Part shown: positions 1-64,000 of the stretch, piece by piece | Layout: each line of letters opens with the position of its first letter | How positions within the stretch are numbered: position 1 is the first letter of the stretch | Assembly (NCBI GenBank): GCA_013214705.1 | Contig: JABSRZ010000009.1 | Location: forward strand, 1 to 64,000 | Length of the DNA stretch: 64,000 nt | Direction: 5' to 3' | Source of the DNA: Hyphomicrobiales bacterium | GTDB taxonomy: Bacteria; Pseudomonadota; Alphaproteobacteria; Rhizobiales; OSC116 | The notes under the pieces: generated by a model | Told to the model about the DNA's origin: nothing | What the model saw: only the letters and a program-made list of their open reading frames with translations | The model's database searches: none | Made by a program: the position numbers and the translations under genes

Positions 1-749
1 AACGCCCGGCCACCACCAAGTGAACCAGTAAAGCCAACCGCATTAATCAGCGGATGTTGCACCAAGGCTTGGCCAACATCGCGGCTATTGGCCTGAATGA
101 GGCTAAACACTCCCGGGTGAATGCCGCAGATTTTAACCGCTGCATGTACCGCTTCGGCCATAATTTCGCAAGTGCCAGGATGGGCATTATGAGCTTTAAC
201 CACCACCGGGCAACCAGCGGCTAACGCAGATGCGGTATCACCACCCAAAGCGCTAAACGCCAACGGAAAATTAGACGCACCAAACACCGCCACCGGACCA
301 ATGGGTCGCTGCATCATGCGTAAATCTGGGCGCGGCAATGGCGTTCTATCTGGCAGAGCTTTATCAAACCGTTTGTCTAGATAATCGCCAGACTCTATAT
401 GAGTTGCAAATAAACGTAACTGCGCCATTGTACGGCCACGTTCGCCTTGCAAGCGCGCTGTTGGCAGGCCAGTTTCGCGTGAGCCAATGTCGGTAATCGC
501 ATCGGCACGTTTTTCGATCTCATCGGCAATGGTGTTTAGAAATTTGGCGCGGTCAGCGCGGCTAGAATAACCATAAGTTAGAAATGCTTCTTCGGCAGCT
601 TCAACCGCGTCATTCACCAAATCTGGCGTGCCAGCAGAATAACTATCGGCCGCGCCACTTGCAGGTGTGGATGTGAACTGAGCCTCACTCGCCACCCATT
701 GGCCAGCAATTAGATGTTTGCCATGTGGCTGAAAACTTGTTTCGGTCAT
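1..749 (-). CDS. aldehyde dehydrogenase, ketoglutarate-semialdehyde dehydrogenase-like (C-terminal part lies outside window)
   Basis: Open minus-strand frame running off the left edge; reads MTETSFQPHGKHLIAGQWVASEAQ...GPVAVFGASNFPLAFSALGGDTASALAAGCPVVVKAHNAHPGT..., typical ALDH motifs. Absent from the ORF track because it is truncated by the window edge. Confidence 0.85.
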   Translation of the reverse strand, partial: MTETSFQPHGKHLIAGQWVASEAQFTSTPASGAADSYSAGTPDLVNDAVEAAEEAFLTYGYSSRADRAKFLNTIADEIEKRADAITDIGSRETGLPTARLQGERGRTMAQLRLFATHIESGDYLDKRFDKALPDRTPLPRPDLRMMQRPIGPVAVFGASNFPLAFSALGGDTASALAAGCPVVVKAHNAHPGTCEIMAEAVHAAVKICGIHPGVFSLIQANSRDVGQALVQHPLINAVGFTGSLGGGRA

Positions 750-964
750 GTTTTTAAATCCTTCGAATGTCTGTAAATGGGTCTTAACTTAAGGTTGAAA
801 TCAGCTTACACATTTATATTTTTAACTCAATAATCATATCTGATGAATTTTGCAAATTTGAACTATTTTGCTTATAACTCAACTTCCGCTCATTGAACCA
901 TTGCCAATCGCCATCCACAGGATTAACGTTAATAAGACCACCAATTTGCTGATGTGAGGATTTT

Positions 965-2065
965 ATGAAATCAATTAATATAGGCGTAATTGGCTGCGGG
1001 AATATATCTGACGTATATTTAAAAACCGCGTCTCAATTTCCTGTGCTCAACATGCTAGCCGTTGCCGACATCAACCCGGCCGCGGCCGAGGCCAAGGCTA
1101 AAACCTATGGCTTAAAAGCTCTAAGCGTGGATAAATTATTAGCCAGTTCACAAATCGACATTGTGTTAAACCTAACCACACCGCAATATCACGTGCAAGT
1201 CGGCTTAGATATTCTGGCCGCCAACAAACATGTTTATAGCGAAAAACCACTGGCCTTAAACATGGCCGAGGCGCTTAAATTTGCCGCAGCTGCCAAAGCC
1301 AAAAACCTACGCATCGGCTGTGCGCCCGATACATTTTTAAGCGGCGCGCACCAAACCGCACGTAAAATCGTCGACAATGCAACCGTAGGTAACATTATAG
1401 CCGGCACGGCTTTTATGATGTGCCCCGGCCATGAAAAATGGCACCCCAACCCTGATTTTTATTACCAAGCTGGTGGTGGGCCATTGCTCGACATGGGGCC
1501 CTATTACATCACCGCGCTGATAAATATGCTCGGCCCGGTAGACTCTGTGGTTGGCATGGCCAAAGCCACCTATGCCCAACGCAGCATAAAATCTGGCGAC
1601 AGAGAGGGTGAAAGCTTTGAAGTGAATGTCGATACCCACTTTTCGGCAATCATGCAATTTGCCTCTGGCGCCACCATAACCATGACGCAAAGTTTTGATG
1701 TACATAAACACGAGCATACGCATATTGAATTATATGGCACAGACGGCTCTATTTTGGTGCCAGACCCCAACCAATTTGAAGGCGTGGTCAAAACCTCAAT
1801 TGGCTCTGATGATTGGCAGGAGGTCAAACAGACCCACATATATGGCGATGGCAATTATCGGATTTTAGGCCTTGCTGACATGGCCCAAGCCATAATTTCT
1901 GACCGCCCGCACCGCGCTAGCTTAGAATTATCGCTGCATGTTTTAGAAGTTATGCAGGCCATTCAAACTTCGGCAGATGAACACAAAACAATTCAATTAA
2001 AACACCAATGCCAACGCCCATCGGCACTAGATGATGGTTTGAAACTTGGACAATTAGGAGAATGA
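965..2065 (+). CDS. Gfo/Idh/MocA family oxidoreductase
   Basis: N-terminal Rossmann motif INIGVIGCGNISDVYL, EKPLALNMAEA motif, typical length. Confidence 0.9.
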   Translation: MKSINIGVIGCGNISDVYLKTASQFPVLNMLAVADINPAAAEAKAKTYGLKALSVDKLLASSQIDIVLNLTTPQYHVQVGLDILAANKHVYSEKPLALNMAEALKFAAAAKAKNLRIGCAPDTFLSGAHQTARKIVDNATVGNIIAGTAFMMCPGHEKWHPNPDFYYQAGGGPLLDMGPYYITALINMLGPVDSVVGMAKATYAQRSIKSGDREGESFEVNVDTHFSAIMQFASGATITMTQSFDVHKHEHTHIELYGTDGSILVPDPNQFEGVVKTSIGSDDWQEVKQTHIYGDGNYRILGLADMAQAIISDRPHRASLELSLHVLEVMQAIQTSADEHKTIQLKHQCQRPSALDDGLKLGQLGE

Positions 2066-2066
2066 T

Positions 2067-2714
2067 ATGACCCAGAAGACAGCATTAATTGCATGGGGTG
2101 GCTGGGAAGGCCACACCCCAGAAGCCTCGGCCAATGTGGTTAAAAATATGTTAGAGAAACATAATTTTAAGGTGACAGTTGAAGCTGGTACTCAGGCATT
2201 TGCCAAACCAAACTTAGGTGAATTTGACCTAATTGTGCCCATGTTCACCCAAATTAGCATCAAACCCGACGAGGTGAAAAACCTAATTGCCGCCATTGAA
2301 GCGGGCACAGGCCTAGCCGGTTGCCATGGCGCGATGGCCGATAGTTTTCGTGATGAGCCAAACTACCAATTTATGACCGGCGGCCAATGGGTGGCGCATC
2401 CGGGTAATATTATTGATTATTCAATTCAAATCACCCAACCAGACGACCCAATCGTAAACGGAATTGGCGATTTTAACTACCGCAGTGAGCAATATTATTT
2501 GCATGTTGACCCGGCAATAGAAGTGTTGGCCACCACCACATTTACCGGCCAATATGCACCGCATATTGACGGCGTGGTTATGCCGGTTGTGTGGAAGCAT
2601 AAATATTATAAAGCCCGGGTGTTTTACAGCGCATTAGGCCATACAGCCGATGAATTTAAAGTGCCGCAAATGCACGAAATATTAGAGCGCGGCCTGCTGT
2701 GGGCAGCGAGGTAA
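2067..2714 (+). CDS. ThuA domain-containing protein
   Basis: ALIAWGGWEGHTPE, GLAGCHGAMADSFRD, PVVWKHKYYKARVFYSALGHT: ThuA-like motifs; immediately follows the Gfo/Idh/MocA gene. Confidence 0.85.
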   Translation: MTQKTALIAWGGWEGHTPEASANVVKNMLEKHNFKVTVEAGTQAFAKPNLGEFDLIVPMFTQISIKPDEVKNLIAAIEAGTGLAGCHGAMADSFRDEPNYQFMTGGQWVAHPGNIIDYSIQITQPDDPIVNGIGDFNYRSEQYYLHVDPAIEVLATTTFTGQYAPHIDGVVMPVVWKHKYYKARVFYSALGHTADEFKVPQMHEILERGLLWAAR

Positions 2715-2726
2715 TTAGCCACCTCA

Positions 2727-3200
2727 TTACGTGCATTTCAGTGAGTGCGCCTGCAGGTGTTCGAAGCCGCTGCCGTCTAACGCGCGGAGGCTAGAAGACA
2801 CACACGCCAGTGGGTGGCTTCGCACGCAAGTGCCAACAGCCCGCCGATAGGTGGGCGTATAAATGCAGACTTCCAGAGTGTTGGCAGGAGCGATACCCAA
2901 GAGGTTGCTGAAAAGTTGTGATGTTGATGTTTTGTGCAGGAGTTTCCGCCACGGAACTAACGGTTGGCGCTGTAAAGACAATAGTAAGTTGGCACTCCTG
3001 CCAGCACTCTGGAAGTCTGCATTTATACGTTCTCTCGGCTTCGCCTCCTTCACTGTTAGCACTTGCGTGCGCAGCCCCTTGCTCCGCAAGTGTCAGCTAG
3101 CCTCCGCGCGTTGGCCGCAGAGTCTGCCTTACGGCTTCTGGGCGCACTCGCCGAATCGCAGGGGTGCTTGCGGGCAGATAGAAACTCAGCACAAACTGTC
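2727..3200. repeat. Mosaic palindromic repeat, copy A (left arm / core + / right arm)
   Basis: 35-bp inverted repeat 2856-2890 vs 2995-3029 with 1 mismatch (CGTATAAATGCAGACTTCCAGAGTGYTGGCAGGAG) around an about 104-nt centre; outer arms also inverted and similar. Core and arms recur at about 6.5, 7.6, 12.4, 33.4 and 44.2 kb. Confidence 0.92.
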
Positions 3201-3306
3201 ATAACTTTCCAGCTGTTACCTTTATATTCATAATTACGCGTTATATATAATGCATTAATAAAACAGTCAGAATTTAATTATACGCGCAACAAATATATAA
3301 AGGGAA

Positions 3307-3954
3307 ATGATAATGGCAACGAAACAAGGCCGTAAACCTCGCAGTTTGGCACAGGTTGAGGCCGTACGTGCTAATATTGTCATGCACGCGTTACAATTAT
3401 TTCAAACGGAGGGCTATAGCGCCATATCTATGCGCCGTTTGGCCAAAGAGGTAGGCTGCGCCCCCATGACAATCTATGCCCATTTTGACGGCAAAATTAA
3501 CATATTGCAGCATTTATGGGCGGTGGTATTAGACGCGGTATTTGACGATATTAAATTTAAATTGGACCATATAGGCGCCCCAAATGAACGTTTAAAAATA
3601 GCCTCTCAAAGCTTTGTCGATTATTGGGTTAACTACCCAGACCATTTTAGATTGGTATTTATGTCGAGCGATAAAAGCCGGCCAGATGTCGATAGTTTTA
3701 TAAAAAACAAAAGCACCTTGGCGCATTTCAAATATTTTTCGGGTCTGGTGATGACGGTGTTAAACCAACGCCACAGCCCAACCATTTCGCAAATAAAAAT
3801 ACAATCCGATATGCTCATCGGCGGGCTAATTGGCATGGCGTTTTGCCGCAACACAATTGGCGATTACCCTTGGGCAGATGTCAACCAGCTTATAGATAGT
3901 TTGTTGTTTGCTTTTGGGGTTAAGCCGAAGATAAAAACCATAGCCAAAAGCTAA
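3307..3954 (+). CDS. TetR/AcrR family transcriptional regulator
   Basis: N-terminal HTH ALQLFQTEGYSAISMRRLAKEVGCAPMTIYAHFDGKINILQHLW. Confidence 0.9.
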   Translation: MIMATKQGRKPRSLAQVEAVRANIVMHALQLFQTEGYSAISMRRLAKEVGCAPMTIYAHFDGKINILQHLWAVVLDAVFDDIKFKLDHIGAPNERLKIASQSFVDYWVNYPDHFRLVFMSSDKSRPDVDSFIKNKSTLAHFKYFSGLVMTVLNQRHSPTISQIKIQSDMLIGGLIGMAFCRNTIGDYPWADVNQLIDSLLFAFGVKPKIKTIAKS

Positions 3955-4858
3955 GGCTGAAAAACGCCATTATGGTGCTGATTAAAATGGCATTTGATGC
4001 CACATTCACCCCCCGGTCATAATAGGTTGAGAAAATATAAGCATTAACCCCTATCGGCATGGCGGCCAGCAAAATAAAAACCCGCGCGGTATCATACGGC
4101 AAACCCAAAAAGATGATGAGTATAAGCCAAACCAAAAACGGCAAGGCCAATAATTTCATGCCAGATATAACACTGGCCAAAAACCAAACCGACGACAATT
4201 TGTACTGCACCAACGCCCCGCCAATGCCAAACAACGCACAAGGCAATACGGCCAAAGTGAAGGTTTTGGTGACATCGTCCATTATATCTGGCTGTTCGAA
4301 ATTTAAATAATTGCCCAAAAACCCCAATGCAATGCCAATTAACAATGGCTGGGTGATGATGTTTTTACCGGCGATAACCAACGTATCACTCAGCGGTTCG
4401 GCATTGCGGCGCGACATTTCCATGGTGATCATGCCAATGGAGTAAAGCACCGGCGCATGCAACGCAACAATGGTAAACATTAACGCCGCGCCGGTATCGC
4501 CATAAGCCAGTTGAATGATTGGAAAACCAATGAGAATGCTATTGCCAAAGCAGCCAGCAAACCCGATAGACACTGATTCGCCCGGCCTGCGTTTAAACAA
4601 AAACCGTGCAATGAAAATGGATGCGGCAAACACCAACAGCGCCGCAATATAATATGGCAGCACATATTCCATTTTAAATACGCGGTTAAAATCCATCTCC
4701 AACATGGCCCGAAACAGCAATATCGGCGCGCCAATATTATGCACAAAAACCGTGAGGCCGCGCACCCCATCTTGCGGAAAATACTTAACTTTAACCGCCA
4801 GATAGCCGATAAAGATGAGCATAAAAACCGGGGCAATTATGGAGAAAATAAAAGACAT
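3920..4858 (-). CDS. AEC family transporter (auxin efflux carrier-like)
   Basis: Hydrophobic about 310-aa protein, FGNSILIGFPIIQLAYG motif; start chosen at MSFIFSIIAPVF. Its 3' end overlaps the end of the TetR gene (convergent). Confidence 0.85.
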   Translation of the reverse strand: MSFIFSIIAPVFMLIFIGYLAVKVKYFPQDGVRGLTVFVHNIGAPILLFRAMLEMDFNRVFKMEYVLPYYIAALLVFAASIFIARFLFKRRPGESVSIGFAGCFGNSILIGFPIIQLAYGDTGAALMFTIVALHAPVLYSIGMITMEMSRRNAEPLSDTLVIAGKNIITQPLLIGIALGFLGNYLNFEQPDIMDDVTKTFTLAVLPCALFGIGGALVQYKLSSVWFLASVISGMKLLALPFLVWLILIIFLGLPYDTARVFILLAAMPIGVNAYIFSTYYDRGVNVASNAILISTIMAFFSLSFWLWFLSSA

Positions 4859-5034
4859 AAGCCAACATAACCGCATTTTTGCCTAAGCCAGTAAACAATT
4901 TGTCGAAATTGGGGTTTTATCAAAAGAATATTGACGTTAATACAGAATAACGATAATTAGCTAGGTTAATAATTCAATTCCGGCCTGATGGATTAGGCGG
5001 TAGACCTATATTTAAAAAATAAAAGAGAACTAGC

Positions 5035-6348
5035 ATGTTTAAAGTAGAGCGCAGCCAATTTGGCAAAGATTTTGTATTTGGTGCAGCCACAGCCGCTTAC
5101 CAAATTGAAGGCGGGCAAACAGATGGCCGCGGCACTTCTATTTGGGATAGCTTTTCGCGCACACCGGGCAACGTGCATAATTTTGAATCTGGTGCTAAGG
5201 CCTGTGACCATTATAACTTGTGGCCGCAAGATTTGGATTTGATAAAAGATGCCGGGTTTGACGCTTACCGGTTTTCATTGTCTTGGCCGCGGCTTATACC
5301 CGAAGGCACCGGCGCAGTGAATGAAAAAGGCTTAGATTTTTATGACCGGCTTATCGATGGCATGTTAGAGCGTGGCATCAAGCCGTTTGCGACTTTATAC
5401 CATTGGGATTTGCCATCTGAATTGCAAGACAAAGGCGGCTGGATGAACAGAGACGTTGCCAGCTGGTTTGCCGATTATGCAGCCTTGGTGCAACAACGTT
5501 ATGGCGACCGCATTGCCACAACTGCCACTATAAACGAGCCTTGGTGCGTGGCATTTTTATCGCATTATAAGGGTGACCATGCCCCCGGTTATAAGGACAT
5601 TCGTGCCACCGCCCGCGCCATGCATCATGTGTTATTTGCCCACGGCAAAGCGGTTGAAGCCATGCGTGCCGAAGGCGGCGGCAATATGGGCATTGTGCTA
5701 AATTTCGAATGGGACATGCCAGCATCTGACAAGCTAGAAGACAAACAGGCTGCGCATATTGCCGATGGTATTTTTAACCGTTGGTTTTTAGATGGCATAT
5801 TTAAAGGCCAATATCCCGACGATATGTTAGCCGCTTTTGGCAGCCATATGCCGAAAGGTTTTGAAAATGACATGAAAACCGTATCGACACCGATAGATTG
5901 GTTGGGGGTGAATTATTACACCCGTCAAGTGTTGCAATATGACGCCACTGACCCGGTGTTTCCGCGCAAAGAAGTGCCGGGCGGTTTAGAAACCACCGAA
6001 ATGGGCTGGGAAATTTACCCAAAAGGTTTAGAAAACATTTTGACCCGTATATCTGACGATTATACCAAATTGCCACTATATGTGACCGAAAATGGCATGG
6101 CCGAAGTTGAAGGCTTGGACGACCCGCGCCGAGTTAACTATTATAACGACCATTTACAAGCCGTGCTGAATGCCAAAGCCAAAGGCGTGAATATGCAGGG
6201 TTATTTTGCGTGGTCGCTATTGGATAATTTTGAATGGGCAGAAGGCTATAATAAACGTTTTGGCTTGGTGCATGTAGATTATGAAACCCAAGTCAGAACC
6301 CCAAAAGCCAGCTACCGGGCGTTTCAAGGTATGTTGCACAATAGGTGA
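5035..6348 (+). CDS. Glycoside hydrolase family 1 beta-glucosidase
   Basis: FVFGAATAAYQIEGG, ATINEPWC, LYVTENGMA, GYFAWSLLDNFEWAEGYNKRFGLVHVDY. Confidence 0.95.
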   Translation: MFKVERSQFGKDFVFGAATAAYQIEGGQTDGRGTSIWDSFSRTPGNVHNFESGAKACDHYNLWPQDLDLIKDAGFDAYRFSLSWPRLIPEGTGAVNEKGLDFYDRLIDGMLERGIKPFATLYHWDLPSELQDKGGWMNRDVASWFADYAALVQQRYGDRIATTATINEPWCVAFLSHYKGDHAPGYKDIRATARAMHHVLFAHGKAVEAMRAEGGGNMGIVLNFEWDMPASDKLEDKQAAHIADGIFNRWFLDGIFKGQYPDDMLAAFGSHMPKGFENDMKTVSTPIDWLGVNYYTRQVLQYDATDPVFPRKEVPGGLETTEMGWEIYPKGLENILTRISDDYTKLPLYVTENGMAEVEGLDDPRRVNYYNDHLQAVLNAKAKGVNMQGYFAWSLLDNFEWAEGYNKRFGLVHVDYETQVRTPKASYRAFQGMLHNR

Positions 6349-6354
6349 GTAGAC

Positions 6355-6826
6355 TCTGAGTTTCTGGCTGGCACCTATATTCCGGGTTTCGTCAACACTC
6401 CCACCCAAAAAACTCATGTGTTTTTTGGGTTAGCCGGACTGGAGGCTGCCACTTATGTGGCGCACCCGCGTAGGCCAGCACGAAGTGCGGTATGGCCGTG
6501 AGCGAAATAAATGCAAGCACCCCTGTGTCGGCAGGAATGCTAACTTTCTTTGTCTTTACAGCCTTAAACGCTGGTTCAGTGGCTGAAACTCCTGTGCAAA
6601 ATATCTACATCACAGCTTTTCGGCAAGCTCTTGGGTGGCGCTCATGCCTAAACTCTGGAAGTCTGCATTTATACGTTCGGCTTAAGCCTCTCTGTTGACA
6701 CTTACGTGCGCTCGGCTTGGCCTCGCTAGCCTCCGCGCGTTAGTAGGCAGCGTTTGCCTCAAGGCTTCTGGGCGCACTCACCGAAATACTGGGGTGCTTG
6801 GGGGTAGACGGAAAATCTGAGTCTGC
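6355..6826. repeat. Mosaic palindromic repeat, copy B (hairpin module M2 / core - / right arm)
   Basis: Core 6530-6648 is the reverse complement of the copy A core; right arm (6650-6820) parallels copy A right arm; M2 module 6404-6501 recurs inverted at 43848-43946. Fills the gap between convergent genes. Confidence 0.9.
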
Positions 6827-7447
6827 TTAATCATCAAAATATTTTATCACGCGGGCGGGGTTGCCGACTGCTACGCAGCGGGCAGGTATATCTTTGGTCA
6901 CCACGCTGCCAGCGCCGATGGTTGTGCCATCGCCGATAGTCACGCCGCCCATAATAATGGCGCCGCCGCCTATCCAACATTTCTTGCCAATTGAAATGGG
7001 TTTGCAAATGTTTGTGTTAAAATCATCTTGGTCTGCATTGCCGGAAAAAAGATCTTCAAAATTATCGGGTATGCGCTCCTCAGGGTCGGCCGGATGGCTA
7101 GACGCCAGCAATTGTACGTGCGGGCCAATTAACGTATAATCGCCAATGGTTATTTTATTGCCATCTAAAAACGTGCAGCCGATATTGATAAAGCAATTGC
7201 CAATATGCGTATGGATGCCAAAATCTATGTAAAATGGCTCAGCAACGATTGTATTCTCACCGATTGAACCGAATATCTTGGCCAAGGCTGCATGTTTAGC
7301 CGCTTTATCTGCATCATCCACCGCCCGATAGGCCTTTAAACGGGTTTGAGCTTCCGCCGCCATAGCCATCAACTCTTCATCAATGCCGCAATAATACTTG
7401 CCCGCCAGCATTTTTTCATACTCCGATGGTTTTTTTGTCATTTTCAT
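6827..7447 (-). CDS. Sugar O-acetyltransferase (maltose/galactoside acetyltransferase-like, left-handed beta-helix)
   Basis: MTKKPSEYEKMLAGKYYCGIDEEL..., hexapeptide repeats, IGKKCWIGGGAIIMGGVTIGDGTTIGAGSVVTKDIPA. Confidence 0.92.
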   Translation of the reverse strand: MKMTKKPSEYEKMLAGKYYCGIDEELMAMAAEAQTRLKAYRAVDDADKAAKHAALAKIFGSIGENTIVAEPFYIDFGIHTHIGNCFINIGCTFLDGNKITIGDYTLIGPHVQLLASSHPADPEERIPDNFEDLFSGNADQDDFNTNICKPISIGKKCWIGGGAIIMGGVTIGDGTTIGAGSVVTKDIPARCVAVGNPARVIKYFDD

Positions 7448-7499
7448 AATCTCCCCAACTTACATTCTTATAGATGTATTCAGAGTGTCTAGCTAGCAC

Positions 7500-7880
7500 T
7501 CGTTTCCAAGCAACGTGGCCATCCAGTGAGCGCGAATGCGGCCGTTCGAAGCCGCTGCCAGCCAACGCGCGGAGGCTAGAAGACGCACACGCCAGTGTGC
7601 GGATTCGCACGCAAGTGCCAACAGAGAAGGAGGCGAAGCCGAGAGAACGTATAAATGCGAGCACCCCTGTGCCGGCAGGAGCGCTAACTGTCTATTGTCT
7701 TTACAGCATCAACCGCTTGCACACCGCCAGAAACCCCTACACAAAATTTCAACCACACAGCTTTTCAGCAACCTCTTTGCTCGCCCCTTTTACCCATGAC
7801 CAGCGTTAAGCGGCGGCTTCTGGGCGCACTCGTCGAATCACCGGGGTGCATGGTGGCAGATAGAAACTCGGCACCGGCTG
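7500..7880. repeat. Mosaic palindromic repeat, copy C (left arm / core - / truncated right tail)
   Basis: Left arm about 7516-7625 matches copy A left arm; core 7674-7786 in opposite orientation to copy A; right tail ggcttctgggcgcactcgtcgaatcaccggggtgc matches copies A/D/E. Lies between divergent genes. Confidence 0.9.
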
Positions 7881-7945
7881 TTAGGCATTTTATTATGCGG
7901 TGATTTGTGTAATTGTAGGCATAACAGATATTAAAGAGGCGAAAA

Positions 7946-8746
7946 ATGAAAAAAGTTAGCAACATTCTTGCCTCTGGCCTTTACCTGTTAGCTGGCGGCC
8001 AAGCCTATGCAAGTTGCAATTTAACCGATGGTGGCAGTTTTAAAATTGTCGAAGTGGTGGATGGCGATACGGTTATATTATCCTCTGGCAAACAGGTGCG
8101 CATGGTCGGCACGCAAGCGCCAAAACTGGCGTTAAACCGCAAAAACTTCATCGACTGGCCATTGGCCGACATCGCCAAGCAACAACTAGAAACCATAGCT
8201 TTGGGCAAAACCGCCAAGCTGAAATATGGCGGCCGCAAACTAGACCGGCATAACCGCATATTGGCGCATTTATATATTGATAATGCCGAGGGTGAAGAGG
8301 TCTGGCTGCAGGAATATATGCTAAAAACTGGCTTGGCGCGCACTTATAGTTTTAAAGACAACCGCTCTTGCATCGCGCAATTATTGGCCGCCGAAACAGT
8401 TGCCCGTAGCGCCCAAAAAAATATTTGGGGACATGAATATTACCAAATTATTGCCGCCACCGATTTGAAAAAACTGGTTGAAAAACATGGCACTTATCAG
8501 GTTGTCGAAGGCGAATTGCTAAAATTCGAGCATCTATATGGGCAGTTATATTTTAATTTTGGTGCCAATTACCGTACCGATTTCACCATCAATGTCGGCA
8601 AAGCTAACCGCATGGCCTTTGCGCAAACTGGCATAGATTTTAAAAGTCTAATCGGCAAGAAAATAAGAGTCAGAGGCTGGTTGGAAAAAAGGGGCGGCCC
8701 GATGATTGAAGCCACCCACCCCGAACAGCTAGAGTTTTTAGATTAA
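7946..8746 (+). CDS. Thermonuclease-family (SNase-like) exported protein
   Basis: Signal peptide; GGSFKIVEVVDGDTVILSSGKQVRMVGTQAPK; AKLKYGGRKLDRHNRILAHLYI. Confidence 0.85.
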   Translation: MKKVSNILASGLYLLAGGQAYASCNLTDGGSFKIVEVVDGDTVILSSGKQVRMVGTQAPKLALNRKNFIDWPLADIAKQQLETIALGKTAKLKYGGRKLDRHNRILAHLYIDNAEGEEVWLQEYMLKTGLARTYSFKDNRSCIAQLLAAETVARSAQKNIWGHEYYQIIAATDLKKLVEKHGTYQVVEGELLKFEHLYGQLYFNFGANYRTDFTINVGKANRMAFAQTGIDFKSLIGKKIRVRGWLEKRGGPMIEATHPEQLEFLD

Positions 8747-9696
8747 GCCACATTATGCGCTTTAAAAGTGGCGCGTAAGGCCTCATCTAGCGGTGTGGAT
8801 GGCACGCTGCCTAGCAACGCTTGTAATTTATTTTGGTTTAAGCTTTGTGCCACATCTGACATAAATCTCAATTCCATCATCTCGCCCAATGCCTTGTTAA
8901 AAATGCCAATGATGCGGATCATGCCCCATGGCATTTTGCCAATTTTAAGTGGTTTGTCGGCCGCTTTTTCGACCGCGTTGACCAATTCTTGGCCAGTTAA
9001 ATCAAAACCCTGATGGTGAAACACTTCAAATAAGCCTAGCTCGGCGCGATGGGCGATCAATTTAGCCCCAATCCGCCCCAAATCGGGCAAATAAGCCCAC
9101 GTGTGTTTTTTGTCATTGCGGCCTGCCAGTAATATTTTGCCTTTGGCCAAATTATCCAGCACCAGATATTTAAACATGCTGCTATCTGAAGAGTCTGGGC
9201 CTAAATAATCGCCCGCTCTAAGCACGATGATTTGCACCCCTTGGGTTTGGGCAAAATGCGCCATATCTTGCTCTAATTGTTTGCGAAATGCACCTTTTTT
9301 GGTAATCGGTTGTTGAGGCGATTGCTCATCATATAGCGGCCCATCTGCGGGTGAAAAATTGTAAATATTGCCCGCAAATAAAATGGTCGCGTTTAAGGTT
9401 TTGGCAGCCTGCATGATATTTTGGCTGACTTTTGGCATTAAATCCGCCCATTTGTCATACGGCATATTAACCCCGTGGACGATAACTTGGCAATCTTGAC
9501 CAGCCATTAATAAATCATCCATATTCAGCGCATCACCAGTAAATATAGTGACGTTTTTATGCCCCAGCATAAGCTTATCGGTAAATTTATCGGGGTTACG
9601 CATAAGCAAGTTTAAATGGTAACCATCTTGCAACAATGCCCGGGCTTGAGCTTTGCCAAAATTTCCTGTTGCGCCTAAAATAAGTGCTTTTTTCAT
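8743..9696 (-). CDS. NAD(P)-dependent epimerase/reductase-like (SDR extended) protein
   Basis: KKALILGATGNFGKAQARALL; VLRAGDYLGPD. Confidence 0.8.
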   Translation of the reverse strand: MKKALILGATGNFGKAQARALLQDGYHLNLLMRNPDKFTDKLMLGHKNVTIFTGDALNMDDLLMAGQDCQVIVHGVNMPYDKWADLMPKVSQNIMQAAKTLNATILFAGNIYNFSPADGPLYDEQSPQQPITKKGAFRKQLEQDMAHFAQTQGVQIIVLRAGDYLGPDSSDSSMFKYLVLDNLAKGKILLAGRNDKKHTWAYLPDLGRIGAKLIAHRAELGLFEVFHHQGFDLTGQELVNAVEKAADKPLKIGKMPWGMIRIIGIFNKALGEMMELRFMSDVAQSLNQNKLQALLGSVPSTPLDEALRATFKAHNVA

Positions 9697-9801
9697 GTCT
9701 ATCTCCGGTTAAAGTTAATAAGCCAATTTAACTCATGCAAAAACATATGCACAGCCGCTATTATTGTTGAACCCGTATGCAAAATTGAATAGGCTGTATT
9801 T

Positions 9802-10707
9802 ATGAAAAATATGGATTGGAATTTACTGAATAGTTTTTTGGCCGTCGCTTCTATGGGCAGCTTGTCCAAAGCCGCGGCATTTTTGGGCAGCACCCAGCCC
9901 ACCATTGGGCGGCACATAGAGCAGCTCGAAACCCAATTGAATGTGCGTTTGTTTGACCGCACCCAAAAAGGTTATAAAATTACCGAACTTGGCATGCAAT
10001 TGGCCGAACAAGCCAAAAGTATGAAGCAATATGCCGATAACATTTCGCTGATTGCGGCCGGCAAACAACAGCAAGTGGCCGGGGTCATTCGCATCACTGC
10101 AAGCGAGATGGTGGCGGTTAACCATCTGCCCAAGGCCATCCGCCAGATACGCAACCAACACCCCGAAATTCATTTTGAAATTGTCGCCAATAACCGCACC
10201 GATAACCTGTTAGAGCGCGAGGCCGACATCGCCATACGCATGTATCAACCCAACCAAGATGATTTGATTATTCGCAAAGTTAATGAGCTACAAATGGGCA
10301 TATATGTTAGTGACAAATACCCCAGATTTGCCGAAGCGCTAAAATTAACCTCGCAAAATCTGGATGAATTTTTTAGCCATGATTTTATCGGTTATGACCG
10401 CGACACATTGATTTTGGATGGGTTTAAACAGGTGGGCATAAAACACAATGGCAAAGATGTAACCAAACATATTTTTACCACCCGGTCTGACAATCATGAA
10501 GTTGTGTGGCAAAGCCTGCTAGCTGGCTTGGGGATTGGTTTTCAGGTGGTCAGCAGCTGCCAAAACCAGGCAGATTTGAAGCAAATATTAACCGAGTTTG
10601 AACTCGGCACCATGCCGATATGGGTAACTGCCCACAAAGAAGTCAAAACCTCGCGCCGAATTAGGCTTGTTTATGATAGGCTTTGCGACTATTTTGCCAG
10701 CATATAG
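9802..10707 (+). CDS. LysR family transcriptional regulator
   Basis: WNLLNSFLAVASMGSLSKAAAFLGSTQPTIGRHIEQLETQLNVRLFDRTQKGYKITE; divergent from the SDR gene. Confidence 0.93.
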   Translation: MKNMDWNLLNSFLAVASMGSLSKAAAFLGSTQPTIGRHIEQLETQLNVRLFDRTQKGYKITELGMQLAEQAKSMKQYADNISLIAAGKQQQVAGVIRITASEMVAVNHLPKAIRQIRNQHPEIHFEIVANNRTDNLLEREADIAIRMYQPNQDDLIIRKVNELQMGIYVSDKYPRFAEALKLTSQNLDEFFSHDFIGYDRDTLILDGFKQVGIKHNGKDVTKHIFTTRSDNHEVVWQSLLAGLGIGFQVVSSCQNQADLKQILTEFELGTMPIWVTAHKEVKTSRRIRLVYDRLCDYFASI

Positions 10708-10765
10708 TTTTATCTGCCATGCTGAAGTTAAGTCTGCCATTTTATAGTCTGTCTGAAAGTTAAAT

Positions 10766-11578
10766 ATGCTGTTTATTAGGTCACTCATTTTCAATGTTGT
10801 TTTCTACTTTCATATGTTTTTATGGCTGATAGTTTGCGTCATCGCGCTGCCGTTTCCCAAGGCCATGACCCGTTATGCCATGGTCACATGGGCGCACCAA
10901 GTGCCGTATTTGTTAAAATGGATCGCTGGCATAGAAATAGAAGTGCGTGGGTTAGAAAACATACCCGAAGGCAAAGTGATTGTGGCTTGTAACCATCAGT
11001 CTTTTTTAGAAATTATCCTATTGGCTAAATATCTGAAATTCCCGCTCATGATGTTTAAAGTTAGCCTTGGCCGCATACCCGCATTTGGCTGGTCGCTGTA
11101 CAAATTGCGCTTTATACCCATTGTACGTGGTGGCCGCGCCAAAACCATTAAATTCATCGTGCAGGCCTCTAAATCGCGCATTTTAGACAATGGTCAGGTG
11201 ATGATATTTCCCGAAGGCACCCGCGTATCACCGGGTCAAGTGTTGAAGTTAAAACAAGGGGTTATCGCCATATACGAGGCTTTGCATTTAGATTGCATGC
11301 CGGTGGCGCAAAATGCCGGGCTGTTTTGGGCGCGAAATTCATTTTATCGTTATCCGGGCAAAGTGGTTATCGAATTCATGCCGGTTATTCAAAAAGACCT
11401 GGAGCGCGAGGATTTTACCGAGCAGTTACACAGCGCCATGATGACCAAAAAACTGGCGCTTGAATTGGAAGCGTTTAACGCCCCAAACCCGCCGCCAGCA
11501 CCAGAAACAGCCAAATGGTTAGAGCAAGACAAACATAAATTATTTACCGTTAAAAATGGCGAAGTGACCTGTGAATAG
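10766..11578 (+). CDS. plsC: 1-acyl-sn-glycerol-3-phosphate acyltransferase
   Basis: VIVACNHQSFLEIILL (NHxxxxD-like), FIPIVRGGR, MIFPEGTRVSPG. Confidence 0.85.
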   Translation: MLFIRSLIFNVVFYFHMFLWLIVCVIALPFPKAMTRYAMVTWAHQVPYLLKWIAGIEIEVRGLENIPEGKVIVACNHQSFLEIILLAKYLKFPLMMFKVSLGRIPAFGWSLYKLRFIPIVRGGRAKTIKFIVQASKSRILDNGQVMIFPEGTRVSPGQVLKLKQGVIAIYEALHLDCMPVAQNAGLFWARNSFYRYPGKVVIEFMPVIQKDLEREDFTEQLHSAMMTKKLALELEAFNAPNPPPAPETAKWLEQDKHKLFTVKNGEVTCE

Positions 11579-11617
11579 GCATTTCCAAATCAAGCTATTA
11601 GCGCAAAGAGGTAGTCA

Positions 11618-12118
11618 ATGGCACATTTAAAAATGGATCGTATTTTCATCAAAATACTGTCGATATTGCAAAAAAATGGCCGCATATCTAATGCCGACCT
11701 GTCCGAACAAATTAACCTGAGCGCTAGCCCGTGCCATCAGCGTATGCGCAAACTCGAAAAATCTGGCATCATTAAAGGTTATTTGGCGCGCATAGATTTG
11801 GGCAAATTACGCCACCATGACACGGTGATAGCCGAGGTGACATTAAATTCGCATAATATGGAAAGCTTTGCCCAATTTGAGCAATTTGCCCGCAGCCATT
11901 CGCGCATTGTCGAATGTTTTAAAGTCTCTGGCGCGTTTGACTATTTTGTACGGTTTGTGTGCAAAGATATGGAAGAATATACCAATTTAAGCGACGAAAT
12001 ATTAAGCCAAACCAACGCCGCCACCGTAAAAAGCTTCGTAGTGCTGCAACATGTCAAAGAGTTTAATGGCTACCCCCTCGATGAGCTAGTTGAAGACCAG
12101 CCTGAATATATAGAGTAA
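11618..12118 (+). CDS. Lrp/AsnC family transcriptional regulator
   Basis: ILSILQKNGRISNADLSEQINLSASPCHQRMRKLEKSGIIKGYLARID. Confidence 0.93.
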   Translation: MAHLKMDRIFIKILSILQKNGRISNADLSEQINLSASPCHQRMRKLEKSGIIKGYLARIDLGKLRHHDTVIAEVTLNSHNMESFAQFEQFARSHSRIVECFKVSGAFDYFVRFVCKDMEEYTNLSDEILSQTNAATVKSFVVLQHVKEFNGYPLDELVEDQPEYIE

Positions 12119-12640
12119 CCGTCTGCCCCCGCATCCACACAACGTGCCATTCAGTGAGCGCGACGCATGCGCAGATCTTCGCGAGGAAAGGGGCGAGCCA
12201 ACTTGTTGGCGAACTTGGCCATTGAGGCCCGCCCGTTAGGGCGAGCAAGCACGCCGGAGGCGTGCGCCCGCAGGGGCCACTAGCCCGCCGAAAGGTGGGC
12301 GTAAAAATGCAGACTTCCATAGCTTCAGCAGGAGCGCCGCCCCAGAGATTGCTGAAAAGCTGTGATGTTGAAAGTTTGCGCAGGAGTTTCAGACAACGAA
12401 CCACCGGTTGATGCTGTAAAGACATCGACAGTTAGCGCTCCTGCCGATTGTACGGGTACTCCCATTTATACGTTCTTTCGGCTTCGCCTCCTTCACTGTT
12501 GGCACTTGCGTGCGCAGCCCCTTGCTCCGCAAGTGTCAGCTAGCCTCCGCGCGTTGGCCGCAGAGTTTGCCTTACGGCTTCTGGGCGCACTCGTCGAATC
12601 ACCGGGGTGCTTGGGGGCAGACGGAAACTCGGCACAAGGG
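12119..12640. repeat. Mosaic palindromic repeat, copy D (hairpin module M1 / core + / right arm)
   Basis: Perfect 12-bp terminal inverted repeat CCGTCTGCCCCC (12119-12130) / GGGGGCAGACGG (12613-12624); M1 at 12190-12273; core 12327-12445; right arm as copy A. Starts directly after the Lrp stop codon. Confidence 0.92.
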
Positions 12641-12704
12641 AGTTTAGTCATTGCAATTGCTCGCAATTCCGGTTATACCTCCCTGCAAAAATGTAGGAGC
12701 GGTT

Positions 12705-13991
12705 ATGGCACGGATAGTCATGAAATTTGGTGGCACAAGCGTTGCAGATATAGATTGCATCAAAAATGTGGCCAAACATGTAAAGCGCGAAATTGATGCC
12801 GGTAACCAAGTGGCTGTGGTATTAAGCGCCATGTCTGGCACCACCAACCAGCTGGTAAATTGGACATCAGAAGCCAGCCCCATGCATGACGCACGCGAAT
12901 ATGATGCCATCGTGGCATCTGGCGAACAAATCACCATTGGTTTATTGGCCGTTATTTTGCAGTCTATGGGAGTTAACGCCCGCTCTTGGCTGGGCTGGCA
13001 AATTCCCATTAAAACCTCATCTGTGCATGGTGCGGCGCGCATAGAAGACATTAATGGCGATGAAATTATCAAACGTATGGAAGCCGAAAGCCAAGTGGCG
13101 GTTATCGCTGGCTTTCAAGGCATTGCTCAAGATGGCAGGATCACCACATTAGGCCGTGGCGGCTCTGATACCACCGCTGTTGCCATCGCGGCGGCGATAA
13201 ATGCCGACATTTGCGACATATATACCGATGTTGACGGCGTTTACACCACCGACCCACGCATTGTGCCAAATGCCAAAAAACTCGCCCGCGTGTCATATGA
13301 AGAAATGCTCGAAATGGCCTCTTTAGGCGCCAAAGTATTGCTCACCCGTTCGGTCGAATTGGCGATGATTCATAAAGTGCGTTTGGCTGTGCGCTCTAGC
13401 TTTGAAGACCCAGAAACCGCCCGCCCCACCCGCGATAGCGATTTTACAAATTTAGCAACCGGTATCAGCAACCACCCTGGTACACTGGTATGTGATGAGG
13501 ATGAAATTATGGAACAAGAACTTGTAAGCGGTATAACCTATTCAAAAGATGAAGCCAAATTGACTTTGGTCAATATTTCTGACCGCCCCGGTATATCAGC
13601 CAGAATTTTCACCCCCTTGGCTGAAGCCAATGTCAATGTCGATATGATTGTGCAAAATGTATCTGAAGATGGCAAGTTTACCAATATGACATTCACCGTG
13701 CCCTCAGATAGTTTGAAAAAAGCCCAAGCGGTGATCGAAGAAAATTCCGAATATATTGGTTATGAAAAAATATTATCATCCACTAATATTGTGAAAATAT
13801 CGGTCATTGGCGTTGGCATGCGCTCACATGCAGGCGTAGCCGCCAAAATGTTCGAAACTTTGGCCCAAAAAGGCATAAACATCATCGCCATCACCACCAG
13901 CGAAATTAAAGTGAGCGTGCTGATTGATGCCGAATATATAGAATTGGCCGTGCGCGCCTTGCACACCGCTTATGATTTAGATGTAAATTAA
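12705..13991 (+). CDS. lysC: Aspartate kinase
   Basis: MARIVMKFGGTSVADIDCIKNVA; GRGGSDTTAVAIAAAINADICDIYTDVDGVYTTDPRI; two ACT domains. Start chosen at GGAGCGGTTATG rather than the longer ORF. Confidence 0.96.
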   Translation: MARIVMKFGGTSVADIDCIKNVAKHVKREIDAGNQVAVVLSAMSGTTNQLVNWTSEASPMHDAREYDAIVASGEQITIGLLAVILQSMGVNARSWLGWQIPIKTSSVHGAARIEDINGDEIIKRMEAESQVAVIAGFQGIAQDGRITTLGRGGSDTTAVAIAAAINADICDIYTDVDGVYTTDPRIVPNAKKLARVSYEEMLEMASLGAKVLLTRSVELAMIHKVRLAVRSSFEDPETARPTRDSDFTNLATGISNHPGTLVCDEDEIMEQELVSGITYSKDEAKLTLVNISDRPGISARIFTPLAEANVNVDMIVQNVSEDGKFTNMTFTVPSDSLKKAQAVIEENSEYIGYEKILSSTNIVKISVIGVGMRSHAGVAAKMFETLAQKGINIIAITTSEIKVSVLIDAEYIELAVRALHTAYDLDVN

Positions 13992-14117
13992 GTTTCATAG
14001 GTATATTTTACAAATCGGTTTTTAATCCATATAGTGTATTTGGCAAACCGGCGAATCGATTATTGTGAAAATAAATACGAGATAATTGGGTATTAACTCA
14101 ATTTAAAGGGTCAAAAT

Positions 14118-16475
14118 TTGAGTGATGATATCCAACATAACCAACCCAATTTGGTGAGCATTGACCTAACCAAAGGCAATGCGCCCGAGCGTATTGGCCC
14201 GTTGCAAATATTGCGTGATTTACGCGAAATTATGGCCAATGACCAAAGTGACCAAGCCCGGTTAGACAAGGTTACCATGCTGGTCGCCAACAATATGCAA
14301 GCCGAAGTTAGCTCTATCTATTTGGTTTTAGGCTCTGGCGAATTAGAATTATTTGCCACCGAAGGTTTAAAAAAATCGGCGGTTCACACCACCAAAATGC
14401 CCGCTGGCAAAGGTTTGGTGAGTTATATTGCCAAATCTGCCACCCATTTAAATTTACCCAATGCCCGCTCGCATCCTAATTTTTTATATCTGCCCGAAAC
14501 CGGCGAAGACCTGTATCATAGCTTTTTGGGCGTGCCCATTTTAAAGCATGGCATTTCCATCGGGGTTTTGACCGTGCAAAATAAAAGCATGCGCATATAT
14601 TCCGAAGAAGAATGTGAGGTGCTGTATACGGTGTCTATGTTGCTGGCCGAAGTTATCACCACCAGCAAAAGCATCCGCTTGTCAGGCTTGGTGGGTGGCA
14701 AAGATAATGACACCCCAGAAATTGTCGATGCCAGCCATTCAATGCCGGTAAATTTAAGCGGCATCTCTTTTTCTAACGGCATTGCCATCGGCCATGTTGT
14801 GCTGCATGAACCACGCATCATCATTGCCAATTTAATTGCCGATGATGTCGAAGCTGAACATAAACGTTTAAGCCTCGCGGTGAGAGAATTGCGCAAATCA
14901 ATCAGCAATATGCTCGAACATCTGGACCTTTCGCGCACTGGCGAACATCGGGATATTTTGGAAACTTATTTGATGTTTGCCAATGACCGTGGTTGGAAGC
15001 GCAAAATGCACGAAGCTTTAACCGAAGGCATCACCGCCGAAATTGCGGTGGAAAAAGTGCAAATCGCCACCCGCGCGCGTATGTTGCGCCAGCCCGACCC
15101 TTATTTGCGCGAAAGATTGCATGATTTAGACGATTTGGGCAACCGCCTGTTGCGCATATTGACCAATAATCAAGCGACATCGGTAAATACCGAATTGCCT
15201 GAAGACACCATTTTAGTGGCGCGGAATTTAGGCCCGGCTGAACTGTTAGATTATGATAAAAACAAGCTAAAAGGCCTGATATTAGAAGAAGGCGCGGCCA
15301 ACAGCCATGCGGGCATTGTGGCGCGGGCTATGGGCATACCGGCGGTCGGCAGCGTGACCGATATTTTCAACTATATCGAACAAGACGACCCGGTTATTGT
15401 CGATGGTGAGGCGGCCGAAGTGTATTTACGCCCGGCAAAAGATGTTTCGGAAACGTTTATCGACAAAATCGCCTTATTTGCCGAAAAACAACAAGAATAC
15501 GCAAAAATACGTGAACTGCCAGCAATGTCTAAAGACCAGCAAAATATCAATTTAATGATAAATGCCGGTTTGGATGCTGATTTAGAACATTTTAATGCCA
15601 GTGGCGCGACCGGCATTGGCCTTTACCGTACCGAAGTGCAACTTATGTTATTGTCTAAATACCCCGGCAAAGACGCATTGCAAGCCAATTATAAAAAAGT
15701 ATTCGATCATTTGGGCGACAAATCGGTTACGTTTAGAACTTTTGATGTCGGCGGTGACAAAGTGTTGCCCTACATTCGGCGTACCAAAGAAGAAAATCCC
15801 GCCCTTGGCTGGCGTGCCATTAGAATGGCGTTAGACCGCCCCGGCCTATTTAAGCACCAATTGCGGGCATTGTTACTTGCCGCGCGCGGGCAAGAATTGA
15901 ACATTATGTTCCCGATGATAGCTGACATTTCGGAGTTTCGCGCTGCCAAACAACATGTGATGGACGAAAAAGCCATATTGGAAGCCAAAAATATTGGTGT
16001 GCCCAAAAAAGTCAATTTGGGCCTGATGATTGAAGTGCCGGCGCTGTTATGGCAATTGCCAGCATTGTTTAAAGAGGCCGATTTTGCCTCGGTCGGTAGC
16101 AATGATTTGCTGCAATTCACCTATGCCGCAGACCGAGACAACCCTTTATTGCACGGGCGTTACCACAGTTTAACCACTCCAGTGTTGACCATGTTACGCA
16201 CCATTGTTGTGGCCGCCAATGAGGCTGGCATACCGTTGTCATTATGTGGCGAAATAGCTGGCAAACCAAAATTAGCCGCAGCCTTGTTGGGCATCGGGTT
16301 TAAAAACCTATCAATGAATAGCGCCACCGTTGGCCCAGTTAAAATGATGATACGCTCATTAGACATTGAAAAATTTGCTGCATTTTTAAATAAACATCTT
16401 GATGAGGCGAGCGAAGGCATAAATGACCTTATTTCTGACTATATTTCGGAAAATAATGTAAAAATAGGAATTTAG
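14118..16475 (+). CDS. ptsP: Phosphoenolpyruvate-protein phosphotransferase PtsP (GAF domain + EI)
   Basis: GAF region, EEGAANSHAGIVARAMGIPAV, TGIGLYRTEVQLML, FRTFDVGGDKVLPY, SLCGEIAGKP; TTG start. Confidence 0.95.
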   Translation: MSDDIQHNQPNLVSIDLTKGNAPERIGPLQILRDLREIMANDQSDQARLDKVTMLVANNMQAEVSSIYLVLGSGELELFATEGLKKSAVHTTKMPAGKGLVSYIAKSATHLNLPNARSHPNFLYLPETGEDLYHSFLGVPILKHGISIGVLTVQNKSMRIYSEEECEVLYTVSMLLAEVITTSKSIRLSGLVGGKDNDTPEIVDASHSMPVNLSGISFSNGIAIGHVVLHEPRIIIANLIADDVEAEHKRLSLAVRELRKSISNMLEHLDLSRTGEHRDILETYLMFANDRGWKRKMHEALTEGITAEIAVEKVQIATRARMLRQPDPYLRERLHDLDDLGNRLLRILTNNQATSVNTELPEDTILVARNLGPAELLDYDKNKLKGLILEEGAANSHAGIVARAMGIPAVGSVTDIFNYIEQDDPVIVDGEAAEVYLRPAKDVSETFIDKIALFAEKQQEYAKIRELPAMSKDQQNINLMINAGLDADLEHFNASGATGIGLYRTEVQLMLLSKYPGKDALQANYKKVFDHLGDKSVTFRTFDVGGDKVLPYIRRTKEENPALGWRAIRMALDRPGLFKHQLRALLLAARGQELNIMFPMIADISEFRAAKQHVMDEKAILEAKNIGVPKKVNLGLMIEVPALLWQLPALFKEADFASVGSNDLLQFTYAADRDNPLLHGRYHSLTTPVLTMLRTIVVAANEAGIPLSLCGEIAGKPKLAAALLGIGFKNLSMNSATVGPVKMMIRSLDIEKFAAFLNKHLDEASEGINDLISDYISENNVKIGI

Positions 16476-16601
16476 CCGGATTCATTCACCATAATTCACA
16501 AAAAAATACTGGTTTAAATCTGCTATATAATTTAATAATGAGTTGACGATACCTATTAGGTGAGTTTGATGGCCTAAAGCCTCGTTTTAAAAAGTAATTA
16601 C

Positions 16602-18281
16602 ATGTCCGAAAATAATAAATTCAGTAAACCCAAAAACATGCAATCTGCATTTAAAAATATTTCTGCGGCGGTTAAAGGTTTTTTACCCTCAACTGCCAAA
16701 CGCAGTGAAGCTGTTAAAGCTGAGCGGAAACAAACCATACAAATTTCGGCCACCGCCACAACCACCAGCGACACAACCAACAGCATAATGGCCGGCAACA
16801 AAGTGGGAGGTTCAACTATGAGTGATGAAACTTCTACCAATGCCAATTTATTGGGCGAAGAATTTAGAGCTGCGCGTGAAGAACTTGGTTATAAATTTGA
16901 AGATTTAACCGAGCACACCGGTTTGTCGGCTGATGAAATCGAAGCGTTAGAGCTTGGCGATTATCAAAAAATTGAGCAGCAAGATTATATAGAATATTAC
17001 GTGCATAATTATGCCACTCTGCTGGGGCTAGATTCTGACCTGGCATTAGAGCATTACCAGCAATATATTGTGCCCGAAACCGCGGCTCTACAAACCGGTG
17101 AAGCGGCATCAAAATTTGACATTCATGATGAAGACCAATATGAAGACGCGTTTGCTGATGAGGCCAAGAAAACCATAGAGGCGCTCGAAGTTTCAGAGCT
17201 AACCACTTTGGAAAATTATGGCCATGTTGAACCTGAGATAGATTTCTCAGCCAACCGAACGGCAGATTATCCGACTGACACCACACCAGAAATGGGCGAC
17301 TCAGGTTCGGCTTATGTGGTTGGTTCGATTAATGTCAGCAATCTAAACGACAAACAAAAAGCCGCAGCGGCGCGGGCCAATCAGGCAACCACTACAGCCA
17401 ACCCATTAAATTCATTAGATGGCGACAATCAATATTTAGGCCATTCTGCCACTGCTGGCCAAAAGCCATTTCCGTGGTTGCGCATTGTGGCAGCCGCTAT
17501 ATTTGCAGCGGCGCTGGCTGGCTCGATTTATTTTATGGTCACGCTGCAACAATCGGCTGACCCGACCAATTTAGCCAGTGTCGATGTCGCCACAGACGAT
17601 GGCCAGCAAACGCCGCCAGTTATAACCCCGGTGGTGAAGATAATTGGCACATTAGAAACCACAATTATTGCCAAAGGCAATGATGATTTAACCGCCCCGA
17701 CCGCAACAATGGTGCAAAAACCGTTGATTATGCGCAGCCAAACTGCGGTGGCTAAAAACCCCAGTGCCGCAGAAGCCAGCCAAGCCACAACCACTGACGA
17801 AACCGCAGCGCTATCCGGCGCCAGCAGCGCGGTCAAACAAAATGGCGCAACATCTAGCAGTGTTGAGCAATCTGTCGCTACCTCCAGCACTGAGCAAGTG
17901 GCCACAACCAGCATTGCCAAAACTGCCGCCACCACTACAGAGGGTATAGTGGCTGTAAATGCCAGCGATGCCCAATCTCCCTTAGACGCTTTGCCGAACG
18001 ATGAAAGCCAATTTAGCTTACACGCCACCCAAAATAATTGGTTATTGATCGAAGATGATACCTCACAAATATTATTTTCTGGCGAGCTAACGCCGGAAAA
18101 AATATTCACTCTGCCCAAAATTAAAGGCGTTATAATTTCGCTGGGCAATGCTGGCATTATAGACGTCTACCAAGGTAAAACCCTGTTGGGAAAATTGGGC
18201 AAAGATGATGAGTCTCTTGATTTGGCTTCCATTGAAACCCGGCTTAATTTAATTGCCGAAACTGCAAATAATTCTAACTAA
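16602..18281 (+). CDS. Helix-turn-helix / RodZ-like membrane protein with C-terminal DUF4115-like domain
   Basis: GEEFRAAREELGYKFEDLTEHTGLSADEIEALELGDY HTH, single TM (WLRIVAAAIFAAALAGSIYFMV), low-complexity linker, C-terminal beta domain. Confidence 0.8.
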   Translation: MSENNKFSKPKNMQSAFKNISAAVKGFLPSTAKRSEAVKAERKQTIQISATATTTSDTTNSIMAGNKVGGSTMSDETSTNANLLGEEFRAAREELGYKFEDLTEHTGLSADEIEALELGDYQKIEQQDYIEYYVHNYATLLGLDSDLALEHYQQYIVPETAALQTGEAASKFDIHDEDQYEDAFADEAKKTIEALEVSELTTLENYGHVEPEIDFSANRTADYPTDTTPEMGDSGSAYVVGSINVSNLNDKQKAAAARANQATTTANPLNSLDGDNQYLGHSATAGQKPFPWLRIVAAAIFAAALAGSIYFMVTLQQSADPTNLASVDVATDDGQQTPPVITPVVKIIGTLETTIIAKGNDDLTAPTATMVQKPLIMRSQTAVAKNPSAAEASQATTTDETAALSGASSAVKQNGATSSSVEQSVATSSTEQVATTSIAKTAATTTEGIVAVNASDAQSPLDALPNDESQFSLHATQNNWLLIEDDTSQILFSGELTPEKIFTLPKIKGVIISLGNAGIIDVYQGKTLLGKLGKDDESLDLASIETRLNLIAETANNSN

Positions 18282-18337
18282 CTATTTATTTAAATGCGTG
18301 CGTGTCAAACCATCGCAGTGCTGAGTGATGATATATT

Positions 18338-19417
18338 ATGATTAAACAACAAAAAATCGACCAGTTGCTCAACCGTTTTGAGGCCATTGAATCTGAGCTT
18401 TCATCTGGCCCAGACTCTGCTAAATTAATCAGCCTGTCGAAAGAGCATTCAGACCTTGCACCGGTGGTGGAAATGCTGCGCAATATCATAAGCGTCCGCG
18501 ATGAGATTGCCGATTTAAAAGAAATATTAGATGATAAAGAGTCAGACGCTGAAATGCTTGAAATGGCAAAAGATGAAGTTTCTACGCTCGAAAAAATGAT
18601 CCCCAAGCAAGAGCATGACTTGCAAATATTGCTGTTGCCAAAAGACATGGCAGATGAAAAAAATGCCATATTAGAAATTCGGGCCGGCACCGGTGGTGAT
18701 GAAGCGGCTTTATTTGCCGGCGATTTATTTCGCATGTATCAACGCTATGCAGCGCTAAACGGTTGGAAAGTAGAAACCATGTCGGCCAGTGCCTCTGAAC
18801 GCGGCGGGTTTAAAGAAATTATTGCCACGGTTAATGGCAAAGGCGTATTTGCCAAGCTTAAATATGAATCCGGCGTCCACCGGGTGCAGCGGGTGCCGAG
18901 CACCGAGTCTGGCGGGCGGGTGCATACATCTGCCGCCACGGTTGCGGTGCTGCCCGAGGCCGAGGAAGTTGATATAAAAATTGAAGATAAAGATTTGCGG
19001 ATTGATATTTTTCGTGCCTCTGGCCCGGGCGGTCAATCGGTCAATACCACCGATAGTGCCGTACGCATCACCCATTTGCCCAGTGGGACTGTGGTCATTC
19101 AGCAAGATGAAAAAAGCCAACATAAAAACCGTGCCAAAGCCATGATGGTGATGCGCTCACGGGTTTATGAGGCCGAGCGCCAGCGTTTGCATGACATCAG
19201 AGCCGGGGACCGCAAAGAGCAGGTTGGTTCGGGTGACCGCTCAGAACGCATTCGCACTTATAATTTTCCGCAAGGCCGGGTGAGCGATCATCGCATTAAC
19301 TTGACCTTGTATAAATTGGATAAATTAATAGCCGGCGATGGCCTGCATGAGATGGTTGACGCACTGATAAATGACGACCAAGCGCGTAAATTGTCTGCCT
19401 TACAAGAAGAAATATAA
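18338..19417 (+). CDS. prfA: Peptide chain release factor 1
   Basis: [26 protein letters not shown] (GGQ motif); [19 protein letters not shown]-type C-terminus. Confidence 0.97.
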
Positions 19418-19421
19418 GCCC

Positions 19422-20342
19422 ATGCAAATTGCGGCCTACCATCGGCAATTGACGCAAAAATTGACTGACATTGGCAACCCAAATGCCGAACTAGATGCGC
19501 GTCTGCTGATTTGCCATGTTTTGAAGTTAGATTTCACTAATTATATATTGCAACAAAATGACCTCATCTGCGCCGCTGACTTAGACAGGTTGGCGACATT
19601 GAGCCAATTGGCTTTATCAGATATGCCGATATCGCGGATATTGCAAAATCGTGAATTTTGGGGGTTAGATTTTATCGTCAATGCGGCGGTGTTAGACCCA
19701 CGTGCCGATAGCGAAGTGATGATAGAGGTATTGCTGCATTTTTTACCGCCATCACACCAAAAATTGCGCATATTAGACCTTGGCACTGGCACGGCTTGTT
19801 TGCTGCTTAGCTTGTTAACCGAATATCCAAACGCCAGCGGTGTGGGGCTAGACGTTTCTAACCAAGCGCTTAAAGTGGCACAAAAAAATGCCGAAAATTT
19901 GGGGTTAAGCCACCGGGCAGAATTCATCCAATCTGACTGGTTTGCAGATATTGGCAAGCAAAAATTCGACATTATATTGTCCAACCCGCCCTATATACCC
20001 AGCCAAGATATTGAAAACCTAGCCAACAATGTGAAATTATTCGACCCGCTTGCGGCTTTAGACGGTGGTCAAGATGGCTTAGACCCTTACCGCATCATTG
20101 CCCAACAAGCGCCGCTTTATATGAATGAAAATGCACTGCTTATTTTTGAAATGGGGCACAATCAGGCCGATGGTTTATTTGTCATATTGCAGCAATATGG
20201 GTTTGATTGTGCAGAATTTGATATGCAAAAATTCACCCCTAAAAACCCCAATGGTCAAATTAGACCGCGTGACGGCTTGGCTTATGATTTGGGGCAAAAC
20301 CCGCGGGTTATAATTGCCAAATATAGAGTTAAGCAAAATTAA
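19422..20342 (+). CDS. prmC: Peptide chain release factor N(5)-glutamine methyltransferase
   Basis: ILDLGTGTACLLLSLL, DIILSNPPYIPSQDI; directly downstream of prfA. Confidence 0.95.
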   Translation: MQIAAYHRQLTQKLTDIGNPNAELDARLLICHVLKLDFTNYILQQNDLICAADLDRLATLSQLALSDMPISRILQNREFWGLDFIVNAAVLDPRADSEVMIEVLLHFLPPSHQKLRILDLGTGTACLLLSLLTEYPNASGVGLDVSNQALKVAQKNAENLGLSHRAEFIQSDWFADIGKQKFDIILSNPPYIPSQDIENLANNVKLFDPLAALDGGQDGLDPYRIIAQQAPLYMNENALLIFEMGHNQADGLFVILQQYGFDCAEFDMQKFTPKNPNGQIRPRDGLAYDLGQNPRVIIAKYRVKQN

Positions 20343-20597
20343 GCTTAAATGCGGCATTTAGCACACAGTTTTGGGGATAAATGCCGTCATATCACCCCGC
20401 ATTTATACATTTTCGCCAATTTCTATTGGAATGATCTGAAAATCACTATACAGTTAGGTTGAAATATAGCTGCGTTTGCACAATATTTTTCATCATAACA
20501 TGCTGAACAAGATACCAGTGAATGTATATTTACTAATCATTTGAATTTTTCATGATTAGTCCAATTTATCAAATCTAAATCAAAAAGTGAGATCCTA

Positions 20598-21356
20598 GTG
20601 AGATCCCCAAACGAAAATAATCGCGCTCGACAAAATCAACAGAATAACCGCCGTGGCCGCCATAATAATAACAGCCGACGCTATAACAATAGCAGTGGTG
20701 GTGGTGGTGGTGGTAACAAACCGCAAAATATGTTGACTAGAAATTTCGACAGCAATGGACCTGATGTAAAAATTAGGGGCAATGCCCAAACCATTGCCGA
20801 TAAATATACCTCGATGGCTCAAGATGCCATTTCATCTGGCAGCCGCATAAATGCCGAGAATTATTTTCAACATGCCGAACATTATAAACGCATAGTGGCC
20901 ACCGCCCAAGAATTAGTTGCCGAGCAAAAAGCCGCGCAACAAGCCAAACATGAGGCCCAACAAGCGGCGCATCGTGAGCAGCAAGAAGCCCAACGCGAAC
21001 AGCAAGAAGCCCAACGCGAATTGCGCGAGCAACAAGCGGCTGATGAGCCCAACCAAAACGAACCAAGCCTTAACGCACCAAATCAAGACGCCCCAAGCAT
21101 GCAAAATAATGACAATGCACCAGTGAGCATTTTGGCTGATAGCGGCGAAACCACCGCCCAAATACCGGCCACTGAAGATGACAAACCCAAGCGAACCCGC
21201 CGCCCGAAGCGCAAACCCGTTAAGAGCAGCTCTGAAAAATCAGATGCTTCCGCTGGCAGCCAAACCGCCGCCCTCACCGAAGCCTTAGCACCAGATAGCC
21301 CAGAACCAGATAGCCAAGCGCCATCTAAACAAGCTTCCCCGGCCGAAGAGACTTGA
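20598..21356 (+). CDS. DUF4167 domain-containing protein
   Basis: RGNAQTIADKYTSMAQDAISSGSRINAENYFQHAEHYKRIV. Confidence 0.9.
   Translation: MRSPNENNRARQNQQNNRRGRHNNNSRRYNNSSGGGGGGNKPQNMLTRNFDSNGPDVKIRGNAQTIADKYTSMAQDAISSGSRINAENYFQHAEHYKRIVATAQELVAEQKAAQQAKHEAQQAAHREQQEAQREQQEAQRELREQQAADEPNQNEPSLNAPNQDAPSMQNNDNAPVSILADSGETTAQIPATEDDKPKRTRRPKRKPVKSSSEKSDASAGSQTAALTEALAPDSPEPDSQAPSKQASPAEET
20976..21017 (+). repeat. 21-bp tandem repeat x2 inside the DUF4167 gene
   Basis: GARCAGCAAGAAGCCCAACGC twice, encoding (EQQEAQR)2. Confidence 0.85.
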
Positions 21357-21406
21357 TAATTTATTCATCATCTTAATGACAACTTACCCACATAAAGAGA
21401 CCTAAC

Positions 21407-21925
21407 ATGGACGAAAGTAAGATTCCTGCTGGCAAAGATGTGCCAAACGACATTAATGTCATCATCGAAATACCTCAAGGCAGCTCGATTAAATATGAGG
21501 TGGACAAAGCCTCTGGCGCCATATTTGTCGATCGGTTTTTGTTCACTCCGATGTATTACCCGTGCAATTATGGCTATATTCCGGCCACACTTTCTGACGA
21601 TGGTGACCCGGTCGATGTACTGGTTATATCGCCGCAACCGGTTGTGCCTGGCAGCGTCATCCGCGCCCGTCCCATTGGTGTATTTTTGATGGAAGATGAA
21701 AGTGGTGGTGATGAAAAAATCATCGCTGTGCCACATGACAAAGTGACAACCGAATTTACCAACGTAAATTCATTGGACGATTTGCCCAAGTTAACTGTCG
21801 ATAAAATTCAACATTTCTTTGAACGATATAAAGACCTAGAACCCGGTAAATGGGTTAAAGTGGTTGGGTTTGAAGGGGCTGATGTGGCGCGCCAAAAAAT
21901 TATCGAAGGTTTTGACCGCGCTTAA
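21407..21925 (+). CDS. ppa: Inorganic diphosphatase
   Basis: [33 protein letters not shown]. Confidence 0.97.
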
Positions 21926-21964
21926 GCTAAGCCATAGTTAAATTATAGCCGCATATACAAATAG

Positions 21965-22004
21965 GCCAGCGTCATACATTTATTATGACACTGGCTTTTT
22001 TTTT
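21965..22004 (+). terminator. Rho-independent terminator downstream of ppa
   Basis: GCCAGCGTCATA-N7-TATGACACTGGC followed by a T9 run. Confidence 0.85.
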
Positions 22005-22024
22005 GATTCCAAGCAAACTACCGA

Positions 22025-24295
22025 TTAGCTCTTGGCTATTTGGGCATCGACCACACTTAAAGCCGTCAAATTCATCAACCCACGTGACGTCACAGTGTCA
22101 GTTACAATATGCACCGGTTGTTTCATACCCAATAATATCGGCCCTACATTCAGCCCATTGCCAAGTGATTTAAGCAAATTAAAGCATGAGTTAGCTGCGT
22201 CTAAACTAGGGAATACCAACAGGTTTGCCCGGCCGGTTAAACGCGAGTCCGGAAATAAGTTCGCCCTAATTTCGGGGTCCATCGCCGCGTCAGCATGCAT
22301 CTCGCCATCCACTTCAAGCTCGGGCGCAATTTGGTTTAAAACCTCCACCGCTTTGCGCATCTTAACTGCAGATTTTGTCGGCGCATTGCCAAAATTACTA
22401 TGGCTAACCAGAGCTATTTTAGGCGTTATACCAAAACGTTGTAGCTCTTCTGCCGCCATTAATGTTGTCTCCACAATTTCATCTATTGTCGGGTCTGGTG
22501 TCACATAGGTATCGCAGAAAAATAGCGCGCCTGAATCTAGCACTAAACCACTCATTGCCGACACTTGTTTTACATTTTCGCGTTTGCCAATAATGCTCAA
22601 TACATATTTTAAATGCCAAAAATATTCGCCATATGAACCGCATATCATGGTATCCACTTCGCCACGTTTTAACATTATGGCGGCAATGGCCGTGCTATTT
22701 GTGCGGATAATGGTGCGCGCTTCAGCTGGGGTAATGCCATCACGCTTCATTATATTGTGAAATTCTTTCCAATAATCGACATAACGTTCGTCATTTTCGG
22801 GGTTACAAATTTCGAAATCTTCATGCGGGCGAATGTGCAAGCCCAGCTGTTCGCAGCGGTTGGCAATCACATCTGGCCGGCCAATTAATATTGGTATGGC
22901 AATGCCTTCATCTATCACCGTTTGCACAGTGCGCAATACGCGTCTATCTTCACCCTCGGCATAAACAATGCGTTTGGGTGCGGTTTTGGCTTTGTCCAAA
23001 ACTGGTTTCATCAGCATTTGCGAGCGGTAAACAAATTGTTCGAGTTGGTTTTTATAGGCGTCAAAATCTTCTATCGGCCGGGTGGCAACGCCACTATCCA
23101 TAGCCGCTTTGGCCACGGCTGGGGCAATTTCTACCAATAAACGTTGGTCAAATGGCTTGGGGATGACATATTCGCGCCCAAAAGTTAGCCGCTCACCTCT
23201 ATAGGCATTGGCCACCACTTCTGAAGCCTCCACCATGGCCAAATCGGCAATGGCAACCACGCAGGCGCGTTTCATTTCTTCATTAATGGTGGTTGCGCCA
23301 ACATCCAATGCGCCCCTAAAAATAAACGGGAAGCACAATACGTTATTCACCTGATTGGCCGAATCACTCCGGCCAGTGGCGATGATGGCATCTGGCCGGG
23401 CCGCCAGCGCAACTTCTGGCATAATTTCCGGTGTTGGGTTTGCCAGCGCCAAAATAATCGGGTCACGCGCCATTGGTTTTATCATTTCTGCCGATAGTAA
23501 ATTAGGCGCAGACAGGCCTAAAAATATATCCGCACCGACCAAAGCGTCATTCAGTTCGATTTTTATATCTTGCGCGAAGGCCATTTTTTGCGGCGATGCC
23601 GAATTATGACCGGTATGGATGTGGCCGCTATGGTCGTATAAATATATATTTTTTTTCTGAGCGCCAAGGGTCAGCAACAAGTTAAGACAAGCAATACCGG
23701 CAGCACCGCCACCAGTGGTGACTATTTTCACATCTTCGATATTCTTTTTCACCAGCCGCAAAGCGTTAAACACCGCCGCGCCCGCCACAATGGCCGTGCC
23801 ATGTTGGTCATCATGAAAAACCGGAATATTCATCCGTTCTCTTAAGTCTGTTTCAACTTCAAAACACTCTGGCGCTTTGATGTCTTCTAGGTTAATGGCG
23901 CCAAAAGTTGGTTCTAACGACGCGATGATGTCGGCTAATTTTTTAGGGTCGGTTTCGTCAATCTCAATGTCAAAAACATCAATATCTGCGAATTTTTTAA
24001 ACAATACCGCCTTGCCCTCCATAACGGGTTTTGATGCCAATGGCCCAATATTGCCCAAGCCCAAAACCGCTGTGCCGTTGGTGATCACGCCGACCAAATT
24101 GCCTTTTATGGTATAATCACGTACAGTTTGAGGGTCATCAACAATCTCTAAACAAGCCTCGGCCACACCCGGCGAATAAGCCAAAGATAAATCCTGCGCG
24201 TTGCCCAGCGGTTTGGTGGCCGTGATGGTCAATTTTCCGGGGCGGGGGTATTTATGATAATGCAAAGCGCGTTTTTTTAGATTTTCATCAGACAT
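22025..24295 (-). CDS. maeB: NADP-dependent malic enzyme with C-terminal phosphotransacetylase-like domain
   Basis: [52 protein letters not shown]; 756 aa. Confidence 0.96.
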
Positions 24296-24543
24296 TCAAT
24301 TGACCTTAATAATTAGTGGCTTAATAATTGAGCCTAATTCACTCGCTTCATATGTAAAGCCTTTTTTGGCTTAAGCTTGGCAATATACCGGAGCTATTAT
24401 AACATTTGGCTGGCTTTAACCGACTTTATCGCCATTAAAGGCGGCTCTCGTTTACCAAAACCAACAAAAATTAAGCCACGCCCTTGCGTTAGCGGATATT
24501 TCGCTTATATCTACTATGAAACCAACAGATTGAGGCTTAAAAT

Positions 24544-24828
24544 ATGCTTGCGTTATATAATTTATTCGGAACCGTTATTGACATCGTACTTTTTGTGCTC
24601 ATTGCCAATGCGATTATTTCTTGGCTTATGGCTTTCGGCATCATTAACATGGAAAACAAATTTGTCGGCACCATATATTCTATTTTGCAACGCTTTACCG
24701 AGCCGATGTTGCGCCCCATCCGCAAGCTTATCCCCAATTTGGGTGGCTTGGATATTTCGCCCATCGTGTTGATATTGGCTTTATTCTTCCTGCGCGATTT
24801 GGTCTATCAATATCGTCTTTTTGGCTAA
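24544..24828 (+). CDS. YggT family membrane protein
   Basis: LANAIISWLMAFGIIN..., RFTEPMLRPIRKLIPNLGGLDISPIVLILALFFLR. Confidence 0.9.
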   Translation: MLALYNLFGTVIDIVLFVLIANAIISWLMAFGIINMENKFVGTIYSILQRFTEPMLRPIRKLIPNLGGLDISPIVLILALFFLRDLVYQYRLFG

Positions 24829-24861
24829 AATAGTTTAAATAAATACTGAGTATGCTTTCAT

Positions 24862-25752
24862 ATGACGCCACATATTGCCAAAAAGATAGACGGCCGCGCC
24901 ATTGCCCAAAAACTGCGCAATAATTTAGCCCAAAGTGTGGCAAAAATTAAAGCTGAAACCGGCAAAACACCCACTCTGGCGGTGGTATTGGTGGGGCAGG
25001 ACCCGGCGTCTGAAGTTTATGTGCGCATGAAACGCAAACAAACTCAAGAAATAGGCATGACCTCGATAGAGCATAAACTGCCAGCTGACACCAGCCAACA
25101 AGCTGTGCTGGATTTGGTAAAAACCTTAAATGACGATGACGATGTGAACGGCATATTGGTACAGTTTCCGGTGCCAGACCACATTAGCCAACAAAAAATT
25201 ATCGAACTTATATCGCCTGAAAAAGATGTCGATGGCTTACACCCGTTAAATGCTGGCAAGCTTGCCGCTGGGGTTGAGGCTTTGGTATCTTGCACCCCGA
25301 TGGGTTGCGTGCTGTTGGCCAAAGACCAATTGGGCGACTTAACGGGTTTAAATGCGGTTATCATTGGCCGCTCAAACCTTGTCGGCAAACCAGTTGCACA
25401 ATTATTATTAAAACAAAACGCCACCGTCACCATTTGCCATTCGCGCAGCAAAGACATTGCCAAAATATGCGCCAATGCCGATTTGCTGATCGCCGCAGTT
25501 GGCCGCCCCAATATGGTAAAAGCCGATTGGGTCAAACCAGGCGCGTGTGTTATAGATGTCGGCATAAACCGCATTGCCCAAGCTGGCAAAAAAGACAGGT
25601 TGGTTGGTGATGTTGATGCAGCAGAGGTGAGCCAAGTGGCCGGCAGCCTAAGCCCTGTGCCGGGTGGCGTCGGGCCGATGACCATTGCCTGCTTATTGCG
25701 CAATACATTGCAGGCTTTTTGCGCCCAAAATAACCTTGAAATGAAATTATAA
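24862..25752 (+). CDS. folD: Bifunctional methylenetetrahydrofolate dehydrogenase/cyclohydrolase
   Basis: GILVQFPVPDHI, PEKDVDGLHPLNAGKL, VIGRSNLVGKPVAQLLL, PGGVGPMTIACLL. Confidence 0.97.
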   Translation: MTPHIAKKIDGRAIAQKLRNNLAQSVAKIKAETGKTPTLAVVLVGQDPASEVYVRMKRKQTQEIGMTSIEHKLPADTSQQAVLDLVKTLNDDDDVNGILVQFPVPDHISQQKIIELISPEKDVDGLHPLNAGKLAAGVEALVSCTPMGCVLLAKDQLGDLTGLNAVIIGRSNLVGKPVAQLLLKQNATVTICHSRSKDIAKICANADLLIAAVGRPNMVKADWVKPGACVIDVGINRIAQAGKKDRLVGDVDAAEVSQVAGSLSPVPGGVGPMTIACLLRNTLQAFCAQNNLEMKL

Positions 25753-25782
25753 ATATATTTGCAAATTATCAAACTGGTGTCA

Positions 25783-26562
25783 CTAAGTGGCCATCATAAA
25801 TTTGCCCATAATTTTAGCCAATAATCCACGTGGCATTAGCCGGGTGAATATCGGTATAATTTTATTAACGCCGCCGGTAATCACTATGGTTTTGCCGCGC
25901 ATATAGCCGTTAAAACCCAATATTGCCACTTGTTGAGCGCTCATCATCGCCGAATTTTCTAACATTTCTGAGCGTTGGTATTTTGCACGTTTGCCAAATT
26001 CAGTTTTGGTCGAGCCCGGGCAAAGCGCGCATATTTTAACCTCCAAATCCTGACATTCCACGGCCAATGCCTCGGTAAATGACAACACATAGGCCTTGCT
26101 CGCGCCATAAACCGCCATATAGGGTGTCGGCAGAAATGACAAAACTGACGCCACATTTAGCACCCCACCCTTATGCTTAATCACCTGATCTAGCATTAAC
26201 CTAGTTAGCTCGGTCAATGACCTTACATTGAGGTCGAGCATATTTAATTGTTCTTCCGTCGAGAGTTTTTGCACCGCATCATTTAAGCCAAAACCGGCAT
26301 TATTGACCAGATGTTTCACCTCTAATTTCTCATCGCCTAAAAATGTTAGTAATGTTTTTGCAGCATCTATTGCCGATAAATCAAGCGCCAAGACCGCCAC
26401 TTCTACCTTATATTGTGCGCGCAATTTGGCCGCCACAGTTTCGAGCTTGTCGCCGCTGCGTGCCACCAATAATAGATTTTCACCTTGGTTGGCAAATTGC
26501 TGGGCTAATTCTGCCCCAATGCCACCTGATGCGCCGGTGATAAGCGTAATTAATTGGCTCAC
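25783..26562 (-). CDS. SDR family NAD(P)-dependent oxidoreductase
   Basis: ITGASGGIGAELAQQFA, YGASKAYVLSF. Confidence 0.93.
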   Translation of the reverse strand: MSQLITLITGASGGIGAELAQQFANQGENLLLVARSGDKLETVAAKLRAQYKVEVAVLALDLSAIDAAKTLLTFLGDEKLEVKHLVNNAGFGLNDAVQKLSTEEQLNMLDLNVRSLTELTRLMLDQVIKHKGGVLNVASVLSFLPTPYMAVYGASKAYVLSFTEALAVECQDLEVKICALCPGSTKTEFGKRAKYQRSEMLENSAMMSAQQVAILGFNGYMRGKTIVITGGVNKIIPIFTRLMPRGLLAKIMGKFMMAT

Positions 26563-27017
26563 ATGCTTGCCCTCACAATTTCTCGAAGCGCGATGCGGTC
26601 ATTGGTCGAAACCCCTAACAATTCGGACACCCGCCAAACTAAATTATCTTCAAACGGGGTAATCTCATTGTCAGCTAGCACTATTTTCCACAATAATTTT
26701 ACGATTTCTTTGCGGCCATCATTGTCCAACTGCTCATTTAGTTTTTTGGTAAACTGATACAGGTCAATAGCTTCGCGCTCGGCTATGTCGGCATCTTTAA
26801 CCAATAATGTCGCATCATCTTCGGATATATCGAAATATTTTTGAATTTGCCGATGCATAACTTTGGCTTCTTCGGGGCTATAAAACCCATCTATGCGCGC
26901 CGCATGTACCATTAAGGCCACCGCAGAAAGTTTAAAATCATCGTCATTTAAATCGGCACCACTTAGTTTTGGGCCGGTAATTTTTTCGGCAAATGCCTTA
27001 AGTTTATTCCACATCAT
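26559..27017 (-). CDS. TerB family tellurite-resistance-like protein
   Basis: ALMVHAARIDGFYSPEEAKVMHRQIQKYFDIS...KLLWKIVLADNEITPFEDNLVWRVSELLGV. Confidence 0.85.
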   Translation of the reverse strand: MMWNKLKAFAEKITGPKLSGADLNDDDFKLSAVALMVHAARIDGFYSPEEAKVMHRQIQKYFDISEDDATLLVKDADIAEREAIDLYQFTKKLNEQLDNDGRKEIVKLLWKIVLADNEITPFEDNLVWRVSELLGVSTNDRIALREIVRASM

Positions 27018-27026
27018 AACCTCACT

Positions 27027-29024
27027 TTAAAAATCTGCATTGTCATTTTCATCTAACGGGCCCGGGTCATCTGGGCGGCGCGGCATAATTATTTCTTTGC
27101 CACCAGCTTTAACTTTAATCGCCGGGCGGCTTCTATACGGGCCGTTATTGCCGACTGATTTTTTAACTGCAGTTTTGCTTGAAGTTTTCCTTCCCACAAC
27201 CTTTGCGCCGGAAGCCTTTTTAGCTCTGTCTTTAGGAGCCACTTTCGCCGGTTTTTTGGGTTTATCGCCAGATTTTTCAACACTTACTGATTTTTGGGCA
27301 TTTATCGGCTTTTTCACACTTAAAGCCTGTTGGTTGCCGTTTTGCAGTCCAGCCGATTTGGCATCGCCAGATTTTTGCGGGCTAGCATCGGCAGGCTGAA
27401 ACTCGGCATCAGCAATGAGAGCAATTTTATCGTCAGCTTTTTCTGCTTTTTCTATGTTGATGGCTTTTTCCACAGCTGGTTTCATCGCTACACTTACCGC
27501 CTTGGCTTCAACTTCTTGCGCCACAACCAATTTCTGCTGGCTTTCTTTTACCTGTTCTGCGGCAATCGCCACCGCCTGCTGAGCCGATTTTTGGGCTAGC
27601 TTGGCGCTGCTTTTGGCTTCGACGATGATTTTTTCTTGGGCTTCAAACGTCTCAAATTCATTCACTTGGTGTTCGAGCAAAATGTTAACTGCCAAATCGG
27701 CTTCAACTTGCGCCAAATTATAATCTGGCATTTTCCACTCATAGGCATCTAACTCGCCGCTGAGTGCCGACACCGGCAACCATGTCACTGCTATATGGCC
27801 ATCGGCAAGCCACATCGGGTCAGCCGGGGCTTTTTGCGCCCGCGCCAACCATTCTGCAACCAAGCCTTTATTGCCAAGCTCGCCTTGCTCTATTTTGGCC
27901 ATCAATGTGCACACCCGGGCGCTTGGGTCATCTGCCACAATGCTGCCCAACGCGTTACGTGCCACTGTCCAATCTTGCTGCTCTATCGCCACGCGCGCCA
28001 CCACAACGCCGGCCTCAACCGCCGCCTGATGTTTTACCGCAACATTGCCAACGCCGGCTTTTTCGGCAAATATTTGCACGCGTTTCAATCTCGCTTTGGG
28101 TTTTTCTAAATCTCTGCTTAGCGCAAATAACGCCCCAAGCTCGGGATGAGGTGCCAAGCGCCAGCATCTTTCTAACAATTTGTGAGCTTTACGCACACTG
28201 CCTTTGTTTAACAATAATTGCGCCGCCAATAAAGTGGCGGGCACCAAGTCTGGGGCGTTATTGCGCGCCTCCAAAGTGAGCTCTAGCGCCCGTTCGGCTT
28301 GGCCATCTGCCAGCCTTTGTGCCTCGGCGGTTTGAAGCACTGCGCGTTTGCGCTTTATGTCAGCTTGTTTTGCCATTGGCAAACGCCCCAGCATAAGTAA
28401 GCTGTTTAATGCCCCTGCCCAATCGCCTTCGTTGGTTTGCAAATCAAATAATCCATTGAGCGCCCATTTGCTTTGGTCATCGGCCGCCACCGCGTCCAAC
28501 GCGATAAGTTTAGCCGCGCCGCCATCGTCATTACGCTGCGCCTCGACAAATAAACCGCGCAAACCCAACATTTTTGTCGCGGTTTTATCGGCCATTTTTT
28601 CAAACGCTTTATGCGCCAATTGCTTATTGCCTTCTAACTGTGCGGTTTGTGCTTGCAGCAATAAAGTTAGCGGTTCTTGATCTAGTTTTTCATCCGCTAT
28701 GCGGGCAAATTTACGCGCCGCTTTGGCATCGCCAGTGCCAACAGCAATGATGCCTTTGGACAAAGCCTCATAACCTTTGCGGCGGCGGCGGCTAGAGAAA
28801 AACAGGCCAAACGCATCGGGCGCGCCCAAAATGCTATGCGCCAAACGCCACAAGATAACCGATACAAATACCAGAATAATAATGGCGGCAATGAATAAGC
28901 CGATAGATGATTTAATGTGATAGTTAAACCAGTTAAACTCAACAATGCCGGGATTGTCATTCAGCCACACAATGGCGGTTACAAAAGCCGCAAAAGCTAC
29001 AAAATATGTAATTAGTCTGATCAT
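27027..29024 (-). CDS. hemY: Heme biosynthesis HemY-like TPR membrane protein with long basic C-terminal tail
   Basis: N-terminal two-TM region then TPR-rich region; adjacent to mitofilin-like, hemD and hemC genes. Confidence 0.85.
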   Translation of the reverse strand: MIRLITYFVAFAAFVTAIVWLNDNPGIVEFNWFNYHIKSSIGLFIAAIIILVFVSVILWRLAHSILGAPDAFGLFFSSRRRRKGYEALSKGIIAVGTGDAKAARKFARIADEKLDQEPLTLLLQAQTAQLEGNKQLAHKAFEKMADKTATKMLGLRGLFVEAQRNDDGGAAKLIALDAVAADDQSKWALNGLFDLQTNEGDWAGALNSLLMLGRLPMAKQADIKRKRAVLQTAEAQRLADGQAERALELTLEARNNAPDLVPATLLAAQLLLNKGSVRKAHKLLERCWRLAPHPELGALFALSRDLEKPKARLKRVQIFAEKAGVGNVAVKHQAAVEAGVVVARVAIEQQDWTVARNALGSIVADDPSARVCTLMAKIEQGELGNKGLVAEWLARAQKAPADPMWLADGHIAVTWLPVSALSGELDAYEWKMPDYNLAQVEADLAVNILLEHQVNEFETFEAQEKIIVEAKSSAKLAQKSAQQAVAIAAEQVKESQQKLVVAQEVEAKAVSVAMKPAVEKAINIEKAEKADDKIALIADAEFQPADASPQKSGDAKSAGLQNGNQQALSVKKPINAQKSVSVEKSGDKPKKPAKVAPKDRAKKASGAKVVGRKTSSKTAVKKSVGNNGPYRSRPAIKVKAGGKEIIMPRRPDDPGPLDENDNADF

Positions 29025-29036
29025 TTCATCACCTGC

Positions 29037-30338
29037 TTAATTTGCTATTTGCAATGATTTTAATATATCGCCGCTCACCTGACGCATTAATTGTTTGGCC
29101 AACAGCCGGGTTTTAACCGAAGCAACCCATGGGGCAAAAACCTGCTGCGCTGGCCCGGCCAAACCTTGGCTTTGCGCTAGCGCAGTTGGCAAATCTTTAG
29201 CCAACACCGCCACTTCCATCCGCGCCAACACCGCTTCCGCATCATCGCCTTCAACATTGCCGGTACGGCGGATCGAGATGATCGATTTAGCGTTGCCGAT
29301 AAATTTATCCAATACCGATTTGCCTTCACCTTTTAAATCGGCAATCAATGCCGCTTCTAATAAATCATCAAATTGGCCATATAGGTTTATTTCGCTGGCA
29401 ATGCCGCTGGCGGCAAAAGCTTGTAATTGGGTTAGTGCCGCGTTCTCGCCAGCTAAAGCTAGCAATATATCTAATTCGGCCACAAATGGTTTTTCATCTT
29501 GCAAAGCCCGCTCTAAAGCTGCAACGGCTAAGGCCGAAGCCATATTGCCCGCGCCTTGTACCACCGTAGTTTTACTAATCCGCTCCGCATTCTTGGCATT
29601 ATCTTCTATATCTTGTTGTAGCGAGATGAGCTTTTCATCCAAGATGCTGATTTGTAGCTTTATTTCTGCCACCACCGCATCTTGCTGGCCATCGACATTG
29701 GTTTGGCTGGCTAATAGTGCCGCCACATCGGTTGAGCCACCGGTTTCTGCCAGCCTAATGGGAGCAGATGCTTGGGTTTCGGCATTTGCCAATTTTGCTT
29801 TTAATTCATCTATTATCGCCGCAATTGTGGCTAATTCTGTGGATTGGCTATTCATATTTTCATCTGCCGCAAGCCGTTGGCGGCCATCTTGCTCGGCCAA
29901 ATTATCGATCTCGGTTTGGGCTAGGCTCATTTCACCTTCCAATGCCAATATGCGGGTTGATATATTGGTATATCTTTCCTCCAGCACATTTGTATCATCT
30001 GCGCCGTTTAGCAATTGGTTCAACCCGCCTAAACTGCTAGAGGTAACCAGATAATAACCCAGTCCAAACAATATGGCGATGCTGGCTATGCCGCCAAACA
30101 CCGCTGCGATGATGAGTGACCCCAATGGGTTAGATTTACTGACAATTGGCGGTAGCAAATCATCGAGCTGAGCGTCAAGCGCCTCGATAGACTCTTGTTC
30201 ATCAGCAGACTCCTGTGCATCGGCCCCCACAACCACCTCTTCGACTTCAATAACTTCAATAGTTTCAACATCATCTGAAATATTTGAGTTTTTATCATTC
30301 AATTTTTTATCATCACTCATTTTGTCATCACTCATCAT
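29037..30338 (-). CDS. Mitofilin-like (COG4223-type) inner membrane protein
   Basis: Acidic N-terminus, single TM LIIAAVFGGIASIAILFGLGYYLV, coiled coil, conserved C-terminus; location between hemY and hemD. Confidence 0.8.
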   Translation of the reverse strand: MMSDDKMSDDKKLNDKNSNISDDVETIEVIEVEEVVVGADAQESADEQESIEALDAQLDDLLPPIVSKSNPLGSLIIAAVFGGIASIAILFGLGYYLVTSSSLGGLNQLLNGADDTNVLEERYTNISTRILALEGEMSLAQTEIDNLAEQDGRQRLAADENMNSQSTELATIAAIIDELKAKLANAETQASAPIRLAETGGSTDVAALLASQTNVDGQQDAVVAEIKLQISILDEKLISLQQDIEDNAKNAERISKTTVVQGAGNMASALAVAALERALQDEKPFVAELDILLALAGENAALTQLQAFAASGIASEINLYGQFDDLLEAALIADLKGEGKSVLDKFIGNAKSIISIRRTGNVEGDDAEAVLARMEVAVLAKDLPTALAQSQGLAGPAQQVFAPWVASVKTRLLAKQLMRQVSGDILKSLQIAN

Positions 30339-30362
30339 GTCGACCTATAAAGTCGGGGCTAT

Positions 30363-31082
30363 TTATAACTTTTTTTGCAACAATGCCAATAAATCATCTT
30401 CATTGGCCTGCGCAGCAGAATATATATGTTTAAGATAGGGTGTGCAGACCCGCTGTGCAATGGTTTTTGACAAACAAAATGTGGGTATTTCTGCAATTGC
30501 CGACATCAGCCCCAAATTGCCAATGTTATTCAGAAATATTTTGGCACTGCGTTGCGAATAAAACAACATTGCATCGAGTTTTTGGCTTTTGATCAGCTCT
30601 ATTATATCTGCCGGCAAATGCTCTATCTCATCCATAATATAGGCCTGAATGCGCTCAGTCACTATGCCAACATCAGCTAATTTTTGGCTTAAATTACCGG
30701 CTTGATGCACACCCGATATATGCAATAAAGGTTTGGTCAGCTGTCTCGTTTTATAATCGGCCTCGATGGCTTGGCACAACGTTTCAACATCGCCATCGCC
30801 TTGCGCCAAAACTTCAAACCCGCACGCCAGCGCCATTTGTTTGGTTTGCGCGCCCACCACATAACAGCCTAAATTACGCAGGTCTCTGTGGTTTTCTACC
30901 GCTCTTATGCCATTAGCAGAGGTGAAAATCAGAGCCGATATGGCATTTGTTTTGGGTGGCTTAAAATCTAGCGGTCTATATTTCATCATCGGCGCGTGCA
31001 GAGCTTTATAACCCATTTGCGCGAGTTTTTTGGCGGTGCGGCTAAAGTCTGCCTTGGGGCGGGTGACAAGAATTTGGCGCAT
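30363..31082 (-). CDS. hemD: Uroporphyrinogen-III synthase
   Basis: ILVTRPKADFSRTAKKLAQMG...LIFTSANGIRAVENH; adjacent to hemC. Confidence 0.88.
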   Translation of the reverse strand: MRQILVTRPKADFSRTAKKLAQMGYKALHAPMMKYRPLDFKPPKTNAISALIFTSANGIRAVENHRDLRNLGCYVVGAQTKQMALACGFEVLAQGDGDVETLCQAIEADYKTRQLTKPLLHISGVHQAGNLSQKLADVGIVTERIQAYIMDEIEHLPADIIELIKSQKLDAMLFYSQRSAKIFLNNIGNLGLMSAIAEIPTFCLSKTIAQRVCTPYLKHIYSAAQANEDDLLALLQKKL

Positions 31083-31116
31083 AAATGTTCACAATCCTTC
31101 ACTCTATCTATATAAA

Positions 31117-32064
31117 CTAGATCTCACATAATGGCTCAAAAAAATCTGGCCCGGCTTTTTCTAACAATTCTAGGCCTAGGTTACGCCCAAACACTTCGGC
31201 TTGGTTTAGCGGCGCGGTTATGGCCGCATCATGCACAATTTTGCCATCTGGGGTTAATATTTTGCCTTTAAACTCTATTTGTTGGCCAAACACTTGGGCT
31301 AAGGCAGCTATCGGTGTGCGGCAGGAGCCATCTAATGCCCGCAAAAAAGCCCGTTCCATATTTATTTCGGCTTGTGATTCGCCGCAATTAATTGCCGACA
31401 ATAATCTTATCATCGGTATATCATCATCGCGCACTTCTAGGCCAATAGCCCCCTGCGCCACCGCTGGCAGCATGTCTTTGGCCGAAATGGCATGAGTCAT
31501 CACTTCATTTATGCCCAGCCGATTCAAGCCCGCCACCGCCAAAATAGTCGCATCGACATCACCATTGGCAAGTTTTTCAAGCCGCGTATTGACGCTGCCC
31601 CGAAAATTTACAATTTTCAAATCTGGCCGTTTGGCCAGCAAAATAGCCGCACGGCGTAACGATGAACTGCCCACCACTGCGCCTATAGGCAATTCTTGTA
31701 ACGCGCTATATTTAATAGATATAAAGGCATCTCGCACATCTTCACGTGGTAAAATGGCTGCCATTACAAGCCCTTGCGGCAATATAGTCGGCACATCTTT
31801 CATGCTATGCACCGCTATGTCTATGCCGCCATTAATAAGCTGGTTTTCAATCTCTTTGGTAAACAGGCCTTTGCCGCCAAACTCGCGCAATGGCTTGTCT
31901 TGGATCTGGTCACCCTTGGTGGAGATGGCTATAATTTCAAAATCATCTTCTTGCAGCTTAAACGCCGATTTTATCCGGTCGCGGGTCTGGTAAGCCTGCG
32001 CCAAAGCCAAAGGGCTACCCCTTGTGCCTATTTTAATCGGTAATGTTAAATTTTGCGGAATCAT
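31117..32064 (-). CDS. hemC: Hydroxymethylbilane synthase
   Basis: KIGTRGSPLALAQA, GGKGLFTKEIE, AVHSMKDVPT, GSSSLRRAA, NFRGSVNTRLEKL. Confidence 0.97.
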   Translation of the reverse strand: MIPQNLTLPIKIGTRGSPLALAQAYQTRDRIKSAFKLQEDDFEIIAISTKGDQIQDKPLREFGGKGLFTKEIENQLINGGIDIAVHSMKDVPTILPQGLVMAAILPREDVRDAFISIKYSALQELPIGAVVGSSSLRRAAILLAKRPDLKIVNFRGSVNTRLEKLANGDVDATILAVAGLNRLGINEVMTHAISAKDMLPAVAQGAIGLEVRDDDIPMIRLLSAINCGESQAEINMERAFLRALDGSCRTPIAALAQVFGQQIEFKGKILTPDGKIVHDAAITAPLNQAEVFGRNLGLELLEKAGPDFFEPLCEI

Positions 32065-32152
32065 ATTCACAGCTTGCCTCATGGTGGCGTTTATTATAAA
32101 AGCGTCTCATATATGTATATATATCGCATTTAGGTCAAGTGGGTTTAATCAA

Positions 32153-33208
32153 TTGTCACATAAAGAAATTATATGTTTGGGCCTTGAGTCTAGTTGCGAT
32201 GACACCGCTGCGGCCATTGTAAAGCGCCACGCCGATGGCAGTGCTGAAATTTTGGCCAATATAATCCACACTCAGACCGATGTGCATGCCCCGTTTGGCG
32301 GCGTCGTGCCTGAATTAGCGGCGCGCGCCCATATCGAATATATGGACAGGATGGTAAAGCAAGCGCTAACCACCGCCGCGCTTGGCTATGATGATTTAGA
32401 TTTGGTCGCCGCCACCTCTGGCCCCGGCTTGCTAGGCGGGCTGATTGTCGGTTTAATGAGCGGCAAAGCCATTAGTTTAGCACATGATCTACCCTTTGTG
32501 GCAGTCAACCATTTAGAAGGCCACGCGCTCACCGCAGGCCTTTCTGACGGCATCAAGCCGCCTTATTTACTATTACTCATTTCTGGCGGTCATACCCAAA
32601 TTTTGCAAGTCAACGCTGTTGGCAATTATCAGCTTTTGGGCACTACCATCGATGATGCCATTGGTGAAGCGTTTGACAAAGTGGCCAAATTGCTCGGCCT
32701 TGGCTACCCCGGCGGGCCATTTGTTGAAGCCTATGCCACCAAGGGCGACGCCACACGCTTTAAACTGCCACGGCCAATGAAAGGCCGCGACAATTGCGAT
32801 TTTTCATTCTCAGGCTTGAAAACCGCTGTATTGCATGCAGCAAAGGCCATAGAGCCGGTTAATGAACAAGATAAATATGACATATGTGCCGCATTTCAGG
32901 CCGCAGCCGCAGATGTTTTGGCCGACCGCGTAGGGCGCGCCATGCTGAAATTTAGACAAAATTTGGCCGCTGCGGATGATCAAAATTTTCCACTCATCAT
33001 CGCTGGCGGCGTTGCTTCCAATAAAGCCATTGCCCAGAAGCTCGATATATTGGCGCAAAACCACAATTTTAAACTAATAGTGCCACCCGCAAAATTATGC
33101 ACAGACAATGGCGCGATGATAGCCTGGGCAGGCATTGAACAGTATTTACTGGGTAATATATCCGACCTAACCGCCCCACCCCGCGCCAGATGGCCGCTTT
33201 ATGAATAA
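32153..33208 (+). CDS. tsaD: tRNA N6-adenosine threonylcarbamoyltransferase
   Basis: ICLGLESSCDDTAAAIV, PGLLGGLIVGLMSGKAISLAHDLPFVAVNHLEGHALTAGL; likely TTG start; divergent from hemC. Confidence 0.95.
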   Translation: MSHKEIICLGLESSCDDTAAAIVKRHADGSAEILANIIHTQTDVHAPFGGVVPELAARAHIEYMDRMVKQALTTAALGYDDLDLVAATSGPGLLGGLIVGLMSGKAISLAHDLPFVAVNHLEGHALTAGLSDGIKPPYLLLLISGGHTQILQVNAVGNYQLLGTTIDDAIGEAFDKVAKLLGLGYPGGPFVEAYATKGDATRFKLPRPMKGRDNCDFSFSGLKTAVLHAAKAIEPVNEQDKYDICAAFQAAAADVLADRVGRAMLKFRQNLAAADDQNFPLIIAGGVASNKAIAQKLDILAQNHNFKLIVPPAKLCTDNGAMIAWAGIEQYLLGNISDLTAPPRARWPLYE

Positions 33209-33229
33209 ATAGTACGGGTGCTAAGTAAA

Positions 33230-33720
33230 CCTCGGCATATTCGGCGAGTGCGTCCAACTACAGCTCTTCGTGGGAAAAAGGGGCGAGCCAATTTATTGGC
33301 GAACTTGCCGACTGAGGCCGCCCGTTAGGGCGTAGCAAGCACGCGGAGGCGTGCGCCCGCAGGGGCCACTAGCCCGCCGAAAGGTGGGCGTAAAAATGCA
33401 GACTTCCAGTGTGTGGGCAGGAGCGCCACCCAAGAATTTGCCGAAAAGCTGTGATGTTGATATTTTGTGCAGGACGTTCAAGCACCGAGCCTGCATCTGA
33501 GGCTGTCGAAGACACAGACAGTTGGCACTCCTGCCGATTTTACGGGTACTCCCATTTATACGTTCGGCTCCGCCTCACTGTTGACACTTGCGTGCGCAAC
33601 CACTTGCTCCGCAATTGTCAGCTAGCCTCCGCGCGTTGGCCTCTGAGTTTGCCTTTCGGTTTCTGGGCGCACTCGTCGAAACACAGGGATGCTTGGGGGA
33701 AGTCGGAAATTCAGCACATG
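33230..33720. repeat. Mosaic palindromic repeat, copy E (M1 / core + / right arm)
   Basis: M1 33280-33362, core 33416-33535, right arm 33536-33700; same layout as copy D. Confidence 0.92.
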
Positions 33721-33960
33721 CTTGTTAACACTTACATTAAGTTAACAGAGGTTAACAGTTGGAATTGTGCCATAAACGGCAATTGACGGTGGTTACAGCC
33801 AGCAAACCTAACCGCTTGCTAACAATATAATTTGGTTAATTGGTTAACACCAAATCGTTAACAGTTATTAACTATGCCCAACAATTAGCCAGCAAGAGCT
33901 ATACTTTAACCGCCAAATCAGTTACAGCTTAAAGCCTATAATTAACAAATATGGGCGCAG

Positions 33961-34965
33961 TTGGTGACGATAAAAATTAACAAAGTGGGCATTATGGGTG
34001 GCGGTGCTTGGGGCACAGCATTGGCGACAGTGGCGGCAAAATCTGGGCACCAAACGCTTATTTGGGCATATGAGCCAGAGGTGGCAGCAGCCATTAACCA
34101 AACCCATGAAAATAGCGTATTTCTAAAAAATGTCGCGTTACAAGCAAATATCAAAGCTACCAATAATCTGGCCGATATGGCCGATATGGACGTGATCTTA
34201 TGGGTCACACCAGCGCAGGTTTTGCGGCCAGTGGCAAAAGCCTTTGCTGAATTTTTGCTCAAACCAATGCCGATCTTAATCTGCGCCAAAGGCATTGAGC
34301 AAAGCACCCGCATGTTAATGACCGAGGTGATGCAAGAAAACTTGCCATTAGCGCAAGCGGGTATATTGTCTGGCCCCAGTTTTGCCATCGATGTCGCCAA
34401 AGGCTTGCCCACCGCCATAACTTTAGCGATGGAGGATGCGGCTTTAGGTTTAGATTTGGCCAAAGCATTATCTATATCGACGTTTCGGCTCTACCCTTCT
34501 ACTGACATTATCGGCGCACAGATAGGCGGCGCGGTTAAAAATGTGTTGGCCATTGCCACCGGCATTGCCGATGGCAAAGGCTTTGGCGATAGCGCCCGCG
34601 CCGCACTGACCACACGCGGTTTTGCTGAGTTAACCCGGTTTGGCAAGGCTTTGGGCGCAAAACCCGAAACGCTATTTGGCCTTTCGGGTCTGGGTGATTT
34701 AACTTTAACGTGTAACAGTATATTATCGCGCAACATGTCGCTCGGCATGGCATTGGGCCAAGGCCAAACTCTGGCGGAAATAATGCAAACCCGCCAGAGC
34801 GTTAGCGAAGGTGTACACACATCGACCATATTGGCCAAATGGGCAGATGAATTAAAAGTCGACATGCCCATTTGCCGAACCGTGGCGCAGATTGTGGCCG
34901 GCAATTTAGACGTCGACACCGCCATAGAAAACCTACTCAACCGACCATTACGACCACAAGAATAA
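33961..34965 (+). CDS. gpsA: NAD(P)H-dependent glycerol-3-phosphate dehydrogenase
   Basis: VGIMGGGAWGTALATVAAKSGH, CAKGIEQ, ILSGPSFAIDVAKGLPTAIT; TTG/GTG start. Confidence 0.96.
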   Translation: MVTIKINKVGIMGGGAWGTALATVAAKSGHQTLIWAYEPEVAAAINQTHENSVFLKNVALQANIKATNNLADMADMDVILWVTPAQVLRPVAKAFAEFLLKPMPILICAKGIEQSTRMLMTEVMQENLPLAQAGILSGPSFAIDVAKGLPTAITLAMEDAALGLDLAKALSISTFRLYPSTDIIGAQIGGAVKNVLAIATGIADGKGFGDSARAALTTRGFAELTRFGKALGAKPETLFGLSGLGDLTLTCNSILSRNMSLGMALGQGQTLAEIMQTRQSVSEGVHTSTILAKWADELKVDMPICRTVAQIVAGNLDVDTAIENLLNRPLRPQE

Positions 34966-34975
34966 AGGGATATAC

Positions 34976-35260
34976 ATGTATTTTGCAGTTTCGTGTTACG
35001 ACAAAGACGACAGCCTAGCGCTGAGAATGGCAACCAGAGAGGCGCATTTGGCTTTTGTGGCCAAAAACCGCAGCCAATTTATTTTGGTTGGCCCATTATT
35101 GAGTGATGACGAGCAAATGATTGGCTCTCACCTGATTATTGAAGCCAATGACCGCACCGCGCTGGACAATTTACTGGCCAGTGACCCCTATAGTGAGGCA
35201 AAACTTTTTGCCAAAACCACAGTGAAAGCCATGAAAATCGCTTTTTCGACTGAATTATAA
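34976..35260 (+). CDS. YciI family protein
   Basis: Ferredoxin-like fold sequence; alphaproteobacterial gpsA-YciI-EVE order. Confidence 0.88.
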   Translation: MYFAVSCYDKDDSLALRMATREAHLAFVAKNRSQFILVGPLLSDDEQMIGSHLIIEANDRTALDNLLASDPYSEAKLFAKTTVKAMKIAFSTEL

Positions 35261-35277
35261 CCTTCGAGCTATATCTT

Positions 35278-35715
35278 ATGAATTATTGGTTATTTAAATC
35301 CGAACCCGAAGCTTGGGGCTGGCAAGACCAAAAAAACCGTGGTGCCAAAGGCGAGCATTGGGATGGAGTGCGCAATTACCAAGCCAATAACCACATGAAG
35401 CTCATGAAAATTGGCGATTATGGGTTTTTCTACCATTCTGTAAAACAAAAATCCATCGTCGGCATCGTTAAAATTATCAAACAACATTACCCAGACCACA
35501 CCGACCCCAAGGGGCGCTTTGGCATGGTCGACATTATGGCCATAGCCGATGTACCCAACCCGGTTAGCCTGGATGCCATTAAAGCCAATTCGGCATTGGC
35601 CGACATTATATTGGTTAAAAACAGCCGACTTTCGGTACAGCCTGTTTTGCCCGCAGAGTGGGATATCATCTGCCTTATGGGAGGTGTCAGCCCCTCCGAT
35701 TGGCAAAATAAATAG
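35278..35715 (+). CDS. EVE domain-containing protein
   Basis: MNYWLFKSEPEAWGWQDQKNRGAKGEHWDGVRNYQANNHMKLMKIGDYGFFYHSVK. Confidence 0.95.
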   Translation: MNYWLFKSEPEAWGWQDQKNRGAKGEHWDGVRNYQANNHMKLMKIGDYGFFYHSVKQKSIVGIVKIIKQHYPDHTDPKGRFGMVDIMAIADVPNPVSLDAIKANSALADIILVKNSRLSVQPVLPAEWDIICLMGGVSPSDWQNK

Positions 35716-35777
35716 CAATTTGATTTTTTGCGCTATTTATTGTTAACTATAAACTCAATCAAAACAGGGAATAAATT

Positions 35778-36182
35778 ATGGAAATGGTTAGCTTAAATTA
35801 TTGGGGTATTTTGGCCGGCGCTATTGCCGCCTTTGTCGTTGGCGCTGTTTGGTATGGCGCTTTGGGCAAACAATGGCAAGAAGGTTTGGAAAAAACCATC
35901 GATGTCGATGGCCCTTCGCCGATGCAAATGATTGTTAGCGGCATAACCTCTTTGGTTGGCATTGTGGGCATCGCCTATATATACGGCCTCAACGGCGGTG
36001 CTGGCATTGTCGATGGCTTATCGACCGGCCTATTGGTGACCCTATTATTCACCATGATGCCCATCGCAAACAATTATAGCTGGGCGGGGCGTAAATTTAA
36101 ACTGACATTGATAGACGTTGGCCATTACATCGCCAGCTTTGCCGTTGGCGGCGCGGTTTATGGTTTTGTGGCAGCATTTTAA
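35778..36182 (+). CDS. DUF1761 family membrane protein
   Basis: Small integral membrane protein, GAIAAFVVGAVWYGALGKQW motif. Confidence 0.8.
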   Translation: MEMVSLNYWGILAGAIAAFVVGAVWYGALGKQWQEGLEKTIDVDGPSPMQMIVSGITSLVGIVGIAYIYGLNGGAGIVDGLSTGLLVTLLFTMMPIANNYSWAGRKFKLTLIDVGHYIASFAVGGAVYGFVAAF

Positions 36183-36297
36183 AACTTAAATATCATGGTT
36201 AAAATTGGCACGAATGGACGACTCCCATTTGTGTCACTTTATTGATAGGTTCTGCACAAGAATTTAAAAGATATTGGGCGCATTCATTAACCTCCAC

Positions 36298-36389
36298 GCC
36301 TTCGAGCTAGCAAATGTGCAACATTTGGTTGCGAACAAGGTAAGACAAAAAGCCTTCGAGCCCGCAACTGGCTCGAACAGGGCAAGACA
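36298..36389 (+). promoter_or_regulatory. Two tandem stem-loop units in the acs 5' leader
   Basis: GCCTTCGAGC..CGAACAAGGTAAGACA (36298-36347) and GCCTTCGAGCC..GGCTCGAACAGGGCAAGACA (36352-36389); internal hairpins CAAATGT-GCA-ACATTTG and TTCGAGCC-N7-GGCTCGAA. Confidence 0.55.
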
Positions 36390-36404
36390 TTAAAAGGGAT
36401 ATTC

Positions 36405-38342
36405 ATGTCTGTAGAAAAGATTACACATTCACAAGCAAGTTTTACAAACAAAAACACGGTTGATCAGGCAAGATACCAACAATTGCACAATCGTTCTGTG
36501 CAAACTCCCGATGCTTTTTGGGGCTATCATGGCCAACGCATCGACTGGATAAAACCCTTTACCAAAGTTAAAAACACCAGTTTTGAAGGCGATGTGTCGA
36601 TCAAATGGTTTGAAGATGGCACTTTAAATGTCTCGGCCAATTGCATCGACCGTCATCTGGCAACCCGCGGCGACAAAACCGCGATATTGTGGGAAGGCGA
36701 TAACCCAGATGAATCGCAATCCATTTCTTATAAAGAATTACACAAACAAGTCTGTTTATTTGCCAATATGTTAAAAGCCCATGGCGTAAAAAAAGGCGAT
36801 GTGGTGACGCTATATATGCCGATGATACCCGAAGCGGCTTATGCCATGCTGGCCTGCACCCGCATTGGTGCGCCGCATAGTGTGGTATTTGGTGGCTTTT
36901 CGCCCGAAGCTTTGGCCGGCCGCATTAACGCCTGCAAATCTAAATTCATTGTCACGGCAGACCAAGGTTTTCGCGCTGGTAAAACCGTGCCGCTTAAAGT
37001 CAATGTCGATGCCGCGCTAGAAAAAACCAATGGCGGCGAAAAAGTATTTGTGGTCAACCGCACAAATGCGGATGTGGCGTTTGATGCCAGCCGCGACATT
37101 TGGCACCATGAAGCCATTAAAGGCCTATCGACAACCTGCATACCCGAAGAAATGAAAGCCGAAGACCCACTATTTATTCTCTACACCTCTGGCTCGACTG
37201 GCACGCCAAAAGGTGTATTACACACAACTGGTGGCTATTTGGTTTATGCCAGCATGACCCATAAATATGTTTTCGACCTAGCCGAAGATGATGTTTTTTG
37301 GTGCACTGCCGATGTCGGCTGGATAACCGGCCATTCCTACATTGTTTATGGCCCGCTAGCCAATGGCGCCACCACTTTAATGTTTGAAGGCGTGCCGACA
37401 TATCCAGACGCATCGCGGTTTTGGAATGTGATTGATAAACATCAGGTCAGCATTTTTTACACCGCCCCCACCGCCATCCGCGCACTTATGGCACAAGGCG
37501 ATGAATTTGTTATCAAAACTGACCGTTCTTCATTACGTTTGCTGGGCAGCGTCGGCGAACCGATTAACCCCGAAGCTTGGGAATGGTATTATAACGTCAT
37601 CGGCAAAGGCAAATGCCCCATTGTCGACACATGGTGGCAAACCGAAACTGGTGGCATATTAATTTCGCCATTGCCCGGCGGTGCGCCGCTCAAACCCGGC
37701 AGCGCCACCCAGCCATTTTTTGGCGTGCAGCCACAAATTGTCGATAATGAAGGTTATGTATTAGAAGGCGAAACCGAAGGCCTACTTTGCATTACCGATA
37801 GTTGGCCCGGCCAAATGCGCAGCATTTATGGCGACCATGAACGCTTCATCCAAACTTATTTCAGCACGTTTAAAGGCAAATATTTTACTGGTGATGGCGC
37901 AAAACGTGACAAAGATGGCAATTATTGGATAACCGGCCGGGTTGATGATGTCTTAAACGTATCTGGCCACAGAATGGGCACAGCCGAAATTGAAAGCGCG
38001 CTAGTGGCGCATCCTGCTGTGTCTGAGGCGGCGGTGGTTGGCTACCCGCACGACATTAAAGGCCAAGGCATCTACACCTATGTCACCTTAATGCATGACG
38101 GCATACCATCTGCAGAGCTAAAAATTGACTTGGTTAAATGGGTGCGCAAGCAAATTGGCCCGATTGCCACCATCGACAAATTGCAATTTGCGCCCGGCCT
38201 ACCAAAAACCCGCTCGGGCAAAATTATGCGGCGTATTTTGCGCAAAATTGCCGAAGATGAATATGGCAATTTAGGTGATATATCCACCCTAGCCGACCCA
38301 AGCGTAGTGGATGAACTGATTAAAAACCACGAAAATATGTGA
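36405..38342 (+). CDS. acs: Acetyl-CoA synthetase
   Basis: [83 protein letters not shown]. Confidence 0.97.
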
Positions 38343-38379
38343 TAAGTTTCGGGGAACTTCTGACAGTGAGGTAACAAGG

Positions 38380-38572
38380 GTAAAAGGGGCGAGCCAACTT
38401 GTTGGCGAACTTGGCCATTGAGGCCCGCCCGTTAGGGCGTAGCAAGCTTTCGGAGAAAGCGCACGCAGTGTTAGGTACAAAAAGAGGCGAGCCAACTTGT
38501 TGGCGAACTTGCCGACTGAGGCCGCCCGTTAGGGCGTAGCAAGCTTAACGAAGTTAAGCGCACGCAGTGCCA
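38380..38572. repeat. Repeat copy F: two tandem M1 hairpin modules, no core
   Basis: M1 at 38386-38469 and 38484-38569, each GRGGCGAGCCAACTTGTTGGCGAACTTG...CGCCCGTTAGGGCGTAGCAAGC-[variable stem]-GCGCACGCAG. Confidence 0.92.
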
Positions 38573-38623
38573 AGCAAAAATGAGCGGGGCAACACCACCA
38601 TTATCCCGGCCGCATTTTACCGC

Positions 38624-38875
38624 TCAAAAATCACTAGTAATGCCCTTATTTTCCCAATCCGCATAGCGCGTTGGCTCCAAACCTTTTTCGCGCCCATTAT
38701 ATTCTCTATCCATATTGTTGGCGACATCATCTATTTTTTGCCGACGCGCCGCCGCTTCTCTAATGGCTTCTTCGGCCGCTACCGACAATTTTTTACCCTT
38801 GGCCGCGCCAAGTTTTTCTAGTTCTGTTCGGTTGTGAGGGGCTTTAACCTCACTATAATGTAATTTGTCGCTCAT
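38624..38875 (-). CDS. DUF1674 domain-containing protein (SDHAF4-like)
   Basis: C-terminal GLEPTRYADWENKGITSDF. Confidence 0.88.
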   Translation of the reverse strand: MSDKLHYSEVKAPHNRTELEKLGAAKGKKLSVAAEEAIREAAARRQKIDDVANNMDREYNGREKGLEPTRYADWENKGITSDF

Positions 38876-38924
38876 TTTTTCAACATAGTCTTAAAAACTT
38901 GACTTAGGCAATAAAAAAGCGTTT

Positions 38925-40370
38925 TTGGCTTGCAACATCAAAACCGAAAGCCCGATTGTGAATAAACCTGATACGCCCACAGCCGAAACGCCCAATGCCG
39001 AAACCCCCAAAGCCAAAACGCTCGATGCCAAAGCCCCGAGAGCCAAATCCTCGAACGGCAAAATTTCTGGCCTAGCCGCGCGGCAAATTGCTTTGCAATT
39101 TCTCGGATTTGTGGTGCACAATCGGCTGACCTTTGATGACGCTTTGCTAAAAATTCAAACCCAAACCAATTGGGCAAAATTGTCAGATCGTGACCAAGCC
39201 TTTGTCCGCAATCTGATCATCACCTCATTGCGCCATTACACAAAAATAGAATATTTCATAAAATTATATATGAAAAAAACTTTGCCACGCAAAGCCTATT
39301 TAGCGCACTATATTTTGGTTTTAGGCGCAGCCCAGCTGCTTTATTTAGAAACCCCACCGCACGCCGCCATTAGCCTCAGCCTGCATTTGGCCGATACCAA
39401 TGACGCCAAACATTTTAAAAAATTAATCAACGCCATATTGGGCAAGGTTAACCGCGAGCAAGATAAATTACGATTTTTAACCCTAACCGCGCACCAAATG
39501 CTGCCCAATTGGCTGGCCGATAAATGGACTGATTATTACGGCGAAACCATAACTTTACAATTGGCGCACGCCATGAGCGAGCCACCAAAAATGGATTTGA
39601 CGGTAAAATCAAACGCCGCAGAATGGGCCAAAAAATTAGACGCCACCCAGATAGGCGATGCCACCATTAGGCTGAACCAACGCCAAAGCTTTACCAAATT
39701 AGACGGCTATGAAGACGGCGAATTTTGGGCGCAAGATGCCGCCGCCGCCATTGCCACCCAGCTGTTTGACGATGTCAAAGGTCAACCGGTGCTAGATTTT
39801 TGTGCGGCCCCCGGCGGTAAAACCATGCAATTGGCAAATTTAGGCGCAGAAGTTACCGCTGTTGACATCAACAAAAACCGACTCAAACGCTTGACCGAAA
39901 ATTTAGCCCGCACCAAGCTTAAAGCCGAAATAGTTCAAACCGACATTAGAAAATATGCGCCAGACACCCCGCCAACCCATATATTGTTAGACGCGCCGTG
40001 TAGCGCCACCGGCACATTGCGCAAACATCCCGATATTTTATTGCTCAAAAACTTAGAAGACATTAAGAAACTCACCCTTATCCAAGCAGATCTGCTGAAC
40101 AAAACCATAGATATGGCCGCTCCAAATGCCGAAATTATCTATGCGGTATGTTCGCTCGAGCCAGAAGAAGGCGAAAAACAAATAGACGCCATATTGGGCC
40201 GCCGCAATGATGTAAAAATTGAACCCATCACTATGGATCAATTGGGTCTTATTGGCCAAACTGCCGACTTAAAAATAGCCCCAAAAGGCTGGTTGCGCAT
40301 ATTGCCGAATATAGCGGATGCTGTCGGTGGCATTGATGGGTTTTTTATGGCAAAATTGCGTAAGCTTTAA
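38925..40370 (+). CDS. rsmB: 16S rRNA (cytosine-C5) methyltransferase RsmB-like
   Basis: NusB-like N-terminal domain; VLDFCAAPGGKTMQLANLGAEVTAVDINKNRL; LLDAPCSATGTLRKHPDI. Confidence 0.93.
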   Translation: MACNIKTESPIVNKPDTPTAETPNAETPKAKTLDAKAPRAKSSNGKISGLAARQIALQFLGFVVHNRLTFDDALLKIQTQTNWAKLSDRDQAFVRNLIITSLRHYTKIEYFIKLYMKKTLPRKAYLAHYILVLGAAQLLYLETPPHAAISLSLHLADTNDAKHFKKLINAILGKVNREQDKLRFLTLTAHQMLPNWLADKWTDYYGETITLQLAHAMSEPPKMDLTVKSNAAEWAKKLDATQIGDATIRLNQRQSFTKLDGYEDGEFWAQDAAAAIATQLFDDVKGQPVLDFCAAPGGKTMQLANLGAEVTAVDINKNRLKRLTENLARTKLKAEIVQTDIRKYAPDTPPTHILLDAPCSATGTLRKHPDILLLKNLEDIKKLTLIQADLLNKTIDMAAPNAEIIYAVCSLEPEEGEKQIDAILGRRNDVKIEPITMDQLGLIGQTADLKIAPKGWLRILPNIADAVGGIDGFFMAKLRKL

Positions 40371-40425
40371 GCTTGCAATGCCTAGTTTAGCTAGTTATGT
40401 TGTAAATTAAGTATAACAGGGTATC

Positions 40426-42147
40426 GTGGCGTATAATATGGTACATTTTTCATTTTCTGAAAAATTTAAGCTAATCTATTTAGCTTTTATATATTATATT
40501 CGGTATATAAAACAAAAGCTTATATGCATTTATATACTCAGATGGCGCAAAGCCACCAACTTGCCCAACGCCGTTATATTTCAGCCAGCCAATTTCAGCA
40601 TTGCCGACCCAACCATAGCCGAAGACATTTATGACGGCCATATCAGTTTGGCGGGCATAAGTTTTAACATTGGCGCAAATTCGCCATTTGATGTCATCCC
40701 GCCCAATCAAGATTGGTATAATGAACTGGTTTCATTTGCTTGGTTGCGGCATTTTAAGGCGCTAAACAGCCACATCGCCTTGCTGCAAGCCAAAGCCTTG
40801 TTTATGGATTGGCGGCGTAGCGACAATTATTATAGCAGCAAGAACTGGCAATTGTCAGTGACCGCCAAGCGGCTCATTGCGTTGCTCGCGCATAGCTCGA
40901 TTTTGCTCGATAAAGACAGTGAAATATCTGAAAGCCTGTTTTTTAAAACCATCGACCAACATGTGCAAATTTTAAACCGCAGTTTCAAATATGTAAAATA
41001 TAGCCGCGATAAATTAGACATTGCCATCGCACTGTGTTTTGCCCAAACCTGCCTTAATAAAAATTATAGCTTTAAACATAGCGGCGATGAAATAGAAACC
41101 ATATTGAATAAGCAATTGGCCATTCAAATTTTGCCCGATGGCGGGCATATTAGCCGCAACCCCGACATTCTGCTGGATATTATGTTGGAACTTGTGCCGC
41201 TAAAAATTGCCTATACGGAACAAAAGTTATCGCCGCCAGCCGCGTTGCAAAATGCCATTGACCGCATCATCCCGGTGTTGCATTTCTTTTGCCACCCAGA
41301 TGGCAATTTTATTCAATTTAACGGCGCTGGCCCTACCGATTGGGCGGCATTCTTAAGCATATTCGATGCCGAGGGCGAAGGCTTTAACCCACCCACACAA
41401 GCCCCACATAGCGGCTATTATCGGCTATATTCGCCAGATATTTTAATCACCATTGATGCTGGCGAAACCCCCGAAGCTGAATTTAGCACCACTGCCCATG
41501 CCGGGCCGTTGGCGATAGAAATATCTAGCCTTGGCCAGCGTATGGTGGTCAATTGCGGCGCTGTGCCAAGCTTTGACTATAACTGGTTTAACCTCACCCG
41601 CTCGACTGCAGCCCATTCGACCTTAAACATAAATAACGAATCGACCGCCATTTTAGACCTGCCAAATTGGCTGAGCCAGCTGATTGGCAATCAAATTTTT
41701 CATGGCCATAAAAAGCAAGAGGTTAACATTGGCGAAACCGATAAAGGATCACAAATCATCGCCAGTCATGATGGCTATCTAAGCAGTTTTGGGGTCATTC
41801 ACCAACGGCAAATAAACTTGAATAAAACCGGCGACATCATCACCGGCATCGATAGTTTACAGCCGCAAAAAGTCAAAAAACGCAACAAAGGCCATAAATA
41901 TCCGTTCGACATCCGTTTTCATCTACACCCAAGTGTGCAAACTCAGGCATCCCCGGATGGCCATAGTATATTGCTGACCATGCCCAACCATGATATGTGG
42001 CAATTTGTTTCGACCTTTGCCTCTTTTAGGCTCGAAGACAGCGTGTATTTGGGCGAAAGCCACGAAAAAAAGAAAACCCAGCAAATTGTCATATCCGGCG
42101 AATTGGATGGCACTGCTGAAGCCAAATGGCAGTTTAGAAAACTGTAG
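40426..42147 (+). CDS. Heparinase II/III family protein
   Basis: LPDGGHISRNPDILLDIMLELVPLK; HAGPLAIEISSLGQRMVVNCG; AHSTLNINNES. Confidence 0.9.
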   Translation: MAYNMVHFSFSEKFKLIYLAFIYYIRYIKQKLICIYILRWRKATNLPNAVIFQPANFSIADPTIAEDIYDGHISLAGISFNIGANSPFDVIPPNQDWYNELVSFAWLRHFKALNSHIALLQAKALFMDWRRSDNYYSSKNWQLSVTAKRLIALLAHSSILLDKDSEISESLFFKTIDQHVQILNRSFKYVKYSRDKLDIAIALCFAQTCLNKNYSFKHSGDEIETILNKQLAIQILPDGGHISRNPDILLDIMLELVPLKIAYTEQKLSPPAALQNAIDRIIPVLHFFCHPDGNFIQFNGAGPTDWAAFLSIFDAEGEGFNPPTQAPHSGYYRLYSPDILITIDAGETPEAEFSTTAHAGPLAIEISSLGQRMVVNCGAVPSFDYNWFNLTRSTAAHSTLNINNESTAILDLPNWLSQLIGNQIFHGHKKQEVNIGETDKGSQIIASHDGYLSSFGVIHQRQINLNKTGDIITGIDSLQPQKVKKRNKGHKYPFDIRFHLHPSVQTQASPDGHSILLTMPNHDMWQFVSTFASFRLEDSVYLGESHEKKKTQQIVISGELDGTAEAKWQFRKL

Positions 42148-42241
42148 GTGAAAGCAATTACCAGTGGCGCACAAAGCCACTATATGTTAAATCAGCGTCA
42201 ACCCACTATAGACCAATTTGTTACGGCATAAAGGAATAGTC

Positions 42242-43834
42242 ATGACCGCCAAAAACCCACCCATTTTACGCGCCTTAATTTCATTATCAGACAAAACTGG
42301 GCTGATAGAGTTTGCCCAAAAATTGCACGATTTAGGCGTCGAATTGCTCTCGACTGGCGGCACAGCTAAAGCCATTGCCGATGCCGGAATACCGGTTAAA
42401 GATGTGGCCGACATTACCAAATTTCCAGAAATGATGGACGGACGGGTTAAAACCTTACACCCCGCCGTGCATGGCGGTCTGCTGTCACTGCGCGACAATG
42501 AACAACATGTCAAAGCCCAAGCCGAATATAATATACCCAATATCGACTTATTGGTGGTTAACCTATACCCATTTGAAGCCACCGTCGCCAAGGGCGGCGA
42601 TTATGAAGACTGTGTCGAAAATATCGACATTGGTGGCCCAGCAATGATCAGAGCCGCGGCTAAAAACCATGGTTTTGTGACCGTGATTTTGGAAAATAAA
42701 GATTACGACTTGGTGCTTGGTGAAATGGCCGAAAATGCTGGCGCAACCAAGTTAGACACCCGTAAAAAACTGGCTGCCAAGGCCTATGCCCGCACCGCAG
42801 CATATGATGCCGCCATTGCCAACTGGTTCGCCAAAACTTTAGACCTATCCACCCCCGATTATCGTGCCTTTGGTGGCAATTTAAAACAAAGCCTACGTTA
42901 TGGCGAAAACCCGCACCAAACTGCCGCCTTTTATGTGAATGGTGACAACCGCCCCGGCGTCGCCACCGCCCAACAATTGCAAGGCAAAGAGCTGAGTTTT
43001 AACAATATTAACGACACAGATGCGGCGTTTGAACTGGTGGCAGAATTTGACCCCAGCCACACCAAAGCCGTGGCCATCATCAAACATGCCAACCCGTGCG
43101 GCGTGGCAACTGGTAGCGATTTGGTCGCCATCTATAAAGCCGCGCTAAAATGTGACCCAACATCGGCATTCGGTGGCATTGTGGCCGTAAACGACACCAT
43201 TGATGCGGCATTGGCGACAGAAATTGTCAAAGTGTTTACCGAGGTCATCATCGCACCAGACGTGACTGATGAAGCCCGCAGCATTATTGCCGCCAAAAAG
43301 AATTTGCGCCTGCTTATAACTGGCGCTTTGCCAGATACCAAAGCCCAAGGCCTTAACATTCGCTCGGTTTCTGGCGGCATGTTGGTGCAATCGCGCGACA
43401 ATGGCTGTGTCGATGATTTAGAGCTTAAAGTGGTGACCAAAAAAGCCCCAACTGAGCAAGAAATGGCCGATATGAAATTGGCGTTTAAAATTTGCAAACA
43501 TGTGAAATCTAACGCAATTATCTATGTCAAAAACGGCGCAACCGTTGGCATTGGCGCTGGCCAAATGAGCCGGATAGATTCGACCCGGGTGGCCGCACAA
43601 AAATCTATCGACGCAGCCGCAACCGCAGGTGAAACCGGCAAATTAGTCGAGGGCAGTGTGGTGGCTTCCGACGCTTTCTTCCCATTTGCCGATGGCCTAT
43701 TGGCCGCCGCCGAAGCCGGCGCGACCGCCATCATCCAACCCGGCGGCAGCATGCGCGACGATGAGGTTATCGCCGCCGCTGATAAAGCCGGCCTAGCCAT
43801 GGTATTCACCGGCATGCGGCATTTTAAGCATTAA
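42242..43834 (+). CDS. purH: Bifunctional AICAR formyltransferase/IMP cyclohydrolase
   Basis: [67 protein letters not shown]. Confidence 0.97.
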
Positions 43835-43839
43835 TGAAT

Positions 43840-44262
43840 CAATATCGCTCACGGCTATTCTTCGCTTTGCTCAGGCCTACATGGGTGCGCCACATAAGTG
43901 GCGGCCTCCAGTCCGGCTGGTTCAAAAAACACATGAGTTTTTTGAACGGGAGTTGTCCGGCAACTTTGTGCTGAATTTCGGAAAACCGCCGACACTGATT
44001 CCATGTGGGAAAAAGGGGCGAGCCAACTTGTTGGCGAACTTGGCCATTGAGGCCCGCCCGTTAGGGCGTAGCAAGCACGCGGAGGCGTGCGCCCGCAGGT
44101 AAGCTTTGAGCGCAGCGAAATGCGCTAACAGTGACAAGGCCGACAGGCCGCAGGAACGTATAAATGCAAACTTCCAGAGCACCGGCAGGAGCGCTAACTG
44201 TCAATGTCTTCACTGCATCAACCACAGGCTCAGAGCCCGAAACTCCGGGAAGTTTGTGCTGA
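43840..44262. repeat. Mosaic palindromic repeat, copy G (M2 inverted / M1 / partial core -)
   Basis: M2 43848-43946 is the reverse complement of copy B M2; M1 44015-44098; partial core 44184-44246; end agtttgtgctgag recurs as an inverted repeat with aactttgtgctgaatttc at about 43962. Confidence 0.9.
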
Positions 44263-44263
44263 G

Positions 44264-45661
44264 TTAATCGCCTTGTTCTTTGACACTTAAAAATAGAACC
44301 AAGCCGACCACTAAAAAGCCAATAATGGTCACAATGCTCATGCGTTGGTCGTTAAATGCCAAGGTTAAAATGCCAATTAGCAGCGGTGCCAAAAACGCTG
44401 TGGCTTTGCCGGACAGAGCAAACAGGCCAAAATATTTGGTGATTTCCTGCGCCGGCACAATTTTAACCAACATGGTGCGGCTGGCGGCTTGTGCAGGCCC
44501 CATAAAAAAGCCAATGCCAATGCCCGATACTAATATAAATTGCTCGCCCAAATTGCTAAACATGCCGGCATTTTCGACAAATTCTGGCAGCTCAATAAAC
44601 CACAATGCCGACACTTTATTAACCGATAAAATGCCCAAGGCCGATAATATCAAGCCCACTAGAGAAACTATTATGGTCTTTTTAGGCCCAAACCAGTCAT
44701 CGCACCAGCCACCAATATAAGCCCCCACCGCCGCAGCTACCGACAATATAATGCCAAATATGCCTAACGTCGTGATGTCCCAATTAAACACAAATGAAGC
44801 GTAGATACCGCCAAATGCCGCAAGCGCCGCTATGCCATCATAATATATCATCCGCGCCAAAAAATATTTAAGCACATTTTTTTGCTGGGTCAGGCTTTTC
44901 AGCAATATCCACGTATCTTTTAGCCCGGCTCTGGCACTGGCTAATATTGAGGCCTTTTTCACTTGGGTTGGCATGTCGTCGGGGGTGAATAAAAATAGTG
45001 GAATGACAAAAACCAGCCCCCAAATGGCCGACATCGGCCCCACAAAACGATCTGCCTCAAATAGATTTGGGTCAAAATCGAATATCGGGCTTAAGCCCAG
45101 CATGGTCAGCCCGGTGTCTTTAGACGCGCTTAGCAAACCCAGCACAATCACCAAACTAATCAAGCCGCCCACATAACCCAATGCCCAGCCAAAGCCAGAC
45201 AATTTGCCTATTTTACCCGGCGTTGCGACCCTTGGTAACATGGCATTGTTAAACACCCCGGCAAATTCGATGCCGACACCCGCCACAATGATGCCAATGA
45301 CCACAAAGCTGAACATATGTGTTGCGCCGGGGGCGGCAAACCACAGCATAGATGCGCCGCCAACATACATTAGCATAAACACCATTATCCACGGTTTCCG
45401 AGGGCCAGTGCGGTCGGCGATAGAGCCTAATATTGGCGCGGTTATGGCCAATATCAAGCCCGAAACCGTTTGGGTAAACGACCAAGCCGCCTGCCCTTGC
45501 ACGCCATTTTCGGCAAAATGATTGACAAAATAAGGCGCAAATATAAAGGTAAGTATAAGCGTAAAATACGGTTGTGCGGCCCAATCAAACATCATCCAGC
45601 CAAATCGGCCTTTAAAATCAGCACCTGTTTTGCTGGCTGGTTGCGTCGCTGCATCTTTCAT
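44264..45661 (-). CDS. MFS transporter (UMF1/Atg22-like)
   Basis: FGWMMFDWAAQPYFTLILTFIFAPYF; 12-TM-like hydrophobic profile. Confidence 0.9.
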   Translation of the reverse strand: MKDAATQPASKTGADFKGRFGWMMFDWAAQPYFTLILTFIFAPYFVNHFAENGVQGQAAWSFTQTVSGLILAITAPILGSIADRTGPRKPWIMVFMLMYVGGASMLWFAAPGATHMFSFVVIGIIVAGVGIEFAGVFNNAMLPRVATPGKIGKLSGFGWALGYVGGLISLVIVLGLLSASKDTGLTMLGLSPIFDFDPNLFEADRFVGPMSAIWGLVFVIPLFLFTPDDMPTQVKKASILASARAGLKDTWILLKSLTQQKNVLKYFLARMIYYDGIAALAAFGGIYASFVFNWDITTLGIFGIILSVAAAVGAYIGGWCDDWFGPKKTIIVSLVGLILSALGILSVNKVSALWFIELPEFVENAGMFSNLGEQFILVSGIGIGFFMGPAQAASRTMLVKIVPAQEITKYFGLFALSGKATAFLAPLLIGILTLAFNDQRMSIVTIIGFLVVGLVLFLSVKEQGD

Positions 45662-45718
45662 AAACTCTCCCGGTTTTATATCTCAAATAAAGCCTTAAAC
45701 CTATAATTCAAACCAGAT

Positions 45719-48700
45719 TTAAGCTTCGACCACGTCAGCGATGTGGGCTGAAGCCACAGCCAATTTGGCCAAGCTCATCTCACCCGAGGCATTGACATTG
45801 GTGATGGCAATATTGGCGCGGCCAATCTCTTCGGCATTTTTTTGTTTCCACATCACCAAGGCTTGCTCTTTGTCTGCATCTTGCGACAAAATATTCAGCA
45901 CAATGCGCCGATGGGTGGCCTGCAAACCATCTATAGTGCGGTTAATCGCCAACCGGTCATAATGGTCGTTAACCGGCATTTTGCGCGCGCCAGATACCAG
46001 CCATTGAATGCCCATAAAGTCACCAACCGAGAAATATAGCTTGGCCACAGTTTCAAGCTCGGCATTGGCACGTTCTGCCACCCGCACAATGTCTGATGCA
46101 TTGTCTAAATAACGTGTTGAAGCCATAATTTCGGCAAACGCTGCGGGCACACCCGCTGCGGTTAATTCGGCGGTTTGATTTTTAACAAATTCATAGCTTT
46201 CGGCCGGTAAATGTTCGGAGAAATTATTAACCAGCGCATGTATGCCACCTTTATAACGGTCGATAATCTTGGCCAAATCGGTTTTATCATCACCCACATA
46301 ACGCAAAAACCACAGGGTTTGGCGGCGCAATAGGTTTTGCACTTTTAGGTAAAGTCTGGTTTGCACATCCGAGTCAATTTTATTGTCCAAATCATCAATT
46401 TGGTTGTTAAGTGACTGCATTTCAAAACTGTCATAAGCCATGGCAAAAGCGCTGGCTATTTGCTCAGGCTCAGCCCCAGATTGGTCGGCAACACTGCGCA
46501 CAAAGGCAGGACCACCGCGGTTTACCATCAGGTTAGACAGCCGAGTGGCGATAATTTCACGGCGCAATTTATGGCTGTTAATTTCATCCATATAACCGTC
46601 ATGCATGGTTGTGGGGAAATAACGCAATAATTCTTTGCCCAAATAAGCATCATCCACCACATCTGATTTTAACAATAATTGATATAGCGAAATTTTGGCG
46701 TAAGACAATAAAACACTAAGCTCAGGTCGGGTGAGGCCTTTGCCATTGGCCTCTCTTGTGGCCATTTCGGTGCTCGATGGCAAAAATTCAATGTCTCTAT
46801 CTAGCTCGCCCATCTCCTCCAGCCTCAGCATGAGGCGTTCATAAAAGCCCATATCATCTTTATTGCGAATGTCTGCCAAAGTTATCGACAATGTTTGCAA
46901 ATAATTGTTACGCAACACCAAAACCGCCACTTCGTCGGTCATACTGGCCAATAATTCATTGCGGCTTGCATAATTTAATTTGCCATTTTGCACGGCACGG
47001 CCGAGCGCAATCTTAATATTCACTTCCATATCCGAGCTATTCACCCCGGCACTATTGTCAATGGCATCGGTATTAATGCTGCCGCCCAATTTGGCAAATT
47101 CAACCCGCGCATTATGGGTGATGCCCAAATTAGCGCCCTCGCCCAAAACTTTGGCTTTTAATTGCGCGGCGGTGATGCGAATGGCATCATTGGCGCGGTC
47201 GCCAGCCTCGGCATTACTTTCTTTAGACGCGCGGATATAAGTGCCAATGCCGCCAAACCACAATAAGTCGGTCTCGGCGCATAACAGCGCCCGCATCAAT
47301 TCATTCGGGGTGGCGGTTTTGCCAGATAGGCCGGTCATTTGGCGAATTTCATCGCTCAACTTGATGGATTTTAGCGAACGGCTGAAAACCCCGCCGCCTT
47401 TAGAGATTAATTCGGCATTATACTCGACCCAAGATGACCTTGGCAGTTCGAACAAGCGCCTGCGTTCGGCAAAACTTGTGGCCACATCTGGTGTGGGGTC
47501 GATGAAAATATCCCGATGGTCAAACGCCGCGATAAGTTGCGTTTGTTCTGACAATAACATGCCATTGCCAAACACATCGCCAGACATGTCGCCCACGCCG
47601 ATGGCTTTAAACGGAACGGTTTGAATGTCATGGTTTTTCTCGCGGAAATGGCGTTTCACGGCCTCCCAACCACCACGGGCGGTGATGCCCATTTTTTTAT
47701 GGTCATAACCAACACTGCCGCCTGAAGCAAAAGCATCGCCCAACCAAAAATCTCGGTCTTCAGACAGGCCATTGGCAATGTCCGAAAACGTGGCTGTGCC
47801 TTTGTCTGCCGCCACCACCAAATAAGGGTCATCCTTATCCAGACGTATCACATCGGTCGGCGGAATCACTGTTTCACCATCTAAATTATCGGTAATGTCG
47901 AGCAGGCTGCCCACAAATAGCTTGTAACATGCAATGCCCTCGGCCATAAATTCTTCGCGCGTGCCGCCCACTGGCAGGTTTTTAGGCACAAACCCACCTT
48001 TTGAACCCACCGGCACAATCACTGCATTTTTAACCTGTTGCGCTTTCACCAAGCCCAATACCTCCGTGCGGAAATCTTCTAACCTATCGGACCATCTTAA
48101 ACCGCCACGGGCAATCTCGCCGCCGCGCAAATGCACACCTTCCACCCGTGGTGAATATACAAAAATTTCGGCAAATGGTTTGGGGTCTGGCAGGCTATCG
48201 ACCTGTTTAGAGCGTATTTTTATCGAAATGGTGGGTTTTTCAAGCCCTTCTTCGGTGGTTTGATAAAAATTTGTCCGTAGGGTGGCCTTCATCACATTTA
48301 ATAGCGCTTGGATGATGCGGTCTTCATCTAAACTGGTCACATTTTCAAGCGCCGCTTCAATTTTGTCTGAAATGGCATCTTGTTCGGCATAATCATCTGC
48401 CGGTGTATCTAAGCCAAATTTAATGTGGAATAAGCTGACAAAATCCAGTGTAATTTGGCCATGCTTAAGCAATGTGTCCCAAATATAACGTTGCGAAAAT
48501 GACAAGCCGGTTTGTTTTAGATAACGCCCATAGGTGCGCAACATCGCCACATCGCGCCACGCCAAACCTTCACTTAAGGTCAATTTGTTAAAGCCATCAT
48601 CCTCGGCGCGTTTGTTCCAAATGGCCAAAAAGGCTTGTTGCAATATTTCAGATTTTTCAGCCACATCAATGTTGTTGCCATTTTGGCTTTGTAGCACAAT

Positions 48701-50557
48701 GTCATGAATCCAAATGTCTTGCTGGCCGCCATTGGCCGTTCTGATGACACAAAATGACCGTTCATTAATGGCTCTAAAGCCCATATTTTCAATAATTGGC
48801 ATGCGGTCACTCAGCGCAATCGGCGCACCATAATGATATAGCTTCAGTGAAACCTGATCATCATTTGCTTCATTTCTATCGACCAATTTGGCGGCTATAT
48901 CACCATTTTGCTTAAGGCCGCGCATCACCACAATGTCTTCAATCGCCACACTTGGTGAGAAAGTGTCTTGATAGGCGCCACTAAACCCATCGCCATATTG
49001 GTTAAGCAATTTACGCGAAATTAGGCTCAAATTGCTATAATTTAATTCGGCAAAAAACTTGTCTTTCCAGGTGCGGATAATGTCATGCACCTCTGCTTCA
49101 ACCTCTAAATCGTCAAAGCTAGGCAGTGGGTTTTCATTGCGGCCAATGATGAAATGCACCCGGGTCATTAACCCTTCGGGAAAATACGGATAGACAGCCG
49201 ACACCCGGCCATCAAATTTATCGGCAAAATATTCGCCAACTCTTTGCGAGGTTTCTGAGCGGTAATGATCGCGCTCGATATAAACCAAAATAGACACAAA
49301 TCTATCGAATTTATCTGGCCGGATAAAAGTGCGGGTAACCGGGCGTTCATCTAATCTTTGGATGGCGGTGGCGAATTTAAGCAGCAAATCGCTTTCTATT
49401 TGAAACAATTCATCGCGTGGGTAATTTTCCAATACGTTAATGAGCGCTTTACTGCTATGGCTGCCAGCTTGCAGGCCACTGCATTGGACAACATGCTCTA
49501 ACTTGCGGCGCAGCAACGGTATTTGCATCGGGCTGCAGGTATAAGCGCCAGATGTAAACAGACCAACCACTTTTAGTTCGCCAGATATATTACCGTCGGA
49601 ATCATATAATTTAAGCCCGATATAATCCATATATGTACGGCGATGCACCACCGATTTTATATTGGCTTTGGCCACAAATATAGGTTCGGGGCGTAAGATA
49701 AAGTCTAATATCTCGGGGGTTATGGTCAGGTTTTTGCCATCACGTTGCAGCACTTCAACTTGGTCATCACGCAACACACCAAGGCCAGTGTCTTTGACAT
49801 GAACAAAGCTGCCATCGAAACTTTGGCTTTCAAAACAATATTCGCGTACACCCAAAAAGGTGAAATTATCATCAAGCAGCCATTGCAAAAAATCCATAGA
49901 TTCTTGCAATTCGGCCGGCGGAACATTTGGCGTATTTTTGTTATAATCTTCGAGCACTTGTCCAATGCGGGTGCCCATTGGCTTCCAGTCACTCACCGCG
50001 TAACGCACATTAATCAGTGTATTTTCTAAACCTTTGTGCAAATTGTCTAATTCATCGGCATTTAGTTTTTCAATCACGATGTGAATGTGGCTTTCATAGG
50101 CAACGCCACTTAACGAGCCACTAAATTCATCATCACCAACCACTTCGATTAACTCAGCATCGGCATCGCGTTTTACAAACATTAGCGGGTGAAGCACAAA
50201 TTTGGGCATAAAGCCCTGGTCTGAAATTTCATTCAGCACCGAGTCGAGTAAAAATGGCGTATCATCATTAATAATGTGGATATAGGTTTGAGCGGTCGCG
50301 CCATCCTGCTCGTCAGCCCTAATGGTAATTTTATAATTGCCAAGTTGGTGGCTTTGCGCCAAATCCCAACAGGCTGAAACTTGTTCACAAAGTTGATCTA
50401 CACCGGTGCGTTGATAATCTTCTATATTGCCGCGCTTTAAGAAGGCACCTATAAAAGTTTCAAAGCCTTTTTCTGAATTTCCGTGGGACTTATCAGACGT
50501 TAATACATCGACAATTTGGTCGATCATTTCATCTTTTTGTTGACTCGTTAGTTCCAT
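45719..50557 (-). CDS. Large NAD-specific glutamate dehydrogenase
   Basis: About 1,612 aa; RGGLRWSDRLEDFRTEVLGLVKAQQVKNAVIVPVGSKGGFV, GVGDMSGDVFGNGMLLS; start chosen at MELTSQQ with GGAGGG upstream. Confidence 0.95.
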   Translation of the reverse strand: MELTSQQKDEMIDQIVDVLTSDKSHGNSEKGFETFIGAFLKRGNIEDYQRTGVDQLCEQVSACWDLAQSHQLGNYKITIRADEQDGATAQTYIHIINDDTPFLLDSVLNEISDQGFMPKFVLHPLMFVKRDADAELIEVVGDDEFSGSLSGVAYESHIHIVIEKLNADELDNLHKGLENTLINVRYAVSDWKPMGTRIGQVLEDYNKNTPNVPPAELQESMDFLQWLLDDNFTFLGVREYCFESQSFDGSFVHVKDTGLGVLRDDQVEVLQRDGKNLTITPEILDFILRPEPIFVAKANIKSVVHRRTYMDYIGLKLYDSDGNISGELKVVGLFTSGAYTCSPMQIPLLRRKLEHVVQCSGLQAGSHSSKALINVLENYPRDELFQIESDLLLKFATAIQRLDERPVTRTFIRPDKFDRFVSILVYIERDHYRSETSQRVGEYFADKFDGRVSAVYPYFPEGLMTRVHFIIGRNENPLPSFDDLEVEAEVHDIIRTWKDKFFAELNYSNLSLISRKLLNQYGDGFSGAYQDTFSPSVAIEDIVVMRGLKQNGDIAAKLVDRNEANDDQVSLKLYHYGAPIALSDRMPIIENMGFRAINERSFCVIRTANGGQQDIWIHDIVLQSQNGNNIDVAEKSEILQQAFLAIWNKRAEDDGFNKLTLSEGLAWRDVAMLRTYGRYLKQTGLSFSQRYIWDTLLKHGQITLDFVSLFHIKFGLDTPADDYAEQDAISDKIEAALENVTSLDEDRIIQALLNVMKATLRTNFYQTTEEGLEKPTISIKIRSKQVDSLPDPKPFAEIFVYSPRVEGVHLRGGEIARGGLRWSDRLEDFRTEVLGLVKAQQVKNAVIVPVGSKGGFVPKNLPVGGTREEFMAEGIACYKLFVGSLLDITDNLDGETVIPPTDVIRLDKDDPYLVVAADKGTATFSDIANGLSEDRDFWLGDAFASGGSVGYDHKKMGITARGGWEAVKRHFREKNHDIQTVPFKAIGVGDMSGDVFGNGMLLSEQTQLIAAFDHRDIFIDPTPDVATSFAERRRLFELPRSSWVEYNAELISKGGGVFSRSLKSIKLSDEIRQMTGLSGKTATPNELMRALLCAETDLLWFGGIGTYIRASKESNAEAGDRANDAIRITAAQLKAKVLGEGANLGITHNARVEFAKLGGSINTDAIDNSAGVNSSDMEVNIKIALGRAVQNGKLNYASRNELLASMTDEVAVLVLRNNYLQTLSITLADIRNKDDMGFYERLMLRLEEMGELDRDIEFLPSSTEMATREANGKGLTRPELSVLLSYAKISLYQLLLKSDVVDDAYLGKELLRYFPTTMHDGYMDEINSHKLRREIIATRLSNLMVNRGGPAFVRSVADQSGAEPEQIASAFAMAYDSFEMQSLNNQIDDLDNKIDSDVQTRLYLKVQNLLRRQTLWFLRYVGDDKTDLAKIIDRYKGGIHALVNNFSEHLPAESYEFVKNQTAELTAAGVPAAFAEIMASTRYLDNASDIVRVAERANAELETVAKLYFSVGDFMGIQWLVSGARKMPVNDHYDRLAINRTIDGLQATHRRIVLNILSQDADKEQALVMWKQKNAEEIGRANIAITNVNASGEMSLAKLAVASAHIADVVEA

Positions 50558-50791
50558 TTGGCCCTCCCTTGCAATTTCCCCAAAAAAATTGCTTAACCTC
50601 AAATTATATCATTAGTTTCACATTCATCATTAAGTCATAATAAATCGTTAATCATAGATCAGAATACCGTTAACTATAAATACATCAGATTACGAATATC
50701 TTGTCAATTTGCAAATAATTGTATTCGGGTGAAACTAGATTTAGGCTGTAGATAGACCTAAACCAATATTCCGAACTAGAATTAAACTCAC

Positions 50792-51616
50792 TCACCAACT
50801 GCCGGAAGCGCCACCGCCACCGAAGTTGCCACCGCCGGTGGAACTGGCCCCAGACCCGCGCTTTGAAGCAAGCACAACATATAAAGCAAATAAAAGTAAT
50901 CCGCTGACAATTTTAATAATCGTAATTAACATAATATCAGTGGCGTTTAATTTGCCTTTTTCGCCTGTGCGTACATTTGTGCGCGCCAACGCACGGTTTG
51001 TAATTTTATCGATCATATAAGAACGCATGCCCAGAATAAGCCCCCAAACAAATAAAAACCCAAACACAAATGAGGTAACTTTTATGCCCTGCCACACATT
51101 AATTTTTTGCGACAACTTCTTATTTGCATAGTCACCATTTAGGGTTTTAATAATGAGGCTGACGCCTTTTTCGACCGCTTCGCTGAGTTTATTGCGTTTT
51201 AATTTAGGTTTCATATATTCTTGAATGATTATAGAACTTAGAGCGTCGGTTAACTCGCCCTCTAACCCGTAGCCAACTTCAATTGAAACTTGTTTTTCAA
51301 CGGGCGCTAGCAATAAAAGCACGCCATTATTCACATTTTTTTGCCCAATAGCCCATTCTCTGGCCAGTTCAACCCCATATTCGCGAATTTCATAGCCTTC
51401 TAGCGATTTCACCACCGCCACAACAACTTGTATGGATGATGATTCTTCGAATTCTTTAAGATCTGCAATGAGTTTTTGTTTCACATCGAGTGGCAATACC
51501 CCCACTTGATCGACGACTCTACTGGTAAAAGTTGGAAAGTTTGGCGCGGCAAAAGGCGCGCTAACCGATAAAACTGGAATCAAAAACAGAATCAACCAAG
51601 TTAAATAACGCATCAA
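50792..51616 (-). CDS. TPM domain (YgcG-like) protein with Gly-rich C-terminus
   Basis: FPTFTSRVVDQVGVLPLDVKQKL...QKNVNNGVLLLLAPVEKQVSIEVGYGLEGELTDA; ends GGGNFGGGGASGSW. Confidence 0.92.
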   Translation of the reverse strand: MMRYLTWLILFLIPVLSVSAPFAAPNFPTFTSRVVDQVGVLPLDVKQKLIADLKEFEESSSIQVVVAVVKSLEGYEIREYGVELAREWAIGQKNVNNGVLLLLAPVEKQVSIEVGYGLEGELTDALSSIIIQEYMKPKLKRNKLSEAVEKGVSLIIKTLNGDYANKKLSQKINVWQGIKVTSFVFGFLFVWGLILGMRSYMIDKITNRALARTNVRTGEKGKLNATDIMLITIIKIVSGLLLFALYVVLASKRGSGASSTGGGNFGGGGASGSW

Positions 51617-52263
51617 TCAAGGATGATTAAGTGGTTTGCCAGTTCATCTTCATTAACCTTGCCATCATCAGGGAAATGGGTTGCTAGTAATATGCCGATT
51701 TGTTCGATGGCCGATATAATGCCTTCACTCATTTGGCCTTGCTTCACATTGGTGATTAAATCATCAACAATATTTTGCCAAATTTCGCCATCAAGTTTTT
51801 TATGGATGCCGCTATCGGCAACCACTTCGACATAATGTTCGGCCAAAGATATAAATAATAAAACCCCAGTATGATCGGTGGTTACATGAACGCCTTGGGT
51901 TACAAATTGCAATGCAGCCAACCGCCCGGCGCGCCGATGTTTGATATATTTAGGTATGAGCGCTAGTTTAATGGGCCGCCAGCGCAGCGCCAAAAACGCC
52001 AAAATAAACACCAATAATTGCCCAATATATACATATTCGAGGCTTAAACCATCATTGGCGTAAGAGCCGCTATCGGGGTTAAATACCCCCAGTAAAATAA
52101 CCACCAATGGCAGAGCTAACGAAAACAGCGCTGCCCATAAAGCCGGTATATAGTGATAATCATCACTTTGTTTGGCCAATACCACCACAATTTCACCTTT
52201 GGTTTTGCTTTCGGCCACGCCGACAGTTTCGGCTATTTTATTTAATTGTTGTTTTGAAATCAT
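51613..52263 (-). CDS. TPM domain membrane protein
   Basis: VAESKTKGEIVVVLAKQSDDY...TGVLLFISLAEHYVEVVADSGIHKKL. Confidence 0.88.
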   Translation of the reverse strand: MISKQQLNKIAETVGVAESKTKGEIVVVLAKQSDDYHYIPALWAALFSLALPLVVILLGVFNPDSGSYANDGLSLEYVYIGQLLVFILAFLALRWRPIKLALIPKYIKHRRAGRLAALQFVTQGVHVTTDHTGVLLFISLAEHYVEVVADSGIHKKLDGEIWQNIVDDLITNVKQGQMSEGIISAIEQIGILLATHFPDDGKVNEDELANHLIILD

Positions 52264-52277
52264 AACATCACCCTAAT

Positions 52278-53024
52278 TTACCAGCCACCCGAAGCACCAC
52301 CGCCACCAAAACTACCGCCACCACCGGTAAACCCGGATGACGAACCGCTACCACCCAATGAGCCACCCCAACTGGATGACCTGGTGCTAGATCTGCCCGA
52401 AGAAAATAAACTATCCCGGCCAAACCCGATAACCGAATTAAAGATTAAAAAGATAACGACTATGAAAAATATAATTGCAAAAATAAATTCTTGCGGCTCG
52501 GTCGAGGCGGTTTGTTCGGCCAAGCTTTGCTCGGTAATTTCGCCGGATATCGCTTGCAAAATTAAATCGACACCGATGCGAATGCCTTTGGACATTTCGC
52601 CATTTTTAAAATTCGGCAAAATATAATCTTGAATGATCTGATGGCTAGTGGCATCAGTTAGGCTGCCTTCTAAGCCATAGCCAACCTCAATTGACACTTT
52701 GCGCTCATTGGGCGCGACCAATAACAACACCCCGTTATTTTTGTCTTTTTGGCCAATTTCCCAGTGGCGGCCAAGCTGGTAACCATAATCTCTAATTTCA
52801 TAATCTTGCAGCGAACTCACCACCGCCACCACCACCTGAATGCCAGATTGTTGTTCTAATTCGGCCAATTTACTTATCATTGCGGCTTTTGTGGCCGGCA
52901 AAATAATGCCCACCTCATCGACCACCCGGCCAGATAATGGCGGAAAATCCGGCGCGGCAGCGGCCGTGTTGGTAATAAATAGGCCGATTAGCAATATCGA
53001 TAATTTAACAAAACGCATTGGCAC
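52278..53024 (-). CDS. TPM domain (YgcG-like) protein, paralogue of 50792-51616
   Basis: FPPLSGRVVDEVGIILPATKAAM...NNGVLLLVAPNERKVSIEVGYGLEGSLTDA; ends GGGGSFGGGGASGGW. Confidence 0.93.
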   Translation of the reverse strand: MPMRFVKLSILLIGLFITNTAAAAPDFPPLSGRVVDEVGIILPATKAAMISKLAELEQQSGIQVVVAVVSSLQDYEIRDYGYQLGRHWEIGQKDKNNGVLLLVAPNERKVSIEVGYGLEGSLTDATSHQIIQDYILPNFKNGEMSKGIRIGVDLILQAISGEITEQSLAEQTASTEPQEFIFAIIFFIVVIFLIFNSVIGFGRDSLFSSGRSSTRSSSWGGSLGGSGSSSGFTGGGGSFGGGGASGGW

Positions 53025-53081
53025 GACTTTCGCTATATTAAAATTTTATTTTGCCCGGTTTAGAACTTAACCTTGGGCGGT

Positions 53082-53669
53082 TTAAAAACTAACGCTGGGT
53101 GCGGTTTCCGCCGCGGCGGTAATTTCAAACTGTTGCATATATTCACTGTCAGAATACATTAAGCTATGCCATAAGCGACCGGGAAAAGTTTTAATCTCGG
53201 TGTTAAACTCTTGTACGGCAATGATATAATCGCGCCGTGCCACAGCAATTCGGTTCTCTGTGCCTTCTAGCTGCGATTGCAAAGTCAAAAAGTTTTTATC
53301 GGCTTTCAGGTCTGGATATCTCTCGACCACCACCATTAATTTGCCCAAGGCTGCGCCCAAACCATCCTGATTGGCCTGAAAAGCGCTAAATGCCGCTGGG
53401 TTGGTTAAAATGTCTTTGGGTATGGTCAGCTGCGTGGCTTTGGCACGGGCTTCGACCACCGCAGTTAAGGTTTCTTGCTCGTGCGCGGCATAGGCTTTTA
53501 CCGTTTCGACCAAATTGGGTATTAAATCTGTCCGCCGTTGATATTGGTTAAGCACCTGACTCCATTGCGCTTTGGCAGCTTCTTCAAAAGTTGGAATGCT
53601 GTTAATTCCACAGCTCGAAACCGTCATTGCCATCAAAACCAATAATATTATTTTTATTTGCTTCATCAT
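53082..53669 (-). CDS. lemA: LemA family protein
   Basis: Lipoprotein-like N-terminus; AQWSQVLNQYQRRTDLIPNLVETVKAYAAHEQETLTAVVEARAKA. Confidence 0.95.
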   Translation of the reverse strand: MMKQIKIILLVLMAMTVSSCGINSIPTFEEAAKAQWSQVLNQYQRRTDLIPNLVETVKAYAAHEQETLTAVVEARAKATQLTIPKDILTNPAAFSAFQANQDGLGAALGKLMVVVERYPDLKADKNFLTLQSQLEGTENRIAVARRDYIIAVQEFNTEIKTFPGRLWHSLMYSDSEYMQQFEITAAAETAPSVSF

Positions 53670-53746
53670 TCAAAATCTCCCGATTGCCTTGATATTATCG
53701 TGGTTAACAAAAAAAACAAGTGGTCGCGTTTGATAAAATTTTATAA

Positions 53747-56743
53747 CTAAAATTTAAGCCGTATTCCGGCCTCAGCACCCAGGTTTAAACTGGTGCGTGA
53801 AAGCTCGCCGCTGGCCGCTAATGACGCGGTTACAGACTGGCTCAAGGCCATAGTGGCCATCGCCTTAATCGCCACGCTGTTGCGCGCCACAGAGGCGGTC
53901 TGCGCAGCAAATAAAGTCGGTGAATTTTGCAGCTGATAATTATGGCTCACATTGACATCGCCAAATTCATGTTTCCATGCCACTGAGAAACTCGTATCAA
54001 GTGTGACATTGGTGTCAAAAACTATTTCGGCTAATTTGTTTTGGCCAGCCCATTCGAGCCCAATGAGGCTGCTAAATTGATTATAAACCGCCGATGAAGC
54101 GCTAATGTTAAGCCCACCTGCCCCGGTTTCGGTAAACGCGTCATTTGCCAACCGCGAAAAGCTCAGCCCAACCAATGGTGATATGACCGAATTTTTGTTG
54201 ATTAAGTCGGTTTCAAACCCATATCTGGCTTTTAAGCTACCGCCCCAACTTTGGCCACTATAATTTGCCACGGCGGTTTTGGTTAACCCGCCAATGTCAA
54301 TTTGCCGGCTGCTGCTATAGGCCGATAGGTTATAATCTAACGCTGAAACCAAGCCCAAACCAATCTGGTCGGCTTGCTGCGCGCCCCAACCGGCATAAGC
54401 CGCCAAGTGCCCCACCAGTGAACTGGCTTTAGAGGCAGCATTATAAGTGCTGAAATTGACCGCGCTCGTACCCGCGCCGGCGCCTATTGTCCAGCCATTG
54501 CCTAAATCTACATCTGCACCCGCCACCAAAGTTAAGCCAATGCTGCTTATATCTGTCGCTCCACTGCCTTTGGCCACAGAAGAACGCGATACGAGGCTTT
54601 TTGCCCATATGTTTGGCAATAATATCTGCGGTTCGGCTTCAATATTACCGTTGGTATAACCTATAGCGCCAAGCTGGCCAGTTGTTGGCTTGGCCAAGCG
54701 GTTTAACAATGCATCGCGGAATATAGCCGAATAACCACCGCCCAAAGCGTTTACGGCGGCTAAATCTTCGCCGGACAATTGAATGATGACATCTTTGGCC
54801 GCATCATTGCTTAAGCCGTATAAGGCTTTTAGCAATTCTGTACCTTCAGCACCGCTATAAGTGTAATTGTTGATGGCCGTGGCGGCCGCAGATTGGTTGG
54901 GGTTAAAACTAAACGGAGTAAAATCCGGGTCACCGCTGTCAATCAGAGTTATCGAAACGTCATTGCCATCACCGCTCGTGGTATCGACCACATAGCTTAA
55001 AAATGCATAATCTTCAACAATCGGGTCGAAACTTCCGGCCACCACATCTACACCATCATTGTCTATAAGGCCATATACTATGCCGGTGACCAGTTGGTAA
55101 TCAAACACATCAGTATTGGCTTTCACCTCTAATGTACCGTCCAAAGTTACCGTTCCAGCCACCACAAACGCATCGGCAAGGCTAACATTATCTACATCTA
55201 TTTTTACAATAGAGCCGCTATTAAAGATCAAATCGCCGGTATATATAACGTCGGTCACCAGATCATTTTGCAAATCTATAATCTGGCTATTGTTTAGCGC
55301 ACCTGCAAAGTAAGAGCTGCCGCCATAAGCATTCCACAAGCCAGTATTGGCAAAAACTGAGGTCGCAAAGACAGAATTGGTTATGTCTAACAAGCCGTTT
55401 ATGGTGCCGATATTATTGAGCGTTACAATTCCAGATGTTACGCCGTTGATACCGCCGTCTAATGTGGCAGAGGCGACAATGTCAATATCCACATTGCCGC
55501 TAGTGACAGTAAACTCAATCGCCGCATCACCGCCATAAATATCGGCATTCACATTTAAATCCACATTGCCGGTATCGGCCTTTATGTCTATGCCATTGCC
55601 ATTAGCACCGCTACCGCCAGTTAGTTTGGCATTGTTGGTAATGGTTATATTACCTAAGCCATTGGCCACAGCATCTATCGCGTCATTTGTGTCTGAAATA
55701 ACTACATTATTGGTGGTGATATTGGTGTCGCCGTCTGCCAATTCGGTTCTGATGCCATTTCGGTGTATGGCCTCAACACTGCCAATGGCGGCGTTGGTAA
55801 TAATTGTAACACTGCCTAGGTCATAATCATAGGCTTCAATGCCATTATAACCACCATCTATGATGCCATTTGCGGTGATGAAAGTATCTGACCCGCCGCT
55901 CGCTTGTGTCCAAATACCGATGCCATAATCGCCGATTAAACGTATTATGTTGGCATTAATGGTGGTATCGCCTGTGCCCACATAGCGCGACGCAAAAATT
56001 CCCACGCTTATACCGACGGTATTTTCTGATGAATCGACATAGATTTCGCCGGTGGTGGTGATGTTGGTGACCCCAGTGGTATTACCAGAATTATTTGTCA
56101 CAATGCCAGCTTTCGGATCACTTTTTGAACCGGTAAACCATATATTACCAGCTTGTTCGATGTTAATATCGGCTTCAGTATTGTTGTATATGGCCGCATA
56201 AATGCCCATGCTTCCGCAATCACATCCAGCATCTACTTTCACTTCGCCACTGCCAATAATGTTAATATTGCCTTCATTTGATTCGGCATAAACACCCATA
56301 TCAACGCCCGACACATCGCCATTATTATTTATATCAATATCACCATCGGCAGTTATGGCCACAACAGCAGCGGTAGACACACTGCTGACTGTGGAGCCGG
56401 TGCTTAAATTAATGGTTATACCACCGCCAACTGAAGTGGCGTAAACGCCCACTTGAGCAGCGGTTATATCATCATTGACGGTGATGCTAGTCACGCCATC
56501 CACCGTATCGGTATTAATACCATCAATATTTGATATGGTGGAAATTTCGGCATTATTGGTAATTGTAATGCTGCCTGCACTGCTATTGTTAGCTTCTATG
56601 CCGGTCGCGTCATTATTTACAATGTTGCCACCGGGGGCTGAGGCCTCATAATCTGCCGCATAAACCGGGCAAACGCTGGCAAGCACAATCGCTAAGCTTA
56701 ACAGCCAGCTTTTATGGTTTAAGGGCAATATATGTGTTGGCAA
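53747..56743 (-). CDS. Autotransporter with repetitive beta-helix passenger
   Basis: Signal peptide, ITITNN/INNNGDVSG-type beta-helix repeats, C-terminal about 300-aa barrel ending in EAGIRLKF. Confidence 0.9.
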   Translation of the reverse strand: MPTHILPLNHKSWLLSLAIVLASVCPVYAADYEASAPGGNIVNNDATGIEANNSSAGSITITNNAEISTISNIDGINTDTVDGVTSITVNDDITAAQVGVYATSVGGGITINLSTGSTVSSVSTAAVVAITADGDIDINNNGDVSGVDMGVYAESNEGNINIIGSGEVKVDAGCDCGSMGIYAAIYNNTEADINIEQAGNIWFTGSKSDPKAGIVTNNSGNTTGVTNITTTGEIYVDSSENTVGISVGIFASRYVGTGDTTINANIIRLIGDYGIGIWTQASGGSDTFITANGIIDGGYNGIEAYDYDLGSVTIITNAAIGSVEAIHRNGIRTELADGDTNITTNNVVISDTNDAIDAVANGLGNITITNNAKLTGGSGANGNGIDIKADTGNVDLNVNADIYGGDAAIEFTVTSGNVDIDIVASATLDGGINGVTSGIVTLNNIGTINGLLDITNSVFATSVFANTGLWNAYGGSSYFAGALNNSQIIDLQNDLVTDVIYTGDLIFNSGSIVKIDVDNVSLADAFVVAGTVTLDGTLEVKANTDVFDYQLVTGIVYGLIDNDGVDVVAGSFDPIVEDYAFLSYVVDTTSGDGNDVSITLIDSGDPDFTPFSFNPNQSAAATAINNYTYSGAEGTELLKALYGLSNDAAKDVIIQLSGEDLAAVNALGGGYSAIFRDALLNRLAKPTTGQLGAIGYTNGNIEAEPQILLPNIWAKSLVSRSSVAKGSGATDISSIGLTLVAGADVDLGNGWTIGAGAGTSAVNFSTYNAASKASSLVGHLAAYAGWGAQQADQIGLGLVSALDYNLSAYSSSRQIDIGGLTKTAVANYSGQSWGGSLKARYGFETDLINKNSVISPLVGLSFSRLANDAFTETGAGGLNISASSAVYNQFSSLIGLEWAGQNKLAEIVFDTNVTLDTSFSVAWKHEFGDVNVSHNYQLQNSPTLFAAQTASVARNSVAIKAMATMALSQSVTASLAASGELSRTSLNLGAEAGIRLKF

Positions 56744-56876
56744 TATTATTTTAACCCCGTCTCCAAAAATCGAAAATATAGTCTATTCGATAGGTGATTC
56801 TTGACGTTAAGTAAAGCTTATACTTAACAAAAGGTTAACGCAATTGATACAATTTTAACCACTTGAAAAAATCCAT

Positions 56877-56903
56877 AAAAAAAGCAGCCGTTAAGCTGCT
56901 TAT
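56877..56903 (-). terminator. Rho-independent terminator of tRNA-Gly
   Basis: Minus strand AAGCAGC-TTAACG-GCTGCTT then a T run, immediately downstream of the tRNA. Confidence 0.85.
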
Positions 56904-56914
56904 TTTAAACCGAA

Positions 56915-56989
56915 TGGAGCGGGCGATGAGATTCGAACTCACGACCCTAACCTTGGCAAGGTTATGCTCTACCCCTGAGCTACGCCCGC
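56915..56989 (-). tRNA. tRNA-Gly (anticodon GCC)
   Basis: Minus strand GCGGGCGTAGCTCAGGGGTAGAGCATAACCTTGCCAAGGTTAGGGTCGTGAGTTCGAATCTCATCGCCCGCTCCA; complete cloverleaf, encoded CCA, 75 nt. Confidence 0.98.
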
Positions 56990-57128
56990 GCTTCATTCGT
57001 GTTGTGGTTTATAATATGTTTTAAAAATAAAGCAATAGGCATCAGCTAGTTTTTCAAGGGTTTATTCACACTATAATCATATTTGTTTATAACTTCCCAA
57101 AATCATCAATTGGCGCTAAAATACACCC

Positions 57129-57809
57129 ATGACAATGTTCGAAAAACAAAAATCTTGTGCGCAATTGTCGCAAATTGTAAAGTTGTTTCCGTTGCCGGAG
57201 GTTATGCTGTTGCCGCAAACCCAATTGCCACTCAATATATTTGAAGATAAATATATAGCCATGGTCGATGAAGCCTTGGCCACAGACCGCTTAATTGCGA
57301 TGATTCAACCGATGCAAGAAACCAATGACAATATATTGCACCGAATCGGCTGTATTGGGCGCATAGCCTCGTTTCAAGAAACCACAAAAGGCAAATATCA
57401 CATCACATTATTGGGGCTTTGCCGGTTTGAATTGGTCGAAGAAATTATCGACGAAACCGAAACACCAGACCCCAATGCCATCCGCCGCGCTTCGGTAGAT
57501 TATCGCAAATTTGCCAATGATTTTGACAGGCCTAGCGCTGAACGACAAAAATTAATTGACCGTGAAAAACTGATCAATTCCATCAAAGATATGCTGCATA
57601 ATATGGATTTGGATGTAGATTGGAATGATTTGGCCAACACCCCAAATGAAATGTTGGTTAACGCCATCAGCATGACCAGCCCGTTTCAGATAGCCGAAAA
57701 ACAAGCTTTGTTAGAAGCGCCCACCGCAGCCGACCGCGCCGAACTGCTGATCGCCCTGTCTAAAATATCGCTGGGCAACACATCCAATAATAACGATTTG
57801 ATCCAATGA
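57129..57809 (+). CDS. LON peptidase substrate-binding (N-terminal) domain protein
   Basis: FPLPEVMLLPQTQLPLNIFEDKYIAMVDEAL...GCIGRIASFQETTKGKYHITLLGLCRF. Confidence 0.93.
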   Translation: MTMFEKQKSCAQLSQIVKLFPLPEVMLLPQTQLPLNIFEDKYIAMVDEALATDRLIAMIQPMQETNDNILHRIGCIGRIASFQETTKGKYHITLLGLCRFELVEEIIDETETPDPNAIRRASVDYRKFANDFDRPSAERQKLIDREKLINSIKDMLHNMDLDVDWNDLANTPNEMLVNAISMTSPFQIAEKQALLEAPTAADRAELLIALSKISLGNTSNNNDLIQ

Positions 57810-57846
57810 TACCGATCTAACACAATGATAAAGTTGAACTAAAATT

Positions 57847-58038
57847 ATGAACAAAACCCCAGAAACCACTTCGGTAAACCCCAAATTGTTAGAAATATTG
57901 GTATGCCCGCTGACCAAAAACACGTTGACCTATGATGCCGAGGCGCAAGAATTAATCAGCGAAAAAGCCAAACTGGCCTACCCCATACGTGATGGCATAC
58001 CCATTATGTTAATCGAAGAAGCCCGCCAGCTTGAGTGA
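57847..58038 (+). CDS. Trm112 family protein
   Basis: [42 protein letters not shown]. Confidence 0.93.
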
Positions 58039-58131
58039 TAACAACTTTATGCACACATAATGCGACTTTTTGGCACATGGGAGGCTAGGTTAAACCGGCT
58101 ATATTGACCAGAAATCAATTATAAGGTCGAT

Positions 58132-59562
58132 ATGTCAGCTCCCATCACCGCAAAACTGTTGCAAAAGTATAGCCACCCGATACCGCGCTATACCAGCTAC
58201 CCGACCGCCCCGCATTTTAGCGATAAAGTGGATGCGCAACAATTTGAAGCCTCGCTTTTGGCCTTGCCAAATGGCCAAGCTTTGTCATTATATTTTCACA
58301 TTCCTTATTGCGATACGCTGTGCTGGTTTTGCGGTTGTCACACCAAAATAACCCAAAAATACCAACCCATTGCCGAATATTTACTAGCTTTAAAAGCCGA
58401 AATTACCAGCATTGCCAAGCTTTTAAGCCAGCAAGGTAAAAATTATCTAGTTAGCCACATACATTTTGGTGGGGGTTCACCAACCATATTGTCACCGCGC
58501 GATTTTGCCGATTTAATGGCGCATGTAAAAACCAATTTTAACCTCGCTGATGCCGCCGAAATCGCCGTCGAAATAGACCCGCGCGGCATCGAAGATGAAA
58601 TGCTCAAAGCGTTGGCGGTTTCTGGCGTTAACCGAATCAGTGTTGGCGTGCAAGATTTCGACCCCGAAGTGCAAAAAGCCATCAACCGCATTCAAACTTT
58701 TGCCGAAACCCAACAAGTCATCGACAGGTTGGCAAATTTAGGCGTCAACAAAGTCAATATCGACATTATTTATGGCCTGCCAAAACAAACCAAGGCCAAA
58801 ATTATCGACACTGTGCGACAATCGTTGGCGCTAAATATTGACCGCATTGCCTTATTTGGTTATGCCCATGTGCCATGGATGAAAACCCACCAAAAACTAA
58901 TTTTGCCTGAGGATTTGCCGCAGATAGAGCAACGGTTTGAACAAGCCGAAGCGGTTTCGCAATATTTACAGGCCCGCGGTTTTCGCCATATTGGCCTCGA
59001 CCATTTTGCCAAAGCCGATGACCCTATGGCCATCGCCGATAAAACCGGGCAATTAAAGCGCAATTTCCAAGGCTACACCACCGACAGCGCCCCAGCGTTA
59101 ATCGGTTTTGGCGCTTCGTCAATTTCTAGCCTTCCAGATGGTTATTTTCAAAATCAACCGTCATTGCCATCTTATATGCAGGCAGCAAATGACGGCGCTC
59201 TGCCAACAGTAAAAGGCATAATATTAACCAATGAAGACCATGTCAGGCGCGACATTATTGAAAAAATCATGTGCCAATTGGCCATTTCCAAACCAGAAAT
59301 TACCGCCATTTGTCATAAATATAACCAGCCAACCAATCAATTAGTGGCCGAGTTTGAACAATTAGAAAAATTCGCAGTTGATGGCCTGGTGAACAGACAT
59401 GCCGATAAATTTGTTATTCCACCGCACATGCGGGCGTTTTTGCGGGTTATCGCCGCGCATTTTGACGCCAATTTGACCCCCACATCTACAGTCCAGCTGC
59501 AAAATAACCAACAAACCGACACTTCGCCGAGCCATAAAGGCCGCCATAGTTTGGCAATATAG
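58132..59562 (+). CDS. hemN: Oxygen-independent coproporphyrinogen III oxidase
   Basis: PRYTSYPTAPHF, YFHIPYCDTLCWFCGCHT (radical SAM CxxxCxxC), HFGGGSPTIL. Confidence 0.96.
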   Translation: MSAPITAKLLQKYSHPIPRYTSYPTAPHFSDKVDAQQFEASLLALPNGQALSLYFHIPYCDTLCWFCGCHTKITQKYQPIAEYLLALKAEITSIAKLLSQQGKNYLVSHIHFGGGSPTILSPRDFADLMAHVKTNFNLADAAEIAVEIDPRGIEDEMLKALAVSGVNRISVGVQDFDPEVQKAINRIQTFAETQQVIDRLANLGVNKVNIDIIYGLPKQTKAKIIDTVRQSLALNIDRIALFGYAHVPWMKTHQKLILPEDLPQIEQRFEQAEAVSQYLQARGFRHIGLDHFAKADDPMAIADKTGQLKRNFQGYTTDSAPALIGFGASSISSLPDGYFQNQPSLPSYMQAANDGALPTVKGIILTNEDHVRRDIIEKIMCQLAISKPEITAICHKYNQPTNQLVAEFEQLEKFAVDGLVNRHADKFVIPPHMRAFLRVIAAHFDANLTPTSTVQLQNNQQTDTSPSHKGRHSLAI

Positions 59563-59564
59563 GT

Positions 59565-60809
59565 CTAATTTTGGCTGGTTTTCCGGCCAAATTGCCAGCT
59601 ATACACCGCCACCATGGCCAATAATAACACGCCCATAAATAACATTAGGTTGGGCATTTTTACCTGACCGCCGACAACTTGCATGGGGGCTATAAACTCT
59701 AAATAATAACCCACAAGCGGCATGCTAAGTGGCACCAGCAATTGCCGCAACCCAGCATAAGCCGCAAACACCCTGCCGCGTAAATTTTTGGGCACATGGC
59801 GCTGCAAATAAGTGGCCTCTAACGGGCCAGAATAGCCCAAAAATAGCCCAACAAACCAGATTATGGGCGCAAAAAGCCATAGATTATTGGCAAAATTAAG
59901 CGTCATAATTGCCACCGCCAAACCAGCATAACCAATTGATAATAAAGCCTGATAGCTTATTCTATCGCCCAAAAAACTATAAAGCAGCGTCGCCGACATT
60001 GTGCCGGTGGCAAAAAACACCATTATTATGCCCTGATCGATCGGCGATCGTAAAATCTGGTTGGCGAAAATAGGCAAATAGATGAATATTAACACCGATA
60101 TCGCCATCGAAATGACCGCGCTTAAGCCCACAATAAGCCGCATTTCTCTGTGCCGGTAAATAAATTCAAAGCCCTGCCAAAAATGTTTGAAATTGGCTTT
60201 TTGCGCCGGCATATCGGCGGTTTTTGACAGGTGTTTTTGCAGGTATATCAGCCCGATTAACGGGATCAAAAAGCTAAACGCATCGAACCACAATAGGTTC
60301 ACCACGCCATAAAGGCTTATCAACACCCCCGCCAATAAGGGGCCTAATAAATCCATCAGGCTTTCGACTAAAGAATTAAACCCATTTAGTTTTTCTTTAG
60401 CTAAATTTTTACTGTCTAACTCATTGGCAAATAACACATCTTTGGCGCTGCGCCCCGGTGCATCTAGCAGCGAGCTTAAAAATATCAACAGCAATAATAA
60501 TGTCATATCCAACTGGTCATAGACAAATAATAACGGTATCGCCGCCACGGCTGCAAAGTTAAGCAAGTCAGAATATTTTGAGGTTTTCACCCCGCCAAAA
60601 CGGTCAATCATCCCGCCGCCAACGACTGAGGAAATAAAGATTGGGACGAATTTAAACCCTAATAATATGCCAACATAGGTCGGGCTGCCGGTCATTTGCA
60701 ATATAAGCCACGGGATGGCAAATTCGGTCAACGCATTGCCCAATATCGACACACCATTAAGGCCAATAAGGCCATAAACCACTAGGTTTTTATGAGGTTT
60801 GGACTCCAT
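59565..60809 (-). CDS. MFS transporter
   Basis: GNALTEFAIPWLILQMTGSPTYVGILLGFKFVPIFISSVVGGGMIDRFG. Confidence 0.92.
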   Translation of the reverse strand: MESKPHKNLVVYGLIGLNGVSILGNALTEFAIPWLILQMTGSPTYVGILLGFKFVPIFISSVVGGGMIDRFGGVKTSKYSDLLNFAAVAAIPLLFVYDQLDMTLLLLLIFLSSLLDAPGRSAKDVLFANELDSKNLAKEKLNGFNSLVESLMDLLGPLLAGVLISLYGVVNLLWFDAFSFLIPLIGLIYLQKHLSKTADMPAQKANFKHFWQGFEFIYRHREMRLIVGLSAVISMAISVLIFIYLPIFANQILRSPIDQGIIMVFFATGTMSATLLYSFLGDRISYQALLSIGYAGLAVAIMTLNFANNLWLFAPIIWFVGLFLGYSGPLEATYLQRHVPKNLRGRVFAAYAGLRQLLVPLSMPLVGYYLEFIAPMQVVGGQVKMPNLMLFMGVLLLAMVAVYSWQFGRKTSQN

Positions 60810-62176
60810 TATGATGGAAATTCACCCTTTAAATAGGTCGGCAATTCACCACTTTGCGCCGCCGCCTCATCGCTAAAAAACTTCTTAACCGGCGCCATAC
60901 CATCTATCAATTTTAACCCCAAATCGCGCACAAACCGCACCGGCGCGAGGTCATTAGAAAATAATCTATTGATCACATCGGCAAACGCGGCATGGGTCAA
61001 TACGTCAAACCGCCGCCATTGTTGGTATTTATTCAGCACTGTGTGGCTGGCAAAATCTAAGCCCAAATTGCGCGCCTCTACCATCACCTCGGCCAACACC
61101 GCAATGTCGCGCAAGCCCATATTTAGCCCTTGGCCAGCAATCGGGTGGATGCCATGCGCCGCATCGCCAATGAGCACCGCCCGCGGCCTCATATATTCAT
61201 GTGCCACCTGCAACCCCAGCGGATAACTAAATTTTTCGCCACAAAGTGCCACCTCGCCCAAATGCAGGCCAAATCTTTTGACCATTTCGGCGTTAAATTC
61301 ATCATCATTAGCGGCCATAAGCTTTGCCGCCAATTTAGGATTTTCTGCCCACACCAAACTCGATTGATGCTGGCCATTTCTATCATCCGCGCCTGCCCTG
61401 TCAGGTAAAGGCAAGCTGGCGAATGGGCCAGCCGGGTAAAAATGCTCATAAGCCGCGCCATGATGCGGTTTTTGGTGGCTTACCGGGCAAACAATGGCGG
61501 TTTGGCCATATCCCCAGCCAAAGGTTTGAATGCCCAACTGCTGGCGCACAAATGAGCCCCGCCCATCCGCCGCGATCAACAGGCCAGCGGTTAGTTTTTG
61601 GCCATCATCTAGTTGAACCGTCACAAAATGGTTTTCAACCGCAAAACTTGTCAGTTTTCGGCCAATTTTGAAATCAATATTGTCTTCCGCCTGCGCGCCA
61701 TCCCACATAGCGCCCAATAAATGTCCACTTTCGACCACATGCGCCACGGCTAAGTTGTCATCATTTTGTGTGCTGTCAAATTCTAGCAATGCATCTTGCA
61801 AAATATTGCCGGGTTTGCCATCCAGTATATGCACGCTATGCATCGGTTGATATTTGCCCAAAAGCCGTGGCCAAATGCCCAATAAATCTAACATTTTACG
61901 CGGCGCTTCAGATATAGCCAAGGCGCGGCCATCGCCTTTATCGGTCACTTTTGCGGTCACTTTAATTGGTGATATAATGGCCAATTTAAAGCCCAATTTG
62001 GCCAAAGCCACAGCCATAGTGAGGCCAGCATGGCCACCACCAACAATCACAGCATCATAATCTAATTTATTATTAAACATTGGCATCGGCTCTATTTCAA
62101 CGGGTCGTAAGGTCAAACCATTTAGAATTTTTATATCCATATCAATGACGTGTTTTTTGCTTGTTGTCAAAATCAA
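60809..62176 (-). CDS. UbiH/UbiF-family FAD-dependent hydroxylase
   Basis: YDAVIVGGGHAGLTMAVALAKLG, LIAADGRGSFVRQQLGI, LIGDAAHGIHPIAGQGLNMGLRD; true start may be downstream. Confidence 0.93.
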   Translation of the reverse strand: MILTTSKKHVIDMDIKILNGLTLRPVEIEPMPMFNNKLDYDAVIVGGGHAGLTMAVALAKLGFKLAIISPIKVTAKVTDKGDGRALAISEAPRKMLDLLGIWPRLLGKYQPMHSVHILDGKPGNILQDALLEFDSTQNDDNLAVAHVVESGHLLGAMWDGAQAEDNIDFKIGRKLTSFAVENHFVTVQLDDGQKLTAGLLIAADGRGSFVRQQLGIQTFGWGYGQTAIVCPVSHQKPHHGAAYEHFYPAGPFASLPLPDRAGADDRNGQHQSSLVWAENPKLAAKLMAANDDEFNAEMVKRFGLHLGEVALCGEKFSYPLGLQVAHEYMRPRAVLIGDAAHGIHPIAGQGLNMGLRDIAVLAEVMVEARNLGLDFASHTVLNKYQQWRRFDVLTHAAFADVINRLFSNDLAPVRFVRDLGLKLIDGMAPVKKFFSDEAAAQSGELPTYLKGEFPS

Positions 62177-62247
62177 ATGGCGTAATATAAATCAATAATA
62201 CAATTTCAGAGCGCCCCTTAAGCTCACTAATTAGGCCATCGTGACAC

Positions 62248-63126
62248 ATGAATCCAGCACTTGAAACCCTCATCAACACCACCTTAAAACTAGAAAAAAT
62301 AGAGCATTTAATTTTTAGAGGCATCAGCCCACAAAATGGCTGGCAACGGGTATTTGGCGGGCAAGTTATTGGCCAAGCCTTAGTGGCAGCGCGCCACACA
62401 GTCAAAGCCATGCAGTTCGAGAATGACCGCTTAACCCACTCGTTGCACGGTTATTTTTTACGCGCTGGCGACCCCAGCGTGCCGATTGTTTATGAAGTTG
62501 ACCCGGTGCGAGATGGCAAAAGCTTTTCGACCCGCCGCGTGGTGGCCATTCAGCACGGCAAGGCCATATTTTCGATGATTGCTTCGTTTCAAAAACATGA
62601 ACACGGCTTAACCCACCAAATTGACATGCCAGACGTGCCCCTGCCCGACACCTTGCCGAGCGAGGCCGAGCTTAAGGCCAAATATTTAGATAAATTACCC
62701 AAAAATATGCAGATTTATTGGAGCCGTGAGCGGCCGATAGAAATGCGCCATGTCGAATCCCGCTATATCTCCGCCAATGCCTCTAAAAAACCGGCGCAAA
62801 ATGTCTGGTTTCGTGCGTCTTCCAAATTGCCTGACGATGTCGACATTCACCAAGCGGTATTGGCCTTCGCCTCTGATTTTTCATTGCTCGACACTTCGCT
62901 CATTGCGCATGGTACGTCTATTTTCGACCCCAAAATGCAAGTCGCAAGCTTAGACCATGCCATATGGTTTCACCGGCCGTTTAAGGCCGATGATTGGTTA
63001 TTATATAGCCAAGACAGCCCTAGCAGCAGCGGCGCACGGGGCTTTAACCGTGGTTCTATTTTTAATTTAAACGGTGAATTGGTGGCCTCAACTGCCCAAG
63101 AAGGCCTGATTAGAGACCATAGCTGA
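62248..63126 (+). CDS. tesB: Acyl-CoA thioesterase II
   Basis: FRGISPQNGWQRVFGGQVIGQALVAARHTV; LDHAIWFHRPFKADDWLLYSQDSPSSSGARGFNRGSIFNLNGELVAS. Confidence 0.96.
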   Translation: MNPALETLINTTLKLEKIEHLIFRGISPQNGWQRVFGGQVIGQALVAARHTVKAMQFENDRLTHSLHGYFLRAGDPSVPIVYEVDPVRDGKSFSTRRVVAIQHGKAIFSMIASFQKHEHGLTHQIDMPDVPLPDTLPSEAELKAKYLDKLPKNMQIYWSRERPIEMRHVESRYISANASKKPAQNVWFRASSKLPDDVDIHQAVLAFASDFSLLDTSLIAHGTSIFDPKMQVASLDHAIWFHRPFKADDWLLYSQDSPSSSGARGFNRGSIFNLNGELVASTAQEGLIRDHS

Positions 63127-63153
63127 ACAAAGCATCCGCGCTAACATTTAAGC

Positions 63154-63576
63154 CTAAACTTGGCTAACAAATGAGCCAAGGCGGGCGGCAATATTTCTTT
63201 GGATTTTATGGCCAATTTCTGGGTATTCTTGCATTAAATGTAAGAAATCCTCGCGGAAAAAATGCACCACAGAAATCGCTTCCATCGCCTCTATGCTATA
63301 ATCATATTGTTTGTCGCTAAATAATGACAATTCATTAATTAAACTGCCACGCCGGGCTAAAATGTCGGGTTTGTTAACGTCTTCAAACCGTATCATCGCC
63401 CGCCCGGCGGTTATCAATATGGCATCTAGGCTGGGTTCATAAGCGCGGTATAAATCATCCTCGACGGTATAATCATAGCGTTTGCCAATGAATGCCAATA
63501 TGCGGTATTCATCATCATCTAAATGATGAAAAATCGGCAAATCTACCAATAGTTTTTTCAGCAAGCTATTATTCAT
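63154..63576 (-). CDS. Cyclic nucleotide-binding domain protein
   Basis: CNMP-like fold: LADLPIFHHLDDDEYRI..., RRGSLINELSLFS. Confidence 0.8.
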   Translation of the reverse strand: MNNSLLKKLLVDLPIFHHLDDDEYRILAFIGKRYDYTVEDDLYRAYEPSLDAILITAGRAMIRFEDVNKPDILARRGSLINELSLFSDKQYDYSIEAMEAISVVHFFREDFLHLMQEYPEIGHKIQRNIAARLGSFVSQV

Positions 63577-63605
63577 ATCTATTTATAGATTATCGGCTTA
63601 AAAGT

Positions 63606-64000
63606 TCAAATCTTATTTATCTTATAGCCAGTGCTATCGGTCACTATAATTTTTAAACCGCGTTCTTTGGGTTCAATTTTTTGGCGCAGGCGGTAAATAT
63701 GGGTTTCTAATGTGTGGGTGGTAATGCCCGAATTATAACCCCAAACTTCGCACAATAATTCATCTCGGCCAATCGAGCTGCCATCGGCTTTATAAAGATA
63801 TTTCAAGATGGCGGTTTCTTTTTCGGTCAGTCGAATTTCGGAGCCATCAGCTTCTGTAAGCCGCTTAATAGATGGCTTAAACACATATGGCCCCAAGTTA
63901 AACACCGCGTCTTCGCTTTGTTCAAACTGCCTAAATTGCGCCCGCATGCGCGCCAATAATTCACCCACCCGAAATGGTTTTAGCACGTAATCATTGGCAC
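63606..64000 (-). CDS. OmpR-family response regulator (N-terminal part lies outside window)
   Basis: End of receiver domain (ANDYVLKPFRVGELLARMRAQ) plus winged helix TEKETAILKYLYKADGSSIGRDELLCEVWGYNSGITTHTLETHIYRLRQKIE; runs off the right edge. Confidence 0.93.
   Translation of the reverse strand, partial: ANDYVLKPFRVGELLARMRAQFRQFEQSEDAVFNLGPYVFKPSIKRLTEADGSEIRLTEKETAILKYLYKADGSSIGRDELLCEVWGYNSGITTHTLETHIYRLRQKIEPKERGLKIIVTDSTGYKINKI

Follow-up and report, generated by a model that had tools for sequence, protein, structure and literature searches.

Seven intergenic gaps of the window, the whole 64,000-nucleotide stretch of DNA that we analysed, hold related mosaic repeats, among them the Lrp-lysC and tsaD-gpsA gaps, whose flanking genes agree with Pfam. 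Using a repeat search and nhmmer profiles, we found that the repeats occupy about 2.9 kb (4.6% of the window), in blocks A (2719-3195), B (6394-6820), C (7475-7874), D (12107-12637), E (33238-33719), F (38380-38573) and G (43840-44248), all of which are intergenic. A sequence-only reading had described a mosaic palindromic repeat family in these seven gaps, and this observation is confirmed. The profiles also agree with the module layouts that it gave: arm/core/arm in A, M2/core/arm in B, arm/core/outer tail of an arm in C, arm with M1/core/arm in D and E, M1/M1 in F, and M2/M1 in an arm/partial core in G. Two of its details had to be revised. The left and right arms are not separate modules but a single module present in both orientations, and M1, although present as described, is nested within an arm in D, E and G. 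The features are as follows.

2719..2895, + strand: copy A left arm, between a ThuA-like gene (2067-2714) and a TetR gene (3307-3954); nhmmer arm profile, 120.8 bits
2877..3003, + strand: copy A core, including TTTTGTGCAGGAGTTTC, which resembles the element terminus TTTGTGCTGAGTTTC; nhmmer core profile, 110.2 bits
2986..3195, - strand: copy A right arm, ending in GAAACTCAGCACAAA; nhmmer arm profile, 211 bits
6394..6515, - strand: copy B M2 module, hairpin ACCCAAAAAAC/GTTTTTTGGGT; M2 profile, 113.6 bits; inverted repeat with 43835-43953 (81%)
6459..6546, + strand: copy B inner arm part; nhmmer
6529..6654, - strand: copy B core; nhmmer, 119.1 bits
6636..6820, - strand: copy B arm; nhmmer, 145.1 bits
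7475..7689, + strand: copy C arm; nhmmer, 143.8 bits
7673..7779, - strand: copy C core; nhmmer, 91.2 bits
7813..7874, - strand: copy C second arm, outer tail; nhmmer, 40.3 bits
12107..12338, + strand: copy D arm with nested M1, Lrp-lysC gap; nhmmer, 76.4 bits
12187..12273, + strand: copy D M1 module; nhmmer, 69.5 bits
12322..12446, + strand: copy D core; nhmmer, 125.6 bits
12430..12637, - strand: copy D arm; nhmmer, 196.2 bits
33238..33428, + strand: copy E arm with nested M1, tsaD-gpsA gap; nhmmer, 77.5 bits
33274..33362, + strand: copy E M1 module; nhmmer, 80.9 bits
33410..33536, + strand: copy E core; nhmmer, 111 bits
33520..33719, - strand: copy E arm; nhmmer, 172.7 bits
38380..38468, + strand: copy F first M1, hairpin CTTTC-GGA-GAAAG; nhmmer, 89.2 bits
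38480..38567, + strand: copy F second M1, hairpin CTTAAC-GAA-GTTAAG; nhmmer, 75.2 bits
43840..43961, + strand: copy G M2 module, hairpin GTTCAAAAAAC/GTTTTTTGAAC; M2 profile, 130.9 bits
43965..44199, + strand: copy G arm with nested M1, beginning at the terminus TTTGTGCTGAATTTC; nhmmer, 98.8 bits, and termini
44009..44098, + strand: copy G M1 module, hairpin CACGC-GGAG-GCGTG; nhmmer, 85.7 bits
44183..44248, - strand: copy G partial core, ending in CCGAAACTCCGGGAAGTTTGTGCTGAG; nhmmer, 54.4 bits, and sequence

A full copy is an imperfect palindrome of about 470 bp, consisting of an arm, the core and the inverted arm. The terminus TTTGTGCTGAGTTTC lies at the outer arm ends and, with the arms inverted, gives terminal inverted repeats as in MITEs. 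Arms on their own and isolated 88-bp M1 modules also occur. Across the family the repeats measure about 200-530 bp, exist in dozens of copies and conserve no reading frame across swapped modules. Copy A matches other parts of its own genome with up to 85% identity over about 380 bp (E 6e-121), and its predicted folding is far above that of shuffled sequences (z -11.2 as RNA, -10.1 as DNA). The Rfam scan that had been proposed for the window found tRNA only, so that the repeats correspond to no catalogued RNA family. In line with the earlier statement that the window holds no transposase, a Pfam scan covering 13 of its proteins revealed none.

Distribution and insertion of the repeats

Counting from sampled stretches round copies and from whole-genome pattern counts, we found about 83 repeat regions in roughly 0.42 Mb of stretches from the same genome (G000). 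All five congeners carry the family, 55 further genomes from the order lack it, and 384 other sampled alphaproteobacteria gave no match. As judged from these genomes, it is restricted to one marine alphaproteobacterial genus. Plasmid records and IMG/VR contigs likewise contained no match to the repeats, and carriage by plasmids or phages was rejected. The dispersal beyond the window that the earlier reading had anticipated thus holds; segmental duplication was rejected, since copies occur genome-wide and their flanking genes differ.

The comparison of orthologous gaps, which had been suggested for Lrp-lysC and tsaD-gpsA, was run for these and others. Gap C measures 498 bp here versus about 85 bp, element-free, in the sister species G001 and G005; gap D (Lrp-lysC) about 580 bp versus about 30 bp in G003; and gap E (tsaD-gpsA) 752 bp versus 83 bp in G004 and 107 bp in G003. 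In gaps F and G the element is absent from both G003 and G004. The blocks are therefore insertions, absent or almost absent from the orthologous gaps of congeners. No target-site duplication is visible at the outer ends, where the flanks of the empty sites are too diverged for base-level alignment, and no recent whole-element gain was seen in the stretch compared between G001 and G005. Repeat copies were also found at apparent rearrangement junctions between congeners, among them inversions that may be genuine or may be MAG misjoins.

The 80 elements classified by gap type lie behind stop codons, 40 in convergent, 37 in co-directional and three in divergent gaps. All three types had been named before, a listing that conceals a strong bias: divergent (promoter) gaps are nearly free of elements (3/80 versus 45/216 background gaps, Fisher p 1.5e-4) and convergent gaps are in excess (p 1.2e-6). 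GC skew was too weak and mixed to be used for a replication-strand bias of the repeats. Cargo genes flanked by arms were considered, as several accessory genes lie between copies; at this copy density such neighbours are expected.

Hairpin slots and the loop rule

The arms and M1 are strings of hairpin slots. Slots within M1 assort freely: among the 27 M1 copies of the genome, nearly all slot pairs show four-gamete combinations, the exception being the last hairpin and the sequence immediately downstream of it. Moreover, G001 and G005, which are 91% identical, carry same-gap elements with hairpins swapped in place, a 35-bp hairpin has been gained or lost between them, and the same cassette recurs in different copies. 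The unit of exchange, a new point of this analysis, is one hairpin of about 15-35 nt. The swapping of modules proposed from the sequence alone is thus real, but its unit is smaller than the modules proposed.

The stems differ between hairpins and nevertheless keep full complementarity. The M2 hairpin is 100% paired, with five pairs changed on both sides and a covariation score of 0.364 (0.170 when shuffled), and the M1 hairpin scores 0.622 (0.147 when shuffled). The loops, in contrast, remain C-GNA-G or C-GNNA-G. C-GNA-G was found in 21/46 distinct triloops inside the elements versus 24/953 outside (Fisher 9e-19), and C-GNNA-G loops in 16/57 versus 28/1131 (Fisher 1e-11), values that overstate independence because distinct hairpins are related by descent. 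The enrichment of loop plus closing pair among distinct hairpins is 11-18 fold, and shuffled sequences contained zero to six such loops. Hairpins following the rule are almost entirely confined to a single strand (266 versus 2 in the arms, 76 versus 0 in M1). On this strand, odd pairs are more often G.T than A.C (16 versus 5 and 22 versus 4), an excess that selection on one strand predicts for RNA as well as for DNA.

Only 8 of 30 GNNA loops are GNRA, so it is not the RNA loop rule that the hairpins preserve. As quoted in PMC4686876, DNA minihairpins with a GNA or GNNA loop, a C-G closing pair and at least two G-C pairs are extra stable. By sequence, the repeat hairpins are enriched in this loop and closing pair, and their stability is predicted accordingly. 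Between mobile DNA and structured RNA, the loop rule favours DNA hairpins, with RNA as the less probable alternative.

Possible origins and mode of action

The repeats had been read as mobile elements, structured RNAs or both. This interpretation is partly supported: the MITE-like layout and the mosaic palindromic intergenic family stand, while the swap unit is smaller than proposed and the gap types are strongly biased, and between DNA and RNA the loop rule leans to DNA hairpins. We consider it somewhat probable that the repeats are genus-restricted, non-autonomous, non-coding MITE/BIME-like mosaic palindromes, putatively acting as single-stranded-DNA hairpins. The conserved trait would be the capacity of one strand for folding into very stable minihairpins while it is single-stranded DNA during replication or repair. 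At stalled forks, template switching or gene conversion over short tracts could exchange hairpins between copies, whereas spread to new gaps would need an enzyme that may have been lost or may work from a different part of the genome. A transposase partner with the same termini was not found in the draft genome, which may hide one. A bolder proposal, possible but doubtful, takes the single DNA hairpin as the unit of inheritance: a strand-specific library of GN(N)A minihairpins, recognised by structure as single-stranded DNA, would be moved slot by slot by a putative enzyme or by template switching at forks, and composite repeats would be assembled or reassembled in place.

It is unlikely that the repeats are simply copies of a deleted insertion sequence, moved in trans by a transposase acting on TTTGTGCTGAGTTTC terminal inverted repeats, with passive hairpins and mosaicism due to ordinary gene conversion. 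Inverted termini, full, partial and nested copies, and intergenic insertions missing from congeners are as expected for such elements. However, none of the 33 terminus matches in the genome at up to two mismatches belongs to a partner sharing these ends, target-site duplications were not observed, the arms of about 200 bp compare with terminal inverted repeats of 15-30 bp in bacterial MITEs (PMC3733652), and the loop rule, the strand bias and the 15-35 nt exchange are left unexplained. The one new convergent terminus pair (C23:823604/825845), which by reading the sequence encloses HAD-like and EAL-like reading frames, was rejected as an autonomous partner and attributed to chance. Selection on transcript pairing, with 3'-UTR hairpins serving as terminators or mRNA stabilisers and stems kept by compensatory change, would fit the placement directly after stop codons and between convergent genes, the stem covariation in M1 and M2, the one-strand G.T excess and a T-tailed hairpin at gap F of G004, where G000 carries two M1 copies. 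Yet the loops lack GNRA enrichment, the mirror-image arms of full copies favour no single transcript strand, orientation relative to transcription in co-directional gaps is only about 13 to 6 for solo arms and M1 (manual count), a terminator scan of 1-13500 gave no excess (23 versus 19.6 expected) and Rfam gave no match; we regard this explanation as quite improbable. Another candidate origin is that of REP/BIME elements mobilised by a RAYT (Y1 HUH transposase), likewise mosaic palindromes found at the 3' ends of genes and, in REP systems, recognised in single-stranded form. This origin is largely refuted: Y1_Tnp (PF01797) is absent from the element-rich G000, G001, G002 (71% complete) and G005 and occurs only in the element-poor G004. 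Equally remote is mutation bias alone, in which template switching within quasi-palindromes maintains complementarity without selection. That this mechanism can create and maintain hairpins is documented (PMC8794818), and it may contribute to stem upkeep; it does not predict GN(N)A loops common to copies, the one-strand bias, the G.T excess or the recurrence of cassettes.

Like the bacterial MITEs (NEMIS/Correia, ERIC, RUP, BOX and QMITE; reviewed in PMC10969869 and PMC3733652), the repeats are non-coding, intergenic and of high copy number, with inverted termini, strong predicted folding and nested clusters. They differ in arms that are strings of exchangeable hairpins, in the lack of a detected target-site duplication or partner transposase, and in being G+C-rich (56%, versus 46% overall), whereas MITEs are described as typically AT-rich. 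Enterobacterial BIME/REP and Rhizobium RIME are likewise mosaic palindromes at gene 3' ends as well as between convergent genes. REPs, however, are RAYT-tied palindromes of 20-40 bp with a GTAG or CGTC tag, and the units here are the 88-bp M1 and the arms of about 200 bp. RIME (cited in PMC2873474) shares the host class, Alphaproteobacteria. As to a possible identity with RIME1 or RIME2, the plasmid records, which may include rhizobial megaplasmids, the 55 genomes of the order and the 384 other alphaproteobacteria gave no match to the repeats. Mitochondrial repetitive hairpin elements of sponges, fungi and algae (PMC2800124) are also repeated intergenic hairpins that invade a genome, form double hairpins and mark rearrangement hot spots; the sponge elements keep their stems and vary in their loops, the reverse of the repeats here. 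No integron integrase was detected in the genome (TIGR02249 below cut-off, Xer-like matches only), and attC identity was rejected. Integron attC sites form hairpins on one strand that are recognised by their structure and whose self-complementary parts vary; the repeats share the hairpins on one strand and the variable parts, but are scattered between housekeeping genes and form no cassette arrays.

Overall, intergenic palindromes of bacteria are usually read as leftovers of insertion sequences or as RNA signals. In this family, orthologous gaps of sister species show hairpin exchange while the DNA-type loop rule persists on one strand, which makes it a good natural setting in which to ask whether it is the DNA hairpins that move and evolve. 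One can test here whether single-stranded DNA structure in the chromosome is a target of selection or of a recombination enzyme, and by what route stems with perfect pairing are regenerated. Given their position at apparent rearrangement junctions, the copies may also shape gene order in this lineage.

Anatomy and distribution of the repeats

Repeat and profile searches of the window (G000:C45:1-64000, from a 3.5-Mb genome in 45 contigs) recovered all seven blocks (copies A-G, one per intergenic gap) with the module layouts that the sequence-only reading had claimed. Profiles for arm, core, M1 and M2 were built from these blocks; in the stretches sampled from the own genome, the arm profile matched 112 times, the core profile 52 times and the M1 profile 51 times, a small overlap of two stretches (L083/L084) being counted twice. 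Self-comparison delimited 84 repeat regions; the stretches were picked for holding copies, so that copy density there does not equal genome density. Genome-wide, the arm motif GAACGTATAAATG has 59 exact occurrences, while a reversed 13-base control pattern gave 8 at up to one mismatch.

A complete copy of about 470 bp consists of an arm in plus orientation, the core and an arm in minus orientation, and is predicted to fold into a single long imperfect hairpin (RNA -249.6 kcal/mol, z -11.2; DNA z -10.1). The core contains an inverted near-copy, GAAACTCCTGCACAAA, of the element's outer end, TTTGTGCTGAGTTTCCGTCTGCC. Hence copy G resembles, and from its sequence looks like, a basic unit of about 270 bp with outer-type ends at either side. 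Other arrangements are solo arms, arm-core halves, and M1 in single or paired form or nested inside arms; M2 was found joined to solo arms, arm-core halves or M1 forms.

The comparison of orthologous gaps suggested in the sequence-only reading, including Lrp-lysC and tsaD-gpsA, found these gaps short or element-free in some congeners. Gap C measures 498 bp in the own genome (G000) and about 85 bp in the sister species G001 and G005, gap D (Lrp-lysC) about 580 bp versus about 30 bp in G003, and gap E (tsaD-gpsA) 752 bp versus 83 bp in G004 and 107 bp in G003; gaps F and G are element-free in G003 and G004. Judged by these gaps, the blocks are insertions; no target-site duplication was readable in the comparison. 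Copies are present in G001 and G005 at gaps B, D, E and G, these being their own and composed differently from those of G000. Copy A has only 3 matches in G003 and 7 in G004, both element-poor. It is present in five of five congeners and in none of 55 other genomes of the order, and copy G matched the own genome only among 385 genomes sampled across the class (E 1e-6; a sample holding no congener). The plasmids and viral contigs searched gave no match to the repeats. A genome-wide pattern scan of named genomes located the repeats in MAGs of marine alphaproteobacteria that carry the label OCS116 cluster, Hyphomicrobiales or Alphaproteobacteria (NORP83, NORP94, NORP194, NORP335, BB6 and DT_98), and the arm profile confirmed them in BB6, DT_98 and NORP335.

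Placement relative to genes and rearrangements

Genes were called by a simple codon score. Of 80 element regions, 40 lie in convergent, 37 in co-directional and 3 in divergent gaps; all gaps of at least 40 bp in the same DNA number 44, 127 and 45, respectively. Both the convergent excess (Fisher p 1.2e-6) and the divergent shortage (p 1.5e-4) are conservative, since the element gaps are part of the background set. In most cases the element starts no more than about 20 bp from a stop codon. A few elements (L100:16932, L091:2339) themselves provide the stop codon for the gene upstream, through their terminus TGAGTTTC or TGAATTTC. At the end of the acs gene in G004 (L179), a T-tailed hairpin terminator, AAAAGAGCAGAGTTTTCTCTGCTCTTTTT, lies at the site of the two M1 copies of G000; M1 may thus occupy the place of a terminator or stand in for one.

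On a larger scale, the first 732 kb of contig C23 (C23:1-732000) hold none of the 59 exact arm motifs (expected 12.3, p 5e-6), unlike its copy-rich final 220 kb. The dnaA gene (C41:11812) lies in a copy-dense part. Four accessory genes were observed between neighbouring copies:

L087:2628-3149, ThsB-type TIR protein
L086:2669-4651, KAP NTPase
L092:11268-12995, DUF6119 protein
L096:8060-9118, Tle1-like phospholipase domain protein

The gpsA-acs block (window 33961-38342) has the opposite orientation in G001 from that in G000, G003 and G004, and both of its junctions carry copies; in G005, other joins fall at copies. The inversion and other joins between congeners, with copies at both ends, involve L171 (G001:C2:45000-64900), L172, L176 and window 33209-38624. 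Such junctions may reflect recombination between copies or MAG misassembly; they are only a lead, because the assemblies are draft or metagenomic and repeats of 300-500 bp are prone to misjoins. In the gap between a GH1 and an acetyltransferase gene, G005 (L173, contig C16) holds an MFS-like gene and two copies, while G001 has one fused copy and a mere remnant of the gene, as if it had been lost by deletion between the copies.

A loop rule on one strand

DNA hairpins with a GNA or GNNA loop (N being any base) and at least two G-C pairs show extraordinary stability and resist nucleases, with a Tm of 78 C for GCGAAGC (PMC4686876). When each distinct hairpin of 5 or more pairs is counted once, C-GNA-G accounts for 21 of 46 triloops in the elements versus 24 of 953 outside (0-5 in shuffled elements), and C-GNNA-G for 16 of 57 tetraloops versus 28 of 1131 (2-6 when shuffled). 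The density of GCGNAGC is 5.7 per kb in elements and 0.41 outside. Read from outer end to core, the arms carry 266 rule-following hairpins (48 distinct) on that strand versus 2 on the opposite one, and M1 carries 76 versus 0; these counts are inflated by common descent of the copies, though any lineage that had lost the rule would have stood out.

Stems vary while pairing is kept. All cells are paired in the nine distinct forms of the M2 hairpin, with both sides changed at 5 of 11 pairs, and the last M1 hairpin has both sides changed at 3 of 6; these alignments were selected as equal-length hairpins, and their scores are illustrative, not proof. Longer forms of the last M1 hairpin keep the loop (CGATAC-GGA-GTATCG, CTTAAC-GAA-GTTAAG, CAACAC-GGA-GTGTTG). 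At non-Watson-Crick positions of the hairpin strand, G.T outnumbers A.C by 16 to 5 and 22 to 4, and folding of that strand is therefore under selection, which fits DNA or RNA alike. Stable tetraloops of RNA follow the rule GNRA, which just 8 of the elements' 30 distinct GNNA loops obey.

Exchange of single hairpins

The position between GCWAG and GCRCNCGCA shows 52 distinct fillings in 113 instances within the own-genome stretches, mostly self-complementary, and several recur, up to 13 times. M1 has four hairpin slots, each with at least two forms and 10-25 nt apart, and across its 27 own copies nearly every pair of slots occurs in all four combinations; the sole exception is the last hairpin with the bases directly downstream. 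Recurrent mutation could mimic this pattern where forms differ at one pair, but hardly for the last hairpin, because its forms differ at several pairs.

Exchange of hairpins is also seen between G001 and G005, which are about 91% identical. At gap D they share elements in which one hairpin of about 28 nt is replaced between unchanged flanks, and a 35-bp hairpin, GCGCCGTGAGCGGAGCGAGGAAGTGC..., is present in G001 and missing from G005 at three places. Bigger blocks are replaced at gaps E and G, and the G001 form of gap B looks like a deletion fusing two G005 copies at CTTCCAGAGCAT.

In the simplest account, one strand per arm would be kept able to fold as single-stranded DNA, and hairpins would be traded between copies while this strand is exposed, via template switching or short-tract conversion. 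That template switching creates and maintains hairpins is documented (PMC8794818); alone, it can explain neither the loop rule nor the strand bias. RAYT and IntI are excluded as mobilisers as far as the draft genomes allow. Y1 transposases occur only in the element-poor G004 (C334:4573-4932, C46:8348-8710, C208:4083-4256), the opposite of the pattern expected from a RAYT-driven family, and a search of the genome by terminus found no partner element sharing the repeats' ends.

Overall, the repeat family is real, sizeable and restricted to the genus, and it belongs to an already known kind, the small, MITE-like intergenic mosaic palindromes. The literature searched contains no description of hairpins exchanged one by one together with a DNA loop rule kept on one strand, nor is a description known to us.
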